DNA of 64,000 nt, from NCBI GenBank assembly GCA_031763025.1, contig JASSKH010000017.1:2875924-2939923 (forward strand), in the 5' to 3' direction. Under the pieces are notes generated by a model that saw only the letters and a list, made by a program, of their open reading frames with translations, ran no database searches and was not told where the DNA came from. A program made the position numbers and the translations under genes. This document shows, piece by piece, positions 1-64,000 of this stretch (the stretch's first letter is position 1; each line of letters starts with the position of its first letter). Origin of the DNA: Macrocystis pyrifera (taxonomy: Eukaryota; Sar; Phaeophyceae; Laminariales; Laminariaceae).

Positions 1-749
1 TGACCCAACGTGGCGTGTAAACATGAAACGATACATTGTTTTTGGATCGATGAAGGCTGCCCTGCCGCCGCCCCCGTCCCCGGCCCCGCCCTCACACTGC
101 CTCCTCCACTCGGCTTTCGCCGTGATTGATGTCCTTGCCCGCGGCATCTGTCTGATGTCCGTATTCGTCCTTGTTCGGGTCTAGGGGTAGGGGCGATGTA
201 CCCGTTGCCATCGGCGTACTGACCGCTCAAAAGAGCCAGCCCTACGATGTGCCATCGTAGGCTCTGATTTCTATAGCCACCCGTGATGGGCTTCAAGTGC
301 GAACCTTGAACGACACCGCTGCCGTGTACGTTGGTCTGCGTTTTGGACTGACCGGTGATCGGCGTGGAGAAAGTTGTCAACAACGTCTGGGTTCCGTTTG
401 ATGCTGGTCGATGACCCCGACGTACGTACTGCCTTCTATCGTGCACACCCCCCATCAACGTATATATGCACTTCGAAGTATGTCTTGACCGATCTGAAAT
501 CCATGTTTCGCCTTGTTTGCCTGATCGTGGTCGAACGTTTTTGTCGACACACTTATGGCACGTTTATTCAACACGACTAGTAACACAAAACTCAAACCCC
601 CATCCGCCCACCCGCCCCCCCTGACCACGTGTTGTCCAGGTACCGGACGAGGGCTCCGCGAAGTTGCCGCAAGCGCTTGGCCCGAACATGGAATTCGTTT
701 CTTGGTCCTACTGCTGATCCGGGGGGTCGTTGTGCATACACCCATTGAT
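1..749. other. Intergenic DNA, no gene supported
   Basis: No reading frame here has convincing protein features. The only structure I see is a short hairpin near 232-262. Sequence is of mixed GC content without satellite periodicity. Confidence 0.5.
232..262. repeat. Short strong hairpin
   Basis: A stem built from CCTACGATG and CATCGTAGG around a TGC loop is extended by GAGCC/GGCTC with a small bulge. It could be the end of a decayed inverted-repeat element or a structured RNA. Nothing adjacent decides between these. Confidence 0.5.
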
Positions 750-751
750 TG

Positions 752-858
752 GCCAATAGTTGGGCCTGTTCAGCCCGTTGGACCGTCGGTGGGCCTGGTC
801 AGCCCGTTGGTGGGCCTGATGAGCCCGTCGGTGGGCCTGATGAGCTCGTTGGCCCGTT
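752..858. repeat. Minisatellite, about 21-bp unit
   Basis: Four to five imperfect copies of a unit reading roughly TTGGTGGGCCTGATGAGCCC follow one another. Each copy contains GGGCCTG and AGCCCGT, so the array is GC-rich against AT-rich flanks. No coding role is evident. Confidence 0.75.
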
Positions 859-2745
859 GTCGTTCTTTTGGGATTTGGAGCTCAACAAGCTGGCGTAACG
901 AACGTGGTGCACCCATCCGGTGGGTGGCGAGTGACCCGCGAAGCGCATTAATCCCGCGTCATCGCCGCTGCTATGGGCGGCGTGGGCCGCCTGCGTCCTA
1001 GTTATATTGAGCGTGGAGTAGCGCTAAACCTGTCTGCCTTCGTTGTGCGCTTGCAACTGACTATATACGTCTGGTTTTGCTGAATTTTTTTATGAATGTT
1101 CGAACAATTAAATACTCGTCCATCGACAACCAAAACTACGTTTTTTTCTTCTTGGGTTTCTCCTCTTGGCTTTCGTCATGGCTATAATAATAGCCCCATC
1201 GAGGCCTGCATCCGGGCATCCGTCGTTGTTTGTTGTAGAGGCGTTATGGTGCCCGGGCCCGACCAGGAGAGAGAGAGGGAGAGAACAATACGGAGGGTTG
1301 GAGACGAAACGGGGGGAAGACGTAGCAGAGGCTTCTGTTTGACGCGTGCGTCTCTTTTCTTTGGTGGTTGGTGCCTGCCTGCCTGCCTGCCTGTTTGTTG
1401 CTTTCCAGAAAATCTGCCAAACATTCCGGCCTTCCTCGTCGTTGTCGTCGTCGTGTACAGAAAAAATATGCTGGAGGGATGCTATATATCATAAGCACGC
1501 GCCATCGGTCGAAGTATCACTCGAAGCTTTTGCAAAAGGAAATGAGTTTTCAGGAATTTCTCGGTCTCTCAGCTTTTAGGAGGTGTGTGTGTGTGTTTAT
1601 TTTTTCTTCCAAATACCTGGTGTATCGTAAGGAGCGAACATGACGCAGTCCATCTGCAGTACTCGTGTACCTGGTGCCCGATATAATACTCGTACACACG
1701 AGGACAACATGAGTTTTGTTTTTAATCTACAAAAAAATGTTAATTGCAAGATTTATTCGTAGTCGCTGATACTTGCTATTAATAGTCGCTGATATTTGCT
1801 GTGCGTGCCGGGCTGTGCATACGGAGGGAGGGGGCGCTGCTGCGTTGGTCAGTGGTCAATTCGCCGAAGGGGGCTGGCTGGCTATATACTACTGTTGCTG
1901 CTACCCCCACATCCGCTGTTGTGTTCCTGGTATATATCAGCATGGAAAGAGGAATGAGACGGGCGTATGTCAACCCCGACCCTGTTCTAGATCGTTTGCG
2001 TTATGATGGTTGTTGCGGCGGGTGTAGTCATTTTTCGATGGTTTTACTCGCCAGTGCTTTACTCTCTAGATAGATTACTTAAGGTAAACCAGGTACCAGG
2101 TATTCTGCATGTGCGCCAATTGCTGGATTCAGGCAATAAAAAAGTAGAAAGCGACATCGTCACCCCAAAACGAATGTAATAAGCCTCATCACCTTGCTTA
2201 AATATATCTGACCAAGTTTTGCACCTGTAGTAGTTGTAGTAATATTAGTAGTGGTTCTTGCAACCGGTTCGGCAAAAGCTCTCATAATTTTCTACAACGC
2301 TTTGCCGGCTGGGGATCATTTTCGAGGGCTGGCGGAACACGACATACAGCTTGTTTCAAACATTATTGAAATAGAAGCGCTACTGCCTGAGCCCCCTTTT
2401 AGTTTGCATCAGATTCGGACGGAGATTTCTTTTTAAAAAACGTTGTTTGGAGCGATTTTGCCCCGAATTTATTGGTTGGCTTTGGCCGACCCGTCGCCTC
2501 GCTCTCACCCATGCGAGTGACCTCGGACGAATCATCAGTTTCCACTTGATCATTTTAACCTTTCAGGGCAGATACATTCCGGATCGACAGTAGTGGCTCG
2601 TGTTGCCGGGTGCGAGCCTTATAATCTGTATGGTGTAGCACATTTTCCCTGGGTCGGATCAAGCCTTCACAACGCCAAGTGCGGATCTAGATGACCCACT
2701 TGTGGATCATGGTCTGTCCCAGGTGTGTAATCTATTTCCGGGGTA
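859..2745. other. Intergenic DNA, no gene supported
   Basis: About 1.9 kb with only short, low-complexity frames. It includes a GT run near 1583-1598, a (TGCC)n-like run near 1374-1392, and AT-rich stretches. I found no copies of the repeat families that fill the rest of the window. Confidence 0.45.
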
Positions 2746-3620
2746 GGTGTGGGATATCGAACGCGAATCGAGTTCGGTACGATACCGATGAACTAAAAAA
2801 CTTCGTACTCGTAGTCGATACGATTTCGATACGATCCCGATTACAAAAAAAATAGTGGATACAATTTCGATACGATACCGAGACGAACAAACTGGTCGAG
2901 GCGATGCCGATTGGAGAGCTAGTAGATACGATTACGATACGATACCGTTAAAAAATACCAGGTAGTCGATACGATTCCGATACGATGCCGATAAACAAAT
3001 AATAAGAGTCGATACGATACTGATAAATAAACTGTTAATAGTCGATTCGGTTTCGATAGGATACCGATCAACAAACTAGTAATAGTCGATACGGTTTCGA
3101 TACGACACCGATGAACAACCTACTAAGGGTCAATTCTTATTGGAGAGCTTTTTCCATAGTTTCCATATTTTTTTCGCGCATTTTTTCAGTCTCTTCCAAA
3201 TTTTCTTGATTTTTTTAATCCAAATATGTGAAATTGAACTTTCCTGTCTTTTTGGCTTCTGGAGAATTTCACGAATAGTGACAGAACGCCCCGTATCTTG
3301 ATACATATCTCCAATTATTTTCAAACTTTAGAAATTCCGTAAAAAGCTCTCGATAAGAATGAGCCTAATAGTCGATACGATATCGATAAACAAACTATGA
3401 ATAGTCGATTCGATTTCGATACGTCACCGATAAACGAACTAGTCGATACGATTTCGATACGTAGGATGCCGATAAACAAACTATCGAGAGTCGATACGAC
3501 ATCGATACGACGCTGAAAAACAAATAACTTTGAGTATCCGATACGATTTCGAAACGATGCCGATAAACAATAAAACTGCCGTACTCGATACGAGTTCGTT
3601 ATTTAATACCTGGTACATCG
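2746..3620. repeat. Degenerate GTCGATACG satellite
   Basis: The phrase GTCGATACGATTTCGATACG followed by a CCGATAAACAAACTA-like segment recurs about every 45-60 bp for 0.8 kb. Copies differ by substitutions and small gaps, as expected for an old tandem array. The array is interrupted at 3127-3365 by a TIR element. Confidence 0.85.
3127..3365. mobile_element. 239-bp TIR MITE (family M2), Harbinger-like
   Basis: The termini are inverted repeats: GGGTCAATTCTTATTGGAGA at the left and the complement of GGCTCATTCTTATCG at the right. A TAA trinucleotide flanks each end (3124-3126 and 3366-3368), which fits a 3-bp TWA target duplication typical of PIF/Harbinger elements. There is no coding capacity. 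A second copy lies at 27405-27652, also inside a satellite. Confidence 0.85.
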
Positions 3621-4260
3621 AAGTTTTCCTTTAACATCTGCACAAAAAAAAACACGGGGATGCCAGCGAATGCATGTATGGGGCAAAATACGTTCGATAC
3701 CATATACCGAAAGTCTCGACACTTCGAAGTAAACATCGAAACTTTTGACACGATACCCCAGCATCAATCCAGAGTAGGTTTGGGGCGCTCAGGTCTGGGT
3801 GGCATCAGGGGAAAAACGTAAATAAATGTTCGTTGGTTTGTTGCGTGTTCCCCTTTCCACGGAAGAAACGATCCTCCTCTCGGCCAATACACATCCGAGG
3901 AAGTAGAAATTTCATAGAAACTTCTGTCCTAAAACCTATAGCAAAGCTTACTGGATCGAAGGCCCCTACTTTTTTTCCGGGATCAAACCACAGCAGTAGA
4001 CATGTTCCCTATACTTCGTAAGAGTTCATCTACTGCTGTATGTAGGTGGAGACTTGTATGAGCAAAACTCCGAAAGGATGTATCGGTCTGTCCGTTCGTC
4101 CAACACTACCAAAACAAAAAAAAAGTTGCAAATCTAATAAAACCATGCACTCCACAAAACCTATACCGGAGCTTACGTAGAAATCACGAAGAAGATCGAT
4201 CGAGGGCTGACCCAGCCTCGACAAAATTGTTGAAATTACACTAACTCTATAATCTTAATC
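3621..4260. other. Intergenic DNA, no gene supported
   Basis: This stretch contains two weakly similar segments around AAACCTATAGCAAAGCTTAC (about 3934) and AAACCTATACCGGAGCTTAC (about 4156). I see no convincing gene or complete element. Confidence 0.4.
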
Positions 4261-4269
4261 CTAAAACTA

Positions 4270-4765
4270 CCGTTTGGGGGGGGGGCTACAAGCCCATACC
4301 CTTGTGGCGTGGGATACACCCCGATTGCCTGGAAAAATCGCAGAATGAATGGAGGTTAGTATACTATTAATAGAATACTGTATTATCATAAGTAGTCTGG
4401 AATGTCAACAGTTTTGTCGACGTTGCGCCAAATCGCGGGGGGGGGAGGGGGGGGGGGGGGTTACAGGTCCATACTCTTGGCGTGGGATTATGCACCCCGA
4501 CTGCCTGGAAAAATCGCAGAATGAACGAAGAGTTATTGTGGTATACCTGGTAAGTAATGCAGCTTTGTTGAAGTTGCGCCAAATCATGGGGGGAAGAGGG
4601 AGGGAGGAAGGGGCGTTACAGGCCCATACCCTAGGTGTAGGATGAACCTCAGCTGCCTGGAAAAGTCGCGGAATGAATTCAGAGTTATTGTAGTAAAAGT
4701 ATTGTGGAATATCATCAACTTTGTCGTGGTTGCGCCAAATCGCCGGCGGGGGGGGAGGGGAGGGG
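4270..4765. repeat. Tandem repeat of about 145 bp separated by poly-G (units a-c)
   Basis: Each unit runs from a CAGGCCCATACCCTTGGCGT-like start through GATTGCCTGGAAAAATCGCA and a GTTATTGTAGTA region to GAAGTTGCGCCAAATCG, then a G-rich spacer. Three units lie here and two more at 5993-6275. Differences between units concentrate at one spot after GTTATTG, where short TA-flanked words have been added. Confidence 0.85.
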
Positions 4766-4820
4766 GTGTACTCAAGGGTGTACTGGATATCATGCATGGC
4801 CGTGGCCGTAGGACCTTGAG

Positions 4821-5374
4821 GGGGGGTGTACTCGATAGGAGAGATGTACTCGATCTCATGCATGTGGCCGTAGTCGTATGACCATAGACCCTCGCATCCC
4901 TACAATGCCGGGACGGAGCATGTCGGGTTTTCATCCACCAGGCAGACATTGCTTGCACCAAGCGCGAAGCGCCGTGAGGTGTCCGGCGAGTCGCATGAAG
5001 GGTGAGCTGCATCCTACTAAGAACCGCTTGTGAGGCGGACTTGCATATGGATGACAGCTTCAATGAGTTAGTTTAATTTCCGGTGTGGCCACTTCCAGAG
5101 ACAGCAATGGGAGTACTATGTAACTGCCTCTTGGGTGCCTTACCTTGAACACTACGTGATACGACCAATTCCCTTGTGCAGAGTAAAGGTTCTTTACTTC
5201 GCACAAATGATCTGACTAGACGACCAGCTGTGGGCGACCGCCAAAAAAAAAAAAACAAAAAAAAAAAACGGTACCCTGGATGTCTAGCTCACGTAGTGAG
5301 CGGCATGTTTTACAGTGTCGTTGCCAACCGACGCCAACCCAACCCATATATAATATATATATAATAGGGCCAGG
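4821..5374 (+). repeat. Dispersed duplicated segment D, copy 1
   Basis: About 550 bp starting GGTGTACTCGATAGGAGAGA is nearly identical to 49840-50384. Shared landmarks are GACCATAGACCCTCGCATCC, a homopolymer A tract, and an AT run before a G run. Shorter relatives occur at 50401-50590 and, inverted, at 46323-46480. No terminal repeats or coding frame were found. It could be a non-autonomous element or a segmental duplication. Confidence 0.9.
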
Positions 5375-5990
5375 GGGACCTTGAGGGGGGGGGGAGGGTC
5401 TTAACAGGAACTCTGCATTGGGCGTGTTGTGCGTGACTCCTGAGTTTCGTCAGGCAGCCCGCGGTGGAGGTAAGCACTATCAGCTGAGCTTTGCCAGCTG
5501 GTTGCTGCGTATAATACGCTCATCAAGCTCATAAGAGCATATTACAAAAGAAAGGCTCTCAGGCCTGTTGTATCGTTATCGGTCTTGTCCAACCGGACAG
5601 GATGGAAGAAGAGAAAGGGAGAAAAGTAGAGTGAGAGAGTGCGCGGTGCAGTCTCGCTTGTCTCAGCTCAACCAAAACAAAAACAAAACACGAATACCCT
5701 ACATCAACCTGTAAACATATAGCAAACCCGAGGACCCCGGGGACCCTTGAACATCAGTTTGATCATCTGGGGTTCACCCGAGTTTTTTGTGTTCTGAATC
5801 TACCAAAACGACATTTGATCATGCCGCATATCTACTCAATCGGCATGTAACACACCGCTCTGCTGTACTCCCATGGCACCCCGTTGTGCTGCTGTGGTCT
5901 ACTTGCTACAGACGGCTTATGTTACCGATCAGCGACTCAATATAGGCTACTGGCTACTGCTGGGTAGCATGGTAGCTATCCTTAAAAGAG
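5375..5990. other. Intergenic DNA, no gene supported
   Basis: It starts with a G-rich run at 5385-5397. No ORF or recognised repeat follows until the tandem units resume at about 5993. Confidence 0.45.
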
Positions 5991-5992
5991 GG

Positions 5993-6275
5993 CGTTTCAG
6001 GCCCATACCCTTCGCGTGGGATACGCGCTAATTGCCTTGAAAAATCGCGGAATGATTAAAAGATTATTGCAGTATAATTAGTGTGGACTATGATCAACAA
6101 CTTTGTCGAAGTTGCACCAAATCGCGGGAGGGGGCGAGGCGATACAGGCCCAAATCCTTGGCGTGGGATACATCCCGATTGCCTAAAAAACCCGCAGAAT
6201 GAATGATGAGGAGTTATGTACTGTAGTAAATATGGTGTGGAATATCAACAACTTCGCCGAAGTTGCGCCAAGTCG
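5993..6275. repeat. Tandem repeat of about 145 bp (units d and e)
   Basis: Two further units of the family at 4270-4765, with the same CAGGCCCA start and the GTCGAAGTTGC-type end. Unit d has TATAATTAGTG at the position where other units carry extra TA-flanked words, so it serves as an unfilled reference. Confidence 0.8.
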
Positions 6276-6530
6276 TATGCTTCCTACACTACAGTATAAT
6301 GCTGTTTCTGCACATTGATACATATTATTTATGTTATACCTTTGTACCTGGTAGTTCTATTATTGTGATATTTTTAGCGTTGTTTGCCATCTGACGATGT
6401 GTTATTACAGCAGTAATATAATATTAATAGGATGAGCTTCAACGTTGATCACTCACAAACCTTACCCGAGAGAAAACCAAGATATAATATTGTGTACTCA
6501 AGTAACTGCTGTGTACTGCGAACATACAGT

Positions 6531-6647
6531 ATTACGGGGGCCCATAGTTAATAGGACCTATTATATACATAAAAACCTACCAGGTATATAATATTTCCGT
6601 ATTTTAGTGAGAATATTTGGTCCTATTTACTTTGGAACCCCGTAGTA
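6531..6647. mobile_element. MITE family M1, copy 1
   Basis: The left terminus ATTACGGGGGCCCATAGTTA and the right terminus near TTTGGAACCCCGTAGTA are imperfect inverted repeats. Compared with other M1 copies, the interior has an extra CCAGGTA at 6580-6586, giving TACCAGGTA where sisters read CCTATATATTTACC. Confidence 0.85.
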
Positions 6648-6660
6648 GTATTTCTTGGTA

Positions 6661-6768
6661 TCACGGGGGTCCATAGTTAATAGGACCTATGATGTAGATA
6701 AAAACCTATACATTTACCTATCTTTTCCAACCATATTTGGTCCTATTCACTATGGTCCCCCCTAATGT
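6661..6768. mobile_element. MITE family M1, copy 2
   Basis: About 108 bp with termini TCACGGGGGTCCATAGTTAA and CACTATGGTCCCCCCTAATG, adjacent to copy 1. The interior follows the family pattern ACCTATG-ATAAAAACCTATACATTTACC. Confidence 0.85.
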
Positions 6769-7180
6769 TAATAACAGGCATACAACGTACAGCACCAGGT
6801 ATGCTATATTGCAGATATCAACCCTAGTGAGTAAATAGTTACATTGATTGATAAAATTTAGAAACCATCAGCTGTGACATCGAGGATGGTTGTATATATC
6901 AGGTACCTCCGTGGTATATGATTTTGATCGGAAAGGCGGAACGACAAAAAAAAAATATTTCGGAGTTGAACCTGGGGAATTCTGGAAAAAAATGAAATTT
7001 GTGTATCAAACACGGCAGCAGCAGCAGCTGCACACACTGACACGAAGTATTTCGCTCCGAGGCGGGAGTGGGGACTAGTCAAGTCCTGCCAGCATCCTGA
7101 TTGGTTGAAATAATAAAGCAGTGTTAACAATGTTGCAATCAGTAGCTGTCATTCTTACTGCTCGGAAGAAGTGAGAAAGT
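6769..7180. other. Intergenic DNA, no gene supported
   Basis: It contains a short CAGCAGCAGCAG run near 7014-7027. No protein or element is recognised. Confidence 0.4.
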
Positions 7181-7289
7181 TATTACGGGGGGCCATAGTA
7201 AATAGGACCTGCGGGTACACACAAAAAGCTGTATATTCAAGTATTTTTACTCACAATGTTTGGTCCCATTTACTATGGTCCCCCGTTAT
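7181..7289. mobile_element. MITE family M1, copy 3
   Basis: The termini TATTACGGGGGGCCATAGTA and TACTATGGTCCCCCGTTATA are inverted repeats of about 27 bp. The interior is about 55 bp and AT-rich, with no ORF. Confidence 0.9.
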
Positions 7290-7424
7290 AATGCTTCTAA
7301 GTATTTATGTTGATACTATTATCAAACGAGTACCCCGTCGAAACCGAACGACTCTAGCGAATACCGTGGTAACGACCAGAGGAGATTCTACAATAGTTCG
7401 GGAACGGGGTAATGTGAAGAAAAC

Positions 7425-7785
7425 AACAACATGTTGAACGCCGATGACGCAGGAATTGTCTCGAAATCAGTTGAAGGGCTCGCGAAAAGGACGGCAGGCA
7501 GTGATCGTGACTGTCTCCGAAGCAGCAGGCCTCAAGGTATCGGAAAATAAGACAAGAGACAAAATGCTTCTACGAGCACCAGACCAGACAACCCTCGTCC
7601 CACCGCTCGTCATCGAAGCATAAACAGACGGTCCAGTTCTTATACCTAGGCGGCAATATCCACGAAAACGCTGGCCTCTCGCTCGAAATCGACCGACAGA
7701 TCCGTCTCATGCGGGCATGTCCCAAACGGATCGGCCCGGAGTTGTATGATGGGACGACTGCCCCGCTTAGTGTATAGTAAAACCC
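7425..7785 (+). pseudogene. LINE reverse transcriptase fragment (copy L1)
   Basis: This is a piece of a non-LTR retrotransposon reverse transcriptase, the enzyme that copies element RNA at the chromosomal target. Translated with frameshifts, it reads NADDAGIVSKSVEGLAK near 7437-7490, which corresponds to the Y-x-D-D palm motif region (family form YADDAGIV). Further on it reads FLYLGGNIHENAG and LSLEIDRQIRLMRACPK, typical of the region after the catalytic palm in CR1/Jockey-type LINEs. The copy is broken by frameshifts and ends where element E begins. A sister at 15150-15893 aligns with it. It is non-functional. The family call is strong, the clade is not. Confidence 0.8.
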
Positions 7786-8345
7786 TAGTATCGTGGTAAG
7801 GGAATCGGAATACAGGAACTGGCTCGGAAGGCAGCTTCTCTTGTTTTGGAGACTTCTTTCTCGGATATCGTGCTATTTCCTCTTTGTGACGAGAGAAAAG
7901 GGAGCAGTTTGAGAGTGATTCGATAGGGACTTGATTCAAGGCGTCAAGCCCACGCTGCCCTCCTTCAACTAACCCGCTAGACAGGTAAAGGCACTTGTCC
8001 GAGGAACTTTCCTCGGGCGCTTGTCCACTCTTCTCCTATATCGACTATCCTAACCATTGTACTGCAAGGGGAACTTCAGAGCCCCGGGAATACTCTGCAG
8101 ATGTTACAGGGCTTTGATACTACGGGCTATCAGATAGCCACTTCTATAGCCCGATCCTACAACAGCAGTATCCCTCCCGGGATAGTCACACTTCACACGA
8201 CGCAGGTCGGTCGATGGATGATAAAGAAGTTCATCCAAAAATGACCGGAAGGGAGGTCGAAGATGTGGCTTTTCAAAACAACGAAATGAGGTTATAGATT
8301 TCCTCACACCTCGTAGTGAGGGCTAGGCGTCACGGACAGCAGTGT
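7786..8345 (+). mobile_element. Element E, copy 1
   Basis: About 550 bp beginning near GTATCGTGGTAAGGGAATCG and ending near CACACCTCGTAGTGAGGGCT. Partial relatives lie at 15895-16345 and 17260-17465 (both inverted) and 20985-21260. No terminal inverted repeats or ORF are obvious, so it is named only as a dispersed repeat. It interrupts LINE copy L1. Confidence 0.75.
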
Positions 8346-8430
8346 TACTGTCAGAAACGCCTGCTGAAAGAGGGGGTCAAAAACCTAAACAGAAAAGGGC
8401 AGGGGCCGAAATGAAGGCAACAAAAAACAC

Positions 8431-8540
8431 TATTACGGGGGTCCATAGTTAATAGGACTTATGCTATACATGAAAACCTATATATTTACCTATTTTTACT
8501 AAAAAAAATTGGTCCTATTTACTATGGTCCCCCGTAATAG
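8431..8540. mobile_element. MITE family M1, copy 4 (clean reference)
   Basis: The ends TATTACGGGGGTCCATAGTT and TTACTATGGTCCCCCGTAAT are nearly perfect inverted repeats. With TA taken as a 2-bp target duplication, the element proper is TTACGGGGG...CCCCCGTAA. That is the signature of Stowaway-like, Tc1/mariner-mobilised MITEs. The interior reads AAAACCTATATATTTACC without any insertion. Confidence 0.92.
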
Positions 8541-8705
8541 GATCATCGCGGAAGAAGGATGGATGTAAAAACCCTACATCGAGTCGAAATATATACCAAG
8601 ACACATACATGCAGAAGAAAGAGGCGCAACTCAGGGAACGACCGTGTGCGCGGGGGCTCGTACGTCCAGGGCCGGGTAAGGTCCGGGGGTTTACGAGAGC
8701 AGGGC

Positions 8706-8902
8706 CGGTCATCAAATCATGGCGAATACGCTGGAGGTACGCAAACGGGAATACCACACGACAGAAAGCGGAGAGGTCACGACAAAAGCGCCATGAACGG
8801 TAATCAAATCATGGCGAATACGCTGGAGGTACGCAAACGGGAACACCACTCGAAGTGAAGTACAGAAAGCGGAGAGGTCACGACAAAAGGGCCATGAACG
8901 TT
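8706..8902. repeat. Two-copy direct repeat of about 95-100 bp
   Basis: ATCAAATCATGGCGAATACG through GGTCACGACAAAAGCGCCAT is repeated immediately downstream. The second copy has a short extra segment before ACAGAAAGCGGAGAG. It lies between MITE copies 4 and 5. Confidence 0.85.
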
Positions 8903-8992
8903 CGTTCGTGGAACTATTGCCAGGGGACTTGCTAGGGCCTGTGAGGGGAGTGAACAGCAGCAGTGTTCCACTCTGGTATGGCGAACAAGTTG

Positions 8993-9104
8993 TATTACGG
9001 GGGGCAATATAGTAAATAGGACCAAATATTGTTAGTAAAAATAGCGAAATATATGGGTTTTTGTGTGTACCGCAAATCCTATTTAATATCGCCCCCCGTA
9101 ATAA
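8993..9104. mobile_element. MITE family M1, copy 5
   Basis: Termini TATTACGGGGGGCAATATAG and the complement near GATATTAAATAGGATTT are inverted repeats. TA flanks both sides. Relative to sisters it has two extra bases (AT) in the left arm. Confidence 0.88.
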
Positions 9105-9414
9105 TAGTAATGGGAGCAACACCAGCAAACGGAGCAAGCAGGTGACTCAACCAGAATCAATACGCCCACGGGATCGTCAAAAAGTCACTCAGATGGGCAG
9201 GCCTAAGGCGTCTAGTTCGATGTGGGCAACAGGGTGTGTCCCTACGGATATACGACTAGACTTACTACGGCTAAAACATCGAAGATCGTAGGAAGGCGGG
9301 TATGCCAGTGACATAATAAGGTTGAAGAAAAAAAAAAAAAAAGCGTTGCGAACGCAAGAGAAGCGTTGCGAACGCGAGAGAAGAACCATCAGGGGATATT
9401 CAGCAAGTCATTCA
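9105..9414. other. Intergenic DNA with A-tract
   Basis: It contains a 15-base A-rich tract at 9326-9341 followed by a short duplicated phrase AGCGTTGCGAACGC. No gene is supported. Confidence 0.4.
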
Positions 9415-9928
9415 TGGGCAGGAAACATATACCACGGCGGTATAATACGTGTCCAATAGACACTCGGGGTAAGGAAAAACCTGGCAGTGAGAATACTGCT
9501 TCACGTGGAAATACGGACAGGTTAAAAGACTTTTGGCATAGATGCATATAGTCGAAGACCTTAGGAAGTTCCGAGCCATCAAAGGGTCAACGGAGCTTGT
9601 CCCCTTGGTGTTTGGAGTTGAGACCGCGCTGTGGCCCACTGCTGCAAAAATGGCGGGGAAGTGGTACCGGGGGATCCTCGAAGCAGCCGAACGGTTCATG
9701 GTGAGGTGGCACGAGGCTGAGGAGGCTGAGCTGAGCAGGCAGCGCCGCGCATCCGCCGTGGGTGGTGTCCAAGGGAGTGGGGGGAGGAGGGGCAACAAAA
9801 GGAGTAGCAGAAAACCCGACCAAGGGAATGCGGAGAGGGGGGGGAATAAGAGGAGTAGAAGGGAAACTGCAGTGGACGAAAGTAGGAAGGAGATGGCAGA
9901 CAGAGTAGCAAGGTACCGGGCAGACTAA
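9415..9928 (+). pseudogene. LINE C-terminal domain fragment (copy L2)
   Basis: The open frame at 9542-9928 reads VEDLRKFRAIKGSTE, FGVETALWPTAAKMAGKWYR and EAAERFMVRWHEAEEAELSR, then a basic Arg/Gly-rich tail (RRGNKRSSRK). The same sequence appears at 11935-12235 and 17500-17870. There it follows an RT-C-terminal segment of LINE type, so I place this domain at the C-terminus of the same polyprotein. In this copy the frame is intact for 128 residues but lacks the upstream RT. The role of the basic tail is unknown. It may bind RNA or DNA. Confidence 0.75.
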
Positions 9929-10812
9929 GAAGTAGTTCTAGAACATGCCTATACTACTCGTACCACCAACTGGTGCAGCTGGTTCGAACGTGGTCTTCCT
10001 TTGTCTTCCTTTTGTTTTTGTTTATTTTTGTTTCATTTTATTTCTTCTTTGGCGCTGACCCTGTGTGATTTTCATTTTACTTTATTTTTCTTCCTTTCTC
10101 CGATTGATAAGCCTTATTGAAGAAGTCGTGTGGCGTGGGTGGATGACGAGCCTGCTCTGCTTGTTTCGTATTGTCTGATGCCGAGGGGCCGGGCATAGTT
10201 GGCGAACGCTGGACGAAGGTGGCAGACAGGGTAGCAAGGTACCAGGCGGGCCAGCAGGGAGACCCTGAATGTGCTACTCGTACCATAAACTGCTGCCGCT
10301 ACCTGGAGGATGCTTTGTGCTTTGTTTGGTTTGCTTGTTATTTTCCCTTGGTTCGTAGTCTTGCTCTGTTGACGACGACTATTAATAGTGGTGCTTTCTT
10401 ATTTTTCCTGTTTTTTCCAGCTCGTTCTTTTTAACTGTCTGCCAATCCCCTCTGCCAGGGGGGCACGATGGTTTGTTGTTAAATATATACCAGGTATATA
10501 TTTGCTTTTTTTTCTTGTTTTTTTTTCTCTTTCAAATTGTCTTCTTTGTTTTTTGTTTTTTTCTCTTTGTTTCGTTTTCGTTTCTCTAGGTCATGGAATC
10601 TGTATGTCGTGCCTGTCGTACGCAGTATGATGACATGGCATTGCTTTGCATACGTGGCAACGTAGTATCTCTGTGGCGTAGCTTTGTGACCACAAAACTT
10701 GTATCTCTCTAGGATTGAAGAATAGGCACGGACACTGGTTGTGCTGGATGTCGACGGGTAGAAAGAACGGTTTAATTAATGTGGAGAAAACAACAACAAC
10801 AACAACAACAAC
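9929..10812 (+). mobile_element. LINE 3' UTR ending in (AAC)n (copy L2)
   Basis: Downstream of the C-terminal frame are pyrimidine-rich stretches and a partly duplicated segment (GGCAGACAGGGTAGCAAGGT near 10220 repeats the one near 9895). The conserved end block GGCACGGACACTGGTTGTGC...GATGTCGACGGGTAGAAAG leads into AAC repeats at 10790-10812. The same end block precedes simple repeats at 13333-13362 and 18705-18726, and occurs inverted at 36790-36900 and 42305-42475. A fixed 3' end leading into a microsatellite is typical of several LINE clades. Confidence 0.78.
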
Positions 10813-10970
10813 GGTAGCACCACGGGTCAGCGGCCTTCACGAAGAGGAGGCAGACGGAAACACTGGTTGGTTGGTCGGTGAGAAGTTGAAGAAAAACCAG
10901 GAATCTCCCCGGAGGACATTATTACCACCACCACAGATCGACAGCGGTATTTTTTATTCTTAATTTTTAA

Positions 10971-11270
10971 TCATCACTTTTACTTTCCAGCCTACTCGTA
11001 GGAAGTTTTACCCTCAGCGATCTTCTGGACAAGCCGTGGTCACAGGTGGTGTCGTGCCTTGATTACTTGTCGCGCATAGGGTTCAGCATTCCCACTGCTC
11101 GTCGATTTGCATCGAATGTAGCTACGTAGCCTCACGCTCTCGCGCATTCCGCTAATCAATTATTATGCAAGAAAAAAGTCCCTACGAGCATATACTCTGT
11201 GAGAATCGAACCCACGAAAGAGAAATTGATCTTGATAGGGACGCGGACCACCTACCAAGCCACCGGGGAC
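10971..11270 (-). mobile_element. SINE family A, copy 1
   Basis: On the minus strand this starts with a tRNA-like promoter: an A-box-like GGTGGCTTGGTAGGTGG, then a B-box-like GGGTTCGATTCTC. It ends with GGCTGGAAAGTAAAAGTGAT. It aligns with 34195-34508 and 40400-40735. The A-tail seen at 40722-40735 is missing here. Such elements are transcribed by RNA polymerase III and mobilised by LINEs. Confidence 0.82.
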
Positions 11271-11628
11271 GGTATGTCCGGGTGGAATCCCAAAACGCTC
11301 CCCCCGAAAGTACAATACCACGGACCGGAGGCCGTCGCGAAAAGGGGCAAAAGCGGAATCAGTGGGGGTAGGTTGAAATCGAAACAAAGCACAAACAATG
11401 AAAATGCGTCCCAAAATGTGCGCTATCACCGCGAAGTACAGCAGCAGCCCCCAGCTCTGGTGACAGGGGAGGCAAGAGGAACCCCGTCAGTGGTGGTATA
11501 TTGAAGCAACAACACTATTACTATCAACAATACGCCAGAAGTAGCGTGAAATTTCGAATGCTGAAGGCCGAGCGAGGTGATTGAGACCCTGCTGTGCGGG
11601 CGTATGACGTAGAGACCCTCAGAGCGGA
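11271..11628. other. Intergenic DNA, no gene supported
   Basis: No recognised repeat. The first LINE-related residues begin just after 11628. Confidence 0.4.
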
Positions 11629-12235
11629 ACACTTTTGCCAAGCTTCGAACGGCTCACCACCAGGTCCTCTTGCGAATCATCGACTTCCAGCGCCGATTTC
11701 GTACCGACCACGCCACCCACTCTCTCGTACGCGAAGGCCCTCAAGATGACACGTTGCGAGAGCGTCGAAACCACCATCCGTAAGCGGCGGCTTTTTTCCT
11801 GCGGGGGCGGTTTTGCACGGCTAAGCAAAGAGCGATTTCCCAGTCGGGTAACGTTCAGGACGATGGCGGGCGGGGAGAATCCGAGACCTGGCGGACAGTT
11901 TAAGACATGGTTTAGATTATTATTAATAGTCGAAGATTAGGGATTTCCGAGCCACCGACGGATCAACGGAACACTCCCCCTTGGTGAGACCGCGCTGTGG
12001 TCCACTGCAGTACAAAATGTGGGGAAGAGATTCCGGGAGGTCCATGAAGCAGCCGAACGGCTCATGGTGAGGTGGCACGAGAAGCACAGCTGAGTATAGG
12101 CAGCGCCGCGCATCCGCCGTGGGTGGTGCCCAAGGGAATGGGGGACGAGGAGGCAACAGGAGTAGAAAGGAAACCGCTGTGGACGAAGCAAAAATAGGAA
12201 GGAGACGGCAGACAGGGTAGCAAGGCACCAGGTCG
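11629..12235 (+). pseudogene. LINE RT C-terminus and C-terminal domain (copy L3)
   Basis: The plus-strand frame at 11635-11940 contains TLSYAKALKMTRCESVETTI, RKRRLF and FARLSKERFPSRVTFRTM, followed by GGENPRPGGQFKTW. Arg-Arg-Leu followed by a few residues and Arg-x-Pro-x-Arg-Val-x-Phe-x-x-Met is the usual end of CR1/Jockey-type RT polyproteins. A frameshifted continuation (11940-12235) matches the domain of copy L2. At the join, 11925-11935 holds TTATTATTAATAG where the other copies have a shorter sequence. The copy is dead. Confidence 0.78.
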
Positions 12236-12237
12236 AC

Positions 12238-12347
12238 TATTACGGGGATACATAGTAAATAGGACCCACGGTACGCACAGAAACCTATATATTTTCCTAT
12301 TTTTACCAACAACATTTGGTCCTATTTACTATGGTCCCCCGTGATAG
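12238..12347. mobile_element. MITE family M1, copy 6, inside LINE L3
   Basis: The ends TATTACGGGGATACATAGTA and TTACTATGGTCCCCCGTGAT are inverted repeats. The element splits the LINE sequence just after the ACCAGGTCGAC segment that ends the C-terminal domain, so it inserted after the LINE copy. Confidence 0.9.
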
Positions 12348-13365
12348 TAGGTGGAACATGCGATGGCACTTGACAATTGTGCCGCCAACTGCTGCAGGTG
12401 GTTCGAACGTGGTCTTCCTTTGTTTTCTTGCTCTTTTTGGCTTCCAACCCTCCGTGATTTTTATTGTTACTTTTCTTCTATATTTTTTTCCCTTTTTGTC
12501 CTTTTAACAGAAGAAGTCTTATGGCGTGGGTGGATGACGACCGTGCTTTTCTTTTTTGGTATAGTCTGACGCATCTTCTCCGAGGGTGGGGCATAGTTGT
12601 TGACGAAAGCAGGACGGAGACGGCAGACAGGGTATAGCAAGGACCAGACCGACTAGTAGGTCGAACCTGGCTATGCTACTCGTCCCACAAACTGCTGCGG
12701 CTACCTGGAGGATTTTGTGCTTCGGTTTGCCTGTTGTTTTTCCCTTTCGGTTCTTATAGTCTTAATCTGTTTGCATGCATAGTATTAATAGTGGTATCGT
12801 CTCTTTGGCTCGTTCTTATCTGATTTTTTTCCCTTCTTATCCTTATGAAAGAAGTACTACATAGTGGGTGGGTGACGAGCGTATTTTGGCCCACTCACTA
12901 TTGCTCTTTTTACTTAGTTAAGTGTTCACCGGGATGCATAGTCCTCTTTTTCCTTCTCGTATCTTTCCCCTTGCACGTCCCTTTTGGCTCATGCTCGGGG
13001 TAAGTATGTATGTGTCTGAGCTTTGGCTTCCCATTTTATTTATTTATTTGGGATTCTTCTCCTTTTCTTTTTCTTTTTCTTGTTCTTTTTCGGTTTGGTT
13101 TTTTCGTTGCTTCTCTTTCTTTATGGTGTATTTTGGTTGCTGGCGTATGTATGTATGTTGTGTCGGCCGCACCTAGTGCGAAGGCATGGTATTACGTAGG
13201 CTATTAATGCATTACGGTGTGTTATCTCTGTGTCGTAGTCTGTGACCACAGAGCTCGTATCTTTCTAGGGTGAAGAATCAGCACGGACACTGGGCTTGCT
13301 GGATGTCGACGAGTAGAAGAACGGTTTAATGTGAAGAAACACACACACACACACACACACCCTGC
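12348..13365 (+). mobile_element. LINE 3' UTR ending in (AC)n (copy L3)
   Basis: Subrepeats seen in L2 recur, including GGTTCGAACGTGGTCTTCCT and GAAGAAGTCTTATGGCGTGG. Long T/C-rich stretches follow. The end block CGGACACTGGGCTTGCTGGA...GACGAGTAGAAG leads into CA repeats at 13340-13361. Confidence 0.75.
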
Positions 13366-14455
13366 GGGGGGGCACGACAGTTTTTTTTTTTCTGGTGCTC
13401 TTTTTTCATCTTTCGATTTGTTTGTTTGTGTGTTTGTTTGTTTCTTTCTTCTGCTTGATGTCATGCCTGTCGCATATCTGGTACGGCAGTATGATGAACA
13501 TGGCATTGCATTGTCTACTCTGCTTACTGCATAACAATGCAGTATCTCTGTGGCGTAGTTTTTTTACGGCAGCATTTGTATTTCTCTAGGACTCATTAAT
13601 CGGCACGGACACTGGTTGTCGTGCTGGATATCGACGGGTGGGAAAACGGTGGAATATCATGAAGAATAAACACATAGTCTCCAGTCTCCAGCAGATATTG
13701 CGAGTAACTTTCTATAGCACCACGTAGTAGCAGACAATTGTTTTGTCGAACGAGAACTTTTCCTGGAACATTACTTTTGGTTTGTGTGTTTGGGATTATA
13801 CAGGGATAAATCTACTGGGGAACATTCGATTCAAGTTGGGATGGAACAGGTACGATGTCGGCGGGGGCAAATTAATAACCATTTACCCTGCCTGGTACCA
13901 GGTATTCATGCATGCCTGGTATATACAACGAAATACTCGTACGAATGTATGATACGTATGTGTGCTTGTTTGATGCACAAAACAGAAATGATATTAATGT
14001 TAATATTATAGTATGAATAGTAGTGACAGCAACAAAGAAAACTTCGTTCTTCCTCCGCCTTTGTCCACGATGCCGATGTTCGATTGATTACTGGGCAATT
14101 GGTAGACTCTACTATGAATACTGCTGTACTTTCGGGGGCACCGCTGTGTTGATTACTGGGAGGGCTTAAACTTGCAGCCAGTATTTCTCATTGGGGACTT
14201 GAGAATCATGATTTTGACGTTTGATTTTTGATTTTTAGGCCGAGATTCGAGGATTGTTTTTTGTTTTTTCATGTTTGAACGATGCAAGTAGGCAGTCAGA
14301 GAGACGGTGAGCATCCCTGCACCGTATTTCGTTAGCTCTAATTTTAATATAGTGTATTATACGTGGTATAACGCCTTGTAACTCAAAAAAATATTAGCAC
14401 CCCCCCCCCCCACCCCCGCCCCCGTGGACGCAGATCTCTCGACGACGTGGATGAC
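13366..14455. other. LINE-derived tail piece then unassigned DNA
   Basis: At 13540-13660 a further copy of the LINE end block appears (CGGCACGGACACTGGTTGTC...ATCGACGGGTGGGAAAACGG), without a microsatellite. From 13660 to 14455 I recognise nothing except a C-rich run at 14400-14421. Confidence 0.5.
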
Positions 14456-14800
14456 ATTTGTAACTGTGCAGGTATTACCTACTGTATAACTGTGCAGGTA
14501 TTACCTACTGTATAACTGTGCAGGTATTACCTACTGAGTTATAGGGGTAAAGGAACGATCGATGTTATAGAGTCAAAACTTGCCACCCTCGGAACGGCGG
14601 GGTCTTTGCTTTGGGACGTCGGTACCGTATACGGCCGTACGTTGACCTACCCGCTTCGTTTCATCACTGCCGCGGGAACCACTGAGATAAATATCGTTTT
14701 TAAGGACGCACGCGCTCAAGCGTTTCTACAAAAAGAAACGTTCGAAGTGAGATTCGAACCCGTGTCCTCGAAGATGTCAAAGGTGAAGGTATTATTACCC
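14456..14800 (-). mobile_element. SINE family B, copy 1, with a 3-fold 5' repeat
   Basis: The minus strand has a tRNA-like head whose B-box (complement of GAGATTCGAACCCGTG, 14750-14765) precedes a body with CGGCCGTATACGGTACCGAC. The A-box region of a second, downstream head begins near 14545. There, a 28-bp segment containing GTGCAGGTATTACCTACTG is repeated three times at 14460-14537. Sister copies are at 23085-23365 and 54865-55210. Confidence 0.78.
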
Positions 14801-15149
14801 GGATCGCGCCCAGACATCGACGACGGTGTCCGGACGGCCTTCCCGTGTCGACCCCCCTTACCTAGCTTTTTACCGAAAAGTGCGTGTGCGAAAATATATA
14901 TTATTACCGGTATGTTCGAAAAATGACGAAAAATCCACAAACGTAAATGACCATACGTGTGCACTCCGAAGTATGATGGTAGTAAGCTTCGTAGATTACG
15001 ACAACGAACGACTAACTAACTACAGCAATTAGTGGTGGTATAGGTCAATGTTCTACTTATGATATTTTTTTAGTAGTATGCTTCAGCGAGGACGAAGACA
15101 TCGTAAGGGGGATTTGGCTCACCTCGCGAGGGGGATCTAGATGTATATA
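14801..15149. other. Intergenic DNA, no gene supported
   Basis: No recognised repeat or coding frame. Confidence 0.4.
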
Positions 15150-15893
15150 TATGGTGGTTGGAAAAGAGGTGTATCATCGGCCATCGGCATGCTTGCGAAG
15201 GGTCGTGTGTGGCATGTTGTATGCACGCCGACGACGACGCAGGAATTGTCGTCAAGATAACGGAGGGACTCGCCAAAACGATGGCAGTAATCGCGACTGT
15301 CAAAGCACCAGGCCTCAAGGTGTCGGAAAAGAAGACGGAGACGCTGACTTGCTACGAACACCGACCGGACCAGGCATCCCTGGCTCCACCGCTCGCCACC
15401 GAAGCAGCTGGCCAGAGGTATGGATATACGACTCAGTTCTTATATCTGGGCGGCGTTATATCCGCGAAGAACGCGCTGTGACCTCTCGAAATCGGACGAT
15501 GGATCCGCCTCATCATGTAGGCATGTGACTGAACTAAATGGTTCGGACCGGAGTTTTGCATGATAATATTATTACCACCGCCCCACTTAGTGTGAAAGTC
15601 CGCATACTGGAGACCGAGGTGGTGACGACCATGTAATAAGCAGTCCTCCTGCGAGTCAATGCTTCGTTTCCAGCGCCAACATCAACGTGCCGACCACACC
15701 ACCACCATCACCACCGCCACCGTCATGTACGCGAAGGCTCTCGAGAAGACGACACGATGCGAGAGCATCGAAACGATCATCCATAAACGGCAGCTCTTTC
15801 TTATTGCGGAGGCCGTGGCGCGGCCAAAAAAGGGGTGTCCTTTTCTGTCAGAGGTTTTGATCCCCTCTTTCAGCGGGCATATCTGGCAATAAC
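15150..15893 (+). pseudogene. LINE reverse transcriptase fragment (copy L4)
   Basis: The frame around 15220-15480 reads DDAGIVVKITEGLAKTM and ATVKAPGLKVSEKKTETL, then FLYLGGVISAKNAL. This is the RT palm and thumb region also seen in copy L1. The catalytic motif is damaged: HADDDAGIV stands where the family form is YADDAGIV. Past a frameshift, 15700-15890 gives VMYAKALEKTTRCESIETII, HKRQLF and ARPKKG, matching copy L3. The fragment is non-functional. Together L1, L4, L3 and L2 cover the 3' half of one LINE family. Confidence 0.8.
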
Positions 15894-15894
15894 A

Positions 15895-16345
15895 CTGTGT
15901 CTGTGACGCCTAGGCCTCACTACAAGGTGTGGGGAATTTTATAGCCTCATTTCGTTGTTTCGAATAGCTGCATCTTCGACCTCCTTTTCCGGTCTTTTCG
16001 GATGAATTCCGTCATCATCCATCGACCGTCGTGTGTGGTCTGCAAATACAAATATATCCAGGGTGGGCTAATGTGATATGGAGTATTATTGAATTATAGA
16101 ATGGTTATGGGATAGCCGTAGTATCAAAGCCCTGTGACACCTGAAGAGTATTCCCTGGGTTCTGAAGTTTCCCTTGCAGTGTATGGGAGAAATAAGAGTA
16201 AACAAGCGCCCGGGGAAAGTTCCTCCGACAAGTGTCTTTACCCGTCTAGCGGATAAATAGAAGGAGAGCAGAATGGGCTTAAGGCCACGCTGACACCCGA
16301 GCGTCTCCTGGTCCCCGGGTTTCCGGTCACTCTGGTCTCTATATG
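15895..16345 (-). mobile_element. Element E, copy 2 (inverted)
   Basis: The reverse complement aligns with 7930-8345 through GAGGAACTTTCC, ACTTCAGA and AGGGCTTTGATACTACGG. The middle part is diverged. Confidence 0.7.
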
Positions 16346-16971
16346 TTTTATCGGAACAGAAAAAAAACATCGCTATCTTAACACGCTGCGTTTAGAACTT
16401 CGGCTGGTTCGTGCTTACCGGGGAGCGACGGTGACTTGAAGGAAGTTTATCACAGCAGCTTGTTGTGTTTCTCTCGAGATTGATATCCCGCCCGTTTTCA
16501 ACAAAGGCTTACACCTCGACTCAGAGGTGCTCCAGTGGTCGAAATTGGTCGAAATTTGAGGTGCACGAAATGAGACAAAAAACAACCCCCAACTGGACGT
16601 TTGCACTTCGCTTGCGGAGGGCTACAGCTTCTCACAGGAAACTGCAGCCCGCGAAATTGAGGCATGCTTCTGACGGATAGGGTGTGTGAGGGCGACGGGT
16701 GCACCAGCCGGCAGTCGGAGGCACCCAGAAACGACTCACGAGATGTTTTCGTGCATTCGAAGTTGCGAGCGAGTAGCACCAAAAGCTAAAAAAAACGCGC
16801 GCCAAAATGTTTTTTTTTTCACGCAAGGGAGCATAGCACAATGGCTACATCACCGATCGATGTAGAAATGGCCTTCACCAGAAGATCGACGTTTTCCAGG
16901 TGGATGATATATCTCTTAGAGAGTCGTCATCGAGGATGCCGCGGGAGGAAAAACTACGTTCCCATGATGGG
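16346..16971. other. Intergenic DNA, no gene supported
   Basis: No repeat family member or coding frame recognised. A T-tract lies at 16809-16819. Confidence 0.4.
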
Positions 16972-17081
16972 TATTACGGGAGTCCACAGTTAATAGGACC
17001 TATGGTATACATAAAAACCTATATATTTACCTATTTTTACTAACAAAATTTGGTCCCATCAACTATGGACCCCCGTAACAG
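16972..17081. mobile_element. MITE family M1, copy 7
   Basis: The ends TATTACGGGAGTCCACAGTT and CAACTATGGACCCCCGTAAC are inverted repeats. The interior AAAAACCTATATATTTACC is the uninterrupted family form. Confidence 0.9.
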
Positions 17082-17259
17082 TAAGTTATTGGGCCCAAAA
17101 AAATGCTAAAGAGGTCTAAAAGTTCAGATTCTCGTATATTAGCATAAACCATTCTACAACCACGAAATAGGGATTTTGGTTGCAACGCTCTTACTCTAAT
17201 TTCCAAGTCGTATTTATATGTTGCCGAAACGCCTACGCGCAGGGACTTGACGCATTCCG

Positions 17260-17465
17260 GAGGGTGCTAGCGTCCCCTTAGTGCCTTGAATCAAGCCCCT
17301 ATCGAATCACTCTCAACAGCTCCCTTCCATTCCTCATCACGAAGAAAACACTAAAACAACAACACAAGAAGAAGTCTCCTAAGCAAGAGCAGCTGTTTCC
17401 AAGCCAGTTCAGATTGTTCCTGTATTCCATTTCCTTACCACGATAATACTCGGGTACTACTACAA
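17260..17465 (-). mobile_element. Element E, copy 3 (inverted, 5' part)
   Basis: The reverse complement matches 7790-7940: GGAATACAGGAACAATCTG, a stretch rich in CTTGTT, and TGATTCGATAGGGGCTTGAT. It lies between MITE copy 7 and LINE copy L5. Confidence 0.65.
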
Positions 17466-17499
17466 CAGTTGGGTGATAACGATGTTCGCGACGACGATC

Positions 17500-17870
17500 G
17501 GTGGGGAGTAGGGTTGAGACCGGGCGGATAATCTAAGACTTGACATCATAGTTGACGCGACCTCAAGAAGAGAGGGTGTAACAAGCCATCCCCGAGGGGT
17601 CTGCGGAATATACTCAGCTCTCCGTCGTTGCCGTTTAGAGTTGAGCCCGCGGTGTGGACCGTTGAATTGCAGCAAAGAACAAGGGCAAGACAGAGTGGTG
17701 CCGGGGAGTCCTCGAAGCAGCCGAACAATTCATGGTCAGGTGTCACAAGATAATAATGTTGAGGTGAAGTTGAGTAGGGAGCGCCACGCGTCCTTTTTGG
17801 GTGGCGTCCAAGGGACGGGTAGGGGGTGGGCAACGTTCTCGAAAGAAAACCGCTGTTCTGTTATGAAAGC
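17500..17870 (+). pseudogene. LINE C-terminal domain fragment (copy L5)
   Basis: With frameshifts this matches the LINE C-terminal domain of L2 and L3: the FEAASRNNS-like start is lost, but GTCCTCGAAGCAGCCGAACA, GCGCCACGCGTCC and GGTGGCGTCCAAGGGACGG are shared. No intact frame remains. Confidence 0.7.
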
Positions 17871-18726
17871 GGGAAAATGAGACAACGGCAGGTAGGATAT
17901 CTCTGTCTATTATACCACTCGTACCGCAAATTCTGCGGCTCCCTCGAATGTTGTTTTTTCGTTGTGATTAGCTTGTTTTCCTCGTTCTTTTTACTTCTCT
18001 ATTTATTTTCCATTCGACAATCAATGTGTGGCGCTTATTCCAACCATACAATCCACATATAAAAGGGTGGCCACAATAATAATAGTAGAATCCATTGACT
18101 TCAACCATCGAAGGTTCTTATATATTGGAATAGGTCAAGGACGATAGGCACAGCATACACACCCCTACGTATATATTAAACAACAGCAATCCAGATGCAT
18201 CGACCGGGAGGAAAACGAGAAACAGAGAAAGAAAAAAAAAAGCAGAAAAAGAAAAAGAAACAAAACAAAAATGTCGTGCTCCCTCAGAGGAGATGCGACT
18301 GACAAGACAATTCGAAAAAAAGAAAACAAAAGAAAACCCAAAAAAAAGAAACAAAAACAAAAAATGAAAGCACCAACCACAACGAACACCACGCTCACCC
18401 CCCAGACGCTCGACGACAGCTTTTAAATAACATGCTTGTACTATATGCATGTCCCATACCAGGCAATATTTCGTCTCCTTATTTCATAGAGTGTGTATGT
18501 CGTGCCTGTCGTATATCCAGTATGATACACACGGCATTGCATTGCTCACTGTGCTTACTGCATACATGCGTGGCAACGTGGTATCTCTCTGTGGCGTAGC
18601 TTTGTGACCACAGAACTTGTAGTATCTCTTCTAGGATCGGCACGGACACTGGTTGTGCTGGATGTCGACGGGTAGAAACAACGGTTTAATGTTAGGAAAA
18701 CAACAACAACAACAACAACAACAACA
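17871..18726. mobile_element. LINE 3' UTR remnants ending in (AAC)n (L5)
   Basis: 18480-18726 carries the conserved LINE end block (GTATGTCGTGCCTGTCGTAT, CGGACACTGGTTGTGCTGGA) and runs into AAC repeats at 18700-18726. Between 18118 and 18420 the sequence is purine-rich and reads as an inverted piece of the pyrimidine-rich 3' UTR, so this stretch has been rearranged. Confidence 0.6.
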
Positions 18727-19330
18727 ATACCTACCTGGTGGTTTTGATAGTAGTACGCACTTTATCTGCCGAGTGCCCCGAAAGGACGCACGCACTTACA
18801 CACGTGATATTATACATAATTATTTGCCAAGGCGTCTGCAAAGAACGCCTCTTCCAGATCATCTCGGTGACCACACAGGTCGTGATTTCGCGCCGAGTAC
18901 ATATATATGTATAAACTAGCCCTGAGGGACCGCCAGGCCGCTAGGGGAAGGGAGGAAGAAGCCGGATGAATGCGACCTTTGACCTGGGGATGGAACGTTG
19001 ATGAGGATTAGGCAGTAGGATATACTATACCGATAGCTAAAATGGAATGATCTGGGGAATGGAAACTGGGAAACGACTGGCAGAAAAGTGTATGAGGGAT
19101 ACTGCTGATTCACGGAAGGATATTCGGTTTATATAGGAACGGCATCTACGCTATATTGTCGGAAGGCAAGCATACTAATTATTATTATATGGTATAGTAT
19201 TATTATTTCATTTTCCTTGCGACAATGCGCAGGGCACTATTCATCCAGAATGAAGAAGCTGACACAATTCGTCGAATACCACCAATCAATCTCGCCCAGT
19301 CAAAATGCTCCTTCCCTGCGCATACTCAAT
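18727..19330. other. Intergenic DNA, no gene supported
   Basis: No gene. Short AT-rich runs occur. The sequence GGAATGGAAACTGGGAAACG near 19050 recurs inverted near 62940-62960, suggesting a minor dispersed repeat. Confidence 0.4.
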
Positions 19331-19334
19331 TAAA

Positions 19335-19615
19335 CGCTGTTACGTATGGTACTTCTTTACATGAGGCCGGAAGTCCGGTAATTACCTGGGTTCAGGTATT
19401 GGGATCGTATTTGTAGTACTTGGGAGGCGCATCTTAGATGAAAAACCAGGGATTGTTCGGGCGAGGCACGAGCCTTGCTCTCAGTCTCGCACCGTGCCCG
19501 AAAGGAATAAAGCTGCTCTTCTTTTATCACAAGGATTCGACACACGAGAATACCAACGAGTACCTGCTTAATACGCAAACCTAACAAGGGATACAAAGCG
19601 TCCCGACCTTACACT
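19335..19615 (+). repeat. Element F, copy 1
   Basis: It shares GAGGCCGGAAGTCCGGTAAT, CAGGTATTGGGATCGTATTT and CTTGGGAGGCG with 20190-20465, and inverted with 21640-21905. No ORF is preserved. Confidence 0.8.
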
Positions 19616-20069
19616 TTACAAGGGGCGTCACTTTTTGTGCTAACCTTTTGCTTTTTCCCGCGGACGCTTTCTCGCCCCACCCCCCCTTGCGGGTGATATG
19701 GCGATGGCTTTCGTTGACGATTTATTCCCTTACGGCGAGCCCTTCCTTTTTTTTTTCTTTTTTTTTTTTGCGTACCTTGTCGGCGTCGTACCCTTGCTAT
19801 TCAGAGGTGCGGCAGTAGGTTTTGCGGAGCCACATCTTCAACTTATGTTCTATAGTGCTAAATGCGAGGCAGTATGGACCTATGAACCGACTACTGCTAG
19901 CACAGGTTTGCCTCTGGCTCTGCTCTGGTCACTCACACAAGGTGCTTGACGATGTTAGAAGTTTTAGGCTCTTGTATTAGTTGCTGCTTGCCTCGCCAGA
20001 TGTCTTCTGAACGAAGGGGCGAAGCATTCATCAGAGAGGCAGGCGATAACGCTTGCCAGGTATGATGAG
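19616..20069. other. Intergenic DNA, no gene supported
   Basis: It contains a T-rich tract at 19747-19768. No recognised gene. Confidence 0.4.
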
Positions 20070-20074
20070 CGAAC

Positions 20075-20465
20075 GCTTGCTACAAATCATATTGCCGCAG
20101 AACAGGGGAGAGGGGATACCATAGCACTAGTTCGCGGAATCGGAGTTGCCATGATTTTCCCATCATTCATGTACGGCTCATTAGAGTGGGCTAGTGTTAT
20201 GGTACTGCTTTACACGAGGCCGGAAGTCCGGTAATTACCTGGTTTCAGGTATTGGGATCGTATTTGTAGTACTTGGGAGGCGTATCAAATATGGAAAACC
20301 AGGGTTTTTCGGGCGAGGCACGAGCCTTACTGTCTGTCTATCATCATGCACGAGAGGAATATAGCTGCTCTCTTTCTATCTCTAAGCAAACAGCACACGT
20401 GAGTCTCAGCGAGTACCTGCTCAATAGGCAACCTAACGAGGCATACAAAGTGTCCCGACCTTGTA
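20075..20465 (+). repeat. Element F, copy 2 (left inverted arm)
   Basis: 20115-20465 matches the reverse complement of about 21640-21990. Shared landmarks include GAGTGGGCTAGTGTTATG, the GGCCGGAAGTCCGG palindrome and CGAGTACCTGCTCAATAGG. The two arms flank about 1.2 kb, so the pair may be the ends of one inverted-repeat element. Confidence 0.8.
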
Positions 20466-20984
20466 CGAATGGATATACTACAGCAGTGGTATATGTATAC
20501 TACGATCATGTGATGGGGCGTTGTAGAGGAGAGGACACAGGGGTGTCGATGCTGGCGAGAGGGCATCACGCTTCTTCCTGGTACGTACGTGCACAAAGTT
20601 CTGCTTGTTGCTCATCTCATTTAGAGCTCGATGATAAGCGAGGCCACAGGGATGTCGACGCTGGCGAATGGGCATCAAGCTTCTTCTTGGTACGTACGTG
20701 CGTAAAGTTCTTCAAGTTGCTTACCTTATGGAGAGCTCGATGATAGTAGGAAGAAAGAGTAGTACGATAACATAGTTTAAACGCTTAGTGAGATGAATGG
20801 GGCCAGTCACGTATACTGCAGACTACAGACAGTCCCCTTAACCTATATTTTCATACAATGTACGATTTACGGAGCAAGGCGTTTCCATTAGTAGCATTAA
20901 CAGCACGTCATATTATCTCGCATCAATCTACTCGTAATGCGTACGTACTTAGTTTACCTCTCTCCTCACCGTAATTGTACGATC
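20466..20984. repeat. Two-copy direct repeat of about 105 bp, then unassigned DNA
   Basis: GAGGACACAGGGGTGTCGAT followed by GCATCACGCTTCTTCCTGGT and GTACGTACGTGC (20527-20592) recurs at 20641-20702. The remainder is unassigned. Confidence 0.6.
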
Positions 20985-21260
20985 TACGGTGGAGACGTTT
21001 CCTACTACTGCAGCACGTCCCGTGATTCCATCATACTGTGATGCGTATTGCACCGCATTATAGCGACGTGATACCATCACAGTAGCCCACCCTGAATAAT
21101 AGCCTTCGATGCAGATCACACACGACGATCAAAGGATGATGATGAGACCATGTCATCCCAGAAATCGGAGAAAGGAGAGTCGAAGGTGTGGCTATTCATG
21201 ACAATTCTTACGCAGCTACAAACCTACCCCACACCTCGTAGTGAGGCTTCGACGTTTCAC
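20985..21260 (+). mobile_element. Element E, copy 4 (3' part)
   Basis: It shares AGTCGAAGGTGTGGC, ACACCTCGTAGTGAGGCT and a CACACGACG segment with copy 1. It lies between the two arms of element F. Confidence 0.6.
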
Positions 21261-21639
21261 GCGTGGGACAACCGCGCCATACCAGAAGAAAATACTACAA
21301 TAATATGCCTACGGCAAGCAGGCTACGACGCAGACCAAAGCCAAGTAAGCGAACCAGGGCGCGAAGGTGCAGAAAAAAAATGAAGTCCTCAAGACAGAAG
21401 GAAGCGGAAAGTAGCAGACAAGAGGAAAAGAGGAAACAGCGCAGGTAGGCCCTGAACTTGGACAAGGCTACGTAGCGTGGGGCCATTGATCGAGCCTAAG
21501 GAAAAACAACAGAGATAGATGTGGATCATGCGCTACATGATATTCACAGTTTTACGTCTCTCTCTGAGTGAGGTTCCCCGCCTGTTGATATTTAATGAAT
21601 GGGTGTCGTTTGCAGGGTAATAGTTGGTTGTACGAGAGG
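21261..21639. other. Unassigned DNA between F arms
   Basis: Short, lysine/arginine-rich frames here are low-complexity products of AGAAAAA- and GAAGC-rich DNA. I do not call a gene. Confidence 0.4.
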
Positions 21640-21990
21640 CGTCCTTTGTTAAGGTCAAGGGTTAGGACACTTTGTACCCCTTGCTAGGTTTGCCTATTGA
21701 GCAGGTACTCGTTGAGACTCACGTGTGTTATTTGCTTACAGATGGAATAATGCAGCTTTATTCATTTCGTACACGATGAGGGACTGAAAGCAAGGCTCGT
21801 GGTTTTCCATCTAAGATACGCCTCCCAAGTGCTACAAATGCGACCCCAATACCTGAAACTAGGTAATTACCGGCCTTTCAGCCTCACTGAAAGCAGTATC
21901 ATAACACTAGCCCACTCCGACGAGCCGTACATGCAAAAATATGGGAAATTCGTGGAAACCCGATTCCACGAGCTAGAACATTAGTCGAAA
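21640..21990 (-). repeat. Element F, copy 3 (right inverted arm)
   Basis: The reverse complement aligns end to end with 20115-20465, with about one change in six to ten bases by eye. See the left arm. Confidence 0.8.
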
Positions 21991-22634
21991 ATGCGGCTCC
22001 TCAAAACCCACTCCCACACCTCTGAACGACAATGTTACGAAGCCGGCGAGGTACGCCAAATAAAAAAAAGAAAGGAAGGTCTAGCCGTAAGGGGCGGAAT
22101 AAATCGCCAACGAAAGCCAACGCCATACCACCTGCAAGGGGGGTGGGGCGAGAAAGTGTCTACGGAAATTCAAAGCAGTACCGTAACACCTTCTTGTTGG
22201 GATGGGTGTGAATATTCAGTTTATATTTTATTTGAATGAACGTTCGTTGGCATTGCGAAAAAAATATATAGAGTATTGGGATTACTATGTACTACTTTCT
22301 TCTAACCGGGCTCATCAGGCTGACTTTCTTGTCCTGGGCGCGCGTGAAAAAACACTTTCTTACGTTGTTGCGCTTCCTTAATTTGGTCCCCGAGAATACA
22401 TTTTCTCTACGTAGTGCGCAATGAATGATGCCTTGGGCCCAGGCCAGTCACAGGTAGACCAAAAACGAAAATAATCGCAAATTCATGGGTCAAGAAGGTG
22501 AAATGCCAGCTCATCGGGTACGAGAACACAACACAAGCAAGACCAGAAAATAAAAATAAAAATACAACAAAACAAGACTAGAATATGAAAAATGAAACAG
22601 AATACAAACGACGCAAGGAGATCAGAAAGGCTGC
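21991..22634. other. Intergenic DNA, no gene supported
   Basis: No gene or repeat recognised. A/C-rich at 22540-22600. Confidence 0.4.
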
Positions 22635-22743
22635 TATTACGGGGGACCATAGTAAATAGGACCAAGTTTTGTTAGTAAAAATAAGGAAATACATAGGTTT
22701 TTGTGTGTACCGTAGGTCCTATTTACTATGGTTCCCCGTAATA
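22635..22743. mobile_element. MITE family M1, copy 8
   Basis: The ends TATTACGGGGGACCATAGTA and TTACTATGGTTCCCCGTAAT are inverted repeats flanked by TA. The orientation of the interior is opposite to copy 4. Confidence 0.9.
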
Positions 22744-22801
22744 TAGAAGGAAAGCACACGATCTCCGGAAAGACAGGCAGCTGCTGCACGGACGTAACTT
22801 C

Positions 22802-24030
22802 TAAAAAATGGAATTGTCCAGACAAACGATCTCGGAGACTGCCTGTTAATTGGAGTTGTCCTCACAAATGATTTCACAGGCTGTCTAGTAATTGGAATTG
22901 CTTGAACAATAATTTCGGGTGATGTACATCAGTTGGAATTGTCGGGGCAACTGCTTGGTTTGGTAGACCGTCCATTAATTGGAATTGTCCGGACAATTGG
23001 TTTCAGAAGCAATTTACTAGTTGGAATTGTCCGGACAATCGAGTTTTAGAGGACTCTGATATTCGAAAGTTGGCAGCATCCTGTAGAGCTACAATTGATT
23101 TGGTCAGTATACATTTGACGTCGAGGACACGGGTTCGAATCTCACGTTGAACGTTTCTTTTTTAGAAACGCTACCGCGTCCGTCCCTAAAAACATATCCG
23201 CCTCGGGTTTCCCAGGTATTGAAACGAAGCGGATAGGTCAGCATACGGCCGTATACGGTACCGACGCCCCAAAAGATCCCGCCGTTCAGAGGGGGGGGGA
23301 ATGCTTTTACCCCTATACCTGGTAGCTCTTAAGGCAATACCATCACAGTATTACATGCTCGTACGTAAGACGTTTTGATACCGCATAGTCCATTTGTTTA
23401 GATGTGAATTATGAAATAAACTTTTCACAAAACAAGATAATCCGTACCAGGTACGCACTGATAATTTGAAGTGTACGGGCATTTGATATAGGAGACTACT
23501 GTGTACCAAGTGACGTTTTCTGGAAAAGGGATTTGGGAGATTTTATATTAGTCGAGATTGTCCGGATAATTGATTTTGTATACTGCTGTTTGTTAGTTGG
23601 AATTACCCGGACAATTGATTCTGAAGGCGGTCTGTTGAATGAAATTTTCCCGACAGTTGATGTTGGAGACTGTCTATTAGTTGGAATTGTCGAGACAATT
23701 GATTTGGGAGAATATCTATAAATTGGAATTGTCGGAACAACTGATTTAGGAGACTGTATAATAATTGATGGAATTGTCGGGACAATTGAGTAGGAAACGG
23801 CCTATTATTTGGAAGCGTCGGGACAATTGTGTTAGGAGACGGTATATTGAATATAATAGGCCGAGCAATTGATTTAGGAGTCCCTTAATTGGAATTGTCC
23901 GGACCTTTGATTGAAGAGACTGCCTTGTGAAATGGAGTTGTCTGGACAAAAGGGTCAGGTGGGGGTCATTTAATAGAAATTGTCTGGATAAAAGTGAGCT
24001 CGATGCGTTTCAATTAGTTGGAATTAAGGA
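22802..24030. repeat. Satellite with TTGTCCGGACAA palindromic core
   Basis: About 40-60-bp units of the form TTAGTTGGAATTGTCCGGACA followed by ATTGATTTxGGAGACTGTC repeat over 22802-23045 and 23535-24030. The core AATTGTCCGGACAATT is a 16-bp perfect palindrome, and many units keep an approximate version such as TTGTCGGGACAA. The array is split by SINE B copy 2 and its flank (23085-23530). Confidence 0.88.
23085..23365 (+). mobile_element. SINE family B, copy 2, carrying a TACCTGGTA insertion
   Basis: The B-box ACGGGTTCGAATCTCACG (about 23128) and the body GGCCGTATACGGTACCGAC match copies at 14456 and 54865. Near the end, CCCCTATA is followed by CCTGGTA and then GCTC (23311-23328). The sister copies read CCTATAGCTC with nothing between. 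The copy sits inside the TTGTCCGGACAA satellite. Confidence 0.85.
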
Positions 24031-24214
24031 CCACAATAGACAGTCAATTGCAATACGAAACTATTATTAAGTAGTAGACATTGTACAATTGGACTAACTA
24101 TTGTCTGTTATTTATAGTCCAGGGTGTGATTTATATTTATAGGTAACAATGTGAATGGGCTTGCTAGAAATCATAACGATGCCGCAGAAGGGGAGAGCGG
24201 ATACCATACCACAC

Positions 24215-25030
24215 CTCGGATAACGTAACACTTGACGTTTTATGTTAACGTTAGGCGTCAGCAAAAAAACGTAACATTAGGTTACTACGTTAATTACTTT
24301 CTGGATTCTGTGACAACATAGTGTTAGTGTGATATTGGCGGGCGATCGCGTAACATTATGTTAGAGTGTTACCTTGATCCCGCCCTGACCGCAGTATATG
24401 TGTTACGGTGTTAGGGTATGCAGCCCATAGCGAGCAGCACTATGTTAGCGTGTTAGCGGAATTCCTGGTGGCTATCGTAACACACGTTGAAGGGATAACG
24501 TACATGGTCAATTACACGTTAACATTATATTACTGTGTTAGGGACATCAGCCCGCAGCGAGTAACGTTATGCTAGTGTGTCAGCGGGATTCTTACTTGCT
24601 ACCGTAACACCCTTCGACGGATAACGTACACGGCCTAATAAACGCGTACATCACACTATGTTAGTGTGTTGGTGAAATTAATAGGGGCTATCGTAACACA
24701 CGTTAGAGGGATGACGTATATATATGTTCTATACAACGTTAACATTATGTTACCGTATCAGCCGCAGCAGCAGTCCGTATCGAGCGACGCTATGTGAGGG
24801 TATTACGGAAGTCTTGCTACCATAAGAACATACGTCAAACGTATATGATCGATAAAACACTATTAATAGCAGTATGTTAAGGTGTTAACTCGTACGCAAT
24901 GTATGTAGTGACACAAGTTAGTTAGCAGATAACCTACACCCCCAATCTAACATCAACAATATGTTACTGCCATGGTAACTCGTACCTGGTACGTGCGAGT
25001 GTGCAGATTACGTTATAGATGGATAACGTC
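24215..25030. repeat. Satellite rich in TAACATTATGTTA-type palindromes
   Basis: Units of roughly 90-130 bp alternate GTTATGTTAGTGTGTTAG with CGTAACACACGTTGAAGGGA and TAACGTACATGG. Because GTTA and TAAC alternate, many positions form small hairpins. Related arrays are at 27010-27990 and 62520-62870, and a last piece begins at 63955. Confidence 0.82.
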
Positions 25031-25245
25031 ATGTGTTAGGCTGACTCTTATGGGACCAGAAACCAGAAAACTGAACAGCTTTTCTCTTTCATGGTGTTGA
25101 AACCCACACAGCCCATGGGATATATTATTTGGTATGCCACAGAAGGTGAAAGCTGCGCTTTCAACACACAACACCCACCACCGCCGATGATCCCTCGCCT
25201 CACAGGGCACGAGATGACGCCGAACCTTCGACGCTATATGCTCCA

Positions 25246-25492
25246 CTGCTCTGAGAGTGCTCACTACCAAGTTTGAGGGTCGTTGATGCTGTGTGGCAGG
25301 AGTTCTCGCTCGAGACGTGAAAGCCTGGCCCATTTCTGGCCCGTTTTTTTTAGACGAAACTGGGTCCCATTTCCGTCTGAAAAAAACCCGGTCAGAAATG
25401 GGTCACGCTGTCACGTCTCGAGCGAGAACTCCTGCCACACAGCTTTAACGACCCTCAAACTTGGTAGCGCGCACTCTCAGAGCAGTGGGGCA
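25246..25492. repeat. Inner fold-back with arms of about 100 bp
   Basis: CACTGCTCTGAGAGTGC, CTACCAAGTTTGAGGGTCGT and GCAGGAGTTCTCGCTCGAGA on the left recur in reverse complement on the right. A loop of about 50 bp is rich in TTTTTTT and AAAAAAA. The arms are nearly identical, which suggests recent formation or gene conversion. Confidence 0.9.
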
Positions 25493-25498
25493 TACATG

Positions 25499-25988
25499 TG
25501 ATATGAGTGAAGTACTCCTGGGCTATAAATATAAGATAGGCTGCAGTTTTGAAGTATCAGGAACACGAGCACAATCCAAATAATGGATTAACCCCGCGGA
25601 TATCCCGTTAGTCGAGAGTAACGTTCTTTTAGGAATGTTCCCTAGGGCGGATAACCCGTTAGACGAGAATAATGTTCCTTATATCGCAGATAGGACTATG
25701 AAGTGAGAAGTTCTTATATTAACAGAGGAACGATCGGTAGCCATAGGAAAGTTCTGTAGGAGTACATTAGATAAGAGGAACTTAGGAGAGCTTGTGGCGT
25801 GGGGTGGGACGAGTATATCTGGGTGTCGAGTCCCACCCCCCTGCCTCTCACTTCTCTACCAGACAGAGCACCTCCTCAGCTCTCGCCATCAATAAGAATA
25901 TCTAATCAGAAGAAGCGAAGCACTACTTTCCAGCTGCCAGAAATACCTGCGTCCCTTACCCTTACCCTACCTCGGTCACCACTTCACA
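25499..25988 (+). mobile_element. LTR, 490 bp, TG...CA, with TATA box and PBS-like site
   Basis: The sequence from TGATATGAGTGAAGTACTCC to CACCACTTCACA aligns along its length with 61878-62364. It has a TATA-like CTATAAATATAAG about 30 bp in, TG/CA ends, and immediately after it TGGCGTCGTC, a plausible tRNA primer site. A partial third copy lies at 26491-26626. The internal region is mostly gone, so the element family is not established. Confidence 0.78.
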
Positions 25989-26490
25989 TCTGGCGTCGTC
26001 AGCAGTTGGTCCCCCCGTCTCGATGTTATGGAGTCGCACATCCATCGTATAGGAACGTATATACTCGCAGACGAATCTTATATTGTTGCACGTAGCTCTT
26101 TAGGAATATATCTGCAGGCGAATATTATATGGTTATACGTAGCTCTTTGGGACCAGATTACATCTCTGCACCCCTCAGATTGGCCCATCCTTACGCCGCT
26201 TCTACCCTACAGAACAAGCTGCATGATGCACTTCTTGCTGCGCCTTTACTATAAAAACAGGGCCCGTGTTGCCGAAATTGGTCAAATTTCCGCTATTTTT
26301 GCCCCACCTCCACAGCCTATATATAGGATACCAACAACGGCCTTTATTTCTATTTTTTTTATTATTATTATTTTTTACTACTACTGCTCTTTACGTGCAC
26401 GTTTTCCAGCGTTCACGACATAACGCGGCTTTACGTTGCCGAACCTTGTCCAACTGCTGCCTGTGTGCATCTAAATTTCCCAGTTTTACT

Positions 26491-26626
26491 CTCACTTCCC
26501 TACCAGAGCACCTCCTCAGCTCTCGCCATCAAGAAGATCTAAATCAAAAGAAGCGAAGCACTGCTTCACAGCTGCCACAAACACCTGCGTCCCTTACCCT
26601 TGCCCTACCTCGGTCACCACTTCACA
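26491..26626 (+). mobile_element. Truncated LTR (3' 136 bp)
   Basis: It matches the last part of the LTR at 25499-25988, including CACCTCCTCAGCTCTCGCCA and CCCTACCTCGGTCACCACTT, and ends at the same CACA. The 0.5 kb between the two LTR pieces may be residual internal sequence. No gag or pol motif is legible there. Confidence 0.8.
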
Positions 26627-26839
26627 TACAGCCCCGAAGGTTTGACGTCATCTCGTGCCCTGTGAGGCGAGAAATCGGCGGCGGCGGGTGCTGTGTGTTG
26701 ACAGCACAGGTTTTCATGTTTGGGCAGTGATCGGAAATGGTTCATGTCTACCGACGGCACTACCCTGGGGTTTTTACGCGATGAAGGGAAAATCCTGGTT
26801 CGTTTTCTGGTTTCTGGTCCCATAAGAGTCAGCCTTGTA

Positions 26840-27010
26840 GATGAATAACATACTGGTGGGGATTCCATAAGAAAAATGAGGCGTTTTTTACGGGGATCCT
26901 TCCTAGATATCCCCTGTTTTGGGGTTTCAAAACATGGAGGTGCTTTTATATCGGGGATGCCATGCTATCCTCCCCCCCGGGGATATTTTTGAAGGTATCC
27001 CGAGCTGGGA
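26840..27010. other. Short unassigned stretch
   Basis: GC-poor DNA with a local C-rich run, between the fold-back element and the next satellite. Confidence 0.3.
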
Positions 27011-27990
27011 TGACGGTGAAATTGGATATAACACGGCTACGATATGTTACCCCCATATGCCGCTTTACCACTATTAATAACACAGGTAACACTTTTACAC
27101 ACATGTTAGATCTCAGCAAGATCCCAAGGGTAACGTATAATAACATCACGTTAGAACGACTTAGGCCCCAACGGTAACTCAGTAACATAAAGTTAGACCC
27201 GGACTGATTTTTATGGTAATATTATGATAACGGAATGTTACCATCAGGTCTTTACTGACGGTAACGTATCTAACGTACGTTAAGTATTAAGTTTTCCGAG
27301 CCTAAGGCAATCAAATGGGGGGTCCAGATAACGTAGTGTTAGTAGTGCTGGCCATTGCGTTGTGTTACGTTAGTGTGTTATCTGTAACACAATGTTACGT
27401 GTTAAGGTCATTCTTATCGGAGAGCTTATTTTCCATGATTTCCATGTTTTTTTCGCGCAATTTTTTCATCTTCCCGATTTTCCTGATTTTTTTTTTCCAA
27501 ATAGTAAAATATATGTGAAATTATCAAGCATGATTTTTCTGCTTCTGGAGAATTTCACGATAGTGACAGAACGCCTCCGTATATCGATGCATCCCCAATC
27601 ATTTCCAAACTTCGGATATTGTGGAGAAAAAGCTCTCCGATAAGAATGAGCCTTAGTAATATTTTGTGGGTACTATGTTATTAGTGTGTTACGTCTAACG
27701 CTGCATCGACGATAACATTATGTTATCGTGTTATTTAATAGTAAATATGCGGATATTATATAATATATATCGATCTGGGCATGTTAGAGTGATAACGTAC
27801 GTGTTTGGTCAAAGCGACTGCTGTGTTACAGTGTTAGTTCAAGGACTGTTCACGGCATAACATAATGTTACTGCTGTACCAGAGCTGGACGAGACCGAGC
27901 AGCAACGCAACGTTGAGGCCCGTGCACGTTCGTGGGTTTACAGTTAACACTGAGTTACCGCCTTACCGTGATCAGTGCTAACATTTATGT
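27010..27990. repeat. GTTATGTTA-type satellite, second block
   Basis: It has the same alternating TAACGTA / GTTATGTTA words as 24215-25030, more diverged. A 248-bp TIR element interrupts it at 27405-27652. A run starting near 27770 corresponds in reverse complement to 62690-62830 (for example ATGTTACTGCTGTACCAGAG, GGACGAGACCGAGCAGCA). Confidence 0.8.
27405..27652. mobile_element. 248-bp TIR MITE (family M2), copy 2
   Basis: AGGTCATTCTTATCGGAGAG at the left and the complement of GGCTCATTCTTATCGGAGAG at the right form the inverted ends. TTA flanks both sides (27402-27404 and 27653-27655). It matches 3127-3365 including the interior phrases CATGTTTTTTTCGCGCA and TTCTGGAGAATTTCACGA. Confidence 0.88.
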
Positions 27991-27996
27991 TATTAA

Positions 27997-28106
27997 TACT
28001 ACGGGGGTCCATAGTTAACAGGACTAAATTTTGTTAGTAAAAATAGGTAAATATATAGGTTTTTATGTACACCATAGGTCCTATTAACTATGTACCCCCG
28101 TAATAG
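27997..28106. mobile_element. MITE family M1, copy 9
   Basis: The ends TACTACGGGGGTCCATAGTT and AACTATGTACCCCCGTAATA are inverted repeats of the family. The interior is in the TTTTGTTAGTAAAAATAGG orientation. Confidence 0.88.
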
Positions 28107-28575
28107 TACCGTTACCACGTTCGTTCCTCTGTTGGGCCCCATAATGTAGGTGGTGAGTGTTGTCCGAGTGTTCCGTTTTGCGTTATCCGAGGTGTGTACC
28201 ATACATAACATTTGCCGCCCTGAAAGTGTGATCTCCGTGCGTATATACGTACCAGGTATCAAAATCAAAAGATACTACTGCTGTAAACGTCATACCTGCT
28301 GACTTGGTTTTTGGGTTCATCCGATGTGTCATTTTTGTTTATTCGGAAACATTTCGAACGAACGCGCCGAATTCTGAAGCCTGTCGTTTCCCGTGGTGAA
28401 AAATATTTCATTCGTGAAAACTGTACTCGTACCCACCAGGCGAAATTAATGGAACCTTTACCTTCCGCAGTCTGTCGACGATAAAGAGGTGACAAACATT
28501 CGAAACAAGAACTACACCCCAACGAACTCTCCGCGTTGGGATGAGCCTTTCAGTGGTGGTGTTCTTTCACCAAAC
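28107..28575. other. Intergenic DNA, no gene supported
   Basis: No gene or recognised repeat between two MITEs. Confidence 0.4.
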
Positions 28576-28679
28576 TATTACGGGGGACCATAGTAAACAG
28601 GACCAAATATTGTTAGTAAAAATAGGTATATAGGTTTTTATGTATACCATAGGTCCTATCAACTATGGACCCCGTAATA
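28576..28679. mobile_element. MITE family M1, copy 10
   Basis: The ends TATTACGGGGGACCATAGTA and ATCAACTATGGACCCCGTAA are inverted repeats flanked by TA. The copy is slightly shortened. Confidence 0.9.
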
Positions 28680-29021
28680 CTAACTGCTGTACAACATGCG
28701 ACCAGGACTTCATGTGACGTGAGGGTACCGCCAGTCAGTATGGTATATCTGGATGCTGAAAAATAATGAATGGGGGGGTTTCGGCGCCCTGTCTATCTTT
28801 CATGAAGCCCGTACGGCACGCACGCGCCAGGCGAAGGCTAACGACTGAGCAGTCTGAGATATTCCTCCTGTTTCTTTCCGCGTTCCTAGGGTTGCTGAGT
28901 GAGCTAACTGAAGTACCAGCTGCCAGGCATCATCATCAGACTGCCTACTACACACAGCAGTAGTAGCTATGATGAGGCCTCCCCTTGAGTCGGGGAAAGG
29001 GGATATGTTTTTCAACTTTCC
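28680..29021. other. Intergenic DNA, no gene supported
   Basis: Unique-looking sequence with no coding evidence. Confidence 0.4.
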
Positions 29022-29128
29022 TATTACGGGGGACCACAGTAAATAGGACCTACGGTACACACAATAACCTATATATTTACCCTTTTTACTAACCATGATT
29101 GGTCCTATTTATTATGGTCCCCCGTGAC
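29022..29128. mobile_element. MITE family M1, copy 11
   Basis: The ends TATTACGGGGGACCACAGTA and ATTTATTATGGTCCCCCGTG are inverted repeats. The interior follows the family. Confidence 0.9.
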
Positions 29129-32100
29129 AGATATCTCTGAGGATCCGTTTGTATCTTGTCGACAGCAGCTCTCCTTGTCAGATAAAAATATCGGATGAAA
29201 TATTTAATTAGTGGAAACACCTCCCGCTGTCTGTGTGCTACCACTCCTCACGCACGGCACGTAAGTACGCGCCATGCACGCCCACAGGCACTTTCAGGCA
29301 CACCGCTCGAAAAATAACGCCGTTTAGCCATGAACTCCCAAAATCAGTGCACAAACGGGATATACAATAAATGTGCGTGCCTGCTAAAAGAATGCCAGAT
29401 TTACCTTTTCTGAAATAGGCCCCTTGAAACAACACAAGCAAACTGAAATTAGCAGAGAATGAGGTTTCAGGCATGTCTCAGGCACACTGCTCGCTGTTAT
29501 AAGGCAATCATAAAAAGCGTTGAAAATATAGTATTTAGTACGCGTCCAGGCATTTCTGCCCGAATTACACATACGAATACTCCTTTTTTTCGACTACGAC
29601 CTGTGCCTGAAACCGTCTGTGCCCGAATACGACGCAAGCCCCTACCAGCTACTCCCTCAGCCCTAGGAACAGCACCAAAAAATGGATGCACCGCCAGGCA
29701 GTGCAAGGCTGCATTTCATTTACTACGTACGTGCAATGTCAGCAACACACTGCAAGTACAACCATTAATAGTACCTACTACCAGGTATCGGAGTGTCTAC
29801 TGCGATTCTTCTTTCAACTTCTCCTACTACTTACTACTCCTTCTCCAATTTTTTCTTCTCGGAGCAAGGATTCGAGTTTTTTTTTTTTTTTCTAACGTAA
29901 AAAAAAAGTGCTTTGAGGGAAGGTATTGATAAGATTTCATCGAAAGTTGCGGTAATTTTTTGTCTCTCTGTTTCATTGGCCTACACGCACCGAGCATTAT
30001 CCCGACGCAGAACGCATCTCGAAGGCCCTTCAAGCACCATCAACCATACAAAGGCATCGATGTTGGCACAGGTCGCACTAATTTATGAAGCACGAGAACT
30101 ACGAGACCGGAGGCCTGAAAGAGTATCTATCCTGAGCATGATGCGCAGGCGCAACATCAGACACGTGCAGTTGAACTGGCGACATCGCCGCTCTGCAGCC
30201 GTGAGCCCTGCTTTAGGATTCAATTTCTGTTCAAATAATGCAACTTACTGTGATGAACTTTACGGAGATCGCTTGAGTCCGACCGATCTCTCATAAAAGT
30301 CTTATTTAAAGGAGGGAGCGTGACCGCGCCGCGATTTTTTTGGCTTTTGTGTGCAACATCTGCTTTATTATAGACAGCCGAGTTGGGCTTTTGGTTTGGT
30401 GCCTGTCGTGGTGCGGTGTGTCGGCTGCTGCAGTGGTGTATAAAGCTTCACAATGCGAATCAACATTTAAAGCCGCACTGCCTCGATTCCCCACACGTCC
30501 CCTCCTATTCAAGAAGGAAGGCATCGCCTCCACGATTTGGTCTACTTCATGTGCAAACAAAACACACTTCGAAGGAAAGGGCATTCACTTTTTTCAGCGA
30601 AAGGGTATCTTTTTCATTACATCTGTCGAAACACCATTATTAATACATCATAACTTTGGATTTGATTTACGAAAACCCATGAAAAGAACGCACGGCATCA
30701 TCAGCGCATGGCGTGGAACTCCAACACAGCGCGCAAATATGATCAATCGTAGTGCAGGCGGAGAAGCTCCTGCTTGCCGACAGCACTGCTGAGCTTCCAC
30801 GTCTTGCAAGCAAAAAAAAGACAGGAAAAAACTTTTTTATCATTATTATTATGTACCATGTATATTACTCAACTTACATTACATTGTTGAATGACGGCTG
30901 CATCCAATCCATCATGTGTGCCAGACCAGCCAATCCACATCTCGCGGATCTCTTCTCATCTCTCTCCCCCCCTACGTCGTCGCTGAAATTTCCGCGTCCA
31001 TGATGGCCGATATGGTTTTGTGAGATTGATCTTCTTGCTCTATGGTGCCGAACTTATCCTATCTCAAAAGGGCTGGAATGAAACCATATCATGTACTGGA
31101 TATGTATGCCAGCCCCCCCCCCAGCCCCCACATCTAATCGCGTGTTTTAACAGTCACGTATCAACACTTTTTGCCCTCCCTGCCCCCTACGCCGCCAGTG
31201 CCCCCTGAAAAACATCTGGGATATAATTGAGGCAACACAACAACAGCGGAAAACATCAGGTCCTCCTTCCCGCAGCGCTGGTCGGCAGGCGCGACGCCGT
31301 GACAGAGCTGCACTCTGAGCCCTAACGTAGCAAAATGGCAACACATCTATGTTTACCGATCGACACTGGAAATGGGAGGGGATGAGGGATGAGGGAACAG
31401 CATCCTCGCCCCGGCGACGTGGGCACTGTATGGATCACTCAAGCATCGAGCACCTGGTAGCATCTCATGGAGGAGGCAGGCGTCATGCAAATGTGGTCGT
31501 ACTCCTACGCAAGAGACCACGAAATAAAAATCAACTCACTGCTGCGGTCCAGCCGCCAAAACAAAATTGAGCAACTACACCAAATGCAGCAATTCGCCAA
31601 CGCTGGGTGTACGACATGTGGCTTTTCGGGCAGCGGGAAACCCTGTACAGCCGCAAAGAATGTTCAGAGCGCCCTAGACGTTGCATTCCTCGCCCTCTCT
31701 CTGTGCCCTTAGGCGTTAAACCGAGAGGCACACGAACATTCCGAAACTAACTTGGCTAGACAAGACACAAAACCGCGTCCGGCGGATGATACCTTGCGTC
31801 GTGTTGCGTCGTCACCTCCGTGTGAAGCAAGCGTCGAGGATTTACATATTTTTTTCACAAGGCCTACTTCGTTCACTCAAAAACCGTCTGATTGAAATGG
31901 ACCGGGACTGGGACTGTGACTGACAATCGCGCCTTCCTCCACAACATGAAAACAAAACAAAAAATCCGACTTTTCAACAAAAATGAAGAGAAGCAAAAAA
32001 AGAGCTCAGTAACCGAACATCTCCAAGGAAAAGCTAAACACAAACAAGCAAAGGCACCAACCACGTTTTACCATCATGTTCGAAGGGGAAAAAAGCAGAC

Positions 32101-32640
32101 CCATGTCCTCATCTCCGATCACAGTATATAAGAGGAGTAAGTACACTCGTGCAAATTTCGAATTTCCTTCCACACCAAATAGAGAACGCGTCAGCCATGG
32201 TGCACGAAAATATTCGGCGCAACCGTTCGCTTAAGTTTTCGCCTGTCACGAATACAATGCCCACCCCCGTTCAAACCATCCCCCGCTCCCACCCCGTCTT
32301 CCTGCATGACACAAAAACCACACAAAACAAATACGGACGTAGAATATGGAGGCGTTCTTTGGGGTCTCCCACCACTACAGCACACGCAACCACCCGCCCG
32401 TCGACGCCTATTTGTCCTAGAAAACACATGTCCTCGTACGAGATACACAGACGAGTCCTCCCGCGCGTTCTCCGATGCGCACAGCTTGTATCTTATATAA
32501 AGCCTCTTGTCACCGAAAAGGTGCCATTTTTTTCCAGAAGGAGCGAGCGGCTCGTCACAGACGAAAGAGTTACTTCACTCGTACATCGAGCCTCCATTAT
32601 GTCTGCTTTCCCTGCCCCGCCCCGCCTCGAGCTCGAAAAC
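29129..32640. other. 3.5 kb of low-repeat DNA, no supported gene
   Basis: This is the longest stretch without recognised repeats. Frames of 130-177 codons exist (for example 29913-30296, 30340-30792, 32149-32682 on the plus strand), but none shows a motif I recognise. A local repeat around TTTCAGGCA...CAGGCACAC (29290-29480) and a T/A tract at 29878-29908 are present. Part of it may be 3' flank of the minus-strand gene that ends at 32679. Confidence 0.4.
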
Positions 32641-32678
32641 ATTTTTTTTTTTTTTTTTTGCAGCGCGTCACATTACAA

Positions 32679-32755
32679 TTAGACGCCGGATGAAAGCGTC
32701 TTGGACATGCTGAACATGTCGCTGGTGACGTTCTCTGGTGTGGTGTGCGCCATCA
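32679..32755 (-). CDS. Membrane protein terminal exon
   Basis: 77 nt, entered in phase 1 through a TCTTACGCAG acceptor. It encodes MAHTTPENVTSDMFSMSKTL and four more residues before TAA. A polar C-terminal tail after eight hydrophobic segments would face cytosol if the N-terminus does too. TGTAA follows the stop within about 10 nt. Confidence 0.8.
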
Positions 32756-35644
32756 CTGCGTAAGACACAATAAGTGGGGTTTCGACGGGAAGGGGGGGGG
32801 GGGGGGCGTGAAAAGAGCGCCAAGAAATACAACAAGGCCTACCTACGGGGTGGAAAAAAATACGGAAATCCCCACATAACGAAAACAACCGCCCGAGATG
32901 CCGTGGTCGTGTTCGGCACCACGGTCGGAGCTACCGTACTGGCAGCATGGCTTCGCCCGATAATACAGCGAAAAATGAGCAACAGAACAGCTAGAAAATG
33001 TTTGGACGACCCCGAAGAGCCCTCCAAAGGCCAACGTCGAGTGCACGCAACATGTACAAACCAGTATAAATATGCTACCGAGTACATATCATCACGGCCT
33101 TTCCTGACTTCATGCAAGTAGTGTTCGCTCGATCCTGGAGCCTCACTGTTGACCACGGACAAGTATCATGACAAGAAATGAGTTTCGCACCGTCTTACCC
33201 CACCCCCCCCCTTAAACAGACCACCACATGGCACCAACAAAAACCGAGACGTCTCAACTCACCGTCGAGGTAGATGGGGAAAATGACGAACCCGATGACG
33301 TTCACGAGGAACACCCCGGGGCGTTGTCAATGTGCTGCGAGACCTGGCCGATCACTTGGCATCCTACACTGATCACGAACACCGACCAAGCGACAGTCTG
33401 GAACATGAACAATCCCTGATCCCTGTTTCCGGTTGCGGGTCCGACTCCGGCGGTGTGAGAGCGGTAGATGGTGAGGGCCCCGAAGAGCACCTGCAGGTAA
33501 CCACCACGGCGACAGACGGCGAAATGGTGGTGGCGATAGGGGTGAGAGCTGTCAACAGGTTAATTAGAATGGGGGTTAGGCCGAGGGTTCTTCACTACCA
33601 GGTACGAGGTAACAGTTGAAACCCACCTCGAGGCTTGATTGAAGTTTCGAATACTCCCACCGCCTTGCTGCCATGTACCCTGTTGACTTTAGATTTTGTT
33701 TTGCTCTTAGACCACCCTTCTTGCCTTTTTGATTAGTTCACAACTGCAACTGCTGTTTCGGTGACAGAATTGGAAATCATGCCCCCTCGAGCCTTCCAAT
33801 AATCGCAAAACTGGAAATCATGCCCCCTCGGGCCTTCCAATACTGAATAAACCGGAGAAAATACTACAGGTTTCAATGTTCGTATCGTATCACACCTCGT
33901 ACCAGTTACCTGATCACACCAGTATACGTTCAAGGTATACCTGGTACCTCTACCTATGCTATTGATAATATAACAGATTAAATCAGTAGGGATCAAATTG
34001 TTTCTGCATATACAATAGATCGATACATGCAAAAAAGCAGCAGAGGCAGGCAAGCAAGCGACGAACAGACGAACGCGTTCATTCGCGGGGAGGGGGGACG
34101 TGGAAGCATATGATTTCATCTCCACTCGCCGCCATTGATAGGCGACTTAAATACCTCGTACAGCAGTAATGACTATATTGATGGGCATCCATGGGCATCA
34201 CTTTTACTTTCCAGCCCAACTCGTAGGAGGTTTTACCCTCGACGATCTTCTAGACAAGCCGTGGTCACAGGTGTTGTCCCTTCTTCCCCCCGGTACGTGC
34301 CTTTGTTCTTTATCGCGCATAGGGTTCAGCATTCCCAGTGCTCGTCGATTTTCATCGAATGTACAGGTAACTCACGCTTTCGCGCTTTCCGCTAATCAAT
34401 TTTACGCAAGAAAAAGTCCCATACGAGCATGCACTCGGTTGAGATTTGAACCCACGAAATTGATTTCGATAGGCACGAGGACCACCCACCAAGCCACCGG
34501 GGACGCCGGTAGGAACACGGAAGCCCCAAAAACGCAAAGTACATGGCGCCAACCCCTGTTGTCTTACGAATGACAGAAATGTGTGCTTGCGGTGTTGAGA
34601 CAAACCCTAAGAGCAACCAAAACAAAAACACCGGTAACTTCCAACGTCGGTGTTGTCAACTTTCCACGAGCAGCGTAAGACGCCCAGGGATACCTTGCTT
34701 GCGCCAGGTGTTGTTTTGTTGTAACTCGGATACCAATGCTCATGGCCAACCCCTCGCTCATCACGCACGCACCAAGTGGCCGTTGCAGTATTAATAGTAT
34801 CCGTCACTTTTTCTCTGAAGCACTACGTACTACAGCACAAGTAGTGCTGTTGTGTATCTTGTATCTTACCTGGCAGACTCCCACGGCGATGCTAATCTCG
34901 GGGAAGAGAATGAAGAAGGGGCCCGAAATCACCGGGTCTGCCAGCTGGCCGTCTCCGAACTTGTCCTGCACAAATGCGCCTGTGGTGGTCGCGGAAGAAG
35001 GAAACAGAACTTCAAACAAAAAAGCCACTGCCTGCATACGACTTATTACATACATGTACACGACATCGTAAGTGTACTGACTGACCGACACTCGTGAAAC
35101 GATGTCACCCGTCTACTATGACGGGGGGGGGAACATAGTTATTCAGACGTACAGAGTGCACACAAAAATTATACGTTTCCCTATTTTTACTACTAAATAA
35201 CAAGAATTCAATATTTGGTCCTATGTACTTACTATAAAGGTCCTCCGTATTTATGAGCAAGAGCGAGGCAACATTCACGTGATGGAAGTAAGTCAAATCG
35301 GCATGCTCCCTGCTCTCCCTCCACCCTGGACTCTGTGCCAATCAATAGCTTTAGACACTTGTTACTGGGGACCCTAGTAAATAGTACCAAATATTGTTGG
35401 TAAAAGTAGGTAAATATGTAGGTTTTGATCCAGCAGCCCGGCCTGATTGAAGGCCGATCGACGCTCCCAACTGCCAACGTCTAAGAACTGTAACATCTGA
35501 TCATTTTCATTTTCATTTTAGAAATTTTGTCTGGACGTCTCCAACGCAGAAGCGGCAAATCCGCGCATGTCTGGCAAACTCATTCAGACGTGTCCGAATA
35601 AATGCTGTTCTGATGAGGGGGGGGGGGGGGGGGGTGAGGGGGGT

Positions 35645-35694
<50 letters not shown>

Positions 35695-36490
35695 CCACGA
35701 AACTGGAAGGCCCGTGCTCTCGGGTGAGACTACTTTCGGCTTCGGTTCACGACGGCCACTACCCCGAGACCCTCAACTCTATATTTTATACCTAACCAAA
35801 GGCCTACTTGGTGTGCCAGCTGGTCGTTGGTGCTTGGAAAAGCTCCATGTGTTGTTCGGGAACATCTGAGGAACTTTGCCAGAAAGCGGAGGATATTTAA
35901 CGGCTAAGTTCCAAACAATACACCACAACAACCACTACAGTCAATCAATCGACATTTTTTTGTTCGAGACAAGAATAGCTCAAGGCCAACAAGCATGGCA
36001 TCAACTTATCCACGTACGCATACATCAGTACAACTCTGTCAAATCAGTAATTACCACTGCTACTCGTATACGTCTGCTGTGATCACATCCGTGGTGTTCG
36101 TTGAATACGAGGGCTGTACGTGCTCGATTAATACTCACGAAACATCATGCATGCACCACAAGCATTATAAATAACGAAACACGGTAAAAGCCTCAGTTAG
36201 CCTTACCGAGAGCAAGTTGTACGATGCCGACGATGACGGTAAGACCTCCGTAGTAGTGCTGGCGGCTGCGGTAGTACGCGGCGGTGTAGGTGTGGGCGTA
36301 GCCAGCGAAGAAGCGGTACATCTTCCAGTGAAGGAAGGTCAGGGCGCCTGCAGCAAGCGCAAGCAAGCAACGCACGAAAATAAGCAAAACGCCGGTCCAA
36401 CCAAGATTGTGACAAACACGAGAACGAGTCGGAGGGTGGGGGGTGTCCTCGATATATCACGCATGGACGTCGTTGTATGGCACGGAGCAT

Positions 36491-36552
<62 letters not shown>

Positions 36553-39277
36553 TATTTGTTGCCTGCCTTTGATCACACATCACTTCGGTCAGCATTACAA
36601 TATGTCAAGAGTGGATTGTAGTCTATATACAGACTATATATATACACGAGACAGGTTTTGGCGTATTTAGAGTTAGAAAAATTTGCAACCGAAGAGGTCA
36701 TCTCTGGGCTGTTAATACGATTGGAGAACTACCGCCGACGTATCAAAACGGTCCCAGGTTTACCGGACCACCTGCTATACCCTCCCGTGTGTGTGTGTTC
36801 TTCACATCAAACGATTCTTCTACTCGTCGACATCCAGCAAGCCCAGTGTCCGTGCTGATTCTTCACCCTAGAAAGATACGAGCTCTGTCGTCACAGACTA
36901 CGACACGAAGATAACACAACGTAATGCTTTTTTTTTTTTTTTTTTTTTTGTATCCGATGATGAACACCGGTACCTGATACCCCGTTTACATGCGAAACAC
37001 GATGGGATGGTCTCCGTTGTCTCTGCTTGGCGCACTTCAACGACCAAACAGGCGGTGCAAAGTGCAAACAAAGCCAGCCCGGCCTCGCAACGGAGTGCAT
37101 CCGCATCAACAACTACTGGAAGTACATCACGAACGCAACTATTATTGATGTTGATATTTATCAAGCTGCTATCGTTTACCACACAACAAAACATCCAAAA
37201 TGTCGCGCGCAGACTCACCGATAACCTGGCAGTGTTGAAGAGTGGCGGATACATTTCGCGGGAGTCGAGATTCCATCCACAAGCGTTAGCAGGAGCGTCA
37301 ACAGGACGGAGACCACGAGCGCACGCGGGGAACATGAGGAGGACAACAGCGGGTCAGCGTAACGGATTTTGGGCAAAGCAAGGGAGCAACGACTGCTACT
37401 CTCGAGTGGAACACGTTCCAAGACACAAAAATACCAGACGCCAATGGAGGAAATTATGATATCAGGGAACATATATATATGTTCGTATACGTGGGGGGGA
37501 AAAAAAATGGCGCCAACGTCTTGTACTCTGTATATGCTACAGCAGTACCTGTAGTGGCACGCTGTTGACAACAGCATTAAAAACAGCATTAAAAATACGT
37601 ACTAAGACAGGGTGAGCATATACTTGTTCGTTTATTAATATATAGTGTACCTTCAGCATTTTATATTTTCTTTATTGCTGATTGTGTACAACAACAAAAA
37701 AACAACCAGATACGTACCTTTTTGGCTTGAATTTGTGCGTGTGAAGTGAAAAAAATCAAGAGAGAAGATACCAATACTCGTACTACTGCTGCTGTTGTAC
37801 TTTTCTCCTCCAACAGGCGAAGACACTACACAACAGCAGTTTTAAATCGCACAAAAAACCGACCGCAACCCACCGACATGCCGATACTCAGTACAGCATC
37901 AGTTTTGTCCACAGCTATATATACGTACGTAGCTGCCGTAGATGCGCTGTGTATTGTCGCTTCGCGCGCGCGCTGTCACTCACAGTGCCTGCGTAGCCGT
38001 AGAAGCCGATGATGCCCATGATAGCGATCGCCACAATCTGAAAACAACAAAAAAAAACGACGAAATGATGTGCCGAGCAGGAGGGGAGACGTCAAGTCAA
38101 GAAAGTCAAGCCCAAAAACGAACGGGATGTTTTCTAGGAAAGCAAACAGCACAGGGCACAAAAAACAATGGATAATGTATGATACATCCCGCCTCAACAT
38201 GCCCGCCGTGGCCCCGAGGTGAACGGCAACTACGAAGACACCCTGCTGTTGCTGCCGCTGCTGTCGGCGATGCGCAGAACTACACTTGAAGAGGAGCATA
38301 CTTGGGTACAACCCTGAAGCAAGACGTGGCAGACAGACTCTTTCAGCGATCGAAGAATCCGGACATCGCGAAAACGAACAACTGCTGCTGTAGTCGGTGT
38401 AAAATAAATTAAAAACACCGACTTGAAAAATCGAGCCCCGAAAACAAACGGTGTGGTTGTGGTGGTGGTGCGCACAGCAGCAGCCCTACGTCTCGAGCTC
38501 TCTTGGAAGCACACCAGAGGGCTTGGAATGCCGTTGTTGTCGACAAACCACGCACCCAGATATGCTGCTGCTGTGGAACATCGCCAGCGCAAGCCCCCCC
38601 AGCCCCCACATAGCTTGAATCAAATTAAAAAGAAATGTCCGACCTCTCCACCACCCCAACAAACAACTCGTATATAACCAAGATAGCTACTTTTGGAGCA
38701 CAGCTGCAGCAAGCAAGCAGGGTCGCAAGCAAGTAAGAAAGCCCAAGCAGCAAAGCGGCTAGCACTCCTTCCGCGTGACTGGTACTGCTGTAGGAACAAT
38801 AACCACAGTGCAACAACACCTCGCATGCTGCTGTTGCGCACTCACCTCGTTCTGGGTGTGCGGGAGCGGGATCACGAGGGGAGGCCCACCTGTGACGTTC
38901 TCATGGTGTGCCTGGAAAGCGATACGGGCGATGGTAACCAAGAAGGGGAACCACGCCGCGAGTGTGATCGCAAGACCGAACAGCGAGGCCGTCTTTGAAC
39001 CCCATCTGCATGCCAAATACTGGAAGCCGATGAACACCGAGGACATTCCGAACAGTGTGACCGTGAGCTCCCCCAGCAGGCCTGCGATTGGGGGGAATAC
39101 CCCATCGGAGCCACCCCAGTTGTTCTGGTCGTCTTTCGCGGCACCGATCAGGTTGATGGTACCGGGAATGAACGCGAGCAAGCCGAAAGCCAGGACTAGG
39201 CCGGAAGTCGTGGTGAGGTCATCCACGAGGTTTGCTCGAGGGGCGGCCATCAGGCGCGCTTCTCCATAGCTGGTCAT
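32679..39277 (-). CDS. Multi-pass membrane protein, seven exons, function unknown
   Basis: The exons on the minus strand are 39277-38846, 38037-37984, 37225-37219, 36347-36207, 34979-34870, 33490-33263 and 32755-32679. All introns are GT-AG with GTGAGT or GTAAGN donors, and the phases join consistently. The product would be about 349 residues with some eight hydrophobic segments: about 26-47, 61-88, 97-121, 145-172, 198-214, 231-256, 276-300 and 308-325. The start is ATG at 39277, after an in-frame-free CT-rich leader. The N-terminus (MTSYGEARLMAAPR) has no clear signal peptide, so the first helix probably acts as anchor. Conserved-looking features are a WKMYRF segment, a Tyr-rich stretch near 180-195 and several Gly-x-x-x-Gly-like patterns. 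I recognise no family. A channel, transporter or membrane scaffold cannot be told apart. Exon 6 as given is one base short, which breaks the frame at about 33313-33321. Confidence 0.85.
33263..33490 (-). CDS. Membrane protein exon 6 with apparent 1-base deletion
   Basis: 228 nt where 229 are expected. It encodes VLFGALTIYRSHTAGVG, then FMFQTVAWSVFVISVGCQVI. After NAPG the frame must shift by one to read VFLVNVIGFVIFPIYLD. Without the shift, translation stops three codons later. The change lies in a CCCCGGGG run (33313-33321), so an assembly error is as likely as a real mutation. Confidence 0.82.
34195..34508 (-). mobile_element. SINE family A, copy 2, in intron 5
   Basis: It is in the same orientation as the host gene. 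The tRNA-like head contains GGTGGCTTGGTGGGTGGTCC and GGGTTCAAATCTCAAC. The body matches 10971-11270 and 40400-40735, with a GGGGGG-type length difference near 34285. Confidence 0.85.
34870..34979 (-). CDS. Membrane protein exon 5
   Basis: 110 nt, entered in phase 1 and left in phase 0. It encodes AFVQDKFGDGQLADP and then a hydrophobic segment through FPEISIAVGVCQ. The acceptor used is ACCACCACAG. The nearer GTGCAG would break the frame. Confidence 0.85.
35116..35251. mobile_element. MITE family M1, copy 12 (damaged), in intron 4
   Basis: TATGACGGGGGGGGGAACAT and the complement of ATACGGAGGACC are recognisable termini. The interior carries extra segments, including ACTAAATAACAAGAATTC, making it longer than sisters. 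Confidence 0.7.
35362..35428. mobile_element. MITE family M1, copy 13 (left half only)
   Basis: TTACTGGGGACCCTAGTAAA through TAGGTAAATATGTAGGTTTT matches the left part of the family. The right terminus is missing. Confidence 0.75.
35617..35692 (+). repeat. Poly-G tract, 76 nt with three interruptions
   Basis: Runs of 18, 7 and about 49 G are broken only by TGA and T. It lies in intron 4 (poly-C in the transcript). It could form stacked G-quadruplexes on the plus strand. Confidence 0.9.
36207..36347 (-). CDS. Membrane protein exon 4
   Basis: 141 nt encoding ALTFLHWKMYRFFAGYAHTY onward to a second hydrophobic run, GGLTVIVGIVQLAL. The acceptor is TTGCTGCAG and the donor GTAAGG. Entry and exit are both phase 1. 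Confidence 0.87.
36491..36551 (+). repeat. Uninterrupted poly-G tract, 61 nt
   Basis: A pure G homopolymer in intron 3 of the membrane protein gene. G homopolymers of this length are rare in genomes and hard to sequence, so the exact length is uncertain. Confidence 0.9.
36790..36905 (-). mobile_element. LINE 3' end fragment, in intron 3
   Basis: On the minus strand it reads GTGTCCGTGC-related end block in reverse: ACGGACACTGGGCTTGCTGG, then GTCGACGAGTAGAAGAATCG, and finishes in ACACAC. It matches the end of copy L3. Confidence 0.8.
37219..37225 (-). CDS. Membrane protein exon 3, 7-nt micro-exon (predicted)
   Basis: The seven bases GTTATCG lie between a CACTGCCAG acceptor and a GTGAGT donor. 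Exon 2 ends in phase 0 and exon 4 needs a phase-1 donor. This micro-exon is the only candidate found that joins them, giving AGT-VIG-ALTFLHW. It is inferred from phase and splice sites and is not shown by transcript evidence. Confidence 0.55.
37984..38037 (-). CDS. Membrane protein exon 2
   Basis: 54 nt encoding IVAIAIMGIIGFYGYAGT. A T-rich acceptor ending TTTTCAG precedes it and GTGAGT follows. Both boundaries are phase 0. The hydrophobic run continues a membrane helix into the next exons. Confidence 0.85.
38846..39277 (-). CDS. Membrane protein exon 1
   Basis: 432 nt, 144 codons, phase 0 at its end. It encodes the first three hydrophobic segments (GLVLAFGLLAFIPGTINLIG and two more). The donor reads GTGAGT at 38845-38840. 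The next in-frame codons would run into the intron without a good protein pattern. Confidence 0.88.
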
Positions 39278-40399
39278 GACGGAAAGAAAAGGTTCGGTTA
39301 GCAGTCGTCAACGGATTGGGTAGGTAGCCTTAGCTCGGCTGGGCTTGGCTGGGAGGGTGGGTCGCTGATTGAGCTGGGTCGTTCTGCTCTGCCGCTGCTG
39401 GTATGTGACGGTGTGCGGGGGCGGGATTTTTATCTACAACCAGATGGATAGGCTGCAGGTAGGGAAGTCGGATCGAAATTGATTGTTTTATGGACGCTCC
39501 GGTACATCGGCATATCGTCGGCGATTCGGTAAAACGGGGAAGACTATTCCCACGTATCATTCCGCAAAAAATAACAGCAAAAATGAGCGGTGTGAAGATC
39601 AGGGCCGCATATAATTTTGCGTACGCCAAGAAATAAATTGCTACACGTCTACACGTACACCTACAAGAAGAACTACTTGTGATGTGTCAATTTCTGTCTT
39701 TCTTTGTGCTGCATTGACCAGCAGCAGCGCTGAGATTTCAAGGTTGAAAAAAGTCTCCGTCCTTCGTATATACTAAAAATACTGCTGTGTTTTTTACCTG
39801 CTGCTGTGGTACCTGATAGTATACCTGGTACGTTTTACGAGTATTCTTTGAAGCATCATGATGATCTGGTCTGCCACACAACAAGGAGTGGAGAGTCCCC
39901 TCCTATGACGATATATGATACATATAAATTATAATATTAATAACAAAATAATACTAAAGACCTACACGCACACACACAACAGAATAAGAACAATGGGAGA
40001 CCAAAATATGACCACAAGCACGCTCTATCCGATTTCCACTTCAGAGTGTCAGGATCGAGAGGATCTCATGTCATGCCGGGATTTCCCTCTGCTGCGCGGC
40101 ATTAGCCTTGGGTGGGGTATGGATTCTTATGGATTCGTCCCGTCCACGGGACTGTCGGAGGAATGGTGGCAAAAGAGTGCAGGAACTAGGAACCGTAAAG
40201 TTTGCACGAACAAATAATTTTACCTCAGAAAAAACGAAAGAACCCGACTCCCCACAGACGGGAGATAGATGGGACAATTCCTCTGAAACGCGCCGAATAA
40301 AAGTAAAAAGTGGTGTGAACGTATCGTACGACTATACTACTCGTACTGCACAGAAGTATAATAATAATACGAGTATCTATCTATTTATTACTAATGCCG
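39278..40399. other. Upstream region of the membrane protein gene
   Basis: The first 120 bp are CT/AG-rich leader on the transcript strand, with no clear TATA box. A 99-codon minus frame at 39330-39629 looks like chance. The promoter must lie here but no element can be assigned. An AC run occurs at 39967-39979. Confidence 0.4.
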
Positions 40400-40735
40400 G
40401 CGTCCCCGGTGGCTTGGTAGGTGGTCCGCGAGCCTATCAAGATCAATTTCGTGAGTTCGAGTCTCACCGAGTGCATGCTCATAGGGACTTTTTTTCTTGC
40501 ATAAAATTGATTAGGAAAGCGCGAGAGCGTGAGTTAGCTGTACATTCGATGAAAATCGACGAGCAGTGGGAATGAATGCTGAACCCTATGCGCGATAAAA
40601 ACTAAAGGCACGTACGGGGGGGGGGGGAGAAGGGACGACACCTGTGACCACGGCTTGTCCAGAAGATCGTCGAGGGTAAAACCTCCTACGAGTGGGCTGG
40701 AAAGTAAAAGTGATGCACGATGAAAAAAAAAAAAA
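40400..40735 (+). mobile_element. SINE family A, copy 3, with A-tail (best copy)
   Basis: The full order is visible: tRNA-like head with GTGGCTTGGTAGGTGGTCC (A box) and GTGAGTTCGAGTCTCACCGA (B box, about 40450-40469), a 250-bp body, and a 14-base A tail. Head and tail together identify a Pol III-transcribed, LINE-mobilised SINE. The tRNA source is not identified. Confidence 0.88.
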
Positions 40736-42304
40736 TATATATATATAATGTCAATACCTGTGGTACGCAAAGAGGACAACCTATCATAGGTATCATGGTA
40801 CTATTTAAATTTTACACTATATATATGGATGGATACATCACCTGAATAAAACAAACAAACCTGGGACGTAATTAAAGGTTGAGAGTTGAGAGGGAACCAG
40901 TAGGAAATTGCACGGCACTAAAATAATCTTTGTTCGCAGGGCCGTTGCATTCGTATTTACAGACAAACGTGGGATTTTTCGGAAATCATTGGTGGTTGCG
41001 GGACACGTTGTTGTCAACGTCATGCTGTGCTGACACACACAACGCGTCCACAACGACGAATGTTGTAAATTAAATACGTGAATAATACGAGCCACAGGTT
41101 GTTCGATGATGTTGTGTTGTTGTTCGTGCGAGAGAGTGCGTGTCATACTCCTCTGCCCAAGCATGCAAGAGTACGATATCGGCCCTAGTACACTCGTTCT
41201 ATTGCTAATAATATATATATATTTTTATAAATTTTGAATTAATGTACCTGCTCCAGTCCGGAGGTAGGTGCTATATTTTTAATACTCGTACTCGTACAGA
41301 CTTACCAGGTATTACCTCAAAATGTTCAGGTGGAACTTTGATCCCCTTGCGACAACAAGCGGCAAGCAATCCAAAGGTCCTGAGATGATTCGTTTCAGTT
41401 TTCCGTTGCATTATCTATTTCATCCATATTATTATGTAGGAGCACAACAACCACACCACACCAGCACCCACAACAACAACACCAAGCTCTGATGAGCACT
41501 TCTTTCAGCACATACACTCTCACACGACGAGACCATCAGCAGCAGAGGCAGCAGCACACCGTCAAAACTCAGCAACCCTTATATCCACGCACACTGCTGC
41601 TGGATGCTGTATACATGCACACCATCAGCGCAGGCACAGCAGCACCGCGCCGTCAATCCGCGCGCGAGGTATGAACACGATGAACACCCCATATTTTAAT
41701 ACGCGTGTTGACTTGTTGTATGGGGTGCACGGAGGTATACGAAGTACACCTAAGTACACTGAGAAAAAAAACGTCAACTTGGCGTTGAGGCTCAATAGTG
41801 CCTTTTATTTGTAGGCACACTCCAGGTGTTGTATTTCTTGAACAGATGCTTCTTTTTTGTATGTATGGTATTCCTTCAACTGCTCCATCTCAATATTTAA
41901 ACGGGACATTTCTTATTTCTCAGTTCTAGGGGGATTTTGGCGGCAGGGGATTGGATAGTATATCCGGCCGATTATAAAAAATTCAAAAACGAAGGAAAAC
42001 ATGAGAACCTCGACGCTGCGGGAGCTGTCCAGAGTGTGTTGGGTGTTGGTTGCCGTACAAAGTGCTGTAGTATAGTAGTCCGCGTTTCTTATTTAAGTAG
42101 GCGTTTCCGAATAGAACTTCGTTTCTTATAATACCGTGTGGGCGTCGATCGCTGCTGTTTTTTAGGCTGTAAGTTCCTATCGCTGATCGGCCAAATTGAG
42201 CTACTACATTCCAAGCGCCGAATTCCTCTTATTCTTCGTTAAAGGCCGAGCCCCAATTTCTTACCGATATACCACACGGTATTTCTCGAATAGCGGGCCT
42301 TAAC
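40736..42304. other. 1.6 kb unassigned DNA
   Basis: It contains AT repeats (40735-40746, 41210-41222) and CAGCAG clusters (41535-41560). No supported gene. A partly symmetrical segment around 42064-42290 may be a decayed element. Confidence 0.4.
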
Positions 42305-42475
42305 TGCTGTATGTGTGTGTGTTCTTCACATTAAACTGTTCTTTCTACCCGTCGACATCCAGCACAACCAGTCAGTGTGTCCGTGCCGAGATTCTTCAAT
42401 CCTATTAATTAATTGAAGAGATACAAGTTCTAGAATCTGTAGTCACAAAGCTACGCCACAGCAGAGATACTATTA
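42305..42475 (-). mobile_element. LINE 3' end fragment
   Basis: The reverse complement gives the LINE end block CGGACACACTGACTGGTTGT...GTCGACGGGTAGAAAGAACA and then CACACACA. It also extends upstream to CTATGGCG-like and AAGCTTTGTGAC sequence seen in L2 and L5. CTATTAATTAATTGAAG at 42404-42420 is an expansion absent from other copies. Confidence 0.8.
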
Positions 42476-42529
42476 ATAATACGTCAGACGTTAGGGGTAT
42501 ACATTATACTGGGGAGAGAAAAGAGTCGC

Positions 42530-42639
42530 TATTACGGGGGTCCATAGTTAACAGGACGAAATATTGTTAGTAAAAATACCTAAATATATAGGTTTTTATG
42601 TACGCCATAGGTCCTGTTAACTATAGACCCCCGTAATAG
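42530..42639. mobile_element. MITE family M1, copy 14
   Basis: The ends TATTACGGGGGTCCATAGTT and TAACTATAGACCCCCGTAAT are nearly perfect inverted repeats flanked by TA. Confidence 0.9.
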
Positions 42640-43440
42640 CTGTAATACATATCCGTACTATTATACTGCTGTACACATACCTGGCACACACAGCAGTATA
42701 GAATAGAATATACGTCTGATGAGAGTATGTCAGAGCGTGTGGGAAGGAGACGGCGCGGCGCGACACCAGAAGAGGGCGCTTTTTTTTCGCTCCATCATTG
42801 TGCCACTCCCCCCCCCCCCCCCGCAAAACGGCCCGACGGCCCCCCATCGCCGAAACCCGGGGCAAAATAACCTTGGCGCAGTATCCGCAAGAACATCACC
42901 GAACGCCCCCACAACACAAAAACAACGACAACAACAGCGTTTTACGAGCTATCACGTACCACCAGGGTATATAATATTCATTCCGTTGATGATTGATGAC
43001 GTGCTGCGTGATGATACAGGATCTGCTACTACAACTGAATGCACTATGTATAGATATCTATACTCTGTACTAGTAGACTGGATGATATTAAAAGACTAGG
43101 GTCAACACTGAAGATGTGGGTATGCTGTATGATGTGGGTGGTGATGATTATGACGGTGAGTGATATATTATATTATATTATTAATAGTGAGTGGTCAACG
43201 TGTTCAGTATTTTTATTTTCATGTAAAAATTAATGCGGTGGACACGTTGCGTCGTGTGTTTGTTGTGTTGACAACGCGAACAAACAAGTAACAAAACAAC
43301 CAATGAATCTTACACTACAGCACTATACTGCTGGACTGCTGGACTGCTGTCGTAGTACTGCTGTGCTGCTGTGGTGTACTGGTACCAGGTACAAGACTTC
43401 AAGTACGTATGTGCGTATGTATCATACCGTAGCAAGATAC
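42640..43440. other. Intergenic DNA, no gene supported
   Basis: It contains a C-rich run at 42810-42823. No gene or known repeat recognised. Confidence 0.4.
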
Positions 43441-44125
43441 TGGCAAACACCCCCCCCCCCCGGGCGTTGCGATTGTGCAATCGTGACAAGGGCGACGCTT
43501 AGCGTTTACTACGTGGCCGGGGCGTTTTTGGCATTTATTATAGTCAAAATAGGGGGGCGTTTACTTCTATATGAAACACCCCCTTTCCTGGACTCGACCT
43601 ATCCATGTGCAGGGGTGCAGGAGCGGCCTGCACAAAGCTTTGTGCAGGATGCGGGTCTTACTGGTCATAAAGGCGGGTCTTTCGGTCGCCCGGCGTTTTT
43701 TGGGAAAAACGCCACCAGAACATGCGGTTGGCCCTGCCGACCTCGAGCCCCCCAAGGGGTTGAGGTTCGGGTTCGGGTTCGGGTTAGGGTGGAGGCCTGG
43801 GGTCTGGTTGGTCTGGGCCGATGTGCAAGGTTGAAATTGGCGACAAACGCCCGCACAAAGTTTTGTTCACAGGCCGCTCCTGCACATAGCGGGAGCCCCT
43901 TGCCTGCTTCAGAAACACCTCTACCTTCATTCCGCTCACTCAAAGGGCTTACCCGCTTCGCCCTGGGGCTTTTACCCCAGCTATTTGGAAGGAGGGGCGT
44001 TTTACTACTCGGCCTGGGCGTTTTTCACATGTTTGTTCAAATACGAAGCATTTTTTCTCCGGATTATCCTCGTTTTCGATGAAAATAAGGCTAGGGGACG
44101 TTAACTCCGGGCGGGGCGTTTACAA
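43441..44125. repeat. GC-rich segment with recurring GGGGCGTTT and a TTCGGG run
   Basis: GGGGCGTTT or close forms occur near 43517, 43553, 43992 and 44117. TGCAGGAGCGGCCTGCACAA near 43618 is echoed inverted near 43862-43890. A short run GGTTCGGGTTCGGGTTCGGG followed by TTAGGG sits at 43762-43790. An overlapping 259-codon frame (43303-44082) looks compositional. The whole may be one decayed inverted-repeat element. Confidence 0.45.
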
Positions 44126-44216
44126 TGATAGGAGTATCTCGGTAAAGCCGAAAGGAAGTGTGGTGCCGTTTTATCAACACGACACGAAATTGGAACGTAA
44201 AAGTGTGGTATGTTTA

Positions 44217-44402
44217 GAGCCCATCTTAACGGGGAACACTAAATTTCGGTCAATCACATGTAAATTAAATTACAGATTAGAAAAAAAAAAATCTAGTCAA
44301 ATTGAAAGAGCCGAAAGTCCTCGATAAGATGGGCCCTTAAATTAAATTAGGAAAAAAAATCAAGTCAAATTGAAAGAGCCAAGTCCCCGTTAAGATGGGC
44401 CC
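44217..44402. mobile_element. 186-bp TIR MITE (family M3), Harbinger-like
   Basis: GAGCCCATCTTAACGGGGA at the left and TCCCCGTTAAGATGGGCCC at the right are inverted termini. TTA flanks both ends (44214-44216 and 44403-44405). A second copy of the right end (CTCGATAAGATGGGCCC) lies inside at about 44320-44336, so the element may have been extended by a partial duplication. Confidence 0.85.
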
Positions 44403-44405
44403 TTA

Positions 44406-45250
44406 CCAATCCGACGGAGGATAAAAAAAAACAAGAATAGTTTACCCCTCCCCTACTTGGTACCTATAGTACCAGCCTGGGGACTTTTTCGAGAGAGGAG
44501 GGAGTTGAGAGTATTATACGAGTTAGTTGTTCTGACTAGAGCCTGTCAGGTGCGGTGTGTTACAGTAAGGTAGTATACATGCTCATGTAGCAATAGCCGC
44601 TCTTTTTGTGTTTACGTATTACGTACACATGAAGGATTGTGACTGGAAAGGAGGTATGAAAAATCGAGCGAGATATTCGAAACGCTTTTTTTATCGTAAT
44701 AATCATGAAGTCGTGAGGACGCCTGGCTGCCTACATCCGTCAATTAATTTTTGCGAAGAAGTGCTAATAACCAAAATGGACGGTAACCATCTGGAATATT
44801 ATTGTATCTCGTTATCCTGTTGACCCCGACTTATGATAGCCGTCTGGAACATTATCTTGTTTGCCCCGTGAGCTATATCCTGCATATATATATATTATAT
44901 TATTATATATATCCCGGGCCGGGGGCCGCTTTTTCGCCGTCGGGGTGGCGGCATTTAGCATCTATCTGTCATATCTATGTATAGACCATCATGTTTGATG
45001 GCTCCGATGGCACTAACATTCGGAGTGGCATGCAGCAGCAGTGGTAGTTTGTTGCGGGCGACCCAGAGCAGGCAGCTGAAACAGTCAGCTAGCTGACTCT
45101 GTTCGTGATATCGTTATGTTGCGTTTGCCCTGACGACAAAATTATAATACCACAGACCAGCAACAGTAAGCACCGACGAGGTATATACCGCACGAGCATA
45201 CACGCACGACGAGCAGGGACAATACGGCGAGCAGAACGGCAACAACAGAA
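44406..45250. other. Intergenic DNA, no gene supported
   Basis: It includes an AT run at 44885-44910. No coding evidence. Confidence 0.4.
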
Positions 45251-45254
45251 AGCA

Positions 45255-45276
45255 GAGCAGCAGCAAGCAGATCAAC

Positions 45277-45310
<34 letters not shown>

Positions 45311-45402
45311 GCAAGCAGATCAGCAGCAGCCTATTTGGGGAACATTCTACGAAGTATGCAGTCATTCCCCATAAGCACCAGCACCAGCACCAGCACCAGT
45401 CC
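45255..45402. repeat. CAG microsatellite and CAGCAC array
   Basis: Nearly continuous CAG triplets at 45259-45333 are followed at 45374-45401 by CACCAG hexamers. The matching poly-Gln frame has no upstream gene structure, so I call only the repeat. Confidence 0.8.
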
Positions 45403-45829
45403 GGGCTGCTGGGAGAGAAAACGAGTTCGACGAAAAGAGAGGGGAAATATTTGTGTCAGGTATTGTGCTGTACAAGGTCGGACAAATACACGGCAGCAGT
45501 GACGCCCGTCACATTTTTCTCTTTTTTGTGACCAGAAATCTGTGTAGCAAGGTACCAAGTATCATTTTACAAAAAAATGTGTGGTTCGAATGTGTGTGTT
45601 CTCCACATTAAGCCGTTCTTTCTACCCGTGTCGTGTTGTTCATGTGTGTTCGTCATCGTCTCGCATATCAGATATATGAAAAATGAAAATGCAGAGAGCC
45701 AGGCGAAATGTTCAAATATCTTCCTCCGGGGTACGACCCACGCACCACCTTTTATCTTGTATAACTCCCATATGTATACAAACTTACCTAAAATCCCTTT
45801 TTTTCCCTGAAATAGCGTTTTTTATGGTG
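45403..45829. other. Unassigned DNA with LINE-tail scrap
   Basis: GTGTGTGTTCTCCACATTAAGCC at 45590-45612 is an inverted scrap of the LINE 3' end. Nothing else is recognised. Confidence 0.45.
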
Positions 45830-45935
45830 GACATGAGATTCGAACTCACGACCAACGACCGATGTCCTGCCGATGACGCCATTTGTTAAGGTCTTTGAGT
45901 CAGTTGGACTACCGGTAAAAGGCTACCCGATCGCC
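45826..45935 (-). repeat. tRNA-like sequence with B box (SINE fragment)
   Basis: On the minus strand a head resembling TAGTCCAACTGACTC leads to GTGAGTTCGAATCTCATGTC, a good B box. The spacing is longer than in a simple tRNA, like a class with a long variable arm or a SINE head. It shares GGCGTCATCGGCAGGA with SINE family B. A functional tRNA gene is unlikely because the acceptor ends do not pair well. Confidence 0.5.
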
Positions 45936-46322
45936 TACCCAATATAAGCTTAAGTACTCTCTGTCCGTAAGAGTATGCCCCCTACATTAAATAAAATATT
46001 CAGATTAAAAAGAAAACAAATAACATGTGGATGACAATGTTGCCGTCTATGTTAACAATGACTGCTATTATAGGGTAAGGATAGAAAAGGGTAGCACTTT
46101 TTAGGTGGGGGTCTAGAGCTCATTTTTGGAGCCTCAGGGAAAACGCAGGTACACCCCTCCTACCGTACGTAGCATGCACTCCCGCCCTCCCCCCCCCCCA
46201 CCCTGGCTGCCGTACCCCTGCCACTATGACCATGCCCACACGCCCCTGCCCACACTCTGCCCTCTGCCTCCTTTGTGCCCACAAGCCCCCCCCCCCCCCC
46301 CCTCGAGTGGGCTATGCAATCA
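45936..46322. other. Intergenic DNA, C-rich
   Basis: C-rich runs at 46192-46204 and 46288-46302. No gene. Confidence 0.4.
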
Positions 46323-46480
46323 CATGCGACCAGCCGAACACCTCACGGCGCCTCGCGCTTGGTGCAAGCAATTTCTGTCTGATGGGTGAAAACCCGACGT
46401 GCTCCGTCCCGGCTTTTTAGGGATTTATGATCATGCGACTTCGGCCATGCATGATATCGAGTACACCCTCCACCCTCCCC
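46323..46480 (-). repeat. Dispersed segment D, copy 4 (inverted, partial)
   Basis: The reverse complement reads GGGACGGAGCACGTCGGGTT, AATTGCTTGCACCAAGCGCG and GCGCCGTGAGGTGT, as in copies 1 and 2. GGGTGTACTCGATATCATGC lies upstream of it. Confidence 0.82.
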
Positions 46481-46779
46481 CGCCCGCCCTTGCTCCGTCT
46501 CGAAAGGGATGCGTGGTCAATGGCCAAATAACTAAGGTATGCAACAAATCCCCCCCCCCCCGCTACTCGAGTGGGCTATCCGATCACACCATCATCCTCA
46601 AGACTTTGTGCATGGGTTTCCTTTTTGGTTTGCTTATTTCGCGGAAAGATTATTATTAATAGTGATCAAAGTTGAAGTTCATGCTGCCTGCACATTGTCG
46701 TATGGAGAGCATAACGAAGCAGCCATAATAAAATAGAGAATAATCACGCACAGAGTAGTAAAGGTGATATCGTACCTAC
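46481..46779. other. Short unassigned stretch
   Basis: C-run at 46550-46561 and ATTATTATTAATAGTG at 46649-46664. No gene. Confidence 0.3.
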
Positions 46780-46905
46780 TTACAGTTACCCCGAGGTAAA
46801 CGATAAATTATCGAACGTCCCGCCGTTCCGAGGAGGGGGGGGGTGTTTCAAGCCTTACCCTGGGCTGGGCAAATGATCGATATTATACCCCGGTGGTTAA
46901 ATAGC
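46780..46905 (+). mobile_element. SINE family B fragment
   Basis: GTCCCGCCGTTCCGAGGAGG, a G-run, then CCCTGGGCTGGGCAAATGAT matches the 3' part of the SINE B unit at 54910-55000 in reverse complement. Confidence 0.65.
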
Positions 46906-47305
46906 TAACACCTCCACACAACAGTATAAAAATCCGCTTTTTCATGATTATATACTTGTGCAACTGGCAGCCGGTATATACGAGCGGTTACACCAAGTAC
47001 TGCAGTACCTGGTACCCTGGAACCTGTTGGTGAGTGAGTAGTGAGAGTGAATCGATGAAAACGATGATGCTTGATGGGGTGGTTGAACTGAGTGTACTTG
47101 CTCTCCTGGCGGGGGGCGGCACTTCAAGGCCGCAAAACTATGACTACGAGTAAGACTGTTAATGTTCTAGAGTACGATGAGGAGGGAGGAGGATATCTGT
47201 TGCGTTGGGATCGTTCCGGCAATGACGGTCACATGTTGCAGAGGATTGCATGCACCTTCGCAGAGGCGGTATCATGATAAAGTGGCCTGGGATGGGGGCA
47301 TCGAG
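46906..47305. other. Intergenic DNA, no gene supported
   Basis: Short frames only. No recognised motif. Confidence 0.35.
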
Positions 47306-47323
47306 GCTCTCTCTCTCTCTCTC

Positions 47324-47397
<74 letters not shown>

Positions 47398-47452
47398 TGT
47401 CTGTCTCTCTCCCTCTCTTTCTCTCTCTCTCTCTCTTTCTCTCTTTGTATCT
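47306..47452. repeat. (CT)n / (CTGT)n simple repeat
   Basis: About 145 bp of CT dinucleotides with an internal CTGT block at 47327-47353. Confidence 0.95.
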
Positions 47453-48702
47453 CCTCCCGTTCGGTTCTCTAATGCAACGACTATAAATAATGTCATCCGA
47501 GGGCGGGACACTCAGGGCATCCAGACTTGCAACCTACGAGCAACATCTGGCCCGTCCTAACCGACAGCTCCAACATCTTCAACAACGGTCAAAGCGTACA
47601 TCATACCATACATTTACGGCTGTTTTCGCGGGAGGCGGTCACCTTCATGCCGACGCTTTACTCGCGTACGCCAACTGTCGCCAAGTGTTCCGGCAAAGTA
47701 CCCGCTCCCGTTTCCTTTCACGTAGAGTTAGACGCAGCAAGGACAGTCGTCCGCGACGGGCGTTTAAAACCTTTTAGATGCCGCTGCCGCGGGTGCTGCC
47801 GGTGCTAAAGCGGAAACAATAGCGCGAACCGAACCAGGAGGAGTTGAAGCATTTCATGCATCGGACACATCACTGAGATCCCCCAGATCTTTCGTGGCAG
47901 ATACATTCCTGACCTGTATGTTCTGCTGCTCATGTTGCCGGGTGTGACCCGCATTACTTGAATGGTCGGGCGCCATGCCATGTTTGCTGACGTGGATACG
48001 TTTACTATTGCGTTTATCCTACACATCATATCATAACGGCACGGTAGGAGCACAATGATCTAGATGATCTCGATGATCTACGAGTATCATGATCTAGATA
48101 GTGGTCTGTCCGATGTGTGAAGATTTCACCTACCTGGCCGACGACATCAGCGTCGACCCGCGCAGCATGACGGAGATGACACCCCGAGTTTACCGTAGAG
48201 GCGCTGCCCTTCTTCCAACGCGAGCTGCCCTTCAACCCTCCTGTACTCTAAGCTAGCGTCACCATCAAGCCGAGCAAGATCATACGCTAAGCCAGGTACA
48301 AGGACGTGCCTTGTTTTTCTGAGCTCTCTTTACATGAGTAGGAGCTCAACATATCACCCGAAGCACGATGACCTTCGAAGAACTTTCTTCACGCAACCCG
48401 ACTTATTCTACAACTAAGTCAACTACACGAGTTGAAATATCATACTACTTGGTATACGAGTAGTAACTCACTTGGGGAGCTCAACCGGCCAGAAAATGTT
48501 GCCTTAGAAGGCAAAAAAGTGCAACCCCTACCATGGGATGAGTCATGATGAGTGGGATTGGCCAGCAGTTCTGCTCCCAATCTCAATTGGCCCGTTTAAA
48601 TCGCAACGTTTCAGGTGTGCCGAGTCTTTTCAACGGGTCATTTTTGTTACACCCAAATCTTGGAACACCTCTGTGATGGGATGGCCTAGGTAGCCTTCGC
48701 AG
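47453..48702. other. Region with protein-like scraps, no gene model
   Basis: One plus frame at 47527-47808 reads SNIFNNGQSVHHTIHLRLFS and then a HVELDAARTVVRDGRL segment. Near 48115-48240 fragments such as LADDISVDPRSMTEM and EFTVEALPFFQRELPFNPP lie in different frames. They look like a decayed coding sequence, but I cannot name it. Confidence 0.3.
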
Positions 48703-48770
48703 GGGCACGTGTACGTGCCCGCGCTGGCGAAAATTACCCTTCTGGGGGGCATCGGCATCTTCATCCAATT
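48655..48770 (-). pseudogene. Possible decayed EGF-like domain (alternative reading)
   Basis: The minus frame contains SAGTYTCPCEGYLGHPI. That resembles the central Gly-x-Tyr-x-Cys-x-Cys and Gly-Tyr-x-Gly of EGF domains. In the neighbouring frame, LDEDADAP resembles the Cys-x-x-x-Ala-x-Cys part that normally precedes it, which would imply a frameshift. Only two cysteines of the usual six are visible. It competes with the plus-strand exon model. Confidence 0.3.
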
Positions 48771-49258
48771 AGTCGTCCGCATCGCGGAGGGCGGTGGGGT
48801 GAGCATGGTTGGGTGCAGTATAGCTAACCACCATGGTAGTCCCGAAAGCCATGTGTGTTCTTGTGAACCTCTTGTGTTTCTCCCACCGCAGCCGAGAAAA
48901 CGTGGTCGGCCTTTGACTTGCAGTCTTTGGTCGAGGGACAACTACTGAATAATCGCAGTACGTGTCAGATGCGTTCCACGATCCCTTTCGAGCTTAGAAC
49001 AAGCACTCCCGGGCTTCCCGTCAGACAAATCCTAGCAAAAATGGACGTTTTTTTATCGATCCCGACAGTAGTAGAGGTATACCGCCAGACGGTGGAGCAA
49101 AACGTCTCGCGTGCATGCTACGTATGTACGCCGTATGCCTGGCCAAACAGTCGGTCTCGCTCCTGATCTGTCTCCGGCTCCGTCGTGCAGAGGACCGCAC
49201 ACATTGAGCGGTTGATGGATCCGGAGTCGGAGCCGCCCCTGCCCACGTTGTCAGAGGG
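48703..49258 (+). CDS. Candidate exons of an unknown membrane protein (partial)
   Basis: Three plus-strand exons can be joined in frame: 48703-48793 (after a CTTCGCAG acceptor), 48892-49121 (after CCCACCGCAG, before GTATGT) and 49191-49258 (after CGTCGTGCAG). The first encodes a hydrophobic run, KITLLGGIGIFIQLVVRI. The second gives AEKTWSAFDLQSLVEGQ and IPTVVEVYRQTVEQNV. The third gives RTAHIERLMDPESEPP, then a TAA or a GTAAGG donor. The donor after the first exon (GTGGGG) is weak. No family is recognised. The opposite strand over 48660-48770 reads as an EGF-like fragment, so the call is tentative. Confidence 0.3.
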
Positions 49259-49805
49259 GTAAGGTTCTCGCCATGTGGACGCTCGAACAGTTGCTCAAGC
49301 TCCAAGTGACAGCGGAAGAATCGTCATTCTGCGAAAACGGGTTATCCGACGAGCCAGTTATCGTTGAAGTCTGTCGACACTCTTTTCAACATTAAAAAAT
49401 GGAGGAAAAGCGCGGGAAAAGTCGGAAAAAATCAAGCAACCCCGCCAACAAGCGCAAGCAAGCCTGTCCACAAGAGCCGGAGGGTTCGGAATATCCTCGA
49501 CTGAATCACGGAGAATGTCAGCGTCCATTCGGAGCTTGGTGGCGACGGTATACTAGAGGTTCTTCGCTGGTCTCTTCGGCACTTTGGGGGAAAACCAGGA
49601 GGGGGGCTGCTCTATTCGGACCTGGACCACCGCATGTAGAGAAACGTGAGGGATATCAGCGACGTACACAGGGCCCCGGCAGAAACAACGGTGGACATCG
49701 CTCCCTAAAGCTGCAGTGACACGGTTTTCCACGCTGGAGAGGCAAATTACTCAGCGTACTCTAGTGTGAACGTGTTGCCGGCACAAGATATACGCCCGCA
49801 TTACG
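49259..49805. other. Intergenic or intronic DNA, no gene supported
   Basis: A basic 106-codon frame at 49399-49719 has no recognisable motif. If the candidate gene at 48703 continues, this is intron. Confidence 0.35.
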
Positions 49806-49816
49806 TGTGCAGGGGA

Positions 49817-49838
49817 TAGGGGGGGGGGGGGGGGGGGG
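49817..49838 (+). repeat. Poly-G run at border of segment D
   Basis: About 22 nearly uninterrupted G bases directly precede segment D copy 2. G runs also border copies 1 and 3. Confidence 0.85.
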
Positions 49839-49839
49839 A

Positions 49840-50257
49840 GGGGGTGTACTCGATAGGAGAGATGTACTCGATCTCATGCATGGCCGTAGTCGTATGACCA
49901 TAGACCCTCGCATCCCTACAATGCCGGGATGGAGCATGTCGGGTTTTCACCGACCAGGCAGGCATTGCTTGCACCAAGCGCGAAGCGCCGTGAGGTGTCC
50001 GGCGAGTCGCATGAAGGGTGAGCTGCATCCTACTAAGAACCGCTTGTGAGGCGGACTTGCATATGGATGACAGCTTCAATGAGTTAGTTTAATTTCCGGT
50101 GTGGCCACTTCCAGAGACAGCAATGGGGAGTACTATGTAACTGCCTCTTGGTTCCATACCTTGAACACTACGTGATACGATCAATTCCCTTGTGCAGAGT
50201 AAAGGTTCTTTACTTCGCACAAATGATCTAACTAGGCGACCAGCTGTGAGCGACCGC

Positions 50258-50291
<34 letters not shown>

Positions 50292-50384
50292 GGTACCCTG
50301 GATGTCTAGCTCACGTAGTGAGCGGCATGTTTTACAGTGTCGTTGCCAACCGACGCCAACCCAACCCATATATAATAATATATA
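49840..50384 (+). repeat. Dispersed duplicated segment D, copy 2
   Basis: Near-identical to 4821-5374. The clearest differences are an A tract of about 33 bases at 50259-50290, against a shorter A-rich tract interrupted by one C in copy 1, and single-base changes. Confidence 0.92.
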
Positions 50385-50400
50385 GGGGGGGGGGGGGGGG

Positions 50401-50590
50401 GGGGGGTGTACTCTGTATCATGCATGGCCGTCGTCGTATGACCATAGACCCTCGCATCCCTACTATACCGGGACGGAGCACGTCGGGTTTTCACCAACCA
50501 GGCAGACATTGCTTGCACCAAGTGCGAAGCACCGTGAATTGTTGGGCGAGTCGCATGAAGGCGGGTGAGCTGCATCCTGCTAAACACCGT
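50401..50590 (+). repeat. Dispersed segment D, copy 3 (partial, tandem)
   Basis: GGTGTACTCTGTATCATGCA to GAGCTGCATCCTGCTAA repeats the first third of copy 2 with more divergence (AAGTGCGAAGCACCGTGAAT). Confidence 0.88.
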
Positions 50591-52249
50591 GGGGTGGGAG
50601 GGGGAGGGTCGATCCGGTTTGGGCTTCTCGGTCAATCACAGATGTTCTACGGTCGCCAAGTGGCGGACTCAACCTTGCGCTTTGCCCGGAATGAGCCCAC
50701 TTACTCTCCGAGAGGTATCCAGCTCAAACATTAGCTTCTTCACACAGATGCACTTCGAGCTATTGCCGACTACCCCAAATATCAACCTGAATGTATCTGA
50801 AGTAGCTCCAAACCAGAAATTGCCCTACTCTCTGACGAAGGACAGCTTTAGAATTTTTAGGCGCCGGCTTTTCCACCGTGGGTATAAAAACTCGACTTGC
50901 GCCTCTGGAGAAGCCGGCTTTTGAGTTGGGTACCTCTCGAAGAGGCTCTTGACTGATTCCGAGCAGTTTATTGCACGGTGTATAGGTAAAAAATAACAAA
51001 CATTAACGTCAGAAAAACCAAAATCGAATCGAAATATACATGATACCACGTGACAAACGCCTCCCGAAAAAGAAACGAAATATAAAACTGGGCAAGCAGG
51101 TGATACACCAGGAACACTGAGATCAATAGCTGTGGCGTATCTATTCCACTGGGTTTGGTACGAAAGGTATACGCTGCCTCTCTGTGTAAATCAGCTACCC
51201 GAAACAGTTCCTGTATGCCCGCTTGGCGCGGACCAACGGATCGCGGGGGACGGAAACCCAGAGGAGCTTTTTTCGCCAAGGCTCGGCAACGGGGCCAATC
51301 TGGACCGAGCACACGCACTGCCTTCTTGGGGGCAAGACCCGTGGGTTATTCGTCTTGAGCCAAACCAGCCTCGGAGTTAGTGGTTAACGAGACAGCGTGT
51401 TTTTCTGGGGATGGAGGGGTCTCTAGCGGTGACGTGCCCCTCAAGCCTCAGACTTTGTGTCAACGGGACGGTCTTTTCTGGGGGTGGAGGAGTTTTGAGA
51501 GCGGTGACGAGGTTCTCTTGTGCGGTGCAGCAGAGGTTGATACGCGTACGTGACATGCACGCGTGTATGGCCATCGAGCAGGAGCGCCGGTTGATCAGCA
51601 TCACACCCACTGGGGTTGACGAGCTCTCCCGCACCTACAAGTGACATACCATCCGTCGTCGAGCAGAAAGCGGGTAGGCCCTTCGAACCCCAACAGAGGC
51701 CTCTGCATGGATATATCATCGAGAGGGGAGGCTGCCGAAACGCTACGTACGGCGACAAAACGATGTTTCTCGGCGTCACGTATGCGGACCCACGAGCGGG
51801 GGCTCATATTTGTTTTTTGCAGGCAGCACTGTCATCGCGAGATGAGTCAGCTGTTTCCACCTCTCTATGCGATGCGCAAGCGCGAACCACATACATACGC
51901 TCGTTCGGGGCATGTGTCCATTGACGAGTGCAGCACTCGCCACCCTTACGATGGGAGAGCTTTGGACGCTTCGTTAAGGAAGGCAGTGACCCAACCGAAC
52001 AGCAGGCGGCGAGGATCGTCGGAGGGACGGATGGAGGGTTCTTGGCCAGGAAACCCGTTTTAAAACGAACGCCTAATACGAATGTACCAACGAATCTACA
52101 GCGAGTCGTCACCAAAGGTTGGCGGCTTTTCGCCGAGTGCACCGACGGAGCTCCCTCTGAGGGACCGCCAGGCTGCTACCAACAGGGGGAGGAGAGTCTG
52201 TTACCGCGTGGCGTTGTACAGAGTCACACCACGGTGTTGGAGCCATGTC
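50591..52249. other. 1.7 kb with a few exon-like scraps
   Basis: The best scrap is 51531-51647 (+). It follows GTGCGGTGCAG and encodes QRLIRVRDMHACMAIEQERR and ISITPTGVDELSRTYK before TGA. Another strong acceptor (TTTGTTTTTTGCAG) at 51809-51822 leads into a frame ending at 52063. I cannot connect them into a gene. Confidence 0.35.
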
Positions 52250-52251
52250 AC

Positions 52252-52790
52252 GATAGTGGGGTCATGCCACGGAAAAGGGGGTCATGCCACGGCAATGGGG
52301 TCATGCCACGGTAAATAGGGTCATGCTACGGGATTGGGGTCAGGCTACGGTAATGGGGTCATGCCACGGTACTGGGATCAGGCCACTGTAAATGGGGTTA
52401 TGCCACGGTGATGGGTAAATGGGGTCATCCCACAGTAATGAGGTCATGCCACGGTAAATGGGGTCATGCCACGGTAATGGGATCGTCCCACGGTAATGGG
52501 ATCATGCCACGGTAGTGGGTGAATGGGGTCATTCCACAGTAATGAGGTCATGCCACGGTAAATGGGGCCATGCCACGACAATGAGGCCATGCCACGGAAA
52601 ATGGGGTCTTGCCACGGTACTGGGATCAGGCCACTGTAAATGGGGTCATGCCGTCATGCCATAGCGATCGGATCATGCCACGGTAAATGGGGTCATGCCA
52701 CGGCAATGGGGTCATGCCACGGGAATGAGGTGATACCATGGGGATGAGGTGATACCATGGAAATGGGTTCATGCTATGGCGAAGATGTCC
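52252..52790. repeat. 19-bp minisatellite GGGGTCATGCCACGGTAAT
   Basis: Some 25-30 units follow one another with small length variants, including a higher-order variant GGTGATGGGTAAATGGGGTC. The unit includes CATGCCACGG and its GATCATGCC-like variants. A stray unit is at 52962-52978. Confidence 0.95.
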
Positions 52791-54179
52791 GGAGACAGGA
52801 GACATCACTTTCACCTCTTGACAGACAGAAACGTTGCCTCGACGTGGCAGCCTTGACTGACACAAAACTACCAGGTGTTAGTGTGGAACACACACTCGGT
52901 CCTACATGCACCCTTGACAGCGCACATTTTGCCTCGCTTGACATGCCTCCTGACATCGTTTTGCCACGGTGATGGGGGCATCTGCGATTTTGTTTTAGGC
53001 TACTGTATATATAACATGACAAGGTCTACACCTCATCCCCCAAAAGACAAGACTATACCGCACGCGCAAGCCCTCATGAAACAATCCATATGAGGCATAC
53101 AAGAAACATATTTAGTGAGGTACCCTATGAATGTTATTACGGCATATCGTCTCCTTAAAAAGACCAGTTTCGTAGTGAATTCACACCATCTCGAGTAATC
53201 AATTATTAATACAGTAGGGGCCTACAAAAGGCGGTACATGTATATACACCATACAGTGCGAACGATTTTTGGCCGCCCTGTATCGAGAGGCCGCCCTGTT
53301 CGTGTAGGCAGTTGTGTTGAGAGTTCCCGTCGTGCCAACCGATTTGAACAGTCCTATTATATATCGAGTGGCCGCCTTGTTATAACCGCCTTGTAGCCCC
53401 CGTTACCTCCTGTAATTGCAAGGTGCAAGGTACCCATGGTATTGCATATCGTCTCCTTCAAACAGAGAACAATTTAACGAACTTATACTTGACTCAAGTC
53501 CACCAATTCATTAATTTCACCCACCAACGTACCCATCTGCAGTCAACACCTGGTATTTGTTTTTTATGGCGACGCGGGCTACGATACGGGTACAGCAGTG
53601 GTGTACACGCTTTAACACCATCCGGTTTGAGACCATAGTAGAGGGTAGACCGGAAAAATCGGCTTGTCACGGTGAAGAAAACAGATGAGACCGATTTGCC
53701 CCTATCCCCCCAACTCTGTCTGAAGTTGGCAAAATACCGCCTGTGCACGCACACAGAAGACCCCTAACTTGACTAAGATAACCCACCCCACGAGCACACG
53801 AGGGCCCTGCTTCTGCCGTACACAGAGAAGTCATGTTGCTGTCTCTTCGGCTGCACCCGTGCCCTGCGCAGCGGCTGTGAAGTGCAGGCTCCAGCAAGAC
53901 ACGCCGGGCCTTCCTGGCGTTATATGCCACAAATATTATGCGAATATCACAAGAGCTGTCGTTCGGCAGCCGGGTAACGGCGCACATCGCAAATGCACGC
54001 TACAATTGTGCTGCTCGTCGGTATGTTTGCGTTTTATTTGATGAATCCACATGCTGCCGGGAAATCACCAACCATTTTCACGTTTGTGTTGTGTGCCTTT
54101 CGGGGGCGTGGGGACCGACCCCAAAGGACGTTCGCATCTGACAAGTAGTATATAGGTAGAAGCAATCGCGTGCATTACA
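52791..54179. other. 1.4 kb unassigned DNA
   Basis: GGCCGCCCTGT/GGCCGCCTTGT recurs near 53271, 53290 and 53371, and GCATATCGTCTCCTT occurs at about 53142 and 53443. No supported gene. Confidence 0.4.
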
Positions 54180-54183
54180 TTTT

Positions 54184-54268
54184 TCTCCGATTTAAGACCG
54201 TTTTCGGTCTTATCCCGGATTGAGACCACAACGGTCTTAAAAGAGGGATAAGACCGAATTAGAGATAG
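54184..54268. repeat. Small inverted repeat around CGGTCTTATCCC
   Basis: TAAGACCGTTTTCGGTCTTATCCC at the left and GGGATAAGACCG plus ACGGTCTTAAAAG at the right give nested hairpins. It is MITE-like in size, but no target duplication is clear. Confidence 0.55.
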
Positions 54269-54864
54269 GACCACCAAAAGCGACTTGGAACTCGTACACC
54301 ACTCTGCATCACTTTTTTTACCATTGTGTTTGTCACTGGAACTGATGGGAGACCCTCAACTGAGGATCTACCCTGTTTTCTTTTTAATAGGATGTGTTTC
54401 GTAATGAGCGAGGTCACGTGGCTCGTCGGGTTGGCCCTGCAGTTTTATTTTCTTGAAGTCGGTTTTGAGCGGAGTAGCAGTAGCGAGGTCCTCAAATGAA
54501 AAACTTCAGAGAAATCCCAGTGCACCCTTACCGTGGCGTGCATCATTACGTTCGATGTAGCTTGCTCGGTCGGGGAGGGTGCCCCGTCAGTCGGAAATAA
54601 TTGACGCCCAAACGTACCCCTACCCCGGAGAAGGCTGGAACACTACTGTAGATGGTAGCGAGAAAACGATCGCTATTCTACATATATAATAGGAAAAAGA
54701 TGGTGGCCACAGGTGGCGCAACCGGAAGGGGGTGAGATCAGCGTCAAGCAAAAAGTTCTGTTAGTCAGTATGTAATATACGGAAACAACGTAGCGAGCGC
54801 GCTAACGGTTGGAGGTGTCTCTGCTGTATAGGAGTATAGGAACGGTGCTCTGCCTTGAAAGGGA
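54269..54864. other. Intergenic DNA, no gene supported
   Basis: No recognised repeat or motif. Confidence 0.35.
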
Positions 54865-55210
54865 TGCTTGATGTGAAGGTACTACCGACTGAGCTATAGG
54901 AGTAAAGGATCGATCGATTACCCAGCCCAGGGTAATCCTTCTGCCACTCTCCCCTCCTCTGAACGGCGGGATCTTTGGGGCGTCGGTACCGTATACGGCC
55001 GTACGCTGAGACCCACCCGCTTCGTTTCAACCCCTGGGGAAGACAGGGAGATGTGTTTTTAGGGACGCGCTCGCAAGCGTTTCCATAAAAGAAACGTTCG
55101 AAGTGAGATTCGAACCCGTGACCTGCCAACGACGCCAAATGTGAAGGTATTACCCACTGAGCTGTAGGGGTAAAAGATAGATCGATTACCCAGCCCAGGG
55201 TAATCCTGAT
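54865..55210 (-). mobile_element. SINE family B, copy 3, tandem dimer
   Basis: The minus strand reads an A-box-like CTACAGCTCAGTGGGTAATA, then a B box CACGGGTTCGAATCTCAC. A body with GGCCGTATACGGTACCGAC follows, then a second partial head CCTATAGCTCAGTCGGTAGT. TTACCCTGGGCTGGGTAATC, itself a hairpin, precedes each head. This copy provides the empty site for the TACCTGGTA insertion at 23316. Confidence 0.85.
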
Positions 55211-56205
55211 AGCAGTTATCATTGGCTCGAATGACTTATTTAAGGGCAAGCAACAAATGAGTACGACTCGCCCCCCCCTCCGCCACCGTAGCATGTTTGT
55301 CACGGGAGGGAGGGAGGGAGGAAGCTGGAGGACTACAAGTACGACCAAATTAGCGTGGGGATGACATGCAACAGACGAGGAGTAGGATATATTTTACGGT
55401 TTGGATGAAGTTGCCCGGGTAATGTGGGTAAATGATGGAGGATAAATAATACACGGCGCGGAAATAGAAAACGGCGCCTTCCGGTAGTTACGGTACAGTA
55501 ACGCGGTCTCTCTATAGTGTCGGTTGCCCGCTATAATGGAAACAAGTGAGAGGCTGACTATATATAAACGGTTGCAACGTTTGACTGCGATCGCAGATTT
55601 GAAAAATAAATACATATCGATGACGCCCGGAAAAAAAAAAACGAATGAGATTGGAGGACTCGTTACTTTATTGGTTGACGAAAAAAATGTACCTGTTACA
55701 TTTTATTCAAGTTAAAATTGTCACGGAAAAAAAAAAAAACTGGCCACCGCAAAGTTCGAACTCACGCAATAGTAATTTAATGAAGGCCAAAGTACCACTT
55801 TAGACCATAAAGGCACAAAATCAGCTTATATTCCGTTGGAAACCAGTTCGCATCTAACACATACCCTTGTAGATTCATGGGGTTCGTCTCCCCCCCAAAA
55901 AAACAATCCTCCGTCGAACCCATGACACGTTTTCACCAATATGCCTATAACTTTGTTTTAATCTAATTCATTGTTAGGCTTGAAGTGGGTCAAAACATAT
56001 ACCAGGTACCTGATATGTTTTCGTTTCGGTAATTTTATGTCGGGTCCTACAGGGGATTGAGGACTATTCCGATTCCATTAAAAGGCTGTGCTACGTAGCT
56101 TGACAAATCTTCTGTTGTTTTTGGTTGGGCCATAGTTGTTGATGTGTGAGGATTTGCGTGCGATTAAGTCTCTTCTTCCGGATGGTCAACACGTCATGGT
56201 GAGCT
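55211..56205. other. Intergenic DNA with one tRNA-like scrap
   Basis: A GGGA tetranucleotide run lies at 55306-55320. Near 55738-55800 the minus strand has TGAGTTCGAACTTTGCGGTG, a weak B box. No gene is supported. Confidence 0.4.
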
Positions 56206-56568
56206 TTACAGCGGTCTCCTGCGATTAGGAATAGGGCCATTCGAAAGCTCTTGTGAAGTACTTTCCGAGGTATATTTCATATGCGCCCAATTCCTGTAGA
56301 ACCCTGCCAAAAGTAACCAAAACTCCCAACATTGGGTCCCAGATGCTTCCACCATATAACGTCTGTGGAATCGCTTGGCACTCAGATGGGATTGACCAGT
56401 ATTGTAGTGTGTACGCTTAGACCAGAGTGCCGGTGGTTCGACAATACGCGGTCTAGGAATTGAGGCAAGCGCAAAGTCACGGTTAGGTGAACTTGTACGA
56501 AAAACTTCAGTAGAAGAGAAGACGACGATGGTGTGGTGACCCCAAGCCACAAACTTGAATATGTCCAT
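56206..56568 (-). CDS. Orphan ORF, 120 codons, function unknown
   Basis: A single open frame starting MDIFKFVAWGHHTIVVFSS with mixed, protein-like composition: Trp, Tyr, His and Arg are well spread and there is no low complexity. No repeat family overlaps it. It has no recognisable domain, and no splice sites stand out. It could be an intronless gene, part of a larger gene, or chance. Confidence 0.25.
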   Translation of the reverse strand: MDIFKFVAWGHHTIVVFSSTEVFRTSSPNRDFALASIPRPRIVEPPALWSKRTHYNTGQSHLSAKRFHRRYMVEASGTQCWEFWLLLAGFYRNWAHMKYTSESTSQELSNGPIPNRRRPL

Positions 56569-58169
56569 CAGACAGAGCTCTCGAAGAGCATGTTGCAGGA
56601 GAGAGATGAAGGAGGAGAGAGGAGTGAGCTGGCAGGGCTCGTGTGCTCGCAGCTCAGAAGATGAAGCATGACCCCAAAATTAAACCCAAAGGATATTAGT
56701 CCAAAAATCCATGAGGGCCCTAGCCTATCTCCCGGAACATTCCACTGGTATTCCAGGGTGTCTGGTATTCCAAGTGCTCTCTTTGGCCGAATCTAACAGT
56801 CCCGTGTTAATATCTGACATATGTACGTACGTAGATACTTCCATGATACTCATGACAAAGCTTAGGCAACTGCACAACCTCTGGTGTGTACCTGTGTGTA
56901 CTTTACTTACAGTCCTGTCTTACGAGTGACTATGATGTGCTATACTGCTCTCTACCTATGATATGAGTACTGTAGTTTGCTATGCTACCAGAAAGTACTC
57001 GTTATGTGTACGAGTGTACACAAGAATGTGGAAGACCTGCTGTTGCGTACTGGTACTGTATCACATGAACACCGTGATGCGGACCAGATAACTACTCCTA
57101 GATGGTACTGCCTACGTACGGTAGTACAAGCTACGTTGTACCAGGAAACCCTGCATTTTCAAGCAGCGACTAGATGATACTTACTAGGTATAATCTCTAA
57201 TACGACCCCTCGATGCGTTAACACGCCGAATTGAACTGAATTCCGAAGTTCAACTCTGTAAAAATGTGCTCGATACTTCTGCGTTAGATGCCATACTTTC
57301 AAAAAACACACACAACAACGTGATGATTGTTGCGGGGAAAGTACTCAACATACGCTACTGAGGGCTAACTCATTCTGCTACAATACCCGGGGGGTTACAC
57401 AAAACAAGCCGATGTAAAATATTCTGCTCTGCCACTATACGCGTTTCTGCATGTCTTTCGCAAGATTAGACCACAATACTATAATCATCAGACGTGGGCT
57501 ACATTTCAGTCAGTTAAACGACAAAGGAATATTAGATGTTAGTAATAGTATAAGACAGTAACTTTGTTCATGATTCCGCAACAAGAATAGGAGTGCACAA
57601 ACTATCTACGTTCCTGCCACCCACAAAAGAAAGGAGGATATTATTGGCACTGCCAGCTTAGCTGTACAAGACATACTGTTTTTAGAGAGACATCGCCCCT
57701 CGTGTATTCTAATCTCCCATTTGGACTATCCAGGTGACGGGTTCTCCTGCCATACATCCTGACCTTCTGGAGTTGACGTAGCCGAGTTTAGTATTCAACT
57801 ACCCAATCGAAAATACGAATTCGACTTGGCTACAATGTACCCTTACTTGATACTCACTGCGATGTATCGCGATCTTGCACATCCGGCCGTTACTGCACTG
57901 TAGGGAGATGGATGAGATAGCACGCTACCGATCAACGTAAGAAAAAATTTCCAGTGATCCGTTCGTTGACCAAGGAATTGAATCTCTATCCGCCCCGATA
58001 CTCTACAGCTTCGGTAAGATAGATAATGCAGCTCATACTTCCAGTGGCTTGACCTTGCTGGTGCAGACGCTGGTGGTCGCCCAATGTGCTTGAAACGTTA
58101 TCCTTTTTTTATTTTTTTAGCGCCCCACGGATCCTGTGCTTAGAATTGGAGGTTTACCTTGTGTTGAAT
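56569..58169. other. 1.6 kb unassigned DNA
   Basis: Plain sequence without recognised repeats or coding evidence. Confidence 0.4.
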
Positions 58170-58796
58170 GAAGTTTGATTGGTAGGTAACTTCCTTCCCC
58201 CGAAGACTGATTGTTGTCTCAGCTCCGCCTCCACTGTTCATCAGTCAGTGTCTGCTTCTTGGTCCCGATGTCGATGGGCTCTCCGTGCTGGAAGAACAGG
58301 AAGCCTGAAGTTAGCTTGCGGGTTTACACGAAAGCCGAAGTCACCAGTGGCTCTTGATCGTCCTGTGTTGGTTCCGCAGATCCTGTCCCGGGGTTTGTCT
58401 ACGGTTGTCCCTCCGCTTTCGTGAGCGTATGGACCTCCTTCAGCTGACGGTTGGTCTCTGTATTCTTTGTCTTGGTCTCGGCTCGTGCGGAGGCGCGAGT
58501 CAGACACAGTTCTCGAGCAGCTGACACGACCCCTGGTGACTGAGGTGGTGGTGTCTCAGCCGATGCTCCGGTGATGCCTCATGATGATGATCCAGCTGCT
58601 GATCGGGTGATTCCAGATGATCTTGATCCAGTGATGCCAGACGTTGATGCTTCGGTGATCCCAGACGTTGATGCTCTGATGATCCCAGTTGCTCGTGGTC
58701 CGACTATCCCAGATAGTGAGGATGCTCCGATGGCCTCAGAATCTGATGTTGATGATCCGATGATTCCGGGTGATGCTCCAGGGAGTGAAAGACGTC
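58170..58796 (-). pseudogene. Possible copia linker region (Ser/Thr/Gly-rich), decayed
   Basis: The minus frame at 58579-58806 is low-complexity: ASTSGITEASTSGITGSRSS. Such linkers occur between integrase and RT in copia polyproteins. A copia protease and gag lie on the same strand at 60250-61290, beyond the inserted TIR element. The plus strand gives an acidic repeat instead (DPVMPDVDASVIPDVDALMI), so the reading is uncertain. Confidence 0.35.
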
Positions 58797-58799
58797 TTA

Positions 58800-59572
58800 G
58801 GGCCACTCCTAACGAACCGAAAAAAAATCACGATCAGTGACTTTTTGGCATGCCAAAAGATCACGATCCGTGACATTTCAGTTCTAACGAAAAAAGCCGA
58901 AGAACGTCGCGTTTCGTGATATTTTCAAATAGTTAAAATTCTGATGTTTCAAACCCAACGTTGTTTGGGGGTGGAGCCAACTCTCGAGAGTGGGGCACGG
59001 TCAGGCCGGGCTGGGCCGTCCGCACCTGGCCCAGCCCGTGACATATTCGAATCACGGGCCGGAGCCTGACCCAGCCTGCGAGATTCCAACTTCACCGACC
59101 GTCGGCCAAGCTCGTTTCGCGAGATTCCATCTCGCAGGTCGCCGCAGGCCGTCTGCCTGGCCTGGCCTGTGACATCCTCAGGTCATTTTCGCGTTTGTCT
59201 TCCAGCAGAGGCTCCTCCTCCTGGAAATTTCGAGGCCACAACCTCCTCGTTAGCCCGCGCCCAGCGGTGTCTTTGGGTAGCCGCCCGTTGTCCACAAGCG
59301 GCGTACGAAGCAGAGTCTGCCATGCCCCTATACCGACCTTCGGATACCGTTGGTGCGCGTGGGTTGCGTAGTGCCTTGATCAGGCGTATTTTGAGACACG
59401 ACAAATGTCACGAATCGTGATTTTCTTTTTTTACGCAAAAGCTAAAACAATTGGCGTCATGAATCGTGATTTTTTTGTCGTGTTTTTTGTCGTGATTCAC
59501 GACAAAAAAAAACACGATTCACGACAAAAATCTCACGAATCGTGTTTTTTTTTTGTTCGTTAGGAGTGGCCT
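58800..59572. mobile_element. 773-bp TIR element with TTA target duplication
   Basis: The left end GGGCCACTCCTAACGAACCG and the right end CGTTAGGAGTGGCCT are inverted repeats, flanked by TTA at 58797-58799 and 59573-59575. That pattern fits PIF/Harbinger. Subterminal CACGATTCGTGA-like words occur many times near the right end (59405-59545) and a few times near the left. Such repeats often bind the transposase. There is no coding frame, so it is non-autonomous. It appears to interrupt copia sequence. Confidence 0.88.
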
Positions 59573-59575
59573 TTA

Positions 59576-60249
59576 GTGCTTTGTTGGGGATTTTCTACAC
59601 CCAGTTTCCTCCTCCGAGATCCGGAATGAGTATCTATCGGTGTAGTCGAAATCCACACACACACGTGACCGGAGGTTCTGCCCCCGATGCCCTCTTGGCG
59701 TGCGTGCTGTCCAAGGTCTCCTCTACGCTTGCATTGAGTGTCGTACTGGCAGTCTCGTGATGCGGTGCATCCGGTGTGTCTCCAGCCGAAGTGGAAGATT
59801 CGACCCAGGGCGAAACAGCAGATGCGTCCCCCGGTAAAATAGAAGATGTAGCTTCTGATGATGATGACGACACTCCAGCATCTTGCGGTAACGTTCCAGT
59901 CTGATGGCGTTCCGGTCCCTGATGAAAATATTTAGTCGTTGGTGATGGTGTTCCGGCCCCTTGTGAGGGTGCTCCAGCTCCCGCCGATGACGCTCCGGCT
60001 GTTGTTGTCCATGATTTGTCCTCCTAGGAACTCCAGAAGGTTGCTTGCGTATTGCTGCGGTCTGTCTAGAATGTACACTCGTTGGCGCTCTATCTCTGCA
60101 ACAGTATCCTCCACGGGCGTGCTGTCCTAGATTGCGCTCGTTGGCGTTTCGTCCCAGCGACAGACATTGGCGTCCTCAGTCGTGTTGTTACCGCTCCTTA
60201 GTATGCACTTGTTCTTGCCCGCAGGGGTTCGTCCATCATGCTTGGATAC
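59576..60249 (-). pseudogene. Decayed copia-like interior
   Basis: Minus frames such as SPWVESSTSAGDTPDAPHHE and VAEIERQRVYILDRPQQYAS continue the direction of the protease fragment. No integrase catalytic motif can be read. The assignment rests on position and strand. Confidence 0.3.
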
Positions 60250-61290
60250 CCTGTTCGGTTGGGGCGTTGTTAGTGGCGTTTCTATCGTGCCTCCCAGAGC
60301 GCGAAGAAATACTTCGTACGAGCAAACCTTTGTCCTCAGGGCGCTGATTCAGCGGAAACAAGGCGTTGCTGTCGAAATGTAGGTGGGAGTTCCGCATCTC
60401 GAGGATGGTGCTTACTCCCGAGTTCAATGCTTTGACCAAAGAGAAAGGGTCGAGTCCCAATCCAGATACGATCATGGCGGAGATTCAAACCGAAACGCGC
60501 TGTCCTGCCTAAGCGACGATGTACCCCGAGATAGTCCCAGCTGCCGTCCTGAAAAATTATCGTCACCGGCGATTACGATGGTCTTCGGCTTCTCTGTTAA
60601 TAATAATAGCAGCTCCTTGAGATCCCGCATGCTGTCCTGCAGCTTTGGAATTAGCTTGTCGTCCGGCAAGTGGTCCGACGCGCCGCTGCCCACAACCATC
60701 GTAAACCTGTCAGACATGGGGTGCAAACCCATTCCGCCGTCACCTACCACCAGTCCCGTAAACGCCATCCCCTTGTCGAAGTTGGACGGTTCCTCGTCGT
60801 CGTTGACGGGAGGTGATATCGCGCTCAGTACAGCAGAGGCGATGCGAGCGCCGATGTTCTGCGATGGGTAACATTCCGAGCCGTTGTGAGAGGTAGTCTT
60901 GTGTACAAAACACCACTTCTGCTCAGCTTCATCGTTGGATCCTGCTTTGATTTTGGAAGATTCGTTGTTCTTCTGCTTGTCGTGGGCTCCAGTAGACTTG
61001 CTGTTGTTTCTGAACTTGTTGTACTTACTTGTTGACCAGTTCTTAAACAGGCTGCTGACCCTCCCCGCTCGTACCAGTCGAGTCTCCGTGCTTGTCGACG
61101 AGAAGTGCTGCTGCTTTTCCGTTAGTATAGAGGAATGTGTAGAGATCTTCGTTTGCCTTGCCGAAGTCAGCAATTGCCCTGTCGAGCGAAGATTGAGCTC
61201 CCGTGTCGGTCGTTGCTTCGGTTGGCCGGGGCTTTCCTATGATCAGGCTTGCAATGTCTCGGCCCCCGCGACGACGAGCACTACCGCCAG
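60250..61290 (-). pseudogene. Ty1/copia gag zinc knuckle and protease fragment
   Basis: The minus frame at 61173-60472 contains KWCFVHKTTSHNGSECYPSQ, a C-x2-H-x4-H-x4-C knuckle of the gag end. About 70 residues later FTMVVGSGASDHLPDDKLIP follows. That is the copia aspartic protease active site, with Gly in place of the catalytic Asp of the usual D-S-G-A-S. PKTIVIAGDDNFSG follows, as expected for the flap side. After a frameshift, GVSTILEMRNSHLHFD (60430-60380) continues the family. The lost Asp and the frameshifts show it is inactive. Gag packages element RNA and the protease cleaves the polyprotein. Confidence 0.85.
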
Positions 61291-61535
61291 TTTCTTATGC
61301 TAATCGCGAAAATCGCCTGGCCTGCGGCCATCGAACTTAGCATTGGCGAGGTTGCCGCTGTTGTTGAAAGCTGAATCCCGCATGATGATGGGTACTGTAG
61401 TACTTGGTCAAGCGATCTTGTTAGATGCCCGCAGTCAGTCGTAGTCCGAACCGAATGCGCGGTATTGAAGTCCTACAGCAGAGCTCCGTGATGGGGTCAC
61501 TTGTCACACTGTGCTCGGCGATCCCGATGTTCTTT
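61291..61535. other. Unassigned, upstream of copia gag
   Basis: Expected to hold gag start and leader of the copia copy, but no LTR is visible. Confidence 0.35.
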
Positions 61536-61806
61536 TATAACTCAGCGCTGACTGAGTAGCTCAGTGGTCTATCCTTTATAAACGAACAAAAGAAGTCCGG
61601 GATTCGAGTCCCGCCAGACGTCGTATTTCCGCTTTTTCTGCCGTGAGTAGAAGAATGGAAAATCAAGCGGAGCGAACCGCTTGAATAGAAAGAACACACG
61701 ACTAGGGAGGGGGGCAATATGAAGGGAAAACCAGGCGCTGATTAGGGACTTGATCAACCCCGGAGGATGTTATTGGCGGGAGGCCGTATCGAGCCCAAAG
61801 GTACCT
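61536..61806 (+). mobile_element. SINE family C, complete copy
   Basis: The tRNA-like head has CTGAGTAGCTCAGTGGTCTA (A box, 61552-61571) and CCGGGATTCGAGTCCCGCCA (B box, 61598-61617), 34 bp apart as in tRNA genes. A body follows with CGCACGACTAGGGAGG-like and CCAGGCGCTGATTAGGGACT segments and ends at GAGCCCAAAGGTACC. The body recurs at 63640-63835. Confidence 0.85.
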
Positions 61807-61877
61807 TTAGAAACGAAAACCGGAGGCTTTAAATTTACCATACGTACACGTATGCTACAGCAGTGTTGCGCCTAACG

Positions 61878-62364
61878 TGATATGAGCGAGGTACTCATGG
61901 GCTATAGATATAATATAGTCGGCAGTTTCGTAGTCTCACGAATAAGAAAATAATCTAAAGAATGGATTAACCCGTTGGATATCCCGCTAGTCGCGAGTAA
62001 TGTTCTTTTAGGAATGTTCCCTAGGGTGGATAACCCGTTAGACGAAAGTAATGTTCCTTAACGCAGATAGGACCATGAAGTGAGAAATTCTTTTATCAGC
62101 AGAAGAACGATCGGTAGCCATAGGAAAGTTCTGTAGGAGTACATCAGATAAGAGGAACTTAGGAGAACTTGTGGCGTGGGCTGGGACGAGTATATGTAGG
62201 CGTCGAGTCCCTCCCCCCTACCTCTCACTTCTCTGCCAGAGCACCTCCTCAGCTCTCGCCATCAATAAAGGAGATCTCAACTAGAAGAAGCGAAGCACTG
62301 CTCTCCAGCTGCCAGAAACACCTGCGTCCCTTACCCTTACCCTACCCGGGTCACCACTTTCACA
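61878..62364 (+). mobile_element. LTR, 487 bp (solo as far as seen)
   Basis: TGATATGAGCGAGGTACTCA to CACTTTCACA matches 25499-25988 along its length. It has a TATA-like CTATAGATATAAT and is followed by TGGCGTCGTCGG, a possible primer binding site. It runs opposite to the nearby copia fragments and no second LTR is present, so it does not belong to them. Confidence 0.82.
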
Positions 62365-62519
62365 TCTGGCGTCGTCGGAAGGATCACACTAACAGGTTAC
62401 AGGTATATGCTATAATACACCAATAGTACTGCTGTACGAGCAGAATACGGCATTGCCGCAGTAGTGCCGCGTAGGATATACAGGTGATGCAGTACCCTCG
62501 GCGAAACTATTATTTTACA
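62365..62519. other. Short unassigned stretch after the LTR
   Basis: It contains GTACTGCTGTACGAGCAG at 62428-62445. No further internal element sequence is recognised. Confidence 0.3.
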
Positions 62520-62870
62520 CCTCGGAGAACGTACACTAATCTACGTTGTGGGGCCCAACACAGGAACGCGGTAACGTGCTAACATATTGTTAGCACTGGA
62601 GGAGCGATCACGGGAACGCGTCAATATGGTGTTAACTGGGAATCCACGAACGTGCACATGCCTTAACGTTATGTTGCTGCTCGGTCTCGTCCAGCTCTGG
62701 TACAGTAACATGTGCTATGCCGTGATCAGTCCTTGAATTAACACTGTAACATAGTGTTAGGCTTTGACCAAACACGTGCATCACTCTAACGTGCCCAGAT
62801 CGACATCCGCATATTTACTAACACGATAACATAATGTTATTTATTATGCTTGCCTTCCGACAATATAGCG
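62520..62870. repeat. GTTATGTTA-type satellite, third block (inverted)
   Basis: The reverse complement matches 27720-27990 and part of 24215-25030 (for example CAGTAACATGTGCTATGCCG against CGGCATAACATAATGTTACTG). It resumes at 63955-64000. Confidence 0.8.
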
Positions 62871-63019
62871 TAGATACCGTTCCTTTCTAAACCGGATATC
62901 CTTCCGTAAATCAGTAGTATCCCTCATACGCTTCTCTGCCAGCCGTTTCCCAATTTCCATTCCCCACATCTGTTATTGATGACGCAGCGTTAGACACAAC
63001 ACACTATCATACTGTTGTT

Positions 63020-63236
63020 CGTTAATAGAAGATAGACCACTGAACTACTCAGTCAGCGCTGACTGAGTAGCGCCCAAAGGTACTTATTTTGTTCGTTTAT
63101 AAAGGATAGACCACTGAGCTACTCAGTCAGTTATAAAGGACAGACCACTGGGCTACTCAGTCAGTTATAAAGGACAGACCACTGAGCTACTCAGTCAGCG
63201 CTGACTGAGTAGCTCAGTGGTCTATCCTTTATAAAC
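63020..63236. repeat. Array of palindromic SINE C heads
   Basis: The tRNA-like head (CCACTGAGCTACTCAGTCAG in minus orientation) occurs about five times in 33-36-bp steps and ends in head-to-head palindromes CTACTCAGTCAGCGCTGACTGAGTAG at 63047-63072 and 63190-63215. The phrase GCGCCCAAAGGTACTTATTT at 63071 is the tail of a SINE C joined to a new head. Confidence 0.88.
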
Positions 63237-63249
63237 GAGAAGACAACGC

Positions 63250-63620
63250 TTACGTCACCGTCATGACAGCTTCTGCTGTCGACAACGACAACGTAACACA
63301 CCTCTGCGTGCTACTTGCCCAACTGATGGTCGCACCCCCTAGGGTAATTACCGTCCCCGATACCGAGCGCTTATCGTTCGACGTATCAGCATAATCACCA
63401 TCTCTATACGCAGTCAAATCCAATCCCGAGCCCCGCACAAAAGTCAATCCCATAATCCTGGTCCCGTGGAGGTAAGCCATAATATTCAAAACTGTCTTCC
63501 AGTGCCTCTCCGTTGGGTTGTGGGAGTGGCGCGCCACAGCACGCACAGCGTTCGAGATGTCCGGCCTCGTCATGGTCGACAGCCACATCAAGCTGCCCAC
63601 AGCCTCCCTGTACGGCCAGT
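63250..63620 (-). pseudogene. Ty1/copia RT/RNase H fragment
   Basis: The minus frame at 63600-63250 reads GSLMWLSTMTRPDISNAVRA, ARHSHNPTERHWKTVLNIMA and YLHGTRIMGLTF. It then reads YRDGDYADTSNDKRSVSGTV and LSLSTAEA. These are the conserved connection and RNase H motifs of copia polyproteins: TRPDI, HW..VLR.L.YL.GT, ..D.DYA.....R.S.SG and LST.EAE. The fragment is cut on both sides, by SINE C at one end and the head array at the other. RNase H would remove RNA from the RNA-DNA hybrid. This copy is dead. Confidence 0.92.
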
Positions 63621-63639
63621 CTCCTCAAATGCAAAAGGG

Positions 63640-63835
63640 AAATCAGGTGGAGAGAACCACCATAAAATAACACTCGACCAGAGAGCCGAAAGTGGAGTGA
63701 ACCACTTGAGTAAAATAACGCACGACTAGGGAGGGGGACAATATGAAGGACAAACCAGGCGCTGATTAGGGGCATGATCAACCCCGGAGGATGTTATCGG
63801 TGGGAGGCCGTATCCAGCCCAAAGGTACTTCTTTC
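63640..63835 (+). mobile_element. SINE family C body without head
   Basis: From GAACCACTTGAGTAAAATAA through CCAGGCGCTGATTAGGGGCA to CAGCCCAAAGGTACTT it matches 61670-61806. The head is missing at the left. An inverted head follows at the right (63836-63930). Confidence 0.83.
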
Positions 63836-63930
63836 GTTCGTTTATCAAGGATAGACCACTGAGCTACTCAGTCGGCGCTGGCTGAGCTGACTGAGTAGCT
63901 CAGTGGTCTATCCTTTATAAACGAACAACT
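63836..63930. repeat. Head-to-head SINE C palindrome
   Basis: GTTCGTTTATCAAGGATAGA to CTACTCAGTCGGCGCTGGCT, then GACTGAGTAGCTCAGTGGTC to TTTATAAACGAAC, form a near-perfect inverted repeat with arms of about 42 bp. Confidence 0.9.
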
Positions 63931-64000
63931 GTTACCCTTAGGAGGAGTGGTATACATAACACCCTAACGTTACGCTACCATGTTCGCCAGCACTACTAAA

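What the first reader, a model, noticed from the sequence alone, without database searches (positions are those of the whole stretch)
1..64000. Recurrent TA-core-TA micro-words, possibly a family of ultra-short insertions
TACCAGGTA/TACCTGGTA, TATTAATA, TACTGCTGTA/TACAGCAGTA and TACTCGTA appear far more often than such words should by chance. Examples of the first are near 2955, 3606, 4544, 6350, 6578, 10487, 23316, 23444, 24978, 28249, 33937, 39823, 41302 and 55998. Examples of TATTAATA are near 1780, 4366, 10379, 11929, 12783, 24846, 27990, 34790, 43180, 46650 and 53205. All have the form TA + 4-6 bp core + TA. Where empty and filled sister copies exist, the difference is the core plus one TA. 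This looks like TA-site duplication, as left by Tc1/mariner-type transposition or excision. Known mariner footprints have 2-3 bp cores, so the constant 5-bp CCAGG/CCTGG core is unusual.
Basis: partly seen in the sequence, partly recalled or inferred. Interest (0 to 1): 0.78.

Follow-up and report, generated by a model that had tools for sequence, protein, structure and literature searches.

The report
Orphan transposon scars fill kelp genome
The giant kelp genome is strewn with tiny DNA scars, most often the nine letters TACC(A or T)GGTA, that sit in duplicated TA sites and look like marks left where mobile DNA was cut out, although the mobile DNA that would have left the commonest scar was not found.

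Summary
Against an order-3 Markov model the window holds TACCWGGTA 20 times (0.74 expected), TATTAATA 17 (2.2), TACTCGTA/TACGAGTA 18 (2.8) and TACTGCTGTA/TACAGCAGTA 10 (0.28). The window's 537-Mb genome, which matches the giant kelp assembly, has TACCWGGTA at 121,279 places; the reversed control has 2,421. Filled/empty pairs show TA duplication. At one TA of a MITE arm the empty form occurs 19,645 times and the CCWGG-filled form 116 times. The sister arm has 443 places with 3-9 bp cores. The one-base-shifted control gives 31, none with CCWGG. CCWGG, CTG/CAG, CTCG/CGAG and CTGCTG all occur at that sister-arm TA, with variable-length joints. Best reading: excision footprints of TA-targeting cut-and-paste transposons. 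TATTAATA probably comes from the MITE, whose target flanks and end bases it shares. CCWGG has a longer core than the 2-4 bp published for Tc1/mariner, and no parent element was found in 264 kb: an orphan scar family. Its parent, its stagger and any programmed removal remain open.

The parts
2094..2102 (+). TACCAGGTA scar
2956..2964 (+). TACCAGGTA scar in tandem CGATAC array; a sister unit has TAGTCG without core at this TA
3607..3615 (-). TACCAGGTA scar (reads TACCTGGTA on +)
4544..4552 (-). TACCAGGTA scar
6345..6353 (-). TACCAGGTA scar
6578..6586 (+). TACCAGGTA scar inside a MITE copy; aligned sister copies lack it
10488..10496 (+). TACCAGGTA scar
13896..13904 (+). TACCAGGTA scar
23316..23324 (-). 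TACCAGGTA scar
23445..23453 (+). TACCAGGTA scar
24983..24991 (-). TACCAGGTA scar
28250..28258 (+). TACCAGGTA scar
29779..29787 (+). TACCAGGTA scar
33596..33604 (+). TACCAGGTA scar
33938..33946 (-). TACCAGGTA scar
39822..39830 (-). TACCAGGTA scar
41303..41311 (+). TACCAGGTA scar
43383..43391 (+). TACCAGGTA scar
47006..47014 (-). TACCAGGTA scar
56000..56008 (+). TACCAGGTA scar
1777..1784 (.). TATTAATA
4365..4372 (.). TATTAATA
6422..6429 (.). TATTAATA
10380..10387 (.). TATTAATA (homologous to 12783)
11921..11928 (.). TATTAATA
12783..12790 (.). TATTAATA (homologous to 10380)
24861..24868 (.). TATTAATA
27072..27079 (.). TATTAATA
27991..27998 (.). TATTAATA at the edge of a MITE copy
30638..30645 (.). 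TATTAATA
34789..34796 (.). TATTAATA
37633..37640 (.). TATTAATA
39935..39942 (.). TATTAATA
42471..42478 (.). TATTAATA
43179..43186 (.). TATTAATA
46654..46661 (.). TATTAATA
53204..53211 (.). TATTAATA
27732..27740 (.). TATTTAATA; sister copy at 62580-62840 lacks exactly 7 bp (clean filled/empty pair)
4031..4040 (+). TACTGCTGTA
6406..6415 (-). TACTGCTGTA (TACAGCAGTA on +)
14119..14128 (+). TACTGCTGTA
27869..27878 (+). TACTGCTGTA; the sister copy reads TACTGTA
28276..28285 (+). TACTGCTGTA
34159..34168 (-). TACTGCTGTA
37538..37547 (-). TACTGCTGTA
38783..38792 (+). TACTGCTGTA
42664..42673 (+). TACTGCTGTA
62427..62436 (+). TACTGCTGTA
1687..1694 (+). TACTCGTA
2806..2813 (+). TACTCGTA at the TA of the tandem array that carries TACCAGGTA in another unit
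9955..9962 (+). TACTCGTA (homologous to 10275)
10275..10282 (+). TACTCGTA (homologous to 9955)
10993..11000 (+). TACTCGTA; aligned sisters have CCACTCGTA and CCAACTCGTA here, so probably not a scar
13934..13941 (+). TACTCGTA
20929..20936 (+). TACTCGTA
28424..28431 (+). TACTCGTA
36061..36068 (+). TACTCGTA
37775..37782 (+). TACTCGTA
39836..39843 (-). TACTCGTA
40338..40345 (+). TACTCGTA
40368..40375 (-). TACTCGTA
41283..41296 (+). two TACTCGTA sharing one TA
47145..47152 (-). TACTCGTA
48079..48086 (-). TACTCGTA
48455..48462 (-). TACTCGTA
6526..6655 (+). MITE copy (ends TTACGGGGG, TA duplication) filled by TACCAGGTA; range as aligned, a few flank bases included
6655..6772 (+). MITE copy
7178..7293 (+). 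MITE copy
8427..8543 (+). MITE copy
8991..9108 (-). MITE copy
12234..12351 (+). MITE copy
16968..17085 (+). MITE copy
22631..22747 (-). MITE copy
27992..28110 (-). MITE copy
28572..28684 (-). MITE copy
29018..29134 (+). MITE copy
42526..42643 (-). MITE copy

Best explanation
The words are excision footprints of several families of TA-targeting cut-and-paste DNA transposons. An element inserts at a TA and duplicates it. On excision, staggered cuts leave a few bases of each element end, and end joining seals them between the two TAs. Shown: TA duplication, filled and empty states, several core families at one and the same TA, variable-length joints, and a shared target preference of TATTAATA and the TTACGGGGG MITE. 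Inferred: TATTAATA is that MITE's footprint (TT from one end joined to AA from the other). CCWGG comes from a family whose ends begin CCA or CCAGG, so that two identical ends can anneal (CC with GG) around a central A:A or T:T mismatch that repair turns into A or T. The same reasoning fits CTG/CAG and, less tightly, CTCG/CGAG and CTGCTG/CAGCAG. The CCWGG parent was not found; it is presumably rare, very divergent or extinct.
For: Word excess in the window, in 264 kb and genome-wide. Filled/empty pairs for CCWGG, TTAA, TTTAA and CTG. TA is the clearly favoured duplicated dinucleotide (21 of 206). MITE site test: 19,645 empty and 116 filled with CCWGG, both A and T forms, in one arm; 443 filled with 3-9 bp in the sister arm; 31 in the one-base-shifted control, none with CCWGG. 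In the 100 listed rows: CCWGG 52, CTG/CAG 6, CTCG/CGAG 3, CTGCTG 1, and 8 one-base length variants (CCAG 3, CCGG 2, CCATGG, CCCTGG, CCAGGG) against 3 substitution variants. More such joints appear. TATTAATA flanks match MITE flanks: mean log-odds 0.64 against at most -0.29 in 5,000 random TA samples. One-mismatch relatives of TACCAGGTA are in excess and transition-biased, as for neutral decay.
Against: No full-length element with CCAGG/CCTGG ends was found in 264 kb that hold 84 intact scars: one-sided TACCAGG is at background (45 against about 44) and one-sided TACCTGG somewhat above it (50 against about 34, expectation scaled up from the window figures), and no inverted pair stood out. Fourteen loci with foreign sequence after ATAGTAAATACC showed no recognisable parent. 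No DDE_3 match. Transposase_1 gave no hit, but its control was silent too. The 7 pogo-type loci fetched, of 39 matches, had no recognisable ends. The 5-bp CCWGG and 6-bp CTGCTG cores exceed the 2-4 bp reported for Tc1/mariner. CCWGG is unusually constant for end joining. CCTGG exceeds CCAGG at the MITE site (62:38 in 100 of 116 rows; 36:16), which random resolution of the mismatch does not predict. Filled MITE copies may partly descend from one another. CCAG and CCGG could also be later one-base deletions. The pair at 6578 has 3 extra bases.
Confidence: 0.77

Rival explanations
1. Direct micro-insertion: some transposase-like or repair activity inserts a fixed 7-bp unit (core plus TA) at TA sites, with no larger element ever present.
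For: About 120,000 scars genome-wide and no parent seen in 264 kb; a near-constant core; only the core plus TA separates filled from empty copies.
Against: Variable joints at the same TA (CCGG, CCAG, CCATGG, CCCTGG, CCTCTGG, and joints without the right TA) look like end joining, not insertion of a unit. I know of no mechanism that does this (recall). TATTAATA does have a matching full-length MITE family.
Confidence: 0.12
2. The words are regulatory or structural binding motifs kept by selection.
For: TACCWGGTA and TATTAATA are palindromic; strong over-representation.
Against: They arise as insertions with TA duplication inside MITEs and other repeats. Mutated forms accumulate with a transition bias as under neutral decay. 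TACTCGTA and TACTGCTGTA are not palindromes.
Confidence: 0.04
3. Background artefact: local composition, microsatellites or shared larger repeats.
For: Some other TA words with high scores are microsatellites or MITE-internal words; a few of the listed words are homologous copies.
Against: Contexts unrelated by eye; reversed-pattern controls about 50-fold lower and 100-fold lower; the W against S centre contrast; the one-base-shifted control.
Confidence: 0.02

Closest known systems
Excision footprints of Tc1/mariner elements (Sleeping Beauty TA-CAG/CTG-TA, Tc1, Mos1; named patterns recalled)
   Same: TA duplication, short core between the TAs, both strands' versions of the core; the CTG/CAG class here equals the recalled Sleeping Beauty pattern.
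   Different: CCWGG has 5 bp and CTGCTG 6 bp where a paper gives 2-4 bp (PMC7913693, passages); over 100,000 copies; parent not found.
Stowaway-type MITEs with mariner transposases in plants (PMC4561436, passages)
   Same: MITE with TA duplication; excision leaves TSDs plus bases of the element ends.
   Different: Kelp MITE with TTACGGGGG ends; rice excisions between two genomes were mostly messy (8 of 94 perfect, PMC4423477, passages), whereas the kelp scars are highly uniform.
Mariner-Tc1 families and MITEs of the brown alga Ectocarpus (PMC12477816, passages)
   Same: Brown alga with many, mostly non-autonomous, Mariner-Tc1 copies (17 families, 11,912 copies).
Internal eliminated sequences of ciliates (recalled)
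   Same: TA-bounded elements related to Tc1/mariner, removed in huge numbers.
   Different: IES removal leaves one TA and no scar; here the scar keeps both TAs and a core.

Membership tests
Tc1/mariner-type excision footprint | TA target duplicated around the scar | tested here: met
Tc1/mariner-type excision footprint | core of 2-4 bp | tested here: not met
   Within range for TTAA, CTG/CAG and CTCG/CGAG; outside it for CCWGG (5) and CTGCTG (6); range from PMC7913693 passages
Tc1/mariner-type excision footprint | core derived from the ends of an identified element | tested here: inconclusive
   TATTAATA: MITE ends TTAC...GTAA with the same target flanks. CCWGG: no parent found
Tc1/mariner-type excision footprint | transposase of the superfamily in the genome | tested here: inconclusive
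   DDE_1 (pogo type) 39 matches; DDE_3 none; Transposase_1 none, with a silent control
Tc1/mariner-type excision footprint | end-joining variants at the same site | tested here: met
MITE with TA duplication (Stowaway-like) | short, terminal inverted repeats, TA duplication, many copies | tested here: met
   109-bp family, 12 copies in the window (a 13th aligned only in part); half-end word 19,645 copies genome-wide
MITE with TA duplication (Stowaway-like) | moved by a named mariner transposase | not testable with these tools
   no autonomous partner identified
Ciliate-type internal eliminated sequence | precise removal leaving a single TA | tested here: not met
   both TAs and a core remain
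Regulatory motif | maintained by selection at functional positions | not tested
   no gene annotation used; decay pattern argues against it

The most novel reading that the evidence does not exclude
A single transposon family inserted at more than 100,000 TA sites of the kelp genome and was then removed from essentially all of them by a mechanism that joins the ends in one fixed way (CCWGG, from a near-palindromic overhang of five bases), perhaps as a developmentally programmed or host-driven purge. The scars, not the elements, would then be the genome's record of the family.
Probability: 0.15. Interest if true: 0.88.

Novelty: new variant of a known kind. Interest (0 to 1): 0.64.

Why it matters
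Excision footprints are usually studied one at a time (recall). Here one genome carries about 120,000 intact copies of one footprint word whose core is longer than reported, while its element is not in sight. That makes scars a countable, datable record of past transposon excision and gives a natural experiment on double-strand-break joining: thousands of copies of one repeat, the same TA, filled and empty. It also means that a repeat annotation that looks only for elements would miss this history.

Tried and rejected
Shared larger repeats as the cause: the contexts of the 20 TACCWGGTA look unrelated. Two window candidates for a parent: 1614-2095 has no relatives in the sequence held; at 52869-53555 homology to L010 runs across the supposed left end, so that end is no element boundary. 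TA-anchored inverted-repeat scans (whose output was cut) and larger TA-duplicated insertions (five rows) gave the TTACGGGGG MITE, minisatellites and scattered singletons. A list of TA-anchored 10-mers with at least 4 copies and unrelated left contexts (first 60) gave mostly the micro-words and the MITE ends, with some minisatellite and other repeat words, and no CC-ended element other than the CCWGG scar itself. Fourteen loci where ATAGTAAATACC is followed by foreign sequence, chosen from the 100 rows shown of 138: no recognisable parent within about 3 kb; in the three looked at closely (L033, L036, L038) the left context was not the MITE. Pogo-type loci L021-L027, 7 of 39 matches: several copies share most of the fetched stretch, up to about 6.5 kb, and no ends were seen. 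Pfam scan of 69 ORFs, chosen from 156 of at least 150 aa plus a few shorter: no transposase. Rfam gathering scan of the window: nothing. MITE word in viral contigs: none. Literature: answered searches. None of the listings shown, and none of the passages seen from five papers (PMC4561436, PMC10498591, PMC7913693, PMC12477816, PMC4423477), reports these words or a genome-wide set of orphan footprints in a kelp; most papers were seen as listings only. A 3-nt CCA overhang with independent end trimming does not by itself explain why the 5-bp product (84) so exceeds CCGG (16) and CCATGG (2) in 264 kb; hence I prefer annealing of a 5-nt near-palindrome, which is inference.


Full report
What was checked. 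The window is 64,000 bases, 48% G+C, repeat-rich, without tRNA or Rfam matches. It lies at G000:C197:2875924-2939923 of a genome of 537,376,219 bases in 223 contigs. These figures equal those of the giant kelp Macrocystis pyrifera assembly, 537 Mb and 223 contigs (PMC10498591, passages only); I take it to be that genome.

The words are real. The listed positions are right to within 8 bases, one to within 15, and several copies were missed. Against an order-3 Markov model of the window TACCWGGTA occurs 20 times for 0.74 expected, TATTAATA 17 for 2.18, TACTCGTA and its complement 18 for 2.84, TACTGCTGTA and its complement 10 for 0.28. With 200 kb more of the same chromosome the counts are 84 for 2.7, 67 for 8.2, 56 for 13.2 and 28 for 1.6 in 264 kb. 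Other TA words that score high there include microsatellite words and words inside a MITE. Genome-wide TACCWGGTA stands at 121,279 places, its reversed control at 2,421, the same word with C or G in the centre at 12,109. ACTATTAATAGT stands at 4,278 places, its control at 40. TACTGCTGTA, TACTCGTA and plain TATTAATA were not counted genome-wide.

They are insertions with TA duplication. A self-comparison of 264 kb gave 513 indel events of 3-30 bp with clean flanks. Of the 30 events of 7 bp, 10 have the TA-duplicated form and 5 of these have a CCWGG core. Among 206 non-tandem indels of 5-9 bp the duplicated dinucleotide is TA in 21, AT in 3, GC in 4, CG in none, and 2 to 9 for each non-palindromic pair, although most of those pairs are about twice as frequent as TA. 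Pairs include TATTTAATA at window 27732, whose sister copy lacks exactly 7 bp; TACCTGGTA inside MITE copies at L002:4270 and L015:5366 (27 and 36 alignments to copies without it); TATTAATA at L001:1953 and L001:5006; and TACTGTA at L006:8140 and L007:4522. At L006:5791 the supposed empty copy is too diverged to count as clean. The pair at window 6578 carries 3 bases beyond the expected 7. TACTCGTA at 10993 has sister copies that differ by substitution or one base, so that copy is probably no scar.

The strongest test uses a repeat as target. The kelp carries a 109-bp MITE with ends TTACGGGGG and a TA duplication, 12 copies in the window. A word from one of its arms, GTTAATAGGACC, occurs 19,645 times (control 24). 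The same word with CCWGG plus TA put in at its TA occurs 116 times (control 0), in both forms, CCTGG in 62 and CCAGG in 38 of the 100 rows listed. In the sister arm, GTAAATA-N(3-9)-TAGGACC occurs 443 times (control 8). The one-base-shifted version, in which AG rather than TA would be duplicated, occurs 31 times in the GTTAATA arm (control 8), a good part of them tandem duplications, none with CCWGG between the two AGs. Of the 100 rows listed, 52 are CCWGG, 6 CTG/CAG, 3 CTCG/CGAG, 1 CTGCTG, 8 a 7-bp tandem duplication, the rest mixed. So three of the four word families, and the CTG class, hit the same TA of the same repeat. TATTAATA was not among these 100 rows, in line with its other target preference; one row contains TTAA. 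In the tandem array at 2774-3601 one TA likewise carries nothing, CCAGG, CTCG, GTAA or TGAA in different units.

Why excision rather than insertion of a fixed unit. At the MITE TA the canonical CCWGG is accompanied by CCAG, CCGG, CCATGG, CCTTGG, CCCTGG, CCAGGG, CCTCTGG, CC and TGG, and by joints that have lost the right TA. In the rows clear one-base length variants (8) outnumber substitution variants (3), the reverse of ordinary mutation, though numbers are small, a few rows (CGG, CGGG, CCCAG) fit neither class, and CCAG and CCGG may be later deletions. From the first 100 of 138 rows were shown; I classified 40 in which the MITE word GGACC, or a near form, follows the core, and left out 60: foreign sequence, local arrays, and some MITE copies with deletions or other changes. 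Such a spectrum is what end joining of a staggered break between two element ends would give.

Sources of the scars. The bases outside the TA differ by word. MITE insertions and TATTAATA share the target TAC-TA-GTA: mean log-odds for the MITE-type target is 0.64 for TATTAATA against at most -0.29 in 5,000 random TA samples; TACCWGGTA scores -1.38. With MITE ends TTAC...GTAA, TATTAATA reads as TA-TT-AA-TA, two bases kept from each end. I therefore take TATTAATA as the MITE's footprint; this is a match of preference and sequence, not an observed excision. TACCWGGTA prefers R before and Y after; an A after it is almost never seen (1 per cent against 19 per cent for any TA). It has no visible parent: one-sided TACCAGG is at background and TACCTGG somewhat above it (against expectations scaled), no abundant CC-ended inverted-repeat element appeared, and 14 fetched loci showed no recognisable parent. 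Of transposases, DDE_3 gave no match, Transposase_1 none with an uninformative control, and DDE_1 (pogo type) 39; the 7 loci fetched of these had no recognisable ends.

How it would work. All four cores have outer bases that can pair with each other when two identical ends meet head to head: CC with GG around an A:A or T:T mismatch in CCWGG, TT with AA in TTAA, C with G in CTCG and CTGCTG (and in CTG). A 5-nt near-palindromic overhang would explain why CCWGG is so constant and why its centre is A or T. This is inference. Against it, CCTGG exceeds CCAGG at the MITE site, which random resolution does not predict unless copies are related or repair is strand-biased.

Age. Around 84 intact TACCAGGTA in 264 kb there are excesses of 42 transition and 27.5 transversion one-step relatives, a neutral-looking decay. 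Counting these, the number of events was probably nearer 200,000 than 120,000 (inference).

Known or new. Footprints with a duplicated TA are known for Tc1/mariner and Stowaway elements (PMC4561436, PMC7913693, passages), with cores of 2-4 bp. In rice most excisions are irregular (PMC4423477, passages). Ectocarpus has many Mariner-Tc1 copies, and the main text held of its TE paper has no word beginning with footprint (PMC12477816). A 5-bp uniform footprint in more than 100,000 copies without its element did not turn up in my eight answered searches; the kind of thing, an excision scar, is known. Hence new variant of a known kind.

Noticed in passing
27869-27878 and 62580-62840: Sister copies read TACTGCTGTA and TACTGTA at the same place, so the 6-bp core may derive from the 3-bp one by triplet duplication or be a second kind of joint.
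   Followed up: partly
2774-3601: Tandem CGATAC-type array in which the same TA carries different cores in different units: none, CCAGG, CTCG, GTAA, TGAA.
   Followed up: partly
MITE site GTTAATA/GTAAATA-TAGGACC, genome-wide: CCTGG is commoner than CCAGG on the MITE strand (62:38 of 100 rows; 36:16); unexplained.
   Followed up: no
genome-wide, first rows: Pairs of TACCWGGTA share one TA (period 7), e.g. C1:24921/24928; each scar creates new R-TA-Y sites that suit its own target preference.
   Followed up: partly
35617-35692 and 36491-36551: Very long poly-G runs, 76 with interruptions and 61 pure.
   Followed up: no
52229-52774: Minisatellite of about 19 bp, about 27 copies, with higher-order periods.
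   Followed up: no
L015:2039-2364: 24-bp minisatellite with GATCATGATCTA, a likely source of many enriched GATC words.
   Followed up: no
L021-L027: Pogo-type DDE_1 matches, 39 genome-wide; some copies are nearly identical over most of the fetched stretch including flanks: large elements or segmental copies.
   Followed up: partly
60472-61236 (-) and 63250-63624 (-): ORFs that look like copia-type gag/protease and RNase H pieces (by eye, recalled; no retroelement family appeared in the Pfam scan that included them).
   Followed up: no
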